Shown: in pieces, positions 1 through 64,000 of the stretch
How positions within the stretch are numbered: position 1 is the first letter of the stretch
Layout: each line of letters opens with the position of its first letter
From: Euryodendron excelsum
Taxonomy: Eukaryota; Streptophyta; Magnoliopsida; Ericales; Pentaphylacaceae
Length of the DNA: 64,000 nt
Direction of reading: 5' to 3'
Assembly (NCBI GenBank): GCA_033060915.1
Contig: CM065378.1
Location: 9,122,001 to 9,186,000 of the forward strand
Notes under the pieces: generated by a model
The model's database searches: none
What the model saw: the letters and a program-made list of their open reading frames with translations, nothing else
Told to the model about the DNA's origin: nothing
Position numbers and translations under genes: made by a program

Positions 1-1199
1 TTTCCATTGGTAATCTGGACATTGGTGTTGGATCTAGACTAGAGGATTATCCCCTCCTTTTCTCAAAGAAGCTTTAGGTATTCTCCCAATAGAGTAATAA
101 TTAATGGTGTACCTTCCTTGCAAAGGAATAGGGGATTCCACAAATTGAATCATATCAGCCTGAAGTGGACTCTACTGGCTACCAAACAATTGCCTTTAGG
201 GAAAAGGAAAATTCCATTCATACGCAATTTTTTTATACAAAATATTCTATCACAACGGTGAGGGAGTGATATTTTTGTGATTAAAAGAAGTTCTTGGTAA
301 CTCCTCTATTTTAAAGTAAAAATGTCATAACTCAAACACAATATGCTATATTTAATATATATGTATATATATATTTTTTTCGTGTTTATATAACATTACT
401 TTTGGTTATATCGTAACCAAACATTGTTTTCGGTTTGCCTAGTCTTTCATTTAATTTTGGATGAAAAATGTAAACATTGCCGGTTGATTTCTCAAGGCCC
501 TTTTTTTCTTTTTGTTGCTACAATTGGAAAATTCTATTTTTACACAACTTTTGTGCGTAAAATTCTATCAAATCACTTGTTGTGGTATATTTATAATTAT
601 GAAGCAAAATAATTAATTTTTTTATTTGAAATGAACGGACCACAAACATTTACATCCCTATGTAATTCCAAAGAGTTGACCTGGGATTTGGGGGTGTGTT
701 TCCTTGAAAGTGTTATATTTCGAAACTTTTTAAGTGTTATTAATTTCTTGAATCACTACATGGCTTTCGATAATTACTTGATTTGTGTAAAACAAGAGAC
801 TACAAAGCCCCAAAATAAGTCGTGATGTGTACAAGTTGGCTCATATACTTAATTATAAAAAAATATAAAAATAAAAAACCACATAACTTTGTATAAAAAT
901 TCTATTAGTAATGCATCAATATTTGACAATTTAAGGTGAGCCAAAAAAAAGAAGGGAGGATTATTCAACTGATACTATCAAACGTTTCATCACAAATTAT
1001 TTTATTGACCCCTATTCGAATACTCAGCATATATAGTAGGATTATTCAACTTCAATATAAGACTGTCACTGTCAAATATATCCAAGGAAACACAACATAA
1101 AATTGAAACAGAAATAACCCAAAATTATCTATATATTTCTCTCTATTGTTATCTCTAATATCTGAAAATTACAGAAGGATTCGTTTCAAAATTTCTACA
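1..1199. other. Gene-free region downstream of the HHO gene
   Basis: AT-rich intergenic DNA beyond the 3' end of the minus-strand HHO gene. Two stretches (about 190-310 and 480-600) contain fragments reading like TTTTTATACAAAATATTCTATCA, resembling the MITE-like family seen elsewhere in the window, but neither has clear termini. The short reading frames here show no recognisable protein. The 3' untranslated region of the HHO transcript probably lies just below 1200; I cannot fix its end. Confidence 0.6.
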
Positions 1200-3330
1200 T
1201 CACTCTTCACTGTCAAATGCATCATCCGTGGAGGAAGAAGTAGCTGGGGAATTAGAATGAACTCCATCCTCGCTATGGCTGGGCGATTGCTTACGTTGTT
1301 GTCTTTGTGTTTCCGGTGTTGCTGTCTGTGGGAGGGGAGGCGCTGGTGCAGCCATTGGCGCATAGACTCCGTTAGGGGTGGAAACTCCAGATGCTTCCCC
1401 TGCCGCTGCTGCCGCTGCGTATTCCGCTGGTGGAACCCAGATTCCTCCCACCACTACAAACTGGGGTGCTTGTGGATTGTTGTTATTGTGAATTGAAGGT
1501 GTTGGTCTTCTTGTATGCAAGCGATATTTCTGTTAACAAGTAAAGGTTCCGGTTTAGGCCAAACTTGGAAACGATATCAGAAGTCTCAAAATTGATAGTG
1601 AAATTCCATAATGCCATGTAACAAAGGAAATACAATCCGAAGGGGTAGGCCTGGTCAAGGCTGGGACTTGATGGTTTGCTCGCTCCGATAATTTTGATCA
1701 AAATCACTTAGGTACTATCAATTTCTTGGCACATTTTCAGAATTTTTAATTCATAATTACTTAGTTTATGTGTGACAGGACTACATAAGTTTTGAAATTA
1801 GTTAAAATGCACACAAGCTGTCCCAAAACCCGATTATCAAAAGAAAAATGTAACAAAAAAATTACACTATTGTTTTTTGCTGCAGGGTATTCAGGTTCCG
1901 ACCGTCTACTCCCTCAAGAGGACCACTATCTTAGCACGAGGGTCATCCAACCAGTGAGCCACCCTTCTTGTTTCATAAATGCTTTTCTTGTCTAATGAAA
2001 GACCTTCCATGAAACTAATCGATGTTCTAGTGAAACTAACAAGAGCTTATCCACAGATGGCAATGGCCATTCTAGCAGTCAAGCAACAACTATTGCCAAT
2101 CTATCTTGGCCCATAATTAAGATGTATTACCAAACAGAAATGACATGCCCAGACACAATAATTCTACTAGTTTCAGTCAAAAGAATGAAAAGAATTGATA
2201 GAAAGCAATCAGATATGCTAACCTGTAAGTGGCTCTTGACTTCATCATTTGTAAGCCCATCAACCTTCATCAAATCCCTAATTTGCTTTGGCGTTGCCAC
2301 TGCAAATACAAATGCATTTCAAACTCAAATCAAATTCAATTCAATTTATATACAATTATATTTTAGTTTAATCAAAATGCTTGATGTGATACGAACCATG
2401 AGAACCACCAAGTTGTTGAAGGGCATGTAAGAAGCGCCTGTGCAACTCCGGCGACCAGCACCGCCTTGCCTTCCTATTAGACTGTCCTTCCTTCTCTTCT
2501 TTCTTACTTCCACCACTAGCACCGCCACTGCAGCCACCTGTTTCTGCAGTGGAGCTCGCTGCAGCGGTCAGAACTGAAGAAGGCGACCTTGCCGTTATCG
2601 TTGGGGTGGTCCCAACACTTTTCTCTCTCTTAAAAGGATGAAAAGCACCACCACCATTTCTCTTCACCTCCACGACTGAGACCTTTCTAGGTGAGTCCTA
2701 CAACAATTAATTTCCAAACTTCTAAGCCGAAATTAAACAAAACCCAAATGATAAAACTGATATAAAAAAAAAATTTGAAGTTAAGTACCTCTTTGATGAG
2801 TGGATCTGGCCCATCTGGAGTCTGATTCCACAGCTGAACAGATCTAAGCCAGTCCGATTTCTTCAAAGATTTCTCATTGTTCTTGTTATCTTTGATATTG
2901 TTTTTGGGTTTGTGAGATTGCTCTTCATCATCATCGGAAGAGGAGGTTCTCCTAATGGGAATAAATTCTTCCAAAACAGGCCCTTCGCTAGATATCTGTT
3001 CAGAACATTCAGATTGGCCATGAAAGTACTCCATGGTCGTCCCAGACAGCTGTTGCTTGCATGTCTCAATCGCTGCAAAACCCAAAAACAAAACCATAAA
3101 AAAATTTCCAGAGGAAGGAAAAACACATTCTAGGGAGAGAAATTGCAAGAATTTCCAAATGGGTATGTTCCTAACAACCAATTACCTTGAGTCACAAGCT
3201 CTAAACACAGAGGAAGCTCGCGTTGGAAGACCTGAATCTTGCGACGCTCCTCTTCAAGAGCCTCAACATATTCTCGACACCTCTGCATTTTCTCTCTATA
3301 ACTATGGTGCTCGTGAATATCGCTGATCAT
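1200..3330 (-). CDS. HHO: GARP/MYB-like transcription factor, NIGT1/HRS1/HHO class, five exons
   Basis: A nuclear transcriptional repressor; the Arabidopsis family (HRS1, HHO1-3, rice NIGT1) acts in nitrate and phosphate starvation signalling. Coding exons on the minus strand: 3330-3186, 3072-2789, 2682-2397, 2299-2223 and 1529-1200. All introns are GT-AG and the frame stays open, giving 373 residues ending in TGA. The N-terminal conserved block (residues about 15-50) contains [20 protein letters not shown], a predicted coiled-coil/dimerisation region. Residues 70-90 hold the conserved GQSECSEQ and [10 protein letters not shown] motifs. The GARP DNA-binding domain lies at about 216-272, from [12 protein letters not shown] to [13 protein letters not shown], and is split by a 77-nt exon as usual for GARP genes. 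A hydrophobic [11 protein letters not shown] stretch and a Ser-rich tail ([10 protein letters not shown]) follow. The start is the first ATG before the conserved block; residues 1-14 (with HEHH) are less conserved. Whether this is HHO2, HHO3 or NIGT1 by orthology is not decided here. Confidence 0.93.
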
Positions 3331-3512
3331 TTTGTGGTTCTTATCTTAGGGACAAAAGTGATTAAATTGAGAGGTTTTGTCTCAGCATAGAGAGATCCGG
3401 AGACAGGGAAAGGGTTGAGAGAAGAATAAAGGGATCTAAGTAGAATCACAAAAAGGAATAAACTTGGGATACAAGAAAAATATACATATATATAAGATGG
3501 TATAATACTTCT

Positions 3513-3528
3513 AGAGAGAGAGAGAGAG
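3513..3528. repeat. (AG)n microsatellite, 16 bp
   Basis: Pure AG dinucleotide repeat upstream of the HHO start codon. Confidence 0.9.
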
Positions 3529-3641
3529 TTGAAGCTGAAGGCTTGGGAGAGATCAGAAGGCGTGGAAGAGAGAGGTCGAAGTCGGGGCGTCGCATACAAA
3601 ACGAATCTTTGATGGGTTTATAGAGAGAGAAAGTTTGTCTT

Positions 3642-3665
3642 AGAGAGAGAGAGAGAGAGAGAGAG
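3642..3665. repeat. (AG)n microsatellite, 24 bp
   Basis: Pure AG dinucleotide tract (CT on the coding strand) further upstream of the HHO gene, probably in the promoter or distal 5' UTR. Confidence 0.9.
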
Positions 3666-3840
3666 TCGGGGTTGAATATTCGAGGGACTGATTCCTTCCT
3701 CGTCGTTTCTCTCTGTAGCCTGGCAATGACGTCACCCATTTCGATCAGATAAGATCGAAGACCCAACCGTCTCTAGAGCAATTATATGAGCGTGGGTTGA
3801 ATATTCTATACAGAGGATTTTAGCCTTGGGGAAATAGTTT

Positions 3841-3860
3841 ACATGAGGTCGACCTCATGT
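3841..3860. promoter_or_regulatory. 20-bp perfect palindrome upstream of the HHO gene
   Basis: ACATGAGGTCGACCTCATGT is exactly its own reverse complement, about 510 bp upstream of the HHO ATG. It could bind a dimeric regulator or be a relic of a transposon end. The function is not known. Confidence 0.4.
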
Positions 3861-5138
3861 TGCTAAACGTGAGCTCCTATTCTTTTTTTATAACTTAATT
3901 AGACAAGTACTAATACGTCGAGCCGAGTAATGAATTTTAAAATGTGTATAAATTTAACTTACTTAATTATGAAGTAATTACATTTTACTTTTTTTAAATT
4001 TGAGCAAAAATTACATTATCTCAATATAGTTAAAAAATGAACATAATATCCCTTATAATTTGAAATTATCCGTAAAATGAATGGAATTGTGACGGATATA
4101 GTGAAATGATAAAAATAACTCTACAACAGAGAATTCTTTATTTTGACCTAAAAGAAAAATTTTATCTTTTTGATGTTCTAATTTGAAAAAATAAAATTAC
4201 AAAAATACACGTGTTACAAAATTGTCTTTAACTTTAACAGTTTTCATCTATTTTATAGTGAAGTACAAATCACAAGGGATTATGTGTTCACTTTTAAACT
4301 ATATGAGGATCGTCTGATCTTTACTCAAATTACAATGAGCTAAGTATAATTACCCCTTTAATTTTTAAGCAGATGAAGTTAAGTTCGAGTAGCTTAATTT
4401 TTTAAAGTGTACTTAAATTTATTGAGCTAAGTTTTAATCGTACTTAAAAATAGATTTGTTTACCTAATATGTCAATTTTAAACGGTTTTTAACCGGCTAA
4501 ATGTGAGTGATTTTGTTTATTTTACAGTTTTACGAATAGCTTAATTAAGCACTGTATCAGTCTTTCTATGAGATTTTTACTTCAAATTTAATCAGACAAA
4601 ATCAAACGTGCCAATTAGTTAGACTGTATCATGATAGATTCTTCTTTAATATACAGGTGATTTGATCTCTCTCTAGGGATATTCTTGAGAATCACGAGAG
4701 GGTTCAAATGGGAATCTTTCAGAGACAGAGAGAGCGTGCTGTCACGCCTCCCCACGCCGCGTATAATTAGGTTGGGACCGCTTTGAAAGTAATGTTGCCT
4801 TTTCGCACTCTCTTAGGGCCAAAACAGTACCTCCTTCTCTCTTACGTGTAGAGCCTTGCCCAGTTGCATATACTAGCGAGCAAAGACACGAGCCACTAAG
4901 ATTAAGACACGCTTGTATCTTTTCTGGCCCCGAGGTAGTAATCACATCGTACGGTGTGTGATTGGATAATTTACGTCACCGTGCTTCATCGAATGCAATT
5001 TGCGACTCATGTTGGAGAAAAAATTATTCAGTGCTCCATTAGCACCGAACAATTTCTCCATTTCTGCCATCAACAGCACAAATTGACAACTGGTATTAAG
5101 GGACAAAGATTCAATTGTATGATAGTAATATTAAGAGA

Positions 5139-5314
5139 AATGCTATTTTTTTTGAAAAATTTGTACAGAAAATTTATTAAAATAATGTGACAGTGGTATT
5201 ATTGTAATTAAAAATTATTAATGTAAATTTTTTTGTTATAAAGTGAATGACTCTTATCTAACCACGTCGTTCTGGTAATAAGTTCTATATAAGTTTTTTA
5301 GTTTATATAGCATT
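5139..5314. mobile_element. MITE-like element, family M, 176 bp
   Basis: Bounded by short inverted ends AATGCTAT (5139-5146) and ATAGCATT (5307-5314). The interior is AT-rich and contains the family signature TTTGTACA followed by ATGTGACAGTGGTATTATTG and AAAGTGAATGACTCTTAT. The same signature recurs near 22.6, 22.8, 25.6, 25.7, 26.5 and 61.6 kb. It has no coding capacity. Superfamily unknown. Confidence 0.5.
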
Positions 5315-5646
5315 ACCCTGATATCAATTACTGTCCTTAAAATTTAAGTATTATAGTGAGACACTCACCACTATATGATGGATAAAAGATCGTAACAAAA
5401 ATAATAGCTAAAAATATGGATACTACCTATTTATTGGACTTTTTTCAGATATTAAGGGCTTTTTTTTAATAAAATAGAAAGATTTTAATATTGTCTTGAA
5501 GTAACTATGTATTATCAAATGCATCATTCAGTTTTAACACTTAATTATTGCATTATAATATGTGGCCTATACTAATAATCTAAATCAAACAAGCTCTTAA
5601 TCTAATTGTGGCATTCATAGAAAGGTCATTGTGATTTTTAGAGTAG

Positions 5647-5799
5647 TTTTGTACAAACAAAAATTTTCATGGAATTTACGTGCATATTATTCATTTAAAA
5701 TGATATGAGACTAATATTTTTATTTTTTTAAAGTAAAAGAACCTAAATAGACTACATCATTTTATTTATAAATTTTGTATAATTTTTGTTTGTGCAACA
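5647..5799. mobile_element. MITE-like element with 19-bp inverted ends
   Basis: Left end TTTTGTACAAACAAAAATT and right end AATTTTTGTTTGTGCAACA are near-perfect inverted repeats enclosing about 115 bp of AT-rich, non-coding DNA. The ends resemble family M, but the middle is more diverged, so it may be a relative. Confidence 0.45.
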
Positions 5800-6409
5800 T
5801 TACTCTTTCTAATGTTTGTTAAATTTCTTGGTGGGTAGTAATGGAATTTCTTGTGCTTAGAATCTTTGGTTATTTTTGCGGGTTTGAATTAGGGATGAAC
5901 ATCGGCTCAATGACCTGTAAAGCCCACTTACAACTTATAGAGTTTGGATCATAGTACAAGCATGTAGGGCATGAATCGACTGACATTTAAGCCCAATTGA
6001 AATTATGTGTTGACCTTGGAGAGCGTACCGGAAGCCTGACTTGGCCCGAAAGTTATATATTATATAATTAATACATATATGTATTTATATTTACTATTAT
6101 GTAAATATTTTTGTTTAAAATAGTTCTAAGCTAAATTAAGTTTTAGACCCGCATCTGAGCGAAGTTGATGTCGGTCCATTACATTTTATGCTATTTTGTT
6201 GTGCAAACTGGGCTGGAAAGTAGCACCCGGCCCTATGGTGACTCCTAATTGAATAAAATTGAGCCTTTCTATTGGGCTTTAAGACACCAGGTAGATCGAA
6301 CCCATGAATTTCCAAAGTGGACATATTACCTTAATTTATCGATCGATGGTGCAAAATATATTAGCCTTATAGAGTACAAGTATGCTAATGAATTTGGTTC
6401 TAAGGCAAG

Positions 6410-6905
6410 TGTAGGTGAGACTTTTAGGAAGGCTTAATTGAACTCTCAAACCAAATTGACGAGTACGAAGAATCTGTACGAGAAAAAGACAATGAGAATG
6501 CATCGACCCTTTATGGGCCGGAAACACTCCGATGATTAAGTTAGCAAACTTAATCACAATGAATCAAATAAAGTATAGAAAGTTAGAACTCAAGTGAACA
6601 TACCTTACACCTTAGTGATATGGGGTATTTATAGTATTCGGAATGCGATAATCTCATAGGAAATTGTATTCTGTCTCCTCCTAGAAGTCAATACTTTTGG
6701 ATATTTTGTTTAGTGTCCTAATCTTTTCAAAAATGGACTTGTATATGCTCAACCGACTTGGTCTTTGCTAGATTTGGGCTAAATTTACCATTGTTGGGGC
6801 CTTCATCCAGGCATTGGTGAGTTTGGGCCTCTTTTGACCCAGGTCAGCAGCATGTTCTTAATTGGGCCCGATCTGTTGTATTAGGTCTCCTTATTTTGAC
6901 CCACA
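6410..6905 (-). repeat. 3' LTR of the Tat element
   Basis: Aligns along its whole length with 15621-16115. It starts with TG and ends with CCACA on the plus strand. Shared landmarks include TTAGGAAGGCTT and GATTAAGTTAGCAA near the left end and GCATTGGTGAGTTTGG near the right end. A purine-rich stretch (GGGTTGAGAGGCAAT on the minus strand) abuts it at 6906-6920 and may be the polypurine tract. Confidence 0.9.
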
Positions 6906-7236
6906 ATTGCCTCTCAACCCTAGTGCCCTTCGAAAGGGGGTTGGGGCTGTTGCTATACAGCTTAGGTACATGGCACATGGCGCATGCCCAGTGCAACCAT
7001 CAAATGTCATTTAATGAGATGTGATTGTAAGGGAAACCCGATTTCTTTTGTCGTTATTTCATGCTTTTTTACAGACGAATGGTCTACCTTTCTAGACAAA
7101 ATGACAGATTGGTGGTACCTTGGATACTCTGCCTTTGCTCATCATATGAAGAAACGAAACTGTTTGTAAGTCATTCTCGTTTGTTCTTCTTTCCTTGCTC
7201 CCAGGCTAAAACCCTAGGATTCCTTGTCTGTTTCCC

Positions 7237-9503
7237 ATGGCGAACAAGCTTAGGAGTATGCTTGATGGTACAGCTGCCATTGTGGCCTTCAAGTGTAGAT
7301 ACGACGTCCCCGAAGTGGTAGATATTAGGTTAATCAAGCCCAATGATGATGGCTAGTTTGAAAATGAGGAAGGGACTCCCTTCCTTTTAATCGCCATTGT
7401 TGAGGGTGGACTTAGGTTCCCAATTCACCCTTTCCTAACTGTAGTCCTAAACCACTACGGAATCGCCCCTATCCAACTCCAATCCAACGGATATAGGATA
7501 TTTATGGGAGTAGTTAAGTTGAATAGGCGTCTGAACCAGAATTTAGGCCTCTATGAGTTTGATTACTGCTATTCGAGTGTAGAATTGATTGGGGCTAAGT
7601 TGGATCGAAAGAGGTACCAGCGTCCCAAAAAGTTGGTCTCCATTTTTGGGTTTAATAGCAAGCTGAGAGAGTTGGTCCAGTTCCTTCCTAATTCGAGGAA
7701 GGGGATTGACGACGTTATTGTGAGGGTAAACGAGCCATGAGAGTTCGAGAACATCCTAGAGGAGGTTTTCCCAAAGGTAAAAGGCCCCAGAGTCTTAAAA
7801 AAATAGGTGGATCCCCACCTCCTCTAACAGGTTCTTCTTTTATCTCTGCTTGCATCCGTCTCTGCTGATTTTGACATTTAGTCTCCATTTTTCCAGTTGA
7901 CTTCGGCATCAAAGACAAGGAGATTAAGTTAGTTGGTGTTGATATCGTCGCTCTCGACCAATTCTGGGCACTTAAAGGCGAGGGCGAGTTAAGAGGAATT
8001 AGTCGGGCTGCTCACTTTCTACTGGGTTACTAAATCTAGTACCAATCCTTCTCGGCAACTCACGGGGTGCCGACTGACATGATCCCCCCCCAGAAGGTGG
8101 AATGAGGCCTACACCAGCTTGGAGATTTTTTGATGGTCCTGTTACAACTCCTTGTTGTTGAAGGTGGTATGAAGCGTCTACAACCTTACAATCTGGAGGC
8201 CTTCCTCAAGAAGAGTGGCTCAAGGAGGAGGAAGGGGGATGGAGCGACCACATCCACTGATACTGCTAGTGTTGCTGCCGTTACTTTTGCAGTCGGTGCT
8301 TCTTCATCTATGCCGTCTCTTGTCGTTACGGTCTCTGCTACTTCCACAGTGGTGGATCTGGTGGAGCCTATGGTGTCTCAAAAGGCAAATAAAAAGAGAA
8401 GACTGGTGAAGGCCGCTGAGGTTGAAGGTGCTTTAGAGAAGTCAGCATGCCCCGGGCAGGAAGATAGGGGCAAAGAAGAGGAGAAAGGGACTGAGGAGTT
8501 TGTGGTGCGGCCAAAGGTTTTTGATCGTGCCATGACTTCTCAACATTCCATTCTTTTCAGTGCTAATGTTGCTGTTGAGGCTCTCTAGGCTGTTGTGCCA
8601 CCTGGAGATGTTAAGGAATTGAGCTGTATAACCACCGAAGAGAATTTGATGGGGGCAGCTCATGCATTTTCCCTTTGCATTTTCTTTGACACTTTGCTTG
8701 GCTTCTTACTAATGTATTCTGCTGTTTTGTTCTGATCAGGGAGCAATTTAGAACTTGGAGGCCATGCAGCATTTCTGTAGCCTATATGATCGGCACAAGA
8801 ACTTGCTGAAGAAGTATGGCAAGTTGAAGGATTATTTTCATGTCTGAGATTGGGATGCTCGTACTCTGAAGATGGCGCTGGAGAATAGCAAAGTCGTCCT
8901 TGCTAAAACCCAGGCCTACTTTAAGCAAAAGGAGAAGGACTTTAATAAGGTAACGGCTGAAGCTGCATCACTAAAGGCTCGGCTTGCTAAAGCTGAGAAG
9001 TCAGCATCTGAAGCGAAAGCAGGCTTAGTGGAAGCCACGACAAATCTAGAGAAGTTGAAGGCGGAGTCCCTGGCCCAATATACCAAGGGTTATGAGGATA
9101 CCGGAGACTACTATGAAGGATAAGTCAAGCAGATTTGCGAGCAATCTTTCAGGAAGGTTGGAAGGCAGCTTTGAGGAAGCAAGGCTTGGATAAATCTTCT
9201 TTTCTCTAAACGGAGATTCCTGCTCGGGGTGAGGCTGACTTGGGATCTGATGTAGAGGTTGATGAAGACGAAAAAGAAGAAGCTCCTCTTGGAGTCAAGT
9301 CAGTTGAATCTAACCTTACTGCCGAGTCTAACAATGCCGTTGATCCACCCTCTGCTAAATTACCTTCTGGTGAGACGAACCCTTCTGCCGAACTGCCTTC
9401 TGCTGGGACGAACCCTTCTACTAAACTACCTCCTGCCGAGACCAACCTTGTCGTTGATCCGCCTTCTATTGAAGCCACCCTTGTTGCTGATCTGCCTTCG
9501 TAG
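7237..9503 (+). pseudogene. Antisense accessory gene of the Tat element (Transposase_28 / 'putative gypsy type transposon' type)
   Basis: Reads opposite to gag-pol, between integrase and the 3' LTR. The first frame opens at ATG 7237 and runs to about 7776. It contains the conserved core RFPIHPFLTVVLNHYGIAP, followed by IQLQSNGYRIFMGVV, typical of Pfam 'Putative gypsy type transposon' proteins. It has in-frame stops at 7354 (TAG) and 7738 (TGA). A candidate intron 7777-7896 has GT-AG borders, but joining its exons leaves the frame off by one, so either the intron or the frame is damaged. 7898-8100 continues as DFGIKDKEIKLVGVDIVALD. 8130-8588 is a Ser/Ala-rich basic stretch. 8872-9123 is a predicted coiled coil (Lys/Glu/Ala heptads) ending in a tyrosine-rich segment, and 9240-9503 encodes an acidic Pro/Ser repeat tail. 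The function of this protein family is not established. Confidence 0.75.
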
Positions 9504-10039
9504 CTTTTTGTATTTTTGTAATTACGCCTGCAGGCAAGACATGTTTATGTAATAAAAGAGGATTTTTTTTACTATCTCAATTCTTTTTGTTTTATACTTA
9601 TGTTTTTTTAGCTCAAGTCTTTTCTGTCATTCTTTTACTAGTCGTTGTACTTGGTCTAAGTAAGTCCAGTTTTTAGCTATTTTTTAGTCAAACTGCTTAG
9701 CCGAACTATCCTATACAAGGCAGGCTTGGCTTTTTACCAAGCTTTTGATATGTTTTGGCCACCTTTTGAGCCGACTTGCCAAACCTAGGCAGGATTAAGT
9801 TAGACTCTTGGTTTTTATTTTAAAAATCTTAACCTTCGAAGGCCGACCTGCCTAACTTAGACCAGACCAAGTTTTTATACTTGGTTTTTGTTTTCCTTTT
9901 GTCCTTGCATTTTGGAATGACATCATATATACAGATTTGCTGAATGACTCCTGGTTTTATTGATAATGTGCAGCTCTTAAAGGGAAAAAAAACAAAGTAT
10001 TCTTATAGGTCATTACATCATTTAAGAATAAAAAGACTC

Positions 10040-11230
10040 CTACTGGTAGAATTTCCTGAGATTGTTAGCATTCCAAGGTTGGGGTAGTTGTCGACTTTCT
10101 TCAACAGTTTTTAGTTGGTATGCCCCCACATTGACCTGGGATGCAACTCTATAGAGACCTTCCCAGTTAAGGCCGAGCTTTCCATCTGCTGAATTCTTTA
10201 TTGCCCTCAGTACCTTTCTTAGTATTAAGTCGCCGGGAGCAAAGGCTCTTGGCTGAACTCGTTTGTTGTAAGATTGGCTTAGTTGTTGATGATATCCGGT
10301 AAGTTTAAATAGGACAACCTCTCTCTTCTCTTCAACAAGGTCGAGGTCCTTTGCCAAAGTTTGATCATTAAGGTCGGTATCGAATGCTGCTGATCCAATG
10401 GTTGGGAGGCCGACCTCTAAGGGTATTACTGCCTCCACCCTATACGCCATTGAGAAAGGGGTTTCTTCAGTATATCTCCTTGGAGTAGTTCTGTAAGACC
10501 ATAAGACGCTAGGCAGTTCTTCCATCCATTTTTCCTTAGCTTTTTTTAGCCTTTTTTTTTATCCCATTTAGCATAGTCTTGTTTGATATTTCGACTTACC
10601 CGTTACACTGCGGATAGGCCGGCGTTAAATAATAGTTTATGATCCCAAGCTCGTTGCAGGACATGTTGCTGTTGAACTGGGTATTGTTATCTAAAACCAG
10701 CGCACGGTGTATTTTGAATCTTGTGATAATGCTCCTCCAAGCAAACCTTTAGCGTTAATTTCTTTGATAATCGACAAAGGCTCTGCTTCAACCCACTTGG
10801 TGAAGTAATCTGTCGCCATTATAAGGAACCTCTTATTCCTAGGAGCTCGAGGCAGCTGTCCGACAATAACCAACCCTCATTATGCAAAAGACCACAGGAT
10901 GGTGATAGTTATAAAGTCCTCTGCAGGCTGGTGAATTATTGGCGAGAACTTCTAGTACTTTTCACATTTTAGCACATACTAAGCAGCATCTTTCGGTATA
11001 TAGGGCCACCAGTAGCCCTGTGAAATAGCTCGGTGGGTGAGTGATCTTCTGCCGATATGACTCCCACAAATCCCTTCATGAATTTTAAACAAGATGCCTT
11101 ATACTTTGTCAGGTTGAACACAATGTAGATAGGGATCAGTAAAAGATCTTCTATAAAGTTCTTTGTCAGGTGATAACCACTATTTCAATGACTTATGCTT
11201 GACTCTTCTAGCCTCGTTCTTGTCTTCCAG
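10040..11230 (-). pseudogene. Tat integrase, inactive
   Basis: The C-terminal half is well preserved at 10525-10040 (LPSVLWSYRTTPRRYTEETPF, GDLILRKV, NANNLRKFYQ), the expected end of a Tat integrase. The catalytic core start is visible at 10873-10691 (IMATDYFTKWVEAEPL, where canonical proteins have the first catalytic Asp). The stretch between (10530-10690) and the zinc-binding N terminus (10900-11230) are broken by stops and frame changes. The enzyme would have joined element cDNA to the host chromosome. Confidence 0.8.
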
Positions 11231-11284
11231 CAGCTCGTCCTTATCAAGATAAGAGATGATCGGGTCCATCTAAGATGGTCCTAA

Positions 11285-11775
11285 TTATTCAATAGCCAGC
11301 GCTTGCACTTCTTCTTGAAATATGCTTGGGCTAGACAGTGTCTTTACATGAATTGTTCTCTTTGATCCTAACTTTAGGGCTGCCACCAGTGTTACCAATG
11401 CATCAACATGAGTATTGTTGTCACGGCAGATCCGGTGAAGCTTGTATTTGTTGAACTTGTTGAGCAACTATTTCGCTTTTGTCAGGTACTGTGCCATTCT
11501 GTCGTTCTTCATGGCATATTCGCCCATGATCTGGTTAACCACTAGCTGGGAGTCTTAGTAGATCAATATCTCGGTAATCTTAAGTTCTATAGCTCGGCAC
11601 AGACCAGCCAACAGAGCCTCATATTCTGACTCGTTATTTGATGCAGTAAACTCTAGTTTTATGGCCTGGTCTAATCCCATACCATCTAGCGTGATTAGTA
11701 CTATGCCCAATCCTACCCCCTTGTCATTAGATGCTCCATTGACGAAGAGCTTCTCGTGATCAGTAATCTCCTATA
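11285..11775 (-). pseudogene. Second, archaeal-type RNase H domain of the Tat polyprotein
   Basis: Minus-strand translation shows a second RNase H motif series (ASNNESEYEALLAGL around 11640-11600, then DSQLVVNQIMGEYA, then NTHVDALVTL near 11410). This additional domain after the first RNase H is diagnostic of the Tat lineage. Stops interrupt it (for example near 11465). Upstream at 11782-11797 lies a run of 16 G on the plus strand. Confidence 0.7.
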
Positions 11776-11779
11776 ATTC

Positions 11780-13030
11780 TAAGGGGGGGGGGGGGGGTCG
11801 CAATTTGGTTGATCGGCATCAGGTGTCTGATTGGCTTCTTAGGCCAGTTTAACAAAAAATTCAGCAAGTACCTAATCTTTTACTGTCGATTTGGGTTGAA
11901 ACTTGATATCAAACTCTCTTAACTCCACCGCCCATTTTGCTAGTCTCCCTGAGAAATCTACTTTTTGGAAGAGTGGCTTAAGTAGATGATCCGTAAGGAC
12001 GTTGATGATATGGGCCCTGAAGTAGTGCACCAACTTGCGTGACACCACTACTAATATTAGGGCTAGTTTCTCAAATGGTTATCTGTTTTTTGAACCCCAA
12101 AAGAGTTTTGCTGACGTAGTAGACTGGACTTTGTTGCCTGTCTTATTGACGAAGTAGGACGATGCTCACTGCGTGCTTTGATATTGCTAGGTGCAGAAAG
12201 AGTTCTTTATGTTTGAACGGCATGGAAAGTACCAGTGGTTGGGCCAGATATTTCTTTAATTCGCCAAGGGCCTGGTCACAGTAAGGGCTCTAGCTGAATC
12301 GTTCCTATTTTTTTAAAAGTTGGAAAAATGGCCGACATTTATTTGAAGATCAGCTGATGAACCGGTTGAGAGCTGCTGCCATTCCAGTTAACTTCTGAAC
12401 TTCTTTGATGTTCCTTAGGGCCTGGATGTTTTGGATGGCACTAATCTGATGCAGATCTGGTTCAATCCCCTAGTGCGTGACCAAGAATCCGAGAAACCTC
12501 CCAAAGCTTAGCCCGAATACACATTTGGAGGCATTTAGCCTCATCTTGTAATTTTTTAAGATGTCAAATACTCCTTTTAGATTGCCCAAGTGGAAATTGC
12601 CGACTTTACGTTTGACCACTATATCACCAATATATACTTCTACAGTGCTACCGATGTGCTCTTTGAACATTTTGGTGATTAATCTCTAGTAGGTAGCACT
12701 GGCATTCTTCAAATCAAAAGGCATGACTTTGTAACAGAAGATGCCCCATAGGGTAATGAAAACAGTTTTTTCTTAGTCGCTTTCATGGAGCGGAATTTGG
12801 TGATACTCGCGATAGGCATTTATGAAACTCATCCTTTAAAATCCAGCTGTTGCATCTATAAGCTGGTCGATCTCGGGAAAAGGGAAAGGGTCCTTGGGAT
12901 ATGCTTTGTTCAGGTCTGTGAAGTTGACAAAAACCCTCCACATGTCGTTCTTCTTCTTCCCCACCACTGTGTTGGAGAGTCAGCGTGGGTAGTAGACTTC
13001 CCTTATTACCCCCGCTTCAAGGAGCCTGTC
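11780..13030 (-). pseudogene. Tat reverse transcriptase and first RNase H, inactive
   Basis: The RT motif region at 12670-12470 reads VEVYIGDIVVK, where active enzymes have YVDD; the first catalytic Asp is replaced by Gly. Downstream MRLNASKCVFG and GFLVTH match the RT thumb/connection. RT N-terminal motifs (PFPEIDQLIDATAGF, ITLWGIFCYKVMPF) can be followed across 12900-12690 but need frame changes and contain stops. The first RNase H lies at 11780-12380 and is heavily decayed. Confidence 0.75.
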
Positions 13031-13904
13031 AAACTCTTCGATCATTGCATCTACATGTTGAGTAGCTAACTTTCTCATTTTCTGGACCACAAGTCGGCAC
13101 TGTCAGATTAAGTCTGCGACAAGCTACTTCTAGGTCGATTCCCGGCATGTCATATATTGTCCAGACGAAGATTTGAATGTATTGTGTCATTAGATTAATC
13201 AGGGATTTTTTCTCAGTTTTGGACAAAGAGGTGTCAAGCACGAAGTACTTTTCTTTGTCATGTCGATTTATGTGAACATTCTTAAGGTCTTTAACAGCCT
13301 TATTTTCTGGTAATAACCTGATATCATCGATCGTGGGCCTATCCTCATGGAGCTCCATCATTTGAACTTTACCCGCTTTTACTTTTGTATCGCATGCTGT
13401 CAGGAAGCACTGCTTAGCTGTTATTTGGTCTCCTCTTATTTTTCCTACTCCTCTTAGGGTCAGGAAGCGGATGAGCTGGTGGTAGGAAAACAGTATGGCC
13501 TTCATAAGGTGCAACCATGTCTGACCCATGATCGCATTGTAAGGGGAGGCCACGTTGAGTACGAGGAACTCTATTTGAATTGTGATCCCTCCTAGAGTTA
13601 CTGGGATCATTACTTTTCCGAGCGGCTAGACCGGGTCTAAGCTGAATCCAATTCAAAGGTTCAAAGATGGTTGGAGATCGGAATCCTTCAATCACAGTTG
13701 CTTGAATAGGTCGTAATACATGACTTCTGAGGAGCTTCTATGATCAATCAGCATCCTTTTCATATCGTAATCCCCCAATCGTAGTGTTACCAATAGTGCA
13801 TCATTGTGGGGCAGTTGTACTCCAACCAAGTCATCGTCAGTGAAGGTTATGGCCTTAGCACTATTGCTGACCTTAGCCTTTTTATTTGGAGGTTCTAACA
13901 TCAT
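13029..13904 (-). pseudogene. Tat aspartic protease and linker to RT
   Basis: 13904-13692 carries the protease start: ITFTDDDLVGVQLPH, then MLIDHRSSSEVMYYDLF, where the family has D-x-G-S-S. Gly is replaced by Arg next to the catalytic Asp, so activity is doubtful. 13610-13029 continues with ASPYNAIMGQTWLH, a conserved element of Tat/Athila proteases, and ends with the conserved YDMPGIDLEVACRRLN linker before RT. The two parts are in different frames, so at least one frameshift lies between 13692 and 13610. Confidence 0.8.
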
Positions 13905-13989
13905 TACCTCCCTGAAATGCGCAGCCTTCTGAATCTTGGCCCGGTATCTGTGAGGATCTACTGTTGTTGTCTGCGCTGATCCATGGAGG

Positions 13990-14800
13990 ACATTGATTAC
14001 TTGAGCTAGTTTTGTTCTGGTATCCTTTTGTGAGATGGCTTCCTACTTTGTCTACTTGGCCTCCTGCTTCATCTTTTCCCAGTCGATGTACTGGTTAAGA
14101 TGACTAGCTTTTGCCAATTCTTCCAAGTGATTTTTAAGATTTCGACAGTTTTCTGTCTGATGCCCATTTTCCCTGTGGTAGGAGTAGAACTGCCTTTGGT
14201 CTTGGGTAATAGGGTCTCCTTCCAACTTTGGGGGCCACTTAAAGAAGGGTTTATCCTGCATTTGAGGCAAAATCTCGTAAATTGGGTCCTTAAAGACTCT
14301 GTTAACCCATTCCGTTGTCTTTTTGCCCCGATTGTTGTTATTCTCCTCACGTCTGGGCTTCTTACTTTCACGCCCATCTTTCTTCTCAATTTTATCCCTG
14401 ATCTTTTCCTGTACTGGCTAAAAAACATTTTTCTCTACTCGTGCGTAATGTTCAATCTTTAGCATCAACTCCTACATCCGGGTAACTAGTTTCTTCATGA
14501 GGGATTGCCTTTGCCGGTGCTCTTAAGGCAGGCCGACCTTGAACTGCGTAACAGCCAACTGCTCGTTGCAATCCTCGATTTCATTGTAAGCCTCCCAGTA
14601 GCGCCTTGTCTACACCCGTAATCTCTCGTCATTCTTCTTCTGTATGGTTAGCAAATAGTCCACCTCCTTAGTTTGCTTGCTGTATGCTATGAATTGGTTG
14701 GTGAAAGTAGTTTGTCAAACTATCGTAAGCCCACCTCTCCCAGGCTTGATGAAAAAACTCGGCACATAAAGGACTCGTCCTCGCTCCGAACATGGCTAAT
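13990..14800 (-). pseudogene. Tat gag capsid and zinc-knuckle region
   Basis: The retrotransposon gag core is recognisable at about 14790-14480 (FMCRVFSSSLGEVGL, then EAYNEIEDCNEQLAVTQFKVGLP) but crosses several stops and frames. 14270-14052 holds the nucleocapsid-like knuckle YSYHRENGHQTENC. The usual first Cys of this CxxH...H...C pattern appears replaced by Tyr/Ser. The gag upstream part (14800-15590) shows no intact frame. Confidence 0.7.
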
Positions 14801-15600
14801 GAGATCTATCTTCCCATCATAAGGAGTAAACTTTGGTGGGGTAAATTTCTTGGAGGTCGGCGAGCCTTAATCTCCTCTATAAAAGGAGTGGATGAAATCT
14901 TGTTAAGGGCTCTTTTGGCAATATCCTAGGTTGTTCGTCCCTTATGATGCTTATTCCTGTTGTCTAGCCGCTCGTTTAACCACTTGTCCTAATCCTACTG
15001 CTCTGGATTGGCCCTTGCTGGATCTTTTGCTGGTGTCTGATTTCTCCAAGGCTGCTAATCTTCCTGTCGGTCCATGTAGTGCCCAGTACTGAAAGCATAG
15101 CTCCCAGTTAAGCGTGCAGAAGGGGGGCTCGTGTTTCTTGAATTTGTCCTCCTCCTTCCTTGCCGATCTGGGGATCTATCGGGTACTCGTCCATCTTTTT
15201 GGCAATCGCTTCCCTCATAACTTCAACCGTTGACCTAAGGTGGGCGATCTTTTTATCCCATTGCCGGAGTTCTCGCTCAGCTGCTCAGGGCTATAAATTG
15301 CTGCGTACATGGCCACTGGAAGGTGATGGATGTAAATTCCTGCGATAGTCCCTTTGGTGATTCAGATTTTTGACATACTGTGGAGCTTATCATAGACCCT
15401 CATGCCTTCCTCGTTGGTTGCCTCCAAGGACTTGTATCTCCGATTTGATCAAACGTCCTTTAGGAGTTCATACTGAATCATCGTGACAACTTGACTGGTA
15501 AGTGTCGTCCCGACTACGAACATCACGGTTGTCTTCTAGCTCCCTATTGGTGTGATCGACTCCTCCTCTGAAAGAGCTAGTACTCATCGTTATGTAGACC

Positions 15601-15618
15601 TTCCCATAAACGGCGCCA
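15601..15618 (-). other. Primer binding site of the Tat element
   Basis: The minus strand reads TGGCGCCGTTTATGGGAA two bases inside the 5' LTR. The first eight bases match the 3' end complement expected for tRNA-Asp priming, the usual primer of many plant Ty3/gypsy elements; the rest has drifted. Confidence 0.75.
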
Positions 15619-15620
15619 AT

Positions 15621-16115
15621 TATAGGTAGGATTTTTAGGAAGGCTTGATTGAACTCTTAAACCAAATTGACGAGCACGAACAATCTACAAGAGAAGAAGA
15701 TAATGAGAATGCGTCGACCTTCTATGGGCCAGAGGCACTCTGATGATTAAGTTAGCAAGCTTAATTACAATGAACCGAATAAAGTATAGAGAGCTAAAAC
15801 TCAAGTGAACATACCTTACACCTTAGTGATATGGGATATTTATAGTATTCAGAATGTCATAATTCCATAGGAAATTGTATTATGTCTCCTCTTAGGAGTC
15901 AATATTTTTGGATATTTTGTTTAGTGTTCTAATCCTTTCAGGAATGGACTTGCACATGCTCAACCAACTTGGTCTTTGTGGATCTAGGCTAAATTTGTCA
16001 TTGTTAGGGCCCTCATCCGGGCATTGGTGAGTTTGGACCTCTCCTGACTCAAGTTTACAGCATGTTCTTAGTATAGCCCGATTTGTTGTATTAGGTCCCC
16101 TTATTTTAACCCACA
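15621..16115 (-). repeat. 5' LTR of the Tat element
   Basis: Counterpart of 6410-6905. It begins TGTGGGTTAAAATAAGG on the minus strand. The inner end reads TATA instead of the expected CA-type terminus (TGTA in the other copy), a likely point mutation. Within it, TATTTATAGTATTC (plus strand about 15838) is an AT-rich candidate for the transcription start region. Confidence 0.88.
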
Positions 16116-16659
16116 CTAAATGTATCCAATTATAATATATCACTTTTTATTGGTCTAGTCTACCTAAAACAAGAGAGGATATTTATTTACTATACCAAGT
16201 GCATGTAGAATGAGAAAGACTATAAATAATTATGAATTATTAAGGTGTTTTAAAGGCTCGAAGACCTAGTTAGCACATAAAAAGAAAGAAAAAATAATAT
16301 TTAAAAGTATTGACACTCTTTTTTTTTCCTTTTCATTTTTTACTTTTGGCTTTAACATGTGATTTTTTTTATAGTAGTTTTTAGGTTAAAAGCTAATAAA
16401 AAAAAAAGCCTCTAAGCCGAATCCAAACTGTAATAACAAAAAATTACGTCCAAACGAGCCTTAATCTATCTCGTGTTGAAAAGATAATAATAGAATGTCT
16501 AAAGTATAACGACAAAAATAATGGAATGCCTCTAGTAAACACTTGCTGATCTGCAAAAGGATCCCAGCAAACAGAACGAAAATGTATTTGAAACTAGTGA
16601 AAGTATACATGAATTTTATGGTAGTTACCACTAATCGAGACCCCTGTCTTTTAGCATTT

Positions 16660-16681
16660 TATATATATATATATATATATA
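16660..16681. repeat. (AT)n microsatellite
   Basis: Pure AT dinucleotide run of about 22 bases. Confidence 0.9.
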
Positions 16682-19161
16682 CACATAAGTAGACAGAGAG
16701 ATTATGTCTATGCATATATACAGAAGCCCAATTATCATTTCACAGGTTTGCAATTTTGATTAGGGAGTTTGATAATTTAGAGAAGAAAAGGTTCGGTGAC
16801 TTGCAATGCAGGTGATGATGTCTTGGGGTGGAGTGCACATAAGGCGTTTGTATTTTTGTCTCGAAGAGATCCATTAGAGGTTGCGATGATTTTACCACTG
16901 TGCCCTTCACATACATGGTTTGTGCTACTTTTTCATCCTAACGTCAATTATCGATTGAACTAATTATGTATATTTTACAAAACTACAGGTTAAAATTGAT
17001 GTAATTAAAATTATAAGGACAAAATTGAGATATGAGGTAAATTATAAAGACTATTCGTGTAATTCGTCCTAATATTTATTTTTGTTTGTTAGTTGCTCTC
17101 AAGGCAGACCAAAAAATAAATAAAAAAGATAAATGTTATTAAAAATATTTCATGATCCGTGCCAAGAAAAACTTTTTCTGAACGCAATTGACTTCATCCC
17201 ACAAAATAAATTACGTAGACTGAAAAGTCATCACAGGGATTGGGGTTTTATCAAATTTCATATAACTTGTGATGAACTTCTCAATGGGTGCATTGTGTGA
17301 CCACAACACTTACGGTTCGAAAATTACTTTAATCCAGCAGATATGGTTTAACCCAAAAAAAAAAAAAAAAAATCGTAGCCAATTTTTTCCCAATTGAGGA
17401 CAAGCATATACACAAAAGCTATTTTTTTAATTTTATTTTGGAGAGTCAAATCTCGAGAATGAGAACGAAAGCGGCGAGTGCAAAAGCGGATCCAGAATTT
17501 TTGTTCAATGGGGCAAACTCTACACAAAAGCATACACGAAATTTTTTTAATTGATAATATTTTTCCTTTGATAAATAAAGCTACAATTATATTATAGATG
17601 CAAAAAAGGGGGCGCCGCCACTGTATAAAAGGTACCTTCATCCATATTTGACTAGCAAAGTTCAAAATTTCGATAAGGAATTTTGAGATTTAGGTAACCA
17701 AGAGTTTATGGCTACATATAATGAAGGGTTAATTAAAATTTTGTTATTTATTTTGCCAAACAATGAAGAGTTAATGAGATACATATATTTTTTGCTGTAT
17801 GTTTAGAGATTTTTAGTGCAAATATAAGTGTTAGTAAATCCAGATAAAAGCAAAAGTAAGTGTTTGTAAATTCAGTGGAGCCAAAACATACAGTTATACC
17901 TTGTGATCGAATAAATACACATACTTAAAAATAGAGAAAGTAGCCAATTAAGTGGGGGCAACTGTTCTCCACTGGACCCTTCTTACATCCGCTCTCGGTG
18001 AGTGGAATCCATGATTATAAGTGTAGGTGAGACGCAATTATTATTAGGCTAACTACTCTCCTAAAATTAAATTAATTTATTAGACGTCATATGGTGGTAC
18101 GTCTTTTTGAAAGATTACATTCTCTTGGGTTTGTTTTCTTTAATTTCCGGAGTACCAAAGAGAAAAAATAGTGAGAGAAAGAAAGAAATCGTGAGGAGCA
18201 TGGTCTTCACGTGAACCCTTAGGCTGGTGACCAGCCGCTGGTCCAACAATCCCGTGAACAGTTGTGTGGATACCATACCATTTATTTTATATTTTTCTGT
18301 AAACCCACCCTCAAATTAAGCTAATTAATTATAGAGTTATACCTAAACGTGTAACTTCGTCATTGTTACAGGTAATTTTTTTTTTTTTCAAAGGGTGTCT
18401 ATGTCTTCAGCCGATGACCCTCGGCCCGCAACTTGGCCCACCCATTGCTATTTTGAACTAGAATGTTTTAAAGAAAAAAAAAATCTTTTTACATATCTGT
18501 AACACTTTTCAAAAAAAAAAAAAAAAAAAATTCTTATTTTGCCTGAGGACCTCATAAAAGAAATTACCAGGCTAATGAGATGAACTATAAACACGTATAT
18601 AAATATGGGTAATATGCGAATGTTGACACCAATTCACATTGGTAGATTAAAAAAAAAGGTCACCGTATAAACATGTATATATTAATTCTCATTGTTGAGA
18701 CGGAGATATTAGGAGATGGTGCTTGCTTCAACCCAAAAGGACATAAAAAGGTAGTGAATGGAGTCTGGATCCTCCAAAGTTAGATACTGAAGTTGATTAC
18801 AAACATTTTATTTGACCATATATATGGCTAGCTTTTATATAAGGTTATCCTTAGCTCACATAATCCTAAGAGAGTATCAATGTCATGACTATAGTTGTAT
18901 TTTTTTAATGTGTTAGAAAGGTAAGTTTCTCAAGAGAAAATAGTTAACTTTATTCTTCTTGGAGCCTTTCTCTCTCTGTCTCTCTCATCCATTAACAATA
19001 AAGAATTGTGAACTTATTTTGGCATATTTTCATTCAAACTTACTTTGGGTTCATAATAACAGGGTTTGTTGAAGATTGAAAACGTTATGACCTAAAGAAA
19101 AGAGAAGGAAAAAGGAGTCAGCAAAACTAGGTTCTATCTATACTTATAAAAAAAATAGAAC

Positions 19162-19214
19162 AAAATAAAATAAAAATGAGGTTGTAGGCCTCAACCAGCT
19201 TTTTATTTTATTTT
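19162..19214. repeat. Inverted repeat with A/T-rich arms
   Basis: Left arm AAAATAAAATAAAAA (19162-19176) is the reverse complement of 19200-19214. The centre adds a 5-bp GGTTG/CAACC stem. It would fold as a hairpin. No element could be assigned. Confidence 0.5.
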
Positions 19215-21237
19215 ATTTTTTTGTGGTGGTTTCGAGATGTAATATGTTAAATATATATAATGACATGAAATATGTGAAAGATATTAAACGAAGATGAAGA
19301 TGTAATGTCTAAACTTTTTATATTTCATTTTTTGGGTGAGCTTAAAGAAAACCCAAAGTGTTATTACTTTGCAATACATTTGCAATGGATTCTCACTTCT
19401 CAGCCCATAGTTATCAGCGATCAGTGAGAGACGGATTTCCTAATTCGCGGTCCATAGTGAGTAAGAGAGAGATTTCCTATTTAGGGTTCTTTCAATTAAT
19501 TACTGGGTGAATGAAAGAACGAAAAAAAAAAGTTCAGTAGGTACATATTTTTAGATATTACTTTTGTTATGGTAGTTTAACTTTCATGTAGTGGTGAGTC
19601 TAGTACTGCAATATTTGAATCTTAGTGGAACTACCTTACCGCTAAACATTTGTCGGAAATAAGGGAGGGGAAAGAGATTTTCTATTTTGGGACTCTTTCA
19701 ATCAATTACACGTTTTGCTACTATATTTACGGCAATTGCTAACATATGCTCTAAAAGTATAGGTTAAGAATAGAGTTAATGTATTAATTATTCATTGAAA
19801 AACAAAGTATTAACTCTTCAGTTTTACTAGTTTTCTTGAAAACATAATTAATGAGGTAATTGGTATCTCAGCATTTATGTTGTCTTGTATATTTTAAATA
19901 CCAAATTACCCTTGCTAAGTTTATCTATTTTTAAAATTTTTTAAATAAAAATAAAGTCAAATTGTTCAATAAAAGAAAATTTAAGAGAATCAAATTGATT
20001 TAATTCCATTGCATAACATGATTGCCATGTAAATCCCTATAAATTTTTATGGGGAATGAAGAAAACAAAAAATATTAAAATAATAAAATAAATTCGTCAA
20101 TCTAAAATAAAAATCAGGCCTTTAAATAGATATGTATGTATGTAAATTTTACCATACAAAGCATAGGTTTAAAATATTTTATTTATTAATGTTAATGATG
20201 TCTAAGGGTAGTTTTGACAAATTATAAGAGTTTAAATTTTAAGTGACTTCATTAATTTGGTAGTTGAATTGAAAACCGAATGTATTACATAGCATTTGAT
20301 CCAATTTATAACTCTCAAATAAATGTCTCTATTGTATTTTGTAATTGGTATGAAACCCACAACATTAATTAAGATTTAACATGTGTCTGGAAATGTTAGC
20401 AAGACTCCTATGTTTCTAATTATAAAATTAGCTGTACGTAAATCAATTAAAAATTTACGTTCAATTTTACAATTTAACTTCAGAGGATAACAATGCACAT
20501 AATGCGCAGATACCCATGAATTTACACATTATACGAACTTATTTTTCCTTAAATGAAATTTTTAAATGATTCCCCAAACTCCTATTAATTCCTTTTTGAT
20601 TGAGTGAACCACCATTCAACAAATAATGCTCCAATAAAACAACAGGATGAAAGCTTTAAAACTGACCCCCTGAGGTAAAAAAAAAAAAGCATCTACACTT
20701 GAACAGAAATTTCACCTGGTAAAAATTTGAACAACATGCATGAGTTACGGGATTGCTTTGCAGCACTGGCAAAATAAGAAACACTGTAGTCAGCACCTAA
20801 CTGGCACATCGAAGAGAGAGAAAGAGGCGGCTTGAAAGTCACAAATCACATTGTTTGGCTTTCCCCAAGTTTCCTTTTCCATACAACACGAAAGTACTAG
20901 CAATATTTGCTTTCCCTTTCCCAGAGTTAGTATAGTAATAAGTCATACGTGTGCTACAGTACTATGCTTTGTACTCATTATAAGTCATGCCTTTGTTCAA
21001 ATTTTTCCTTGAGGTGTTGTTTGGTTGTTGGATTTGTGAAGGAAAAGGTAAAGAAAAGAGAGAAGACAGGAGAAGAGAAATGAAGTCATACATGATTGGT
21101 GAGGTTTCATTTATATTTATATTTTTGTTTTTCGTTTTTATGAACCTTGTTTGGTTATGATTCCGTTACGTTATCATTTCTCATGTTTTCAGAAACAAAA
21201 TATTGGAATTCTATTTTTTTTTTGTTTTCTTAGAAAC

Positions 21238-21710
21238 AAAAAAAAAAAGGTACAATTAATTGAAAATATTTTTTTATCATTTTCATTTTAAAACGGTTCT
21301 GCAAACTCAAAATTGGAGTGTTTTATGAAAAATATTTTAAAAATAAGTTTTGAAGCCGTTTTATCAAATGCGGTTTTAGTGAAAATAATTTCTGAAACCA
21401 ATTTGCTAGGCGTAGTTTTCCGAATTTCAAAAAGTGAAAATAAAAAATAAAAACTCAAACATTTACCAAATGGGTAAGTACAAAAAGTGGGACAATTGAA
21501 AATATTATCGTTTTCATTCTTGTATGAATACTTTTTTAGAAACTTAGAATTTTTTTTTCCTAAAATTGGGATTTTTTTGAAAATTTCTCAACAAGAAGTT
21601 CTGGAGCTAGATCGTTAAATGTAGTCTCGGCTAAAATAGTTTTCGAAACCAGTTTGTCAAAGACGGTTTTGACAAATTTCAGAAAATAAAAACAAAAAAT
21701 GGGAACCAAC
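21238..21710. repeat. Diverged tandem duplication, about 240-bp unit
   Basis: Two head-to-tail copies (about 21238-21475 and 21482-21710) share ordered landmarks: ACAATT...GAAAATATT, TATC(A/G)TTTTCATT, AGTTTT...GAAACCA.TTTG, and TTTCA.AAA.TGAAAATAAAAA. They are diverged by substitutions and small indels and non-coding. Possibly part of an unidentified transposon. Confidence 0.5.
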
Positions 21711-22585
21711 GGATAAAATTTCGTATATTTTGTTTGATTGGGCGAGGAAAATGAATAGATATTTTTCAAAAAAATCTATTTTTTGTTTAGTTACTCACAA
21801 TAAATCAAATATGTACAAAGTAGTTTTATTTCTATTTTATTTTTCTTTCCCTCAACAAATTCTAAATCCAAAAATAGGGTGAGTGTGAAGCTATATTAGG
21901 TCTAATGTAAAAGGGTCGGGCGATTATGTTGTGAATGTTTTGGAAGGTTCCATTAGATAAAGAGTAAACTCAATTAACTAAAAGTATGAAGATATGATTT
22001 GGAAAATTTTGAAGGGCGAAAGTACCAGCAACGCCGACACGAATAACAGACAGTGGATGGGGAACACTTTCAATCCGTTTGGGAAACTATGAGAGAAAAG
22101 AAAATGAGAAAGAGAAGAGAAAGGATAGTGGTTTCCTTCCTTCTAGTTTGAATAATTTGATGAGAAAAGAAGAGAAAAATAGTGTATTCTCCTCCCCTCT
22201 TGCTTGGGAAAGACAAATAAAAGAAAAGAAAAACTGATTGTGTTATCTGAGTAAGTGGGGGTTATTATTTCTCTTCATTTATCCCCATTTGTCTCAATTA
22301 CTCTTCTCTTAAACTATCCAAAAAGGTGATCAGGGTCGAAAGAGTCCAATTTCTTTTATTTTCTCCAGAAATTAATCCCCAGTCCAACAAATTAAAGAAG
22401 CATGAACAATCGTTGTCAACCTTTTGTTGAACAAAGATTTATGAGATACATTGATTTACGTAGTTAGTGTAAACAGTGGCATTACATGAGCTCAAATGAG
22501 TAGCCGATCGAAGGCGTGAACAACTAGTAGCAAGAAAAAAAAAAATCCTCTAAACTTGCGGCAACAATATGATATCGGTTGGGAA

Positions 22586-22916
22586 AATGACATTCTTACA
22601 AAAAATATATACAAGAACTCTCACCAGAATTTGTGATAGTGACAATTTTATAATTAAAAGTCATTATGGTAAGTATTTTATTTTGACATGAAAGGCTCTC
22701 ATTGAGATACATTATTATATATGAATTTTTTATTTGTATAGCATTACTCTATTGGCTAATACTATACCATCACAAAAGTAATATATAATTTATCATCAGA
22801 ATGATGTTGCTGAATAAGAATCATTCACTTTAAAATAAAATATCAATCATGATGTTTTTAATTATAAAAATATCATTACGACATCATTTTGGTACAAATT
22901 TTTGGAAAGAATAGCC
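22586..22916. mobile_element. Two adjacent MITE-like copies (family M) in opposite orientation
   Basis: 22586-22748 is a forward copy (AATGACATTCTTAC ... TGTATAGCATTACTC) containing GTGATAGTGACAATTTTATA and AAAAGTCATTATGGTAAGTA. 22755-22916 is an inverted copy ending GGTACAAATTTTTGG...AAGAATAGCC. The pair forms a long imperfect inverted repeat. Confidence 0.5.
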
Positions 22917-23680
22917 TTTTCTTTATGATATCCATTAACCTAGCATGTGGATTTCATTCTTTTCTGTCTACGGGAACAAAAATACACTACATTCAAATTA
23001 TCCAACATAGGAAGTATTATTGTTTTTCCAATGGAGTAAATAGAAAGATCCATATTGGGTTTTACAATGATAGAAGTGTAGAACACTGCTGCATCATTAA
23101 ACTTCTATTGAGATTTAAATTGGTTCCTCAAAGAATCATTTCATGTTTCTCACTTTCTTTTCTACAGTTGAGCGTTTCCTTATCATGAAAATAACCCCAC
23201 ACAAGTGAACTAGTAGTGTAAGTTGAAGGGTACAACTCGCACTGCAATTGCCATCAGTTTCAAGCTTTTACAGTTCCACTGGTACCAAGGACACAGATGA
23301 ACCTTACCTTGGGGTCAAATAATCTTCATGAAATGACAACCATACCCTTTAGTGCTGCCTCAAATGCATGCCAAGCAATGCAAGGAGTCCAATGAGAGTG
23401 TGACAGTTTGAGAAACTGGCTGTCATGTGATTAAAGGGCTTTTGTTTGTTTGTTTTATGTATATATGTATTTGATGGAGATAACTTCATGGTTTGCATTC
23501 TGCAGTGTAACATCTTCCATCTTTACATTGCAGTACATCTCTTTCACAGTCTCCTTTCATGCCAAAAGTGAGAGAGAGAGAGAGAGAGAGGCTCTTGCCT
23601 TCCGTTTTACAGTTGTAAACTCCATGTCGACATACAATATCTCTATCCATTCTCCTTTTGTAATATGTATACATATATGC

Positions 23681-23738
<58 letters not shown>
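23681..23738. repeat. Compound (AT)n(AG)n microsatellite
   Basis: About 16 bases of AT followed by 42 bases of AG, upstream of the WIP gene. Confidence 0.9.
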
Positions 23739-23739
<1 letters not shown>

Positions 23740-24112
23740 AGTAAAAGGGGGCGGAAGATATACGAAATGGAAAAAGAAAAGGGCTAAGAAGGGCTTGATT
23801 GGGAACTCAGCATTTGGGGGAAAGAGAGGTGTTGTTGGTACGCCATTCCATGCAATATTTCGATCCCCCACCTCTCCTTCTTTGCTGATCCATTGTCTCC
23901 TCCATTCTCAAACAGTAAACGCGCCAAAAGCCAAATTTCATGAATTCCTCCCAATTTCACGTGCATAGTGCACACACTTGGATTCTCTCTCTCTCTCTCT
24001 CCAAACAAAAGCCTAATGAAAACCCACGTACCTATTACCCATAAGTTCATTCGTTTCTTTATTCATTGCCTTTCTCGTTCCCACTTACGTTCTCAACATA
24101 ACCCAAACCCAA

Positions 24113-24128
24113 AACACACACACACACA

Positions 24129-24163
<35 letters not shown>
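24113..24163. repeat. Compound (CA)n(CT)n microsatellite at the WIP start
   Basis: CACACA run followed by 32 bases of CT, ending 16 bases before the start codon at 24180, probably within the 5' UTR. Confidence 0.88.
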
Positions 24164-24165
<2 letters not shown>

Positions 24166-24179
24166 ATATATTTATCACC

Positions 24180-24583
24180 ATGCAAACTCCCTCCACTCAC
24201 ATGTCCTCAAGTAAGAGTGCCTGTTTAGAAGTTGATGAAGAAGATCATGAAGATTCCACTCTACTTTCTCTTGGTCCTCCAGGAAAACACTTCTCCAACC
24301 CCACCAAATGTCTTCAGTCCTCTACCCGACCTCAGAATTATCAAAACCGTAGTTCTCGCCAAGATGGTGTAACAGTTGCTCTTCATATTGGTCCACCAAC
24401 TCCAGGAGCCAGCTCTAGCAACCCTAGTAACAATGGTGCTCTTGCGGGGCAATTCTGGATTCCTACCCCAGCTCAAATCCTTGTTGGCCCCACCCACTAC
24501 TCTTGCAATGTCTGCAACAAAACATTCAACCGCTATAACAACATGCAGGTTTTGCATATTTTTTTTACTTAATCAGCTCAATT

Positions 24584-24643
<60 letters not shown>

Positions 24644-25373
24644 TTAATAAAATTCTGTATACGTCCTATGAATTTTGAGTATTTATAATAAGAAATAGTA
24701 TATTGGCTCTCAAAATTCAGAAATTTATTTATTTTAGACTGTCGAAATACATAATTTTTTTACTTTCGTCGCCCACAAAATTCAAAAATTCTACTTTTAC
24801 TTATTGAAATTAAAAAAAATTTACGTTGGCCCCCTCTCAACAAGATTTTGGGTTCCGTCTCTGTATATGTATATACATTTGTGTGTGTGATGCTTACTGT
24901 TTTTCTTGTACTAATGTCTGTAGATGCATATGTGGGGGCATGGATCGCAATATAGGAAGGGGCCAGAGTCACTAAGAGGGACAAAACCAGACTCCTCTAT
25001 GTTGAGACTACCTTGTTATTGCTGCGCAGAGGGTTGTAAGAACAATATAGAAAACCCAAGATCAAAGCCATTGAAGGACTTCAGGACACTCCAGACACAT
25101 TACAAGCGAAAGCACGGGGCGAAGCCGTTCGGGTGTAGAAAATGTGGGAAGCCTTTTGCTGTTAGAGGGGATTGGAGGACTCACGAGAAGAATTGTGGGA
25201 AGCTATGGTTTTGTATCTGTGGCTCTGATTTCAAGCACAAGAGGTCCCTCAAAGACCATGTACGTGCCTTTGGAGACGGTCATGGGCCGCACGGTGAGGA
25301 CTTGTGTGAAGTTGAAGAAGAAGGTGATGAAGAAGAGCCTGGAAATGAATGCCACGGTTTTGTACTGTTTTGA
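24180..25373 (+). CDS. WIP: WIP-family C2H2 zinc-finger transcription factor, two exons
   Basis: A nuclear plant developmental regulator of the WIP group (TT1/WIP1, NTT/WIP2, WIP3-5, DOT5/WIP6). Exons 24180-24548 and 24924-25373 join CAG|GT...TGTAG|ATG in phase 0, giving 272 residues. The N terminus is variable with acidic and Ser-rich stretches (residues 1-88). The signature QFWIPTP box is at 91-97. Zinc finger 1 (Cys109, Cys112, His125, His129) is split by the intron right after NNMQ, the conserved position for this family. The other WIP fingers follow: [12 protein letters not shown] with [27 protein letters not shown], and [17 protein letters not shown]. The Arg-Ala-Phe-Gly-Asp-Gly-His motif and LRLPCYCC are closer to NTT/DOT5 members than to TT1. 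The C terminus is acidic (EEEGDEEEP). The start is the first ATG after the CT tract, in frame with the whole domain. The exact paralogue is not resolved. Confidence 0.95.
24588..24641. repeat. (CT)n microsatellite in the WIP intron
   Basis: About 54 bases of CT, starting 40 bases after the donor site of the single intron. Length variation here could affect splicing. Confidence 0.93.
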
Positions 25374-25435
25374 ATGCGTGTGAGGCTGTTGTTAGTTGTT
25401 ATGACTGGTCATTGTCTATTTGTGTCTGTGAAGTT

Positions 25436-25479
<44 letters not shown>

Positions 25480-25500
25480 TCTGTGCATTAATATTGGAAG
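25374..25500 (+). other. 3' UTR of the WIP gene with (AG)n tract
   Basis: Sequence after the TGA codon. A pure AG tract at 25437-25474 lies within the expected 3' UTR. No clear poly(A) signal is seen before 25500, so the transcript end is uncertain. Confidence 0.5.
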
Positions 25501-25559
25501 TGCCTGTTCGATTTTTATTGAAGTTCCTTCTCGAATATAATTAGGGTCACAGAAATTCA

Positions 25560-25830
25560 AACCGAATTTTGGATATGAGTAATTCAATTTTAAATAAAAT
25601 ATTTATTATGATAACTCTTTAATTATAATAATGTCTTTGTTATATCATTTTGATAGTATTTTTTTGTACAAATTCTATGTGAAAAATGTTATTTTTTCAA
25701 AAATTTTGTACAAAAAGTACTAGTAAAGTGATGTAAAAATGATATTATTATAACTAAAAGTTATCTTGATAAATGTTTTACTTTAAAATGAATTACTTTT
25801 ATTCAGTTTGTTCTGGTAAACATTGTAACA
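25560..25830. mobile_element. Two MITE-like copies (family M) head to head
   Basis: 25560-25680 reads as the inverted family (TTTAAATAAAATATTTATTATGA ... TTTTTTTGTACAAATTC) and 25685-25830 as the forward family (AAAAATTTTGTACAAAAAGT ... ACTTTAAAATGAATTAC). Together they make an imperfect palindrome of about 260 bp, 200 bp downstream of the WIP coding region. Confidence 0.5.
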
Positions 25831-26069
25831 ATTTTTCTCTTTGTAGATAAAGAGAGGAAAGTGTGTGTAAGAAGAGAGAGACCAAAAAAAAAAAAAAAAC
25901 ACGGGGTAGAGAGAGATCGAGTTTGCGACATCCATGGCAAATGCAAAGCTAATGAACAGTAGAATCTGAGAGTCCACTGTACACATTTCTACAACTGCAT
26001 GTCTGCTGTTATCTGCAGTGACTGAATAGTCTGAATTCATTTGTCCTCCTTCGAAATGGTGATCTCTCT

Positions 26070-26146
26070 CTCTCTCTCTATATATATATATACTCACAGA
26101 GGCTCTCAGAGTGAGTCTTTCTCTGGCTCAATCTCTCTGAGTTTCG
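26070..26146 (+). promoter_or_regulatory. CT/AT microsatellite and CT-rich leader before a small ORF
   Basis: (CT)n at 26065-26079 followed by (TA)n to 26091, then a CT-rich leader up to the ATG at 26147. The pattern resembles the 5' ends of the HHO and WIP genes, but this is only suggestive. Confidence 0.25.
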
Positions 26147-26332
26147 ATGACTACTACTACTACCACTGCCACTTTCATTGAGCCCTTTGACAGTGAGGGT
26201 AACAAATGGACCACTGAACCATTCTGTTTTTGGGGTTTCACCCAAAGCTTTTCTTTTTTCCTTTTCAGACCAACAACAAGCAGATACTACATAATATTTT
26301 CAGAGGCCTGCTCTTGTCTTCTTTGCTGTTAA
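26147..26332 (+). CDS. Possible small unrecognised ORF, 61 codons
   Basis: Opens with a run of threonines (ACT/ACC codons), then TFIEPFDSEGNKW, and ends in a Cys-rich hydrophobic tail. I recognise no family. Its leader has a plant-like CT-rich context. A GT-AG pair (about 26199-26268, ending TTTTTTCCTTTTCAG) could be an intron, in which case the product would be only about 25 residues. It may equally be the 5' end of a non-coding RNA, a broken gene, or chance. Confidence 0.2.
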   Translation: MTTTTTTATFIEPFDSEGNKWTTEPFCFWGFTQSFSFFLFRPTTSRYYIIFSEACSCLLCC

Positions 26333-26662
26333 TACTGTACTGTATGGATGGTCTTGCATGCATGCTCGATCTTATCATCGCCATTTTGGCTGGCTTTTAT
26401 CATTTTTTTCCTTCCATCTTTCATATTTCTATCTTTAAGCATCAAAAAAATCTGTTGCCATTTGCATTCATTATTATTATTCCTCCCACACGACCCGACT
26501 TTGGCTATTTTCTTGTAACCTTAGTGTTATATAATCAGACAGTATCGGAAAATTTATATGGAATTTATGTATAAAATGATATAATTAAAAAATGTCATTA
26601 TCACATCAATTTGGTAGAATTTTATGTACACATCTTGTTGGAAGAATAGCGTTTTCAATGTT

Positions 26663-26824
26663 GAAATTAGTTTGTGAAGTTTCTTAACTTTTATTTATCT
26701 TATGTTGGCTTATTTAACTGGTTATTTCGGCATGGGCATTTTCTTTGCTGGAATTATTTTGTGAAGCTTCATAACATTTATTTATGTCATAGTGGCTCAT
26801 TTTATTGGCTATTTCAGCATGGGT
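26663..26824. repeat. Short tandem duplication, about 75-bp units
   Basis: 26663-26737 and 26751-26824 are head-to-tail copies sharing TTTGTGAAG.TTC.TAAC.TTTATTTAT and GGCTATTTC.GCATGGG (written with variable positions as dots). They are diverged and non-coding. Confidence 0.65.
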
Positions 26825-27584
26825 TATTACAGAAATTTAAAGGTTGTATTTATGCTTGTTAAATCTTAATAGGCTTATTGACTACTGGGCTGCTAGAAGT
26901 CCTCCAAAAGCCTATATAATTAAATGGATTTTGTACAATAAAATATCATGCAAATTAAAATAAAATTTTCATGCCTAGCTAAAAGCAGAAAAATTAGCAT
27001 ATAAGAATTGTGAAGCGCGGTATTGGTGTCCTAAAATCACTGATCACAACAATTACCTCCAAGGTCCAACTCATTTTGTCACAACCACTCTCATCGGGAG
27101 CACTCACGTTTTCTAGTAGAAAAATACTCTTCTTATTCAAAAAATATGGGATAGAAAATGTGTAATGTTTTTCATCAGGCCGAATATAGTTGGAGCATTT
27201 GTAATAGTCTAGAAGTCAATAGGCCTATTAAGATGCACAAAAAAAGATATTTAAAATTCTAGAGACTAAGTGGGTCAAAAATGAATTACAATTGAAAAAT
27301 AAATACTTTAAAAATTAATTCCTTCATATATATTTATTTATTTACTTTTAGTGAAGATCAGGGTGCAAAATTTTAAGCAGTTGCTCGTGAAAAACAAGAA
27401 GGTTCATTACTTCTTTCCAGGTATCAGTTTTATTTAACTTAGATTTTTTGTCTAATCTCTGCTCTTCTGGGATGAGAATGAAGGGAAGCCTTTTTGTTTT
27501 TCTTTTCTTTATTGTTTCTTCCCTTTTTGGTCATTTTTTGTCCTTTTTTTTGTTTTTTAATTTTTTTCCTTTGCTTTCCTTTTT

Positions 27585-27853
27585 GTTTTTTATCAGCAAA
27601 AGAAAGAATTTCATTAAGGGAGAAAAAGGTACAAAGAGGACATCACTGAGATGGGGAACCCAATCAAGCCAGGCCAAGAAAAGAGAAAAAGGTTGGCAAG
27701 GGACCAACTTAGAAAAACCTAGAAGGGATGGAACATTTGAGACTTCTAACAACTGTGATATTATAGATGAAATTGCTGAGTACTGTAGAATTTTTCACAA
27801 TCCAGTTATAGTGCATAAGCAGAATACCAAAAATTATAATCTGATTAGTAGAG
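27585..27853 (-). mobile_element. LINE fragment: 3' UTR and tail
   Basis: The reverse complement reads TTGATTGGGTTCCCCATCTC, then CCTCTTTGTACC, then CCCTTAATGAAATTC, a common 3' end of plant LINEs, followed by an A-rich tail. It is interrupted at 27853 by the start of repeat R1 (TGATTACAC). A 157-codon plus-strand frame over this region is accidental. Confidence 0.7.
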
Positions 27854-29370
27854 TGATTACACCCGAAAAGTATAATCATAAGCCGTTAATTCACACTTTG
27901 TTAGACTTAGATTGTAGTTAATTGTCTTAATTTAGTTTCATATTTGATTTATTGTGTTTTGTGTGTGCTTTGTAGGTTTTAGGAGCTAATAAAGGCAAAT
28001 AGATGCAAAAAATGATTAAGGCGGGTTCAAAACAAACAAACCGGGGATGAGAAGTCAAACCTGTGTCGGTATTTTGGCCATAACTTTTTACTCCGATATC
28101 CAATTGAGTTGAATTTTGCATCATTAAAAAGAAGACTTTAAAGTCTACAACTTTATCTCTAATGTGCATCAACTGAATCAAGCTCTAAGGTGGTCAAATC
28201 AAGTTTCAAAGTTTCTGAGTTGAATAGTGATGAATAGTACCCGTCCAAACGGTTATTGTTCATCGGACAGTTACTATTCAGCCATCCGAACAAGGCGTTC
28301 GGACGCACTTCAGACGGCCATCAAACGCACCGTTTGAACAGTATTCAGACGGTTACTATTCATTTAGATTACATTTTTTGCGTCCGAAACTGCATTTTTA
28401 GGATTTTTTTTGTAAGTTTTTTGAGTAGTTAAGGTTAGTTTGAGATAGAGGGGCGGCGGGAGAAGCTCCAAGAAGATTACTTTTTATATTTTTCTTCATT
28501 TTTAGCTTAGATTTAGCCTTGTAGTTGTAGTATTTTGTTAAAACTTGTAATTTTTCTTCATTGTAATGTATTTTTTTTCATTTTCTTGCATTTTCTTGTA
28601 CTTTCCTTGTAATCAAACACTTCTATTCCTCAAGTAAAATTTAGATTTAATTCCTCATGCCTTTTCTTTACATTTTATATGTTTTTCTAATGGATTCAAG
28701 TAACTAAGAATTTGTATTGGGTTTAAATGTGAAAATCACCCAAGAAATCCAAAAGTTTCAATGGAGGTATCTCATGTATTAGTTGTCATATTTTCTCAAA
28801 TTTTAAATTCCTAGTAATTCCATATGGATGTTTTAGAAAATCTAGATTATTGACTAAGTTTGGGGACTTTCATCACCCAAATTGATAGTATTAATTTAGG
28901 AATTTTTACTAAAAAAGATCTCCACAATTACTAGGAATTAATTCTTATCAATTGATTGTAAGATAACTTAAAAAACTTAGGTTATTGACTATGTTTGGCT
29001 AATCAATGCACGAACCACAAATTTGGTATTGACTAAGTTAAATCGATGGTATTAACATTTGATTCCCCATTGACCATGTGTCTAATTTCAATTGCTTGAG
29101 AATAATTGGTTTTTAAAGTTAAATCTCCCAAATCAAACACTCTTAAATGTTGTGTTTGTTTTGAGTTATAAATCCCATTAAAAGTCTTGGATGGATTGAG
29201 TGATTGGTGTAAGCACCCCATTTTTGTCCGCTTGGCAATCTCCGAGCTGACCAAGCTCACTTTCACACATCACATGCATATTTAGACTTTAAGCCCATCT
29301 TTTTAACTTGAATTTAGTCCACCAGTAGCTTCTCAGGCCCATAGGGTCCACTTGCACTGGGGGCATCATT

Positions 29371-32300
29371 TGCTACCGATGTGGGACTGAGGGGCATATT
29401 GTGAGAGATTGTCCAGTGTCATGGAGCGATAAGTGCTATCAGTGTGGACAGTCGGGTCACATAGCACGAAATTGTCCTCGGAATCTTGCGGCAACATCAT
29501 CAGTGGGTAATGTGGCGAGCGGAGACAGGGGAACAATGGGGGTTGCTCAATAGGGGCCAGCTATGACACCAGAACCTCACACTCAGGCACGGGTTTATGC
29601 CATGACGATGAGAGATGTGCAGGCTACTCCTAATGTTGTGACAGGTACGTTATTTATACTTGATAAAGAGGCATATGTGTTGTTAGATCCGGGTTCTACA
29701 CATTCATTTGTTTCTATTGCATTTAGTTTGCATTTGGATCGACCATGTAGTTCATTGTCACAACCTTTACTTGTGTCTACACCGGTGGGAGATGTGATAG
29801 TAGTAGACAGGATATATAAAGATTGTGTGGTGAAGATTGGGGGTAAGGAGTTGGCAGTTGACCTGATTCCATTAGCTATTCATGACTTTGATTTGATATT
29901 GGGGATGGATTGGTTATCTTTGTATCATGCATCTATTGATTACTTTAAGAAAGAAGTTGTTTTTAGACTGCCAAATGAAGTAGAATTTCGATTCCAAGGG
30001 TAAAGAGATGTAGTTTCAACTTGTTTGATATCAGCTTTAAAAGTTAAGAAGTTGTTGCAGAAAGGATGTAAAGGGTATCTTGCACATATAGTTGACACTA
30101 TCAAATCAGAACTAAAGGTATCTGATATTCCTGTGGCTCGAGACTTTTTGGATGTTTTTCCAGATGAGCTTCCAGGGGTGGTACTAGACAGAGAGGTGGA
30201 GTTTTCTATTGACTTGTTACCAGGAACAACACCAATTTCAATTTCACCGTATAGAATGGCACCATCCGAATTGCGGGAGTTGAAACTTCAATTGCAAGAC
30301 TTGTGTGATAAGGGATTCATTCAACCAAGTGTATCGCCGTGGGAAGCACCAGTGTTGTTTGTGAAGAAAAATGATGGCACCATGAGATTGTGTATTGATT
30401 ACCAACAATTGAATTAGGTTACTGTAAAGAACAGATATCCTTTGCCTCGGATTGATGATTTGTTTGATCAATTGCAAGGAGCTGCAGTGTTTTCAAAGAT
30501 TGATTTGAGATCTGGATATCATCAATTGAAAGTAAAAGATAGTGATGTACCAAAAACCGCATTCCGTACTCGATATGGTCATTATGAATTTTTGGTGATG
30601 CCATTCGGAGTGACTAATGCACCTGCTATCTTCATGGATTTAATGAACCGGGTATTTCGATCTTTTCTTGATTCTTTTGTGATTGTCTTTATTGATGATA
30701 TATTGATATATTCTCGTAGTCAAGAAGAGCATGAGAATCATTTGAGACTTGTATTGCAAACTTTGCGGAATAAGCAATTATATGCTAAGTTCAGCTAGTG
30801 TGAATTTTGGCTTAATAAGGTAGTGTTTTTGGGGCATGTGATATCTGCTCAGGGCATTAATGTTGATCCACGGAAAATTGAGGCTATTATGAATTGGGAA
30901 CAACCGAAGAATGTCTCTGAGGTTAGAAGTTTTCTGGGATTAGCAGGTTACTATCGGAGATTTATACAGGGTTTTTCATCGATTGCCGTTCCTTTGACAC
31001 AATTGACTCGCAAGAATGTGGCATTCGTGTGGATAGTTGATTGTGAACGTAGTTTCAAGGAGCTGAAGACCAAGCTGACTTCAGCACCGGTATTAATAAT
31101 TCCATCCGGGAAGGGAGACTTTGTGGTGTATAGCGATGTTTCACATCAAGGATTGGGGTGTGTTCTAATGCAACGAGGAAGGGTGGTCGCTTATGCGTTA
31201 AGACAGTTGAAGACACATGAAAGGAACTATCCTATTCATGACTTGGAGTTGGCAGCTGTAGTATTTGCATTGAAGATATGGAGGCATTATTTGTATGGGG
31301 AACCTTGTGAAATTTATACAGATCATCAAAGCTTGAAGTATCTATTTACTCAACGAGATTTGAATGCACAACAGAGAAGATGGATGGAACTAATTAAAGA
31401 CTACGAATGTGTGATTCATTACCATCCGGGAAGAGCCAATGTAGTGGCTAATGCCTTAAGTCGGAAGTCTTCAAGTAGACTGGCTTGCATGCGATGTTAT
31501 CGAGCAGAATTGTATGCGGAAATGACTTCCTTGGGAGTGGAGTTTGAACAGAAAAGTATGGGTGTCATGTTAGCTCATTTTCGGGTGAGACCATTGTTAC
31601 TTGATCGAATTCGAGAACTTCAAATGCAGGATGAGCAATTGATGAAGATTAGACAAGAAGTGATGGAGAAGGTGAGCACCAATTTCTCTATTCTTGATGA
31701 TGGTACTTTGAAGTTGGGAAATCGCTTTTGTATACCTAATCATCCAGCTTTAAAGAATGAAATTCTGGAGGAGGCGCATCACTCACTATATGCTATGCAT
31801 CCGGGGAGCACCAAGATGTACAGAGATCTTCGGGAGATATACTGGTGGTCAGGTATGAAGAGGGATATTGCTGAATTTGTGGCAAAATGTTTAACTTGCC
31901 AACAGGTAAAAGCTGAGCATCAAAGACCGGAGGGATTATTGCAACCTCTCTCGATACCCCAATGGAAATGGGAGCATATCACTATGGATTTTGTGGTGGG
32001 ATTACCGAAAACTCCTAGTGGGCATGATTCTGTATGGGTTATTGTGGACAGATTGACCAAGTCAGCTCATTTTCTTCCAATAAAAGTTACGTATACATTG
32101 GATCAATATGCCAAGTTATATGTGAAAGAGATTGTCAGACTGCATGGAACACCAGTATCGATAGTTTCGGACAAAGATCCAAGGTTTACGTCAAGATTTT
32201 GGTTGAGTTTTCAGCAAGCTATGGGTACATCATTGAAGTTTAGTACGGCCTTTCATCCTCAGACAGACGGACAATCTGAAAGAACTATCCAGACTTTGGA

Positions 32301-33024
32301 AGATATGTTGCGAGCTTGTATGCTTGATTTCAAAGGTAGTTGGGGAGATTACATTACTTTGATGGAATTTGCATATAACAATAGTTATCAATCTAGCATT
32401 GGTATGGCACCGTTTGAAGCATTGTATGGTAGAAGATGTAGAACTCCGGTATGTTGGACTGAAGTAGGTGAAAGACAGTTGTTGGACCCAGAGATGATCC
32501 AAGACACAATTGAGAAAAGCAAGACAGTTCAAGAGCATTTGAAGGTGGCACAGAGCAGACAGAAAAGTTATGCGGATAACCGACGGCGTGAACTTGAGTT
32601 TAAGGTGGGAGACCAAGTGTTTCTTAAAGTTTCTCCATGGAAAGGTGTTCTGAGATTTGGAAGGAAAGGTAAATTGAATCCAAGATACATTGGGCCGTAT
32701 ACTATTGTGGAAAGAGTTGGTGTTGTGGCTTACAGGTTGGATTTACCTCCAGAAATGGCCAAGCTACATAATGTTTTCCATGTATCTATGTTAAGGAAGT
32801 ATGTGTCAGATCCGTCACATGTATTGGTTCACCAACCGGTTGAGTTAGCAGATGATTTGAGTTATATTGAGGAGCCGGTTCAGATATTAGATCGAAGGAA
32901 TCAAGTACTTCGCAATAAGGTAATTCCGTTGGTGAAAGTACTGTGGAGGAGCCATACAATGGAAGAAGCTACATGGGAGAGTGAAGAGAAAATGCAAAAA
33001 CAGTATCCATATCTATTTGCATGA
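29371..33024 (+). pseudogene. Tekay gag-pol polyprotein, C-terminal gag to chromodomain, with in-frame stops
   Basis: One continuous reading frame in phase, interrupted by four stop codons: TAG 29551, TAA 30001, TAG 30415 and TAG 30796. There is no frameshift. Domains in order: two CCHC knuckles (29371-29475), protease with LLDPGSTHSFVS (about 29680), RT with LCIDY and catalytic FIDDILIYS (about 30690), RNase H with [10 protein letters not shown] (about 31315), integrase HHCC zinc region (31775-31900) and catalytic motifs [22 protein letters not shown], and a C-terminal chromodomain ([21 protein letters not shown]; 32920-33020). RNase H has ANALS where the family has ADALS, losing an acidic catalytic residue. 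The 30823-33024 part alone is 733 codons and well preserved, so the element decayed relatively recently. Confidence 0.93.
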
Positions 33025-33050
33025 GGTAAGGGAATTTCGGGACGAAATTC

Positions 33051-33067
33051 TTTAAGGGGGGAAGAGT
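33051..33067 (+). other. Polypurine tract of the Tekay element
   Basis: TTTAAGGGGGGAAGAGT directly precedes the 3' LTR start TGTGAAACCC; the preceding GGGACGAAATTC is a conserved Tekay signature. Confidence 0.88.
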
Positions 33068-33648
33068 TGTGAAACCCTAATCTCATATTTTTATAATTAG
33101 TTGAATTGCATCATAAACATAGTTAAATTGGTTTATTTAATTTAATTTACATCTATTGCATGGTTAATTATAAATTGTGTGTGTCACTTGTATTTAAATG
33201 GTGAAACATTGGTGAGTGGGTATAATAAGTAAATGTATAAAATACCTAAAATATAATAAGTGGGTGTATAAAATACTAAGGGGGGTGAGATATATAGTAT
33301 TATGTTTCTATTGAAGTTAATTGAGAGGAAGGGAGGGTGTCGGTGGAGAGAAAGGGAGAAAGATGACAAGAGGGGACAAGAAGGCAAATGAAGAAAGAAA
33401 AGGAAGAAAAAAAAGAAAGGAAAAAACAAGAATGGTGGGGAGTGAGTGGTTAGCATGATGGGAGGGAGGGAGAAGAGAGGAAAGATAGCTGCCATTATAG
33501 AGAGAGAGAGAGAGATATAGAGTTATAGAGAGAGAGAGAAGCTTGAAGAGAGAAGGAGCAATCGGTGGAAAAGAGAAAGAAGAAGGAAAGAAGGGAAAAA
33601 TCTAAGGAAGCTTTCTTGCACTTTGTTTTCCTCATCTAAGGTGAGTAT

Positions 33649-35403
33649 TGATTACACGGTAAAAGTGTAATTATTGGCCTCTAATTCGCACTTTGTTAGA
33701 GTTAAATTATTGTTAATTTTCTTATTTTAGTTAGATATTTGTTTGAGTATGTTTTGTATGTGTTTTTTAGGTTATATAAGCAAATAAAGGTGAAAAGAAA
33801 TCAAGAATAATCAAAGCGAGGTCAAGGCGAATATTTTGTTCATGAAAATTCAGACCTGTCTCGGTATTTTAGCCATAACTTTTCACTTCGATATCCGATT
33901 GAGCTGATTTTTGCGTCATTGGAAAGAAGACTTCAAGCTCTACAACTTTGCGTCTAATGTACATCGGCTGAATCGAACTCTAGGGTGGCCAAATCAAGTT
34001 TCGAAGTTTCTGCGACTGAACAGTGTGAACAGTAACCGTCCGAACGGGTACTGTTCACCGTTCGGACGGTTACTGTTCATGAACAGTACCAGTCCGAACG
34101 GTGAACAGTACCGTTCGGACGGTTACTGTTCACCGTCCGAACGGACTTCAAACGGGCGTCGAACGGACCGTCCGGACGGTATTCGAACGATTACTGTTCA
34201 TCCAGATTGTGTTTTTTGCGTCCGAAGCTGCGTTTTTTAGGTTTTTTTTTATAGTTTTTGAATAGTTAGGGTTTTTTAGAGCAGGGGGGCGGCAGGAGAG
34301 CCTCTTCAAGGTTAGATTTTTCTATTTTTCTTCATTTTTATTTTTAGCTTAGATTTAGCTTTGTAATTGTAGTATAATGTAGAAACTTGTAATTTTATTC
34401 ATTGTATTGTATTTTCTTTCACTTTCTTGCACTTTTTTATATTTTTCTTGTATCCAAACACTCTTAATTTTCAAGTAAATTTTAGATTAAATCTCTACAT
34501 GCTTTGTTTTCATTTTTCATACTTTTATTATGAGTTTAATTAGCTAGTTTTTACATTGGGTTTAAATGTGAAAATCACCCAAATAATCCAAGGAATTCAA
34601 TTGGAGGTATCTCATGGATTAATTGCCATATTTTCTTAGAATTCAAATTCAAATTTTAGTAATTAGGTGTTTTTTAGAAAACTTAGATTATTGACTAAAT
34701 TTGGGGATTTTCATCACCCAAATCAATGGTATTAATTTAGGACTCTTGATTAGAAAAATACTCCACAATTGCTAGAAATTCATTCCCAACAATTGATTGA
34801 AGATGCCTTAGAAAACCTAGGTTATTGACTATGTTTGGCTAATCAATGCACAAACCACAAATTTGGTATTGACTAAGTTGAATCGATGGTATTAACCTTT
34901 GATTCCCCATCGAACATGTATCTAATTTCAATTGCTTGAGAATAATTGGTTTTCAAAGCTAAATTCTCCGAATCAAACACACTTAAATGTTGTGTTTGAT
35001 TTGAGTTATAAACCCCATTGGAAACCTTGGATGAAATTGAGTGGTTGGATCATTTAAGCCTAATTCCCCTTTAATTGCTTTAATTCTATTTTCATTTTGC
35101 TTTACTTTAATTGTCTAGTGTTAATTGTTTTTTTATTTTCATTGCAATAGGTTCAAAACCACCATCAAAACCCAAAAGATTTTCGGTCTTTTTATTTTAT
35201 TTTTTTATTTTAGATCTAATTCCCCACATAATTGCAATCCAATCCTAGGTTAGGTTAGTGTGAGTTGAGTGCTAGAGCCTATATTTGGCTAGGTCCCTTG
35301 GGAGAGAACGATACCGGATTACCGGTTTATACTTCATCGCGACCCCGTACTCTTGCGGGGTGCTAACTCCAATTTGTAGGAAACCGCATACGGAGGCGAG
35401 TCA
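33649..35403. mobile_element. Repeat R1 copy B: complete solo-LTR-like element, 1755 bp
   Basis: Starts TGATTACACGG and ends GGCGAGTCA. It is flanked by the 5-bp target duplication AGTAT (33644-33648 and 35404-35408) within the Tekay 3' LTR. It has no coding capacity. It contains a cluster of inverted repeats at 34019-34200 and the strongly conserved 3' part with CTTCATCGCGACC and CTCTTGCGGGGT. Ends and target-site size fit a solo LTR; the parent element is not in the window. Confidence 0.8.
34027..34078. repeat. 21-bp perfect inverted repeat inside R1 copy B
   Basis: 34027-34047 (beginning GAACAGTAACCGTCC) is the exact reverse complement of 34058-34078, with a 10-base loop. Further half-copies (GAACAGTACC, CCGTCCGAACGG) continue to about 34180, forming a dense hairpin cluster. 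Confidence 0.85.
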
Positions 35404-37329
35404 AGTATCATGCTTGTTTCATCTTATTTTCTCTAATTATTACATGTTGTATGAATCATGCCATGGAAGGAAGAGGATGGAGGTGAGATCTTCCATGGTA
35501 AAAATTTAGAATCACCCATGGCAGCCCTAACAGAGTATGCTCTATGAAAATGCTACTGTTTAGAGACATTTCGACCTAGCTAAAAATTTTATTTGTGGCT
35601 GAATTTTTGAACACTATAAGTTAGAGTTATGAGGATCATTTGGGCTTTGGATTCACTTAAAAATGTTGTAATTTCGAATTATGGGGAATTTTTGAAATGG
35701 GACTGTCCCTGCAGATTTTTGATGCCCAGATCTGTAACCTCTGGTTTAACAGAGCATTCGACCAAGTTAGAGTAGCCCAAAAATTATGAAATTTTTACTG
35801 TATCTAGGATAAAGGTTGATGATAATCTGTACCAAATTTCAGATCATTTAGATGTCGTTTACCTATGTTATTAATTTATCAAAGATAGACTATTTACTGC
35901 TGAATTCGAGTTTCTGCAGCACTGCCCTGTATTTGAAAATACCAAATAAATACTTAGGCATGTTCAAAAAATGTACAATTTGGTCTGGATACTCTTTGAT
36001 ATGTCTAGTTGGTATTTCTAAAGTTTTAGAATTTTTGGGCATAAGCCCACGAAGTTATGTCCAGATTATGAAGCCTGTGTCAGGTTTGGCAGATTAGAGG
36101 ACTTGATGTATTTTGGTATTTTTCAACTCTAGCTTTACATTGGGAGTGTGATTGAGATTAGCATATGGTAGTTCTAATGTATAATTTCAGTGTTATAACT
36201 TGTTTGTGTAGACATTATAGCTATGATTATCGGAGTATACATTGAGTTTCCTAAACTAATACGGTTGTGGTGATAGGAGCTAACGGAGAGCAAGATTCTT
36301 CAACGTCAACCCCGAAGTGATCTTTGACATAGTGTGTGTGCGGTGACAGGTGGGATCATAGGATAATCTTATTCATATAGAAGTGAATATATATATTGCT
36401 TGTGTTATTATCTATTTTGGTATTAATTGTGGAATTATGAGATTTTGAGATAATCTTATTCATGTTAAATGCATTGTGAATTTTTTATATGTATAATGGT
36501 GGTGAATGCACATGAGGTGTTGAAGGTGTTTATATATGAGGTGAAATTGGTATTATATGAGAAGTTCTGTGGAGACATTGATGATTTTATATACATGGTG
36601 GCATTGCATACCATTCATATTGTATGCCTTGCATTGCACTGGAGAGAGTTAACCATGGTGGGTTAACCAAGGCTTAGTCACGGTGGACTAGCCTAGGGGT
36701 GCCACGGTGGGCATTCCTTGATAACGCGCCATCGATATATTGGGCCAACGTTATCTAAAATTGCGCGCACGTGTGGGTGATACATGCATTGCATTGAGAC
36801 ATCCATGATATAGATATATATTAATCATTTCTACCTGTATGCATTTGAGTGCTTATTATCATTCTTTATGAGTTTGATTATCTGTCGTGAGCATGTTGAC
36901 AATTAGCTCACACCCACACAGACTGTCTTGACAGGTAACTTGGAGATAACGGTTTGGTTCACTGCAATCTTGGTTCTTGCCGTGGTGGCAATCATGTCGA
37001 TGTCAGGATGTCAAGTCACGGGGCTTGGGACAGCTTCATTGTCTTACTTTCAGTTTCATGGTTGTATTTTATATAGACGTTGGGTTTTGGTATTATGTTT
37101 TAACTTTGTATAATGGTAAAGAATTTTGTGAAAGGATGTTGATTATTTTCAAGTGGTAATGTATTCCTTTGGAGAGTTTATTATATTTTCCTCATTGTAT
37201 TGTTTATTCCACTGCGTTCTTTTATTTTTGAGTATGGGTTAAGGTGTCGTTCGCAGGTACGGTGACCTATGCGATCACGCCTCACCTAATGTGACATAAT
37301 TAATGTCTAATTGGGTTAGGGGTGTGACA

Positions 37330-38000
37330 AAATGACCGTTTTGTCCCTGGGCATTCGAATGCCCCGGGAACCACACTTGCTCTAGGTATCAAACCAGTAA
37401 CCTTCTGAGATTACCTTGAAGCTAAATGACCGTTTTGTCCCTGGGCATTCGAATGCCCCGAGAACCACACTGGCTCTGGGTATCAAACCAGTAACCTTCT
37501 GAGATTACTTCTTATGGTATTCTCAACCTTCCTCTACCTTTCCGGATCATTCCGAGTCAGTTCCGGCCAACCCGGTACAAAATGACCGTTTTGCCCCTGG
37601 TGGGCCGGTCTCCTTTTTCGACCACACTGGCTCTGGGTATCAAATCGGTAATCCTCTGAGATTACTTCTTATAGTATTCTCAACTTTCCTCTATCCTTCC
37701 GGATCATTCCGAGTCAGTTCCAGCAAACCCGGTGCGAAATGATCGTTTTGCCTCTGGTGGGCCGGTCACCTCTTCTGACCACACCGACTCTGGGTATCAA
37801 ATCGGTAACCTTTGGAAAAATTCTAAATAATATTTCCAAATCCCAAGTCTTCTTCCGGGACAGTCCAAATCCATCCCGGCAGCTTCCCGATCCGATTGAC
37901 CGTTTTGCCCCTAAAGGCCCGGTCAACCATTCCGACACATTCTATCCTCACTTTTCAAGTCAAATACCTCTGGGACACTATTCTAAGTGTTCCTGCTCTT
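37330..38000 (+). repeat. Tandem array with ~155-bp period in the L LTR
   Basis: The phrase AATGACCGTTTTG.CCCTGG recurs at about 37331, 37427, 37579, 37737 and 37896, each followed by ACCACAC.GGCTCTGGGTATCAAA and then by a CTCAAC.TTCCTCTA and TTCCGGATCATTCCGAGTC block. The first unit is shortened to about 96 bp. A three-unit version is found in the other copy at about 44738, 44893 and 45051. Confidence 0.88.
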
Positions 38001-38171
38001 TTTCAGCCTTTCGGGCCATTCCCGGTCCCTTAAATCATTCCCAGACTTTTCGGAGTCACTCTCAATAAAGCCAGGCTAAAAATTACATGGTAGTCACTAG
38101 TACAGGCACCCAAATCTAGTCAAAGATATGTTGCTTGCTGACCTTAAACATTTCCTAAATGGCTGGCACCA

Positions 38172-38216
38172 CTAGTAGTGGCGCCAAGCCAAAAAATGGC
38201 TTGGCGCCACTTCTAG
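38172..38216. promoter_or_regulatory. 19-bp-stem hairpin upstream of the L LTR TATA box
   Basis: Arms 38172-38190 and 38198-38216 pair with one mismatch around a seven-base A-rich loop; the inner 14 bp (AGTGGCGCCAAGCC) is perfect. Two further GGCGCCA-type sites follow before the TATA box. The other LTR copy keeps only a degenerate version (about 45300-45365). Confidence 0.8.
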
Positions 38217-38277
38217 TGGCGCCAGTGTAAAGTTTGACTTAGCGCCACTGCAACAGGCGCCAGTGTTGTCCAACCTC

Positions 38278-38285
38278 TATAAATA
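38278..38285 (+). promoter_or_regulatory. TATA box of L LTR copy 1
   Basis: TATAAATA, conserved at the equivalent position in copy 2 (45413-45420), sits in an otherwise CG-containing context. It implies transcription of the parent element in the plus direction and a U3/R boundary about 30 bases downstream. Confidence 0.65.
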
Positions 38286-38879
38286 CAGAGCGTCTTCCAA
38301 CGTGAAAAAGATCCGTCAACTCAAACAAAAAATCATATCATTCGATATACAGAGCTCGAGCACCTCCTAAACCTTAGTTTCCCTAGGTTTTCCAAACCCT
38401 AGCCACCATACACTAAACCTTAGTCCTCTATACACTCATACACACCCCCATACACTCATACACTAGCCTTCAACCCTCCTTCGAAGATTTGAAAAGTTGC
38501 AATCTGAAGTTTGAAGATTGAATACCAAGACTAAGACGAAGACTGAAGAAAGCAAGGCGCGCAAAATAAACAAGATACAAGATAGGTTCTCTATTTAAAT
38601 TTTCGCACTTCCCCCCTCTCTCTTTTCTCTCCTAACCCACTTGGGTTTTCTCTATTTTAATCCCCCATCTCTTTCCCCCCCCCCCCCCTTTCTTTGCATG
38701 CTTGAAACAAGGGGACTCCCGGTCCATGTGTAGGATTAGACTATTAGAGAGTCACCATGTCGGGGGCTTTCTTCTAGTTTAACCAGAGACCACGTGGGTC
38801 CGGCCCCCCTTGATTAGGTGGTGAAGCCTTAGCCTTGTATATTCACGACCCCAAAATTGCATTGTACATATCATGATCT

Positions 38880-41270
38880 TGCATCTTCAGAAAATCGTTT
38901 TCAAAAATCATTTTCAAACTTGTTTTCAAAATTGCATCAAATTTCTCTTTTTCAAAACATGTTTTCAAAATTACAATCCTAGGATGATTCTAGCCTTTCC
39001 ATGGCTAGGATTTCTTTAGGAAAGTGTTACATTCAAAGTGACCAATATGGTCCATATTTTCAAATCTTGTTATTTTCAAAACCGTTTTCCTAAAGTGGTT
39101 CTAGCCTTTTTATAGTTAGAATCGCTTTAGGAAAGTGAGATCTTTTGCATCTTCTAAAAAACTCTCCTTTCAAATCCCTCTTCCTCAAAATCTCTTTTTC
39201 AACATACTTTCCTAAAACTCTCCTTTTCAAAGTTGTTTTCAAAAACTCCCTCCCAAAATCTATTTTTCAAAACTCTCTTTTTCAATTTCTTTTCAAAATA
39301 CTCTCCCCAAAGTCCACTTTCTAAAAAACGTTCCCTAGGTCTCTTTCCTAGAAAAACTCTCCCAAAAATCTTTCTAAAAACTCTCTTTCCCAAAATCTTC
39401 CTTCTAGAAATTCCCCTCTAGAATTTTCCTTTTCAAATCCACATTTCCAAAAACACACTTTCTAAAAACTCCTTTTCTTTAGAATCTTTTTCCAAAAACT
39501 CTATCTTCAGATTCACTTTCTAAATACTCCTCCCTACGATTCCCTTCTAGAAAATCTTCGTTTTCATAAACGCACTTTCCAAAAATCCTTTCTCTTTAGA
39601 GCCCAAATCAAACCCTAGAACTCACAATTAGGAAACCCTAATTTTCTTTCCAAAAACATGATTTTCAAATTTTGCCCCAAACCTAGGTTTCCAAAACCTC
39701 TTGTTTTCACATCCAAACTATACATGTTTCCAAAACCTGTTTTCTACGTCGAAACTATAATTTTTCAAATCTAGGGTTTCTAGAATCTCCCTTTCCAAAT
39801 CCTTGCCAAATCCTATCTTCCCTTTAGGAAAACCAAATCAAATATTCCCGTTTAGGAAACCAAATCCAATCCTCCGTTTTTTTAAACAAAATCCAACCTT
39901 TTCTTTTAGAAACCAAATCCAATCTCTTCCTAATCCAACTCTTTCATAATTCAACTCCTTCCTAATCTTTCACTTTCCTAAATCTTAAGTTTCCAAAGCT
40001 TGAACATAAAATCTTTCCTAAATTTTAAAACTCAAAATCTAAATATTTCCTAATTCAACTCTCTCCTAATTCTCACCTTCCTGAATCATAAGTTTATCAA
40101 AACTTTCAAATCTTTTCTAATTCTACCCTTTCCTAATTCTAGCCTCTTTTCAAATCTTAACTTTTCAAATATAAGCTTTCAAACCTTCTTTAAACTCAAA
40201 CCTTTCCTAATCTTAAGATTTTCTAAAACCCTAAAACTTTCTAAATCTTAAACTTTTTAAATCTCAAATCTTTCTAAATTCAAAACTTTCTTAAGTTAAA
40301 ACTTTCTAAATCTTAAACTTTCTAAATTTCAAATCTTTCTAAACTCTAAACTTTCCTAAAACTTCAAAACTTTCTTAATACAAAACTTTCTTCAATTGAA
40401 ACTTTCCTAATTCAAAACATTTCTAAACTCAATACTTTCCTATTTCAAAACCTTTCTTAAAACTAAACTTTCCATTTTCAAAACTTTCCTAAGTTAAAAC
40501 TCTCCTAATTCAAAACTTTCCTAAAATAAAAACTTTCCTAATTTCAAAATTTTCCAAAAATGAAACTTTCCTAATTCGAAACTTTCCTAAATCGGACCTT
40601 TCCTAATTCGAACATTTCCTAAAATCCAATCTTTCCTAAATCTTCCAAAATCTTTCCAAATCCAACATTCAAGCCTAATCTTCCTTAAACTTCAAGTCTT
40701 TCCTAAATCCTGTGTTTCCTAAGTCTAGGTTTCCTAAACCTTCGTCTTTCCAAAACAAGTTTAAATCTTTCTTCCAAGTTCTATCTTTTCAAATCAAAAT
40801 TTAACCTTCTCAATTTCAAGATTCTAAATTCTAATCTTCAATATTCCATTTTAAGTTCAATCTCTCAATCTTCCAATCCAAATTCCAATTCAACTCCTTT
40901 TTCAAATCAAACATTTTATTTTCAATCGGACTCTTGTCCGAACTACAACTGACCTGATTCCTCCAAAAGGATACGTAGGCAACCTTCATAAGTGCGGTCA
41001 CAATTTCTTTCAAATTTCAAATTCCTCCATATTTTTCAAATTTCAAATTCCAAAATCTTTCCAAATCTCCAATCTATTTTCAAATTTTCAATTTTAAATT
41101 TTTATTTTCAATCTTCAATTTTGATTTCCAAAATCTTGTTTCCAAATTCAAACTTCCATCTCTTTCTTTTCAAATCAAATCAAATCAAATTCTTTTCAAA
41201 TCTATTTCTAAATCAACTCTCTTCTATTGCACTTGCATATCATGTATCATGTTAGTTTCCTTTCAAACAT
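38880..41270 (+). repeat. G-depleted low-complexity region of the L LTR
   Basis: About 2.4 kb composed almost only of A, C and T on the plus strand, built from variants of TTTCCTAA, TTCAAAACT and CAAATCTTT. The equivalent region 45960-48050 in copy 2 has the same composition but different sequence detail. Non-coding. Reading frames within it are by-products of the biased composition. Confidence 0.85.
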
Positions 41271-42115
41271 TCTTTTTCAAAGTGGATAGGACGGGTCAAT
41301 AGTTAGTTAAAGACTCTCATAGCTGAATCTAAGGTAGATCGACATGTAGGTACCGAAAGGGCGGGGTAGGGTGATGGCTTAGTGCGTCTTCCCTACACGT
41401 AACCAACCTCCGAACCTAGAATCACTGATTTCAAAGACCAAAAAGGAGTTATTTTTCAAAAAGGGCTAAATGTTTTCCAAAGGTTGCCAAACAACCTATT
41501 TTCTTAAAAACCCTCTCTTGAGGAGATATTTTCAAAATCGTTTTCCAAAAACCCTAAGTGTAGTCTCCGGATTATTCTTAGTTTTTAGGTGACCTAACTC
41601 ACCTTAATCAAGTTAGGTGGCGACTCCAAATCTTTTTCCAAAAGCCCTTTATTCAAATCTATTTTCAATTCAAACTTAATCGCACTCATTCTTCTAGGAG
41701 GGTGAATTCTAACGAGAGAGTATAGCGTTTTTTCGCTTGTGTGAGTATTCCTCAAGTACAAAAAATCCAAGCGACACAATTGGATCAGTTGAACCCAATT
41801 CCTTTTTTAATTGTTTTAATTTAATTGTCTAGTGTTAATTGTCTTTATTTTCATTGCAATAGTTTAGGAATTCAAAACAACCTAAAAGATTTTCGGTCTT
41901 TTTATTTTCCTTTTTATTTTAGATCCAATTCCTTTTTTTATTGTAATTCAATCCTAAGTTAGGTTAGTGTGAGGTGAGTGTTAGAGCCTATATTTGGTTA
42001 GGTCCCTTGAGAGAGAACGATACCGATTTATACTTCATCGCGACCCCCGTACTCTTGCGGGGTACTAACTCCAATTGTAGGAATACCGCAACCAATTAAG
42101 GAGGAGAGACCTACT

Positions 42116-43008
42116 ATACTCCCAACCAATTAAGGATAGAAACCCAGATAAGCCAAGAGATCTTGCATCTTAAAAGCAAGTGATCAGAGGATTCAATCTC
42201 TTCTATACACAGAGCACATTTTAGGTTAGAATCAGTAAAAAGAACACCCCTATAAAGAAGCAAGTCTGTAGTATATATTTTCTTTTGTAAAGCTAACGAT
42301 CCAAAAACTTATACTTTACGAGAAGTAGCATTCCCCCATACATAGAGATTGGACTAGCTAGGTAATCCCATAGTTTTTTGAACTGAATTACAGAAAGAAC
42401 TAACAAAAAAGATTTTGAAATGAACACCTTCCCGAGATAAGGAGTCACCTTTATTTGGGATTAGGCTACAAGAATTGAGCATGCTAATGAGCGTTTTGAG
42501 TTCTTCACTTTGCTAAGCTCTAATATTCATTTCGAAATGCAAACACCATCTAGCATATCCTTTTGGCTGAAACACATCACTGATCAGATCCTGTTGATTT
42601 AATGACAGAGAGAATAGCTTAGGAAATAACTCAGCAAGCTTTATTTTGCAATGAACCTGGTTCTGGGCCTGACTCTGGGTGAGCAACAACCAAGGCTCAA
42701 GCCAGAATTGGGTAGCATTATCATATCCAATGCTGATATGTAAGTTTTCCGTTAGTACCTTACTGAAAACATCAGCACCAAACCCATATTGGGTGATCCC
42801 TTTCCAAATGTCAAATATTTTATGGAATGAGGAGTTATGGGGGAAGCCATCTAGAGTTGTCCAAATTGTATTTGCTATAAATAACTCTCCTCCAAAGAGG
42901 ATTTTTTCCAGATCCAAATCTCCACCACCATTTAGCTAGTAGAGCAGCATTCATCATTTGTAATGGTTTGATTCCTAGGCCCCCATGGTCCTTACTTGAT
43001 GAGACATT
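42116..43008 (-). pseudogene. LINE fragment: C-terminal region after the RT
   Basis: From 43008 downward the minus strand encodes GGLGIKPLQMMNAALLAKWW, then WRFGSGKNPLWRRVIYSKY, a typical post-RT region of plant LINE proteins. After a frame change it continues at 42917-42513 (KGITQYGFGADVF, QFWLEPWLLL, KLAELFPKLFSLS). It stops being recognisable near 42.2 kb. The Athila element is inserted at its upper end. Confidence 0.8.
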
Positions 43009-43767
43009 TGCTCGTATTTCCTAACCACGGTGCTAAAAATTGTTTGTCTATGCCCAGATTGTGAGAATTTAGACACCCAAGTGCAAATACGGTGAAGTAG
43101 CAGTTAAAATAACTTGGTAAGAATGGGGTCGATTTACAGGGAATGAAGTTTTAAATTATGTGAAATGTCACAGTTGCGGATGGTAGGTGCCAGAATTCAT
43201 CCTAGGTAATGGGTTAGATACCGACTAAGCCATGCTAAACACAGAAACTTAAGTTGAAAGCTAAACCAACCGGTTCAAATTTCACCTCTTGCTGACAATA
43301 TTTGGACAAAAATTATAGAAACAGTAACCAAAGGGAAAATATTTTATTTTTAAGAGGTTTGATGATTGTCAAATTACATTGCAAAATAAACAAATTAAAA
43401 ACAGCCTTCGATCTAATTAATCTAATCACGTGACTTTCTTAGGGTTGATCAATACAGATTTAACATTTGTCAATCGTTTGGCCCCCTCGAGCCTCATAAA
43501 CCACTTGATGGGAATATTCAATGATAACCAAATACTAGAATATTACATTAAAATCATGAACCCTCACCATCGACTCATAAATACTCAATAATGTTTTGTC
43601 AGAGTATAAGTGTAACAAGCATAATTAAAAGCACATGTTTTCAAAGGTTCTAGCTAAATTCTTATTAAATTATTATTGAAAACCCTCACCATCAATTTGC
43701 ATATACCAGCTACTTTATCAAGGCAGAAAGTATTATAAACATAATTCAAAGTCTAAGTTTTCAAAAG

Positions 43768-46700
43768 TGTAAGCACCCCCATTTTTTTTCGCTTGGCAAT
43801 CTCTGGTCCATCCGGACTTATATTCTAACTAACACAGACACATTCAAGTCAAAACCAGCTTTCCAAACTCAATAAAGTCAATCAATCACTTCATGGGCCC
43901 ACTGGGCCCAATAGAGGCAAAATGACCAAAATGCACTTAGGGCATTGCTCGGTCCAATTCTAGTTGGCACGTCTTCCTAGAGACGGTAAGTCTCCTTTTC
44001 AATCTCAAATTTAATTTCAAGTCTAATTCCAATTCAAATCAAATTCGGCACGCCTTTTGAGAAAGTTGATCCTTCAAGCGGTAAGATTATCCAGCCTGGC
44101 CTGTTTTTTCGAGAAAACTCTTCGGAACAGTAAGTCCCTTCAAACCTGTCGACCGAGAATGAACCCAAGTTCCCGAGATGGTAGAACAATTCACCTTTGG
44201 CGCCTGCTAGCCCGCCAATGAAGAATGTCCGTTATTTGGCACATCTTTTAAGAAAGTTGATTCCTTAGACGATAAGTCCACATAGCAGTTTTCCAAGATC
44301 AGGCAGTCTTCGAAATGAACACAAACCGTCAGAGTGGCGGAAACACTCGCAAACATCGCAACCATCAGAGTGGCAGAAACACTCGCAAACAGGTCGACAA
44401 TGGGAATTACCAATAAACCCCCTATGTCACGAGACCGAACTCGCCTCTTGACCGTGACATGTTTACCAAAAGACGAGATACCTTTAGAAACCAACTCGTC
44501 ACAAACTGTCAGAGTGACGAAAATACTCAAAACCTGAGTCAACACCAGTGCCTACTAGCCTACTCCAGTAAAAAATGACCAAACTGTTCCTTGAGCCTTT
44601 TTCAGCACGCTTCTCGAGAAAGTACCTAAGTCCTCAGAGCGGTAAGTACACTCTTCCAAAATTATCCCAAAGATGATCTGGCATGCTTAAGTGTCTTCTA
44701 GTTGGTTCCGGACCAATTCCGAGACCATTTAGTTAGAATGACCATTTTGCCCTTAGGCATCTGAGTGCCTCTAGGAATCACACCAACTCTAGGTATCAAA
44801 CCGGTAACCTCCCAAGAATGTTTCTAATAATATTCTCAACCTTTCAATACCTTTCTAAATCATTATGAATCTATTCTGGTAAGCCCAATGCAAAATAACC
44901 GTTTTGCCCCTAATAGGTCGATCGCCTTTTCCTACCACACCGGCTCTAGGTATCAAACCGAAAATCTTTTGGAACACTTTAGATAGTGTTTTCAACTTTC
45001 AAGTCCTCTCATGAGTCATTCCGAGTCCATTCCAATAGTTTTTTGGTCTAGTTGACCATTTTACCCCTAATAGCTCAGTCGACCATCCCGATATTGTTTT
45101 TCAAGTCCATTACCTCCAGACACTATTTCAAGGGTTTCTACCCATTTTTGGCCTTCTAGAACATTCCTAGACCTTCTGGAGTCATTCTTAGTGAAGTCAA
45201 GCCAAAAATTACATGATAGTCACTAATACAGGCACCCAAATCTTTTGCCTTGCGTATCAAAGGTTGAAAGATACTTTGCTTACCAATTAAAAACATTTCC
45301 AAAGTGGTTGGCGCCACTGCAAGCCAAAAATGGGCCTGGCTCTACTTCTTGTGGTGTTAGTGGAATATTTGGCCTAGCACCACTACAACAAGCGTCAGGT
45401 CAATCTTCTGTCTATAAATATAAAGATTCTTTATGAGTGAAAAGAGTCGGCAATCTAAGTTTAGAAACTCTGTCTCTCTACATACAGACCTCGAACTCTC
45501 CAAACCCTAGTTTTCTTAGGCCTCTTCAAACTCTAGCCTTCATACACTCTAACCCTAGCCTGTATACACATCATACACTCATATACAAGCCTCCAACATC
45601 CATTGAAGATTGAAGTGCTGTAAGTTCGAAGCTTCCAAAGTCTAAGAAAAGTAAAGCAAAACAAAGCAAATAAAGCAAAGAAGATACGAGGTTGATTTTC
45701 TCTTTACATTTATGTAATTCCCCCCTTTCTCTCCTCTCTCCTAACCTACTTGGGTTTTCTTCTATTTTAATCCCCATCTTGTTTCTCCCTTTTCTTGCAT
45801 GCTTGGAACGATGGAACCCCCAATTCATGTGTAGGAAGGATGGTTAAAAGTCACCATGTCAGAGGCTTTCTTCTAATTCAACCTTAGACCATATGAATTT
45901 GGCCCCCTTGATTATGTAGTGAAGCCTAAACCTTATATGTTCATGTCCCTACTTGCATTGTGTATATCATATTCATTCATCTACTCAAAACTTATTTTCA
46001 AAGTGGTTTTCAAAACTTGCATACAAATCATCTTTCAAATTTGCATTCAAAATCTTATTTCTAAAATCACACTCCTATAGTGATTCTAGCCAATTCATGG
46101 TTATGGTTGCTTTAGGAAAGTGTTATATTCATTATGACCATTAAGGTCCATATTTTGGGTGTAAACCTTAAATTATTTTTCACCAAAATCACCATCTTAA
46201 GATAATTCTAGCTATTCCATGGTTAGAGTTGTTTTACGAAAGTCTGATATTCAATGGAATCATATTGGTCCATATTTCAAATCTATATTGTTTTCAAAAC
46301 CACCAACTTAGAATGGTTCTAATCTCTTCATGGTTAGAATCTTTTTAGAAAGGTGAGGTATTAAAAAGATTTCAAAAGTCCTTATTCAAACCTCTTCCAA
46401 AATTACTTTTCAAATTGCTTTTCAAAAACTCTCTTCAAGCTCCCCTTTCAAAATTGCTTTTCAAAATACTTTTTAAAAGCTCTCTTCAAAAATTCACTTT
46501 CTAAAAATTTATTTCCAAAAACTCCCTTCAAAAATCTATTTTCCAAAAACTCTTTTCAAACTCCTTTCCAAAAGTTTTTTTTCAAAAATTCACTTTCTAA
46601 AAGCTCTCCAAGTTTCCTTCCTAGAAATTTTTTTTTCAAATGTCTACTTTCCAAAAACTCTTTTTCTTGGAGTCTAAATCAAGTCTTAGATTTTATGATT

Positions 46701-48550
46701 AGGAAACCCTAATTTTCTTTCCCAAAAACATGACTTCCTCTTTTGCTTCAAATCATAGACTTTCAAAATCTCTTTTTCCACCAAAATCATAGGTTTTCAA
46801 ATCCTAGATTTTCAAAATTCAACCTTGACAATTTCATGTCAAATACAATCTTTCAAATTAGGAAACTAGATCAAATCTTTCAACTTAGGAAACTAAATTA
46901 AATTCTTCAATTTTAGAAACTATATCAAATCATCCCTTTTTGGAAATAAAATCAAATTATCTCTCTTTGAAAATTAAATCAAATCTTCAACTTTAGGAAA
47001 TAGAAATCAAATCTTTCTTAATTCAAACATTTTCTAATTCCAACCTTTTTAAATTTTAAAACTTTCCAAAACTCAAAACTTTTCTAAGTTCAAACTTTCT
47101 AAATTCAAAACATTCCTAAAGCGAAATTTTCCTAATTTGGCACTTTTCTAAAATGGAACTTTTCTATTTTGAAACATTCCTAATTCGAAGATTTCCTAAT
47201 CCATTCTTTCTTAAATCATAAGCTTTCTAAACTCCTTCAAATCAAGTCAAATCTCTTTTCAAATTTTCCTTAAATCCACCTTCCCTAATTCGAATCTTTC
47301 CTAATTTGAACATTTTCTAAATCCAATTTTCTAATATCAAACTTTTCAATTCTAAATCAAATCCTTTCTAATTCAGCTACATGTTCTAATCTTAAGAAAC
47401 CTAAACCATAGGTGGCCTAAACCCTAGTTCAAGCCTAACCCTAAAGTTAGAAAGCTTCAACCCTTTTTCTAAGACTTCTTTCTAAACTAATATGGTTTTC
47501 AACTTCAATCTAAGTCAAAGATGTTTTCAAATCTCAATCTTTCCAAATCTAGTCCAATTTCTCTTTCAAAGTCCAAACTCTCTTCCAAGTCAAATCGTCA
47601 AGTTCAATTTCAAATCATAAAGTCAAAATCAATTCCAAGTTCAATTTCGAATCTTCTATTCAAAGTTCAAATCAAACATTTTCAAGTTAAACTCTTCAAA
47701 AACCTTAATGTGTCTATTTTCAATAGGACTCTTGTCTGAACTACGACGATTACAACCTTTTTCAAACTTCCAATTCGATAAAATTTTTTAAGTCTCTAAT
47801 TCCATAACCTTTTTCAAGTTTCCAATTCCTTAATCTATTTCAAATTTCTAATTCCGAAATCTATTTTCAAAGTCTCCAATTTTAATTTCTAAAACCTTCT
47901 TTCAAAAATCAAATCTATCTTTTCAAGTCTATTTTCAATTTCAAATCATCTTTTCAAATCTATTTTCAAAATTAAGTCTTTTCTTTCAAATCTATTTTCA
48001 AAAATCAAAACCTTTTTCTCTCATGCAACATGTCAAACTTCTTTTAAAAAGTTCTTTTTAAAGTGGATAGTTTTGGGCATTTATTAATCAAAGATTCTAA
48101 ATGAGTGAACCCAGTGTGAATAGACATGTAGGTACCGCAAAGGCGGGATAAGATGATGACTTAATGTGTCTTTCCTACACGTAACCAACCTCCGAACCTA
48201 TATTACTGTTTTCAAATACCAAAATGGAGTTATTTTCAAAAAGGGCTTAAATTTTTTCAAAACTTGTCAATCAACCTATTTTTTAAAAAACCCTCTATTG
48301 AGGAAGTTTTCAAAATCTTTTCAAAAACCCTAAGTGTAATATTCGAATTGTGCTTAGTTTTAGGTTATCTAACTCACCTTAATCAAGTTAAGTGGCGACT
48401 CCCAATCTTTTTGTAAAAGCCCTTATTCAAAGTCGATTTCTAATTCAAACCCAGTCGCACTCGTCCTTCTAGGAGGATGAGTTCTAACGAAAGAGCACTA
48501 TGTTTTTCTCACTTGTTTTTCTCTGAGTGTAGAAAATTGGGGCATGACAA
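43768..48550 (+). mobile_element. Solo LTR of family L, copy 2, about 4.78 kb
   Basis: Starts TGTAAGCACCCCC and ends GGGGCATGACA. It is flanked by AAAAG on both sides (43763-43767 and 48551-48555). The uninterrupted Athila 5' LTR at 58911-58935 reads TTTTCAAAAGGATCTAG, confirming the empty site. It holds three ~155-bp tandem units (44738-45200), TATA box 45413-45420, the G-depleted region 45960-48050 and the conserved last 500 bp. Short frames within it have no protein resemblance. Confidence 0.9.
45413..45420 (+). promoter_or_regulatory. TATA box of L LTR copy 2
   Basis: TATAAATA at the position equivalent to 38278 in copy 1. Confidence 0.6.
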
Positions 48551-49470
48551 AAAAGATCTAGATTTTAATTACCAAGAATATAAAAGCAATCCATTCCACA
48601 TTAAGATTAAGATCCTTAGGTCCCTACCGGATATTTGAATATAAAAATATATCAAACAGAGGACCCGCATAAATTATACAAGTCTCTAAAAAGTGATAAG
48701 TAAACCAACAATTACGTTACTTTACACTACTCCTATATTAATTACAATACTCCTAAACTTAAATTTGTTTACAAAACACAAAATTATTACGTGCATAAAA
48801 TATACGTGCCTGTGCCCGTGCCCATGTATGCAATATACTAAACGTATGTAAAAATACTAAGTTTTTGAATAAATTTGAAATGAAAAGACAAATCTTAATT
48901 GATCATCCAAATACTGTCACGTGAACTTCATAATTGGTTTCAAGAATAAAACTAGCTACTCATGATAATAAAAATATATAATTTGAAAGATAATGACTTC
49001 ATAAATAAAAAAGTTTATTATAACAAAATAATGGTAAAGAAAAAACTGACTGAAAAATACTAACAAACTAACTGTAAATCTACCCCTGAAAATGAAATAA
49101 CTAAATGTGGAGCTCCTTGGCTTTGAACTTCCTCTCCGGTCAAGCTCTCTCTCTAGCTCTCCTCTGAAGCTCCTCTTCCTCTCCATGACTCTCCTATTTA
49201 TAGAAGATGAAAAGAAATTATTATTATTATATTATTTTCTTTTTTTATTTTTTAATTACACCACTAACTTATATATATATATATAATACCACCCCCGAAT
49301 AAATGTATGCGTGTCTGGCGGCTTCATTTTACTCGATTTTAACTTCAAATCTGTACAAGACACAAAAAATAAAGAAAACTAAGTTTTGCATTAAAATGAT
49401 AAATATATAAATATTTATTTATACTAACTTATAATTAGAGACTCTGAGTGTACTTTTTAGAGTACAATCA

Positions 49471-51757
49471 CACCCTTCAACTAAGCTTTTGCTAGTCCCT
49501 AGCAAAATAATAAATACACTTAAAAAGATATGTTCCACTTTTGTAGGAATTACGATTGCATTTAGCATATGCACCAACCCTTTACACTCCTAAGTTACCC
49601 TTAGTGGACGGGTGGTGTCTCACGAAAGTTTCCAGTGATGATACCCACAAACATCAAAATGTAGCCTGCAAGTGAGGATAATGAGAAAAAATATTACATG
49701 TATCAAAACATAAGCATATTTTGCATATCGTACTCGTTAATACACAAGTAAAATAATGTCTTAAAACAATATGTGAGAGGTTTCTGTGTGTGTTGTGATC
49801 ATTACATGATAAGAAAAGTATTATAACATTAAAACATAAATACATCCTTTAATATTTGATTCAATCTTACTGGATATTCTCTCAGAAAGAAAGAATATAG
49901 GCATCTCACACCGGTTGTCTTTGTAAAAGAGTAAATGTAATGAAAAATCAAAAGAGACAACCATAAAGAAAATGACGTCAATATATAAAGTGAGAGACGA
50001 CTTAGCATAGCTCCATAAAAAGAATGCTCAATACTAAAATCACACAAGCAATTGATAAGTGAATTTTATAAGCAATAAATGAACAAGCCATGTACACATC
50101 AAATCCTTGAGTACTTTATTCAGGTTGTAACTTGGCCATGAGATTTAAGGTAAGGAGAAAGAAATGATAAATGGCTCAAAATATGTGTGATCAAAACATG
50201 AAATGATCAAGAAATACATACTTTTAATTTCTCAATTTCATTTGATTTGATACGAATGTTTTTTTTTCTATTTCTTCTTTTTTATTTATTTATTTTTTAT
50301 ACTTCCCTACTTTCGTACTTTCTTTTCTACTTTTTTTTTTCATCGTATTGCAAATAGGTTATCCCCTTTTCAATTCAACTTGCACAAGTGAAGATACTTG
50401 TATTATCATATTTAAGGATAAACCTTTAGTAATGATATATGTAGCAAGAGACAAAGAAACATGCTTAAAGATGGTTACAAGGGAATTACATCAACAAAAA
50501 AATATGTGGCTCAAAAAAACAAAGATGACCTTGATTCATTTTTTAAAGTGCATAGTAACTCAGAGTTCTAAGAATTCAACATATTCAATTACTATAGCAA
50601 TTCAAACAATTGAGTCAAATATAATTATAATGGAGCTATTGAGAAAGTGATATGGAAGAAATTCATTAAGAGTAAATGTAAACACTCCGAAAGGCGTGAT
50701 TGACTTTAAAGCTCACTTGGTGAAAAATCTCCACTTTTGTAAGGATAAAACTGTACAATATGTAAAAATACTAAACTTATCATGATATAATAATAAGTGA
50801 TGTAAAATAGCCTCTTTATATGTGTTAAGTTAAAATCTTGTAATTGTATTAAAAAGAAAGGATAAAACAAAATTTGTGCTAAGGTGAATGAAAACATGTT
50901 TCAACAAATTCTCAAAATCTATATTTGCATTTCACATAAAACTGTACAAAATTATAAAAGATATGTAAACATCTTTTGTAGATCTCAAGTGCATTCAAAT
51001 TGTACGCTTCTCGACCTTGTGCATGTTTTTTTTTTTAAACGTACAAAACATCTGCAAAATAAATGTTAGTCATATTTACAAATAAAGATAAACACACAAA
51101 TAAAACACTCAAACATAACACACTCTAAGAAGATTAAACATTATAAAGTCGAGCCAGACTTCTGACATTGAGATAGTCTACTGTTCTGATGATTCTAAGG
51201 CGTTTCAATGCCTCAACATTTACTCGTACTTTAATAATTATCTAGGTAAACTATCTGATTCCCTGACATCAGTCGGTTACTCCCTTTACAATTTTTATCC
51301 ACACACGTGTGTCTAGCACAACGGTGACACCTATTTAGTCTCTTTTCTCTTCTCCTACAAGCCAGAGTACTGCAACCAGTAAAAAGTTGAGGTTATTCCT
51401 CTTGGAACTCAACTCTCCTTACCATCTTTGCACGGCGAATTATCTCGCCTCTGATACCAAATAAAAATATCCGAAAGATGCAATATGCAAATGTAAGGAC
51501 TCGACTGTCTATATAAAAAGTCATGACACTATCCAATTCTTTAACGTCTATTGGTCATAAAAACAAAATTATAGAAATTAATAACACAAATTTCAAAAAA
51601 CGAATGTTATCTCCCCCTCCCCCCAAACTAGAGAATGGCCACGTCCCGAGGTGTAAAAGGAAACAAAGGGTAGGAAGGAACAAACATGAGTAGGGAACAA
51701 AGTATTCTCCCCAACTATAAAAAATTATCCTAACTATACAAATGCGGGGTGTTACCT
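49471..51757 (-). other. Post-pol segment of the Athila element, no intact env-like gene
   Basis: 2.3 kb between the end of integrase and the 3' LTR. In Athila elements this holds an env-like ORF; here only short AT-rich frames occur and I recognise none. 49471-49485 (CTTAGTTGAAGGGTG on the minus strand) is the probable polypurine tract at the LTR edge. A second, stronger purine tract lies at 51611-51630. Confidence 0.55.
51611..51630 (-). other. Internal polypurine tract downstream of integrase
   Basis: The minus strand reads TAGTTTGGGGGGAGGGGGAG, about 130 bp after the integrase stop. It resembles the typical Athila polypurine tract (TTTGGGGG) and is stronger than the one beside the 3' LTR. 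Confidence 0.5.
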
Positions 51758-53200
51758 CTATTCAAGCAATGGTGGATCCATGAGATTCACATTTTCAACT
51801 AGATTGGCAAAGTTCTCAAGGTAAGGCTTGAGATGATGCCCATTAACTTTCAAGATATTTCCATTCCTAGGATCCTTAATTTCAATTGCCCTGTGTGGTG
51901 ACACATCCCTTACCAAATAGGGTCCAGACCATTTACTCTTTAACTTACTCGGAAACAAGTGTAATCGGGTATTATAGTGGAACACTCTTTGACCGATGAA
52001 AAAGAATTTACGCACAATACGTTGGTCATGGAATGTTTTCATCTTGGCCTTATAGATTTTTGCATTCTCATAAGCGTCATTTCGAAATTCTTCAAGTTCA
52101 TTGAGTTGTAGCTTTCTTACTAGGCCCACCTCATCCAGACTTTCATTGAATTGGCGAATGATAGTCTTTGTGCTCAATTTTTACCGAAAGATGACACGAC
52201 TTTCCATACACAAGCCTATAAGAAGAAGCACCAAACATAATTTTATATGCAGTTCGATAAGCCCAGAGTGTATCAACTAACCTTAAGGACCAGTTCTTGC
52301 AGTTAGGATTGACAGTTTTCTCAAGAATATGCTTAATCTCCCAGTTAGCCAACTCAACTTGGCCACAAGTTTGGGAATGATAAGGTGTACTAACCTTATA
52401 AACAATCTCATACTTTCTTATTAACATTCCAACATGTCTATTGCAAAAATGAGAACATCCATCGTTAATGATAGCACGTGGCATATCAGAGCGTGAAAAG
52501 ATATGCTCTTTTAAGAACCGAACCACTGCACGGTGATCATTAGTACAGGAGGCAATGGCCTCAACTCATTTAGACACATAATTTATGGCCACAAGAATAT
52601 AAAGGTAACCAAACGAACTAGGAAAGGGTCTCATGAAATTGATACCCCAACAATCAAATATCTCAAGAATAAGAATGAGAGTAAGGGGCATCATATTTCT
52701 TCTAGACAGACTCCCTAGTCGTTGACATCAATCACAAGTCGTACAAAAGGTATGAACATCACAAAACATGGTAGGCCAATATAAACTAGATTGCAGAATC
52801 TTTGCAACTGTCTTTTTGGAACTAAAATGGCCACCACATGCATGGGAGTGACAAAACTCCATGATAGAATGAAACTCATTGTCGGGAACACACCGACGAA
52901 TTATTTGATCAGGACAGTACTTGAATAAGTATGGATCATCCCAGGAAAAATATCTCACATTTCTGAAAAATTTTCTTTTATCCAAATAAGACCAATGTGA
53001 TAGAATTTTTTCGATAGCCAAAAAGTTGGCAATGTCAGCAAACCACAGAGTGGTTGCGTGAGAAAGGGCTTGGATTTGAAAAAGATACTCATCTGAAAAA
53101 TGCTCATTGATATGTAGAGTGCCTTTGGCATCCCCTTCAACAGAGAGCCGTGACAAATGGTCAACAACAACATTTTTTACCCTCTTTTTATCTAGAATTT
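51758..53200 (-). pseudogene. Athila integrase, inactive
   Basis: Zinc-binding N terminus at 53156-52728 (FHSIMEFCHSHACGGHFSSKKT, shown only in part: HSHACGGHF and FCTTCD). Catalytic core at 52526-52143 (PRAIINDGCSHFCN with the second Asp, YHSQTCGQVE with the Glu, LWAYRTAYK). The C terminus is at 52177-51758 (FNESLDEVGL, KWSGPYLVRDV, NGHHLKPYL). The first catalytic Asp region (52530-52720) is broken by stops. Frames change at least twice. Confidence 0.85.
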
Positions 53201-53228
53201 TAATGTGGAATTATTGTAACAAAAGAAT

Positions 53229-54751
53229 CTAACAGATGATACATGGTTTTGTATCAGGCTTGGTTAACAAGTACTTTAGCGTAGAATGATCAATATAAAT
53301 GATGAGTAATGACCCTACCAAGTATAATCGAAAATTATCTAATGCAAACACAACAGCAAGAAGTTCTTTTTCAGTTGTGGTATAGTTCATTTGGGCTTCA
53401 TTCAAAGTTTTGCTCTCATAATATAGCACATGAGATTTCTTATTCACTCTCTGCCCTAAAACCGCTTCTATAACGTAAGCACTAGCACCGCACATGAACT
53501 CAAAAGGTAAAGACCAATCGGGTGATCGAATGATAGGTGCAGTTGTTAAAAGCCCTTTGAGCTTATCAAAAGCTTCTTAGCAATCAGACGTCCATTTAAA
53601 TGGAAAATCTTGACACAATAAATGACACATTGGGCGGGAGATAGCACTAAACCCTTTTATGAATCGTCGATAGAAACTAGCGTGCCCAAGGAAAAAACGA
53701 ATATCTTTCACAGTTCTAGGAGCAAGTAGTTTTTGAATTAGTTCAACCTCGGTTTTATCTACTTCAATCCCCTTGCTAGACACAATGCGTTCAAGCACTA
53801 TACTTTGTGTCGTCATGAAGTGGCACTTTTCGTAGTTTAGAATAAGGTTACTATCCTTACATCTCATCAACACCTTCTTGAGGTGTACCAAACAATTTTC
53901 ATAAGTATCTTTATAGACTGAGAAATTATTCATAAAAATCTCCAAAACTCACTTCTTCATATTACTAAAGATACTCATTATGCATCTCTGAAAGGTGGTC
54001 GGTGCATTGCACAAGTCAAAGGGCATTCTTTTGTAAGCATAAGTACCAAAAGGATATCTGAATGTTGTCTTATCTTGGTCTTATAAAGCAATTTCAATTT
54101 GGTTGTAACTAGAGTACCTATCCAAAAAACAGTAAAAGGCCCGACCTGCCACTCGTTTTAAGACTTGGTCCAAGAACAGGAATGGAAATTGGTATTTTCT
54201 AGTAATAGCATTTAGTTGACGGTAATCAATGCACATGCGCCACCCAATTTGAATCCTAGTGGGCACTAGTTTATTTTCTAATTTTGAATTACCGTGACTC
54301 TAGATTTTTTTGGAATAACTTGGGTTGGGCTAACCTACTTTGAATCAGAGATGGGGTATATAATACTCAAATCGAGAAGCTTCAGTACTTCTCTTCTCAT
54401 AATTTCTTTCATGTTGAGGTTCAGACACCTTTGCATTTGACGAACTGGTTTAGACTCCTCTTCAAGATATATGCGATGTATGCATACCAAAGGACTAATA
54501 CCATGTAAGTCTACAATGGTACACCCTAAGACTTTTTTATAATTCTTTAGTATTTCCACTAGACTCTTCTCTTGGCCTTCAGACAAGCTAAATGATATAA
54601 CAACAGGATAAGACTCACCTTCACTAAGAAATGCATACTTCAAAGAAGATGGCAAAGGTTTCCTCTCAGGGGTGGGTGCTTTCTGTTCAGAAAGCATAGG
54701 CTTGATAGCACTAGGGACTAAAGGTTTAAAAGATGAGATCCAGTGACCCAC
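53229..54751 (-). pseudogene. Athila reverse transcriptase and RNase H, inactive
   Basis: 54751-54335: protease-RT linker (NYKKVLGCTIVDLHGISPLVC, partial motif DLHGI). 54266-54081: GWRMCIDYRQLNAITRKYQF and YSSYNQIEIAL. 53945-53577: EIFMNNFSVYK, where the family has MDDF; both catalytic Asp are Asn, so polymerase activity is lost. Then NYEKCHFM and SSKGIEVDK. 53495-53229: RNase H with NYTTTEKELLAVVFAL and IYIDHSTLKYLL; the first acidic residue (family CDAS) is Gly (CGAS). Stops and frame changes separate these pieces. Confidence 0.88.
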
Positions 54752-54769
54752 TTTTATAAAGTGCTTGCT

Positions 54770-55460
54770 TTTTACCCCTTTAGGGATTGTAACTTAGTCT
54801 AATTGGTCATTTGACTCACTCAAAGCAAAAGTTTTGTCAATAGGATCTTTGAGAAACTTACTCTCAACGTAATCTTGAACCCTCAAAGCAAGTCTATTTC
54901 ATCAAAATCATTGTGTTCCTCAAATTACTTTCTAATCGACAAAATGTTCATCTCAACGGTCATATTCCCGAATGACAGTTTTAACAACTCATTTCTATAA
55001 TGAATTATGGTATTATATGTAGCTAGAAATAGTCATCCTAAGGTCACAGGAAGTTGGGAATGAGAACTAGTGCTCATAATTGGTTCTGCATCTAAAATAA
55101 TAAAGTCTATTGGGTAATAGAATTTATCTCTCTGAATGAGAACATCCTCCACAATACCCCTTGGGATCTTAATAGACCTATCAGCTAATTGCAAGGTTAC
55201 TCTTATAGGACGAAACTCACCTAATCTGAGTTGTTGGTAAACAAAATAAGGGAGTAGGTTAACACTTGCTCTTAGATCAAGAAAGGCTCGATCTATCTTG
55301 TATCCTCCTATGGTACATGATATAGTAGGACAACCAGGGTCCTTATACTTCAATGGGGTTTTATATTGCAAAATTGCACTTTGGCTCTTATTCATGAAAG
55401 CAGTTTTCTTGACATGCAATTTCCTTTTCATAATACAGAAGTCTTTTAAAAACTTGGCAT
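54770..55460 (-). pseudogene. Athila aspartic protease
   Basis: 55431-55033 encodes DPGCPTISCTIGGYKIDRAF, then LDLRASVNLLPY where the family has DLGAS, and IKIPRGIVEDVLIQ. Gly next to the catalytic Asp is replaced by Arg. The following segment down to 54770 is broken by stops. Confidence 0.85.
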
Positions 55461-55470
55461 AGGAAGGAAT

Positions 55471-57370
55471 CTACTTGATAGCATCTAGGATTAGAATGTT
55501 GAGTTTGACTAGGTTAAATACTTTGTAAATTTCTGAATTTAAAAGTTCGTGTTTACGCTTGGTCAACCTATGAGGAAATGGTGTATATTTCTCAATATTA
55601 TTGTCATCTCCTTCAAATGCTTTAATTAGCTCTAAGATTGGCTCAACTTTCTTTTTATCTTTCACACTTCTATCTTTCTCTCTCTCTTCCTCTACTTTTT
55701 CTCTCTCTTGCTCTATCTCAACTCCCTTCTCTTCATCTCTATCCTTAAAAGCGTCTTTCACAGATGGAATGGATTTATTAATGATCTTACCGCTCCTTAA
55801 GGTTGTGATGGATTGGACTTGTTCATGACTAAATTGAGGATCAATCCTCACTTCAATCATATTCACTTGCTTATTGGAAATTGGATTTAATTGGGGTTGA
55901 GATAGAAATTTTCCCGACACTTGGTAAGTCAAAACTTATGTTAAAGTAGACATTTGCTTTGTTATGTCCTCCAACAGTCTAGTGTGTTAGTCTAACATGT
56001 TCTCCTCCTGATCCACGTTATTTTTCATCTCTCTTACATCATTGGTCAACTAGTACACATTGTCTTCTAGCAGTCTCTTATCAGGAGGCTAATGTGGAAT
56101 GGGTTGGGGTGGAAAAGGTTGAGAATTTTGTGGTTCTCCTTGGAATGTTTGAGGATTCGAAAACCCCACATTATTCCACCTAAAATTTGGGTGATTTATC
56201 TATCCACAATTGTATGTGTTCGAGAAAGGGTTTCCTCTAACTTGTTGGTCATTATACATACCCTGATATTAACTAACTACATTAGCTTGACCATACAAGC
56301 CTATGGTATAACTGGACATGCAGCAGTGTCATGACTCAATGTACCACACATTAAACAACTCTTTTCTCTAGAAGATTCACTATTCACAACATTGACTCTT
56401 TTAGACTCCAGGACCTCCAATTTTTGGATAAGTGCAGGAACTCTAGCATTCAAATCATCTATTTCATTAAGCTAAAATATTACCCTAGGCTTTGACTCGG
56501 GATTTTGGGTTCCAGTTGTGGCCCAATCTCTAGCAAAGTTTGCTAAGTAATCAAAGTAGTCAAATGCCTTAGCAGGCGCTTTGTCATACACAGTTCCTGC
56601 ATACAAAGACTCAACAAACTGTTTAAGTTATGGGGTCAATAACGAATGTAAAGTATTTATGACATGCCAATTTGTAAATCCGTGATGTGGACAAGCATTC
56701 AACAAGTCTTTGAACCTCTCCCAATATTGGAAGAACGAATCACTAATTATGGGAGCAAACTGAGAGATTTGGCGATGAATTGCCTTTGTTTTATGCTCAG
56801 GAAAAAACTTTTTCAAGAACTCCATCTGAAAATCTTGTCGTGAATGAATAGACCTAGGCCTCAATGAATTGAATTATGTCTTAGCCTTTTCTTTTAGAGA
56901 AAATGAAAATAGTTTCAGAAGTACTATTTTCCTTTAATAAGAATTATTCAAGAACATAGAGCATACATTCTCGAAATCTTTGATATATTGATATCATTTT
57001 TCGAAATCCAAACCATGAAATGGATTTATCAGCTGGATTATTCCCGACTTTAAGGTCATCGCTGCGTGATGCGCGAGAAGAACAATACAAGAAGTAGGCG
57101 TTTGCCCAGTAGGATTCAGATAATCCATAAGAGATTTATGGGGAGAATCGCCATGTACACTTCCACCTTCAGGTACATTATTTGGATTTAACGGGTTGAG
57201 ATTCACAGGAGGTGGATAATCAAATTCTTCCACCATTGGGATAGGAGTAGGAGCTCAGTTAACTAACTAAATGTTTGGAACAGGAATCCCAAATGGGAAA
57301 AAAGTATGATAAGTGGGAGAAATATCACTAGAAGAGTCAACGCTCACCAATCGTCCATGCACATCCCTAA
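55471..57370 (-). pseudogene. Athila gag
   Basis: 57236-56994 carries the N-terminal Pro/Asn-rich part (PPPVNLNPLNPNNVP) and LKSGIIQLINPFHGLDFEK; 56864-56628 carries the capsid region (FLKKFFPEHKTKAIHRQISQ, YWERFKDLLNACPHHG). 55932-55471 contains SITTLRSGK and an unusually Glu/Lys-rich charged stretch, then TPFPHRLTK. Several stops and frame changes. The start is probably near 57370, but stop codons obscure it. Confidence 0.82.
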
Positions 57371-58133
57371 TGAATTATTTCATAAAAGTGTACGTACCTT
57401 ATAAAAACACAAATTAACCATTTCCGAAACATCAACACGATAAAATATTTATAAAATAAAATAAAAGAAAAAAAAACTACAGTAGCAAACTAAAATACCT
57501 GCACACAAAAACAACAAAACAAACAAAAGTTTATCCATTAGTAAAACATTAGTAAAGAGTTAGAGAGTTAGTAAATAGTTAGATGGTCACCACATCGAGG
57601 ATACCGACCTAAGTAGGCAGTGAATCAACTCGAGAAGTAAATCATAAAAAATAAAAAAATAAAATAAAAAACTGAAAGTAAAGTGCAAAAAGTAGTATGT
57701 TAGAATAGTAACCAAAGTAGATTATCCACTAAATAAAAGAAAATGTTAGATAGTTAGATGAAAAATAAAAACAAAAAATATGGTAAACAACTTGAATGGC
57801 TTCGTCTAACAATAGGCGATCATGACAACCAAAGAGGTTAACCACAATAAAAATAAATAATAATAATAATAATAAAAGAATTAAATATGTATAAATATAT
57901 AAGTTAGCAATGGAACGAAATAATAAGTTAGCATAAACCACTGAATAATAATAAAAGAATTAAATATGTATAAATATATAAGTTAACAATGGAACGAAAT
58001 AATAAGTTAGCATAAACCACTGATCAGTTGGTATACAATGTCCAATTCTCGTTAAGATAGAAATGCAATCATATGTCCAAAATCCACAGCAAATGTATTA
58101 TTATTTTATTTTCACATATTTTAATTAAGCTAT
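57371..58133 (-). other. Athila leader between primer site and gag
   Basis: AT-rich untranslated leader with a short duplicated block: AATAATAAAAGAATTAAATATG and the following AAATAATAAGTTAGCATAAACCACTGA appear at about 57870-57942 and 57945-58023. No gene. Confidence 0.6.
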
Positions 58134-58151
58134 TTTCCAACAACAACGCCA
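58134..58151 (-). other. Primer binding site of the Athila element
   Basis: The minus strand reads TGGCGTTGTTGTTGGAAA five bases inside the 5' LTR. It matches the family tRNA-Asp-type site TGGCGCCGTTGCCGGG with mostly C-to-T changes. Confidence 0.72.
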
Positions 58152-58156
58152 AAAAT

Positions 58157-59934
58157 TGCTTGTATTTTTCAATTATGGTGCTAAAAAGTACTTGTTTATG
58201 CCTAGATTGTGTAAATTTAAACACTCAAGTGCAAGTGCAGTGAAGTAGCAATTAAAATAACCCGGTAAAAATGGGGTCTATCTACAAGGAATGGAGTTCT
58301 AAATTATGTGAAATGTCATAGTTGCAGATGGTAGGTGCCAGAATTTACCCCAGGTAATGGATTAAATACAAACTAAGTCATACTAGACATAGAAGAGTCA
58401 CATACAACTTAAGTTGGAAGCTAAATCAACCGATTCGAATTTCACCTCTTGCTGACAAGATTTAAACAAAAATTACAGAAACAGTGACCAAAAGAAAAAT
58501 ATTTTGTTTTTGAGAGGTTTGATAATTGTTAAATTAGACTACAAAATAAACAAATTAAAAACAATATTGGATCCAATTAATCTGATCACGTGACTTTCTT
58601 GGGGTTAATCAATACAGGTTTACCATCTGTCAATCGTTTACCCCCTTGAGCCTCATAAACCAACAGATAGAAATATTCAATAATAACCAAATACTATAAT
58701 ATTACATTAAAATTATGAACTCTCATCATCGACTCATAAATACTAAATAATGCTTTGTCGGAGAATAAGTGTAACAAGTATAATTAAAGGCACATGTTTT
58801 CAAACGTTGTCGCTAAATACTTATTAAATTATTATTGAAAATCCTCACCACCGATTTGCATATACTGGCTGCTTTGTTAAGGCAAAAAATATTACAAACA
58901 TAATTAAAAATCTAAGTTTTCAAAAGGATCTAGATTTTAATTGTCAAGAATATAAAATCAATACATTCCAGATTATGATTAAGAATCTTAGGTCCTATCA
59001 GAGGTTTGAATATAAAAATATACCAGACAGAAGACCTGCATAAATTATACAAGCATCTGAAAAGTGATAAGTAAACTAGCATTTTGCATTACTTTATACT
59101 ACTCCTATATTAATTACGATGCTCCTAAACTTAAACTTGTTTGGAAAATATAAAATCATTACATGCATAAAATATACGTGCCTGTGCCCAGCTATGCAAT
59201 ATACCGAATATGTGTACAAAATACTAAATTTTCAAATAAATCTGTAATGGAAAGACAAACTTTAATTGATCATCCTAATACTGTTACGTGATCTTCACAA
59301 TTGATTTCAAGAATAAAACTAACTACTCATGATAATAAAAAGACATAATTTGAAAGAAAACAACTTCATAAATAAAAAAATTTATTACAGTAGAATAACA
59401 GTAAAGAAAATACTAAAAACTGACTGAAAAATACTAACAAACTAACTAAAAATCTACCCTTAAAAATGAAATAACTGAATGTGGAGATTCCTGGCTTTAA
59501 ACTTCCACTCCGCTGAATCTCTCTCTCTAGCTCTCCTCTGAAGCTCCTCTTCCTCTCCATAGCTCTCTTATAGAAGATGAAAAGAAAATTTTTATTATTT
59601 TATTATTTTAATTACACCACTAACTTATAAATATAATATCCACTAATACATATATAAATATAATATATATCCACTAATATAATATATTATATATATATAT
59701 TATAAATTAAATATTATATATATATATATATAATATAATACATCAAATTAACACTCGAATAAATGTCTGTGTGTCTGCCGGCTTCATTTTGCTCGATTTT
59801 AACTTCAAATCTGCATAAGACACAAAACATCAAAGAAAACTAATTTTTGTATTAAAATAATAAATAATATATAAATATTTATTTACACTAGCTTAGGATT
59901 AAAGACTCTAAGCATACTTTTGAGAGTACAATCA
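58157..59934 (-). repeat. 5' LTR of the Athila element
   Basis: 1778 bp. Matches the two halves of the 3' LTR and preserves the empty site of the family L insertion at 58911-58935. It contains an AT-dinucleotide-rich expansion at 59640-59750 and a CT-rich patch at 59515-59560. Confidence 0.9.
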
Positions 59935-60920
59935 ACCTTTCCCTAATTTACCAGATGTATTTTCTTCTTGTTGACGTTATCTCCTCATAAAAAGCCCCTC
60001 ATAAGCTTTTCTATCAACATTCTGACTTTAACAGGCATCTTAAATAAATAGAGGAAGTAGATAGAAAGATTAGCCAATGTGGATTTCGTAAGGTGATTCT
60101 GCCCCGATGGATAAGTGAGATCTTTTCCATCTTGAGAGAGTAATTCTAAATTTCTCAATGACACGTTTCCAGTTTTTCATGAGTTTTTAGTTGGATCCTA
60201 CAGGCATTCCAAGGTAAAACAGAGGTAACTTACCTATTTTGTAGTTAAACAAGGATGTAGCATTCTTCAATAATAAAGCATTGACCCCCACGCTACGTAC
60301 ACAGCTTTTATTGAAGTTTATTTTAGCATAGATAGAAGTTCATAGCACTTGAGAATTCTTTTCAAGTTCTTCATTTCAATAAGATTAGCGGCATTAAAGC
60401 AAATAGTATCGTCAGCTTGCAACTGAATGAGTGAAACTTCATCCCTCCCAATTTTAACACCATTCACCAAGTTAAGTTGGGAAGCTCTGTTAAGCAAAAG
60501 ATTAAGACCCTCTGCAACCATAATAAAAAGGAAAGGGGAAAGAAGGTCACCTTGCGTAAGGCCCCTTTCTACTTTGATTTCTTTGGCTGGGAACCATTGA
60601 CTAAGACAGAGATACTAGCTAAGGAAATACATTCCTTAATCCATTTGCACCACTTGCTACTAAAGTTCATTTTTGTCATCAACATAATCAAGAAGTCCCA
60701 ATTTAAGGAATCAAAAGTGTTTTCAAAATCTAGCTTTAAGGAAATTCCTTTAAACTTCCTAAACTTCCATTCATGTAGCACCTCACTTGCAATTAGAATC
60801 CCATCAGTAATATTCCTTCCTTTAATGACCTTTGCTTCCCTTTTAGCCGTTGAGCCCCTTAACATTGAGTTCGAAATACCAACAAGGTATTATTTGTCTT
60901 CCTAAGCTTGTGGTACTTAT
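59935..60920 (-). pseudogene. LINE fragment: reverse transcriptase
   Basis: 60865-60569 encodes the palm start: VIKGRNITDGILIASEVLHE, then SLKLDFENTFDSLNWDFL and ISVLVNGS. After a frame change 60521-60318 encodes VAEGLNLLLNRASQ and LIQLQADDTICF; the usual F/Y before ADD is Gln, while the Asp pair is kept. It continues, frameshifted, with GKLPLFYLGMPVG (about 60240-60205). The endonuclease domain is missing (5' truncation). Confidence 0.85.
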
Positions 60921-61559
60921 CTTGAGATCAACATGGTGAATGAAGAAAAAAAAAGTTTGAAATTTGAGATGCTTCATTGCCATTACAATGCAATGCAAGT
61001 CTAGTCAATATAAAGCGCTGAGAACGTCAATTAAGCACAAACCTAAGCTTTAGCTTCGTAGTAGTAGAGATGCTTTGTTCTTATGCTTGATAGATTGAGT
61101 TTTACAACTAGCTAGGTCGAATGACGTGAGAATTTAATAAAAATGGACATTGGAAACCAGATAACAATGAGGAAGAAAATGGAAAGACTCTTGCTTAAAG
61201 TTTTGTCTTTCTCAGAATACATTCTTGACGTGGAAAATTTCTTTCCGAATTGCGACCAAGGGAAGGGGAAGAAGTAATTTTCTACGCAAGAAGTTACAAT
61301 TCAGGGGATGTTATAAATAAGGTATTTGCATCATAGTTTTACTTTTACATGCAACATATTTTGGTTTAGAATTTTTAATTTGGTGCAAAGTTACTGATAT
61401 TGATTACAATGTTTTGTTTATTTACTGCAAATGATATGCGACTAAAGCCAGTTGGAAGCATGCACCAATAATAGTGTTGGGACTACAATGCACTTTCTGG
61501 ATGGAGTGGCTTCATCAAAACAAGAACAACCATATGATGAGTTTAGATTATTAAGTAAA

Positions 61560-61690
61560 AATTTTATTCTTGCATAAAATTTGTACAAAAAATTTTATCA
61601 AAATAATATGACAGTGATATTGTTTTAATTAAAAGTCAACATGATGAGTATTTTGTTTTAAAGTAAGCGATTCTCATTCTAACACATTAT
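61560..61690. mobile_element. MITE-like copy (family M), partial
   Basis: Contains AAATTTGTACAAAAAATT, ATATGACAGTGATATTG, AAAAGTCAACATGATGAGTA and AAAGTAAGCGATTCTCATTC in family order. The right terminus is not clear. Confidence 0.5.
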
Positions 61691-62247
61691 CCTAGTGAAC
61701 AGAAGAATGACAAATAGAGAGAGGAAGAGAGAGACATGTTTAACCTTTGAAATGAATTTTCCATTAGAATTTTATGAGCAGAAGAATGACATCAAAACAA
61801 GTGACCATCTATGCCTTTTTAATCACAGGAAAATCAATCTACATATCGTCTTACATAACAGCCAAGCCATGCAGAAGAAATAGTCCACAGAATTACGAAG
61901 GATTATACAAATCATTTTCCAAATGCAAGCCAATCTGACAGTATAATAATATGGAATGAACTTGAAAGCTGTATCAAGAAATATTTTGGAGTGAAATGCA
62001 TTAAAAGATCAAGATGTATAATAGATTGTTAGGAATCAATACATTAGAAAAGTGCAAAGAAAGGGAAAATAAACCAAAAATAATAATAATTTGTTTTGTA
62101 TGTAAAGTTCAACTTAATCACCTACGATACACTACCACGACACACCAAGAAGTGGGCTAAGTGAGAGAAAAGCAATTAAAGAGGTCCAAGGGCTGTGAGA
62201 TGGTCCAAAAAGGGTGCTCCAGAGGTTCAGCAAAGATTAGCCCATCA

Positions 62248-62524
62248 ACCAACAAGGGATTGGTTTAGTAGTAAGAGCTCATCCTACTTGTTTGCGTTGG
62301 AGTCTTTCTATAACCTCTTGTTGAAATTATTTATATTCTGCAATCCCATAAATGAGTGTCTATAGTTTGACAGACCTGTTGCATGATTTTGAGCTGGGTC
62401 TCTCGCCTAAGGCTCTTGCCTCCCGCTCCTAAATTGTGTGGCCTATTGTCTTGACAGTTTTGACGTAAATCTGGTAACCTAGCTGCTTATTTTTTCTTGT
62501 ATAAAAAAAATAAAAAATAAAAAG
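62248..62524 (+). mobile_element. SINE-like insertion, about 277 bp, with 13-bp target duplication
   Basis: Flanked by GATTAGCCCATCA (62235-62247) and GATTAAGCCATCA (62525-62537), one mismatch apart. The 5' part has a tRNA-type A-box-like TGGTTTAGTAGTAAGAGC (62261-62278) and, about 35 bp on, a B-box-like GCGTTGGAGTC. The 3' end runs TTGTATAAAAAAAATAAAAA, an A-rich tail as in plant SINEs. No coding capacity. The family is not identified. Confidence 0.65.
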
Positions 62525-64000
62525 GATTAAGCCATCAGAATGGGCTCACAGTATCGCCAGAGCGATGGGGACGGATGGTCTGGTCAGCCTACAACCTGTA
62601 GCTTCGTGGCATATGCTTCAAGCCTATTCCAGATTGTTCAGCCTGCATATCTAGACCATGTTATTAACTGCTAACCCGTTGTTAATCCAATCTGAACGGA
62701 AAAATGTTTAGTGGTCAAGTAGTACTAACTGCTCAGTATTTATTTCTATTAAATTAAGATATGAGATGTTTTGTGACATAAACAACAAGAATTTGTAACT
62801 AAATAAAAAAATTTTAATGTAGTAAATAACACATAACAAAATTTAATATGCATGAGTACTAAAAAATTTCGTACTACCTAACTACTGGACTGTTTTTCAA
62901 TCTAAACATATATATATATATATATATATTTGGATTCTATCCATTTCATAATTTGGAACAGAGATCTTCATCCATAATCAATAGACTAGATATTATCTTA
63001 TCACATGTCTTACTAAAATTACATCATTTTATATTAAAATTTATTTTCTTATATATAACTATAAAATTATTTATTTTTGAATAAATTTTATATCAACTCG
63101 TCAGAACTCTTCATTTAGCTAACATGTCAATACCTTAATTAAGAAAATAAAAATTTTCATGTCAAATAATAAAATGAAGAGAATTTAAATCTTTTATATA
63201 TATATATATATAGCACGACACATCAAGGAGACAGGATTGTTGTCAGTTGGGCGGGATCTTTCATAAACCATAAATTGGAGTGCAAGTGTTAGATAGACTA
63301 TGTGTCTAAATTTTGTATTCATTTAATTTTTATAATAAAGTATCGGAGACATTAAAAAATATTATTATGTCTGAATATACATAATTGATTTTGGATAAAA
63401 TAATATTTACAATGTAATACAGAGTATTTCATGCATAAATAAAAGTGATGTATATTTATATAATAAACTCAAATTACTATATATTTTTATTAAGTGAATA
63501 TTTAATAATACATGTCGAATGCATATTTCATGCATAAGTTGAGTTACATTAATTCTCAAGTAAACTTAAAAAAAAGTTGTTAGCTTCTTGCAAAGTCATG
63601 GCAAACTACAAGTTGCGAGTCAAATTATATGTCACTATGTATATAGTTGTTGGGGATGAAGATTCCAATGCTTGCACCAAAGTTGTTTAAAAATTCATCT
63701 AATCCGATTAAACCGACTCTAAATCGACCCTAACTAATCCTATTTTGGGTAAATATTGATTGAAAATTTTAAGAATTGAACATATTCGGTTTGGTTGTTG
63801 GACCTTTATTTTATCAATTCGGCCGATCAACTTGATCCAACCCGACCAGTTTACACTAAGAAATGATTTTTTCTACCCATTCCGACCCTAACTTGGCCTG
63901 ACCTGAACCCAATCCGATCATTTATTGGGCTGAAATTGGTTTCAAATTTTTTCAACCCGATTATTTTGGATCAAATGATAAATAACTACCAAACCCGACT

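What the first reader, a model, noticed from the sequence alone, without database searches (positions are those of the whole stretch)
27585..60920. Multi-layer nested transposons with a readable insertion order
A LINE on the minus strand is the outer layer. R1 copy A and an Athila element each split it. A long solo LTR (ATTGG duplication) sits in R1; a Tekay element sits in that LTR; a second R1 (AGTAT duplication) sits in the Tekay LTR. In parallel, another long solo LTR (AAAAG) sits in the Athila 3' LTR. That gives five levels on one branch, most with target duplications, and the same two families (R1, L) were active at different times.
Basis: seen in the sequence. Interest (0 to 1): 0.8.

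Follow-up and report, generated by a model that had tools for sequence, protein, structure and literature searches.

The report
Six-layer nest of plant retrotransposons
A stretch of plant chromosome holds jumping genes that landed inside one another in a readable order, six deep on one branch; it is a clean example of an ordinary kind of plant genome structure.

Summary
The nest is real. Other copies in the window's own genome served as empty-site controls. The outer layer is a minus-strand LINE, 27584-60828, with a target duplication of 15/16 bases. An Athila-type element (LTRs 43009-49470, 58157-59934) splits it; the LINE is collinear across that joint in 22 of 22 relatives holding both sides (29 examined). 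A solo LTR (L2) sits in one Athila LTR. That makes six levels: LINE > X > R1A > L1 > Tekay > R1B. One inferred deletion removed R1A's last ~17 bp, the rest of X and about 220 bp of LINE. Tekay lacks its 5' LTR and gag start. R1 is the LTR of a probably non-autonomous, Athila-like element. R1A-R1B and L1-L2 divergence do not date layers; only the Athila LTR pair dates an insertion (K about 0.154). Coding decay agrees with the order; nearest-copy identity broadly agrees. Nests up to 8 layers deep are reported in wheat, so this is ordinary.

The parts
27568..27583 (.). LINE target-site duplication, left copy (CCTTTGCTTTCCTTTT)
   Evidence: 15/16 match to 60829-60844; the right copy begins where 12 of 22 LINE relatives lose homology, 60826-60828
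27584..27774 (-). LINE, 3' tail piece (outermost layer)
   Evidence: Homology of LINE relatives to the tail starts at window 27773 in 7 of 25 loci and within 12 bp of it in 15 of 25, those included
27775..27853 (+).
   Evidence: 39 other scored matches in the genome out of 468 first-look candidates; 10 of 10 fetched copies share this 5' boundary to within about 15 bp and run on for about 130 to >=700 bp
27849..27853 (.). TAGAG, presumed left target duplication of R1A within X; right copy lost
   Evidence: 6 of 10 uninterrupted X copies read AGAG-ACTAAT here, 2 of them with TAGAG itself (L053, L059; by eye)
27854..29207 (+). R1A (solo LTR of an Athila-like element), left part
   Evidence: 35 of 39 other scored genome copies start at window 27842-27857; collinear with R1B
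29203..29207 (.). ATTGG, left target duplication of L1
   Evidence: Exact repeat at 41779-41783
29208..29354 (+). L1 (long solo LTR), left part
   Evidence: 90-93% to L039, L040, L043
29355..33067 (+). Tekay-type chromovirus, 5'-truncated coding part (from the gag zinc knuckle on)
   Evidence: Pfam RNaseH, integrase zinc and SH3 domains above cut-off; rve and Chromo below cut-off; 84% to P0009, 3 stops, 0 frameshifts over 1139 aa
33068..37329 (+). Tekay 3' LTR, split by R1B
   Evidence: Genome copies L047, L048, L049 run through the R1B site uninterrupted
33644..33648 (.). AGTAT, left target duplication of R1B
   Evidence: Repeat at 35404-35408; single copy in the empty site of L047, L048 and L049
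33649..35403 (+). R1B, innermost layer (solo LTR)
   Evidence: 37 of 39 other scored genome copies start at its first base, two at its third
35404..35408 (.). AGTAT, right target duplication of R1B
37330..41778 (+). L1, right part; begins with a 94-bp tandem duplication at the Tekay edge
   Evidence: L039, L040, L043 (3 of 7 fetched L copies) read from the L1 left part straight into ...CTTGAAGCTAAATGACCG
41779..41783 (.). ATTGG, right target duplication of L1
41784..42092 (+). R1A, right part; last ~17 bp missing
   Evidence: Collinear with R1B to about 42090; LINE homology resumes at 42093 in the closest relatives
42093..43008 (-). LINE, middle piece (RT C-terminal part, zf-RVT), ending in target copy ACATT
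   Evidence: Pfam zf-RVT 2.4e-9; relatives
43004..43008 (.). ACATT, left target duplication of Athila (one mutation)
   Evidence: Empty site in L010 and L011 reads AAGGT, i.e. ACCTT on the + strand
43009..49470 (-). Athila-type element, 3' LTR, split by L2
   Evidence: 86% to the other LTR
43763..43767 (.). AAAAG, left target duplication of L2
43768..48549 (+). L2 (long solo LTR, 4.8 kb) inside the Athila 3' LTR
   Evidence: Excision restores collinearity with the 5' LTR; 83% to the nearest genome copy over the stretch searched
48551..48555 (.). AAAAG, right target duplication of L2 (one extra A at 48550)
49471..58156 (-). Athila-type internal region, decayed
   Evidence: Integrase zinc domain; RT piece, best-scoring database hit 70% identical; 2.5-4.2 lesions per kb
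58157..59934 (-). Athila-type element, 5' LTR
59935..59939 (.). ACCTT, right target duplication of Athila (ancestral form)
59940..60828 (-). LINE, upstream RT piece, 5'-truncated
   Evidence: 12 of 22 relatives lose homology at 60826-60828
60829..60844 (.). LINE target-site duplication, right copy (CCTTTGCTTCCCTTTT)

Best explanation
This is a nest of retrotransposons built by successive insertions into earlier ones. A 5'-truncated LINE inserted first and duplicated about 16 bp of target. On one branch X (LTR-like), R1A, L1, a Tekay-type element and R1B then inserted one inside the other. On a second branch an Athila-type element inserted in the LINE, and L2 inserted in its 3' LTR. R1A, R1B, L1 and L2 are solo LTRs, inferred to be left by recombination between the two LTRs of once-complete elements. 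Two later deletions are inferred: one at R1A's right edge (its last ~17 bp, the rest of X, about 220 bp of LINE), and one that took Tekay's 5' LTR and gag start with roughly ten bases of L1. Shown: the order, the insertion points and five empty sites. Inferred: solo-LTR formation, the deletions, and that X is an LTR element.
For: Athila joint: the two LINE pieces are collinear in 22 of 22 relatives that hold both (29 examined), 17 with no length difference and the other 5 within 5 bp; the joint is in frame; 5 of the 8 protein relatives found were aligned and all 5 pass it without a gap; the empty site shows target AAGGT. R1B joint: L047, L048 and L049 read through with a single AGTAT; over the stretch printed L047 equals the excised sequence, L048 differs by one base beside the site, L049 by one at the far end. 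Tekay joint: L039, L040 and L043 read L1-left straight into L1-right. L1 and L2 joints: excision restores collinearity with R1B and with the Athila 5' LTR. X: 39 other scored matches; 10 of 10 fetched copies share the 5' boundary. LINE duplication 15/16, adjacent to the homology limit. Lesions per kb: LINE 4.8-9.3, Athila 2.5-4.2, Tekay 0.9. Nearest genome copy: LINE 80%, R1A 88%, L1 90% over its probe, Tekay LTR 97%, R1B 96%.
Against: R1A and Tekay have no paired target duplication. L1's right end carries 2 bp (CA) beyond the ending of its relatives, and L2's right duplication is offset by one A. The 3' part of X is missing, so its length and class at this locus are not known. Nearest-copy identity is not strictly in nesting order: R1B (96%) lies inside Tekay (97%), X (89% over 72 bp) is no lower than R1A (88%), and L2 is only 83%; such identities are not dates. 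In the left part of the Tekay LTR the three relatives are 91-93%. The RT core piece of the LINE had no Pfam match on its own. The Athila nearest-copy search did not complete.
Confidence: 0.95

Rival explanations
1. Five levels: R1A inserted directly in the LINE, and 27775-27853 is filler DNA or diverged LINE.
For: The segment is only 79 bp, and LINE sequence lies on both sides of the R1A complex.
Against: The 79 bp is the 5' end of a dispersed repeat. Homology of LINE relatives stops at 27773 in 7 of 25 loci and within 12 bp of it in 15 of 25, those included; in two more (L028, L029) the listed start at 27847 is a separate match to the X stretch on the other strand. R1A begins right after TAGAG in X.
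Confidence: 0.04
2. X and R1A arrived together, or were pasted in as one piece during double-strand-break repair that also lost about 220 bp of LINE.
For: No paired duplication for X or R1A; LINE sequence is missing at the joint.
Against: X starts at its natural 5' end directly against LINE sequence, as expected of a true insertion, and one deletion at the right edge explains everything lost.
Confidence: 0.15
3. Part of the nest is an assembly artefact.
For: The finding itself raises it; reads are not available here.
Against: Joints fall at natural element ends, most with target duplications, and empty sites match almost to the base. A chimaera would not do this repeatedly. The window lies inside a 59-Mb contig.
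Confidence: 0.02

Closest known systems
Nested LTR-retrotransposon clusters of plants (bread wheat chromosome 3B, PMC4290129; passages seen)
   Same: Successive insertions, solo LTRs with target duplications, truncated elements; the passages report 30,199 nested insertions with up to 8 layers on one chromosome.
   Different: Smaller, and the outer layer is a LINE.
Order-of-insertion reconstruction as in REANNOTATE (PMC2672092; passages seen)
   Same: Same logic: the nested element is younger; age from the LTR pair of one element only, with bounds for the elements nesting or nested.
   Different: Here empty sites were checked by hand against other copies.
Athila lineage (Ty3/gypsy)
   Same: The middle element and the complete R1 element share a GGGACTAGCAAAA stretch just inside the 3' LTR, and both have a primer-site-like sequence that resembles Athila's (sequences; the assignment is recalled).
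   Different: The R1 element's internal region is about 3.9 kb and no pol was recognised in the one copy read.
Tat/Ogre-type elements with very long LTRs
   Same: L is 4.1-5.25 kb in four fetched copies read end to end; L040 and L041 continue into a GCGACTCC-type primer-site-like sequence (assignment recalled).
   Different: No coding part of an L element was read.

Membership tests
LTR retrotransposon solo LTR (L1, L2) | TG...CA ends and 5-bp target duplication | tested here: met
   L1 ATTGG exact; L2 AAAAG with a 1-bp offset; relatives L039, L044 and L045 have exact duplications, by eye
LTR retrotransposon solo LTR (L1, L2) | Same sequence occurs as the LTR of a longer element | tested here: inconclusive
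   L040 and L041 continue into a primer-site-like sequence, but no LTR pair was read
LTR retrotransposon solo LTR (R1A, R1B) | Sequence occurs as a direct pair flanking an internal region | tested here: met
   Pairs 5.2-5.6 kb apart, start to start, on C3, C10, C14 and C19; C14 internal region read
LTR retrotransposon solo LTR (R1A, R1B) | 5-bp target duplication | tested here: inconclusive
   R1B AGTAT exact, with empty sites; R1A's right copy is lost
Tekay chromovirus | Ty3/gypsy pol order RT-RNaseH-integrase plus chromodomain | tested here: inconclusive
   RNaseH, integrase zinc and SH3 domains above cut-off; rve 23.1 bits against 32.6 and Chromo 21.5 against 25.1 are below. The clade name Tekay is recalled, no tree was made
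Athila | Ty3/gypsy pol on the minus strand, LTR pair, tRNA-Asp-type primer site | tested here: inconclusive
   LTR pair and pol pieces met; primer site decayed and its identity recalled
Plant L1-type LINE | RT with C-terminal zinc domain, A-rich 3' tail, variable-length target duplication, 5' truncation | tested here: met
   zf-RVT (the RT core piece alone had no Pfam match), LINE-like relatives, duplication 15/16, truncation near 60828
X as LTR element | TG start and precise 5' boundary | tested here: met
   10 of 10 copies share the boundary to within about 15 bp; TG[T/C]TGGGGACT read exactly in 4 of 10 (by eye)
X as LTR element | LTR pair, internal region, target duplication | not tested
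   Pieces of homology between two fetched stretches cover about 1.35 kb; the 3' end was not established

The most novel reading that the evidence does not exclude
The locus keeps a six-step insertion record on one branch, including a layer reduced to 79 bp that can be recognised only by genome-wide comparison. The same LTR family (R1) appears at the third and the innermost step, so repeated waves of one probably non-autonomous family could be ordered at this locus and at others.
Probability: 0.85. Interest if true: 0.25.

Novelty: new member of a known kind. Interest (0 to 1): 0.2.

Why it matters
It is a clean, checkable teaching case of reading transposon history from nesting, with empty sites for three joints from other genome copies and for two more within the window. 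It also shows two traps: dating by divergence between different family members, and overlooking a layer worn down to a few dozen bases. It opens no new biological question.

Tried and rejected
A first LINE duplication candidate (27529/60885) was dropped: in the stretch tested, equal or better scores arose in 16% of shuffles and 21% of background windows. My first reading that L1 had lost about 815 bp beside Tekay (relative to L2) was wrong: L1's close relatives L039, L040 and L043 lack that stretch too. LINE continuity across R1A was tested and is not clean (208-228 bp missing against six of the seven relatives that break at 27773; the seventh, L023, has its tail inverted, so its figure means nothing), which led to X. 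A paper search for L in Ericales listed two papers, neither opened. The one long ORF of the R1 element's internal region had no Pfam match. Row left out of the lesion counts: the LINE tail, which matched only 18 residues. Nearest-copy identity of the Athila LTR was asked and never answered.

Full report
What was claimed and what is there. The finding describes a LINE split by an R1 repeat and an Athila element, with further insertions inside each. Self-comparison of the window and reading of the joints show all the pieces. The LINE is on the minus strand. Its own 16-bp target duplication (27568-27583 and 60829-60844, 15 of 16 identical) starts where relatives in the genome lose homology: 60826-60828 in 12 of 22 relatives, 60815 and 60823 in two, earlier in eight. 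In a scan of 9136 overlapping windows the match score was reached in 30; apart from the two copies themselves these lie at 17522-17550, 26363-26391 and, near the left flank, 27455-27483.

The genome as control. The window lies at G000:C2:9122001-9186000 of a 1.06-Gb genome in 39 contigs, so uninterrupted copies could be read. For the Athila joint, 29 LINE relatives were compared. All 22 that hold both pieces are collinear, 17 with no length difference and the others at -2 to +5 bp. Relatives L010 and L011 read AAGGTCTC at the site, so the target was AAGGT. The window keeps it on the right (ACCTT on the + strand) and has one change on the left (ACATT). The joint is in frame, and the five protein relatives aligned, of eight found, pass it without a gap.

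The second branch. R1A starts at 27854; 35 of the 39 other scored genome copies start at 27842-27857. It was expected to touch LINE sequence there. It does not: LINE homology stops at 27773 in 7 of 25 relatives and within 12 bp of it in 15 of 25, those included. In six of the seven, 208-228 bp of LINE lie where the window has none; the seventh, L023, is rearranged. The 79 bp in between (27775-27853) belong to another dispersed repeat, called X here: 468 first-look candidates, 39 other scored matches. Ten of ten fetched copies start at the same place to within about 15 bp (TG[T/C]TGGGGACT exactly in four) and run on for about 130 to at least 700 bp; two further stretches share pieces covering about 1.35 kb. 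No other match to X was found in the window at E 1e-5. R1A follows TAGAG; six of ten uninterrupted copies read AGAG-ACTAAT there, two of them with TAGAG. So R1A lies in X and X in the LINE. A single deletion at R1A's right edge would account for R1A's missing tail (about 17 bp), the missing rest of X and the missing LINE stretch; the deletion is inferred.

L1 splits R1A with the ATTGG duplication, and excision restores collinearity with R1B. The Tekay-type element lies in L1: L039, L040 and L043, three of seven fetched L copies, read straight through the site; L044 and L045 are of the longer, L2-like form, and L041 and L042 have no match to L1's left part. Tekay's left side has lost the 5' LTR, the start of gag and about ten bases of L1, so no paired duplication is left. 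Compared with L2, L1 seems to lack some 815 bp here, but its close relatives lack it too, so this is a subfamily difference. R1B splits the Tekay 3' LTR with AGTAT; L047, L048 and L049 show the empty site with one AGTAT, at 98% identity over the 1.5 kb right of it and 91-93% over the part left of it.

Ages. Only the two LTRs of one element started identical. For Athila K2P is 0.158 and 0.151 in the two parts, about 0.154 together (my arithmetic). At a rate of 1.3e-8 per site and year (recalled, rice) that would be near 6 million years; for slow-evolving woody plants several times more. The species is unknown, so I give no date. R1A-R1B (0.24 and 0.20) and L1-L2 (0.43) measure the split of subfamilies, not insertions. 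Lesions per kb of coding sequence follow the nesting: 4.8-9.3 in LINE pieces, 2.5-4.2 in the Athila RT piece and 0.9 in Tekay. These values depend on the relative used, and the Athila piece was chosen around an open frame, which biases it low; the LINE tail, with only 18 matched residues, was left out. Nearest genome copies are 80% (LINE, full probe; 81% and 87% for shorter matches), 89% over 72 bp (X), 88% (R1A), 90% (L1 probe; 95% for a shorter match), 97% (Tekay LTR), 96% (R1B) and 83% (L2). This is broadly but not strictly in nesting order, and such figures are not dates.

What the parts are. R1 is the LTR of an element about 7 kb long: pairs lie 5.2-5.6 kb apart at four places, and the C14 copy has a 3.9-kb internal region without a recognised pol. 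Its GGGACTAGCAAAA stretch before the LTR is shared with the window's Athila element. L is the long LTR of another family, with solo copies bearing exact duplications at L039, L044 and L045. The clade names Tekay, Athila and Tat/Ogre rest on recall and domain content; no tree was made.

Standing. Wheat chromosome 3B alone has 30,199 reconstructed nested insertions with up to 8 layers (PMC4290129, passages), and the logic of ordering and dating nests is published (PMC2672092, passages). This nest is a good new example of a known kind.

Noticed in passing
34025-34133: A 109-bp near-perfect palindrome inside R1B (95% to its own reverse complement). All 39 other scored R1B-like genome copies show the same inverted match; no such match was reported for R1A.
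   Followed up: partly
37330-37508: A 94-bp tandem duplication of L1 begins exactly at the Tekay 3' edge; L039, L040 and L043 do not show it in the stretch printed.
   Followed up: partly
L050 (G000:C14:29157700-29161900): Internal region of an R1 element: about 3.9 kb, a 166-aa ORF without Pfam match, no pol recognised; probably a non-autonomous Athila-like family.
   Followed up: partly
L044 and L1: L044 and L1 are both flanked by ATTGG although the surrounding sequences differ.
   Followed up: no
L028 and L029 (about 3070-3133): Both LINE loci carry an X-like stretch on the other strand a few hundred bases past the LINE tail.
   Followed up: no
43780-45300 (query): The L family gave 22,337 first-look candidates in the genome, the most of the seven probes answered.
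   Followed up: no
6406-6905 and 15617-16115: 500-bp direct repeats, 86% identical, flanking ORFs that look gypsy-like (recalled; no Pfam hit): probably another LTR element outside the nest.
   Followed up: no
24177-25310: Two exon-like stretches of a C2H2 zinc-finger gene that looks like the WIP family (recalled; the first exon alone gave no Pfam hit), the only likely host gene I noticed near the nest.
   Followed up: no
57865-58023: A 79-bp tandem duplication, 98.75% identical, in the otherwise decayed Athila element: probably a recent local duplication.
   Followed up: no
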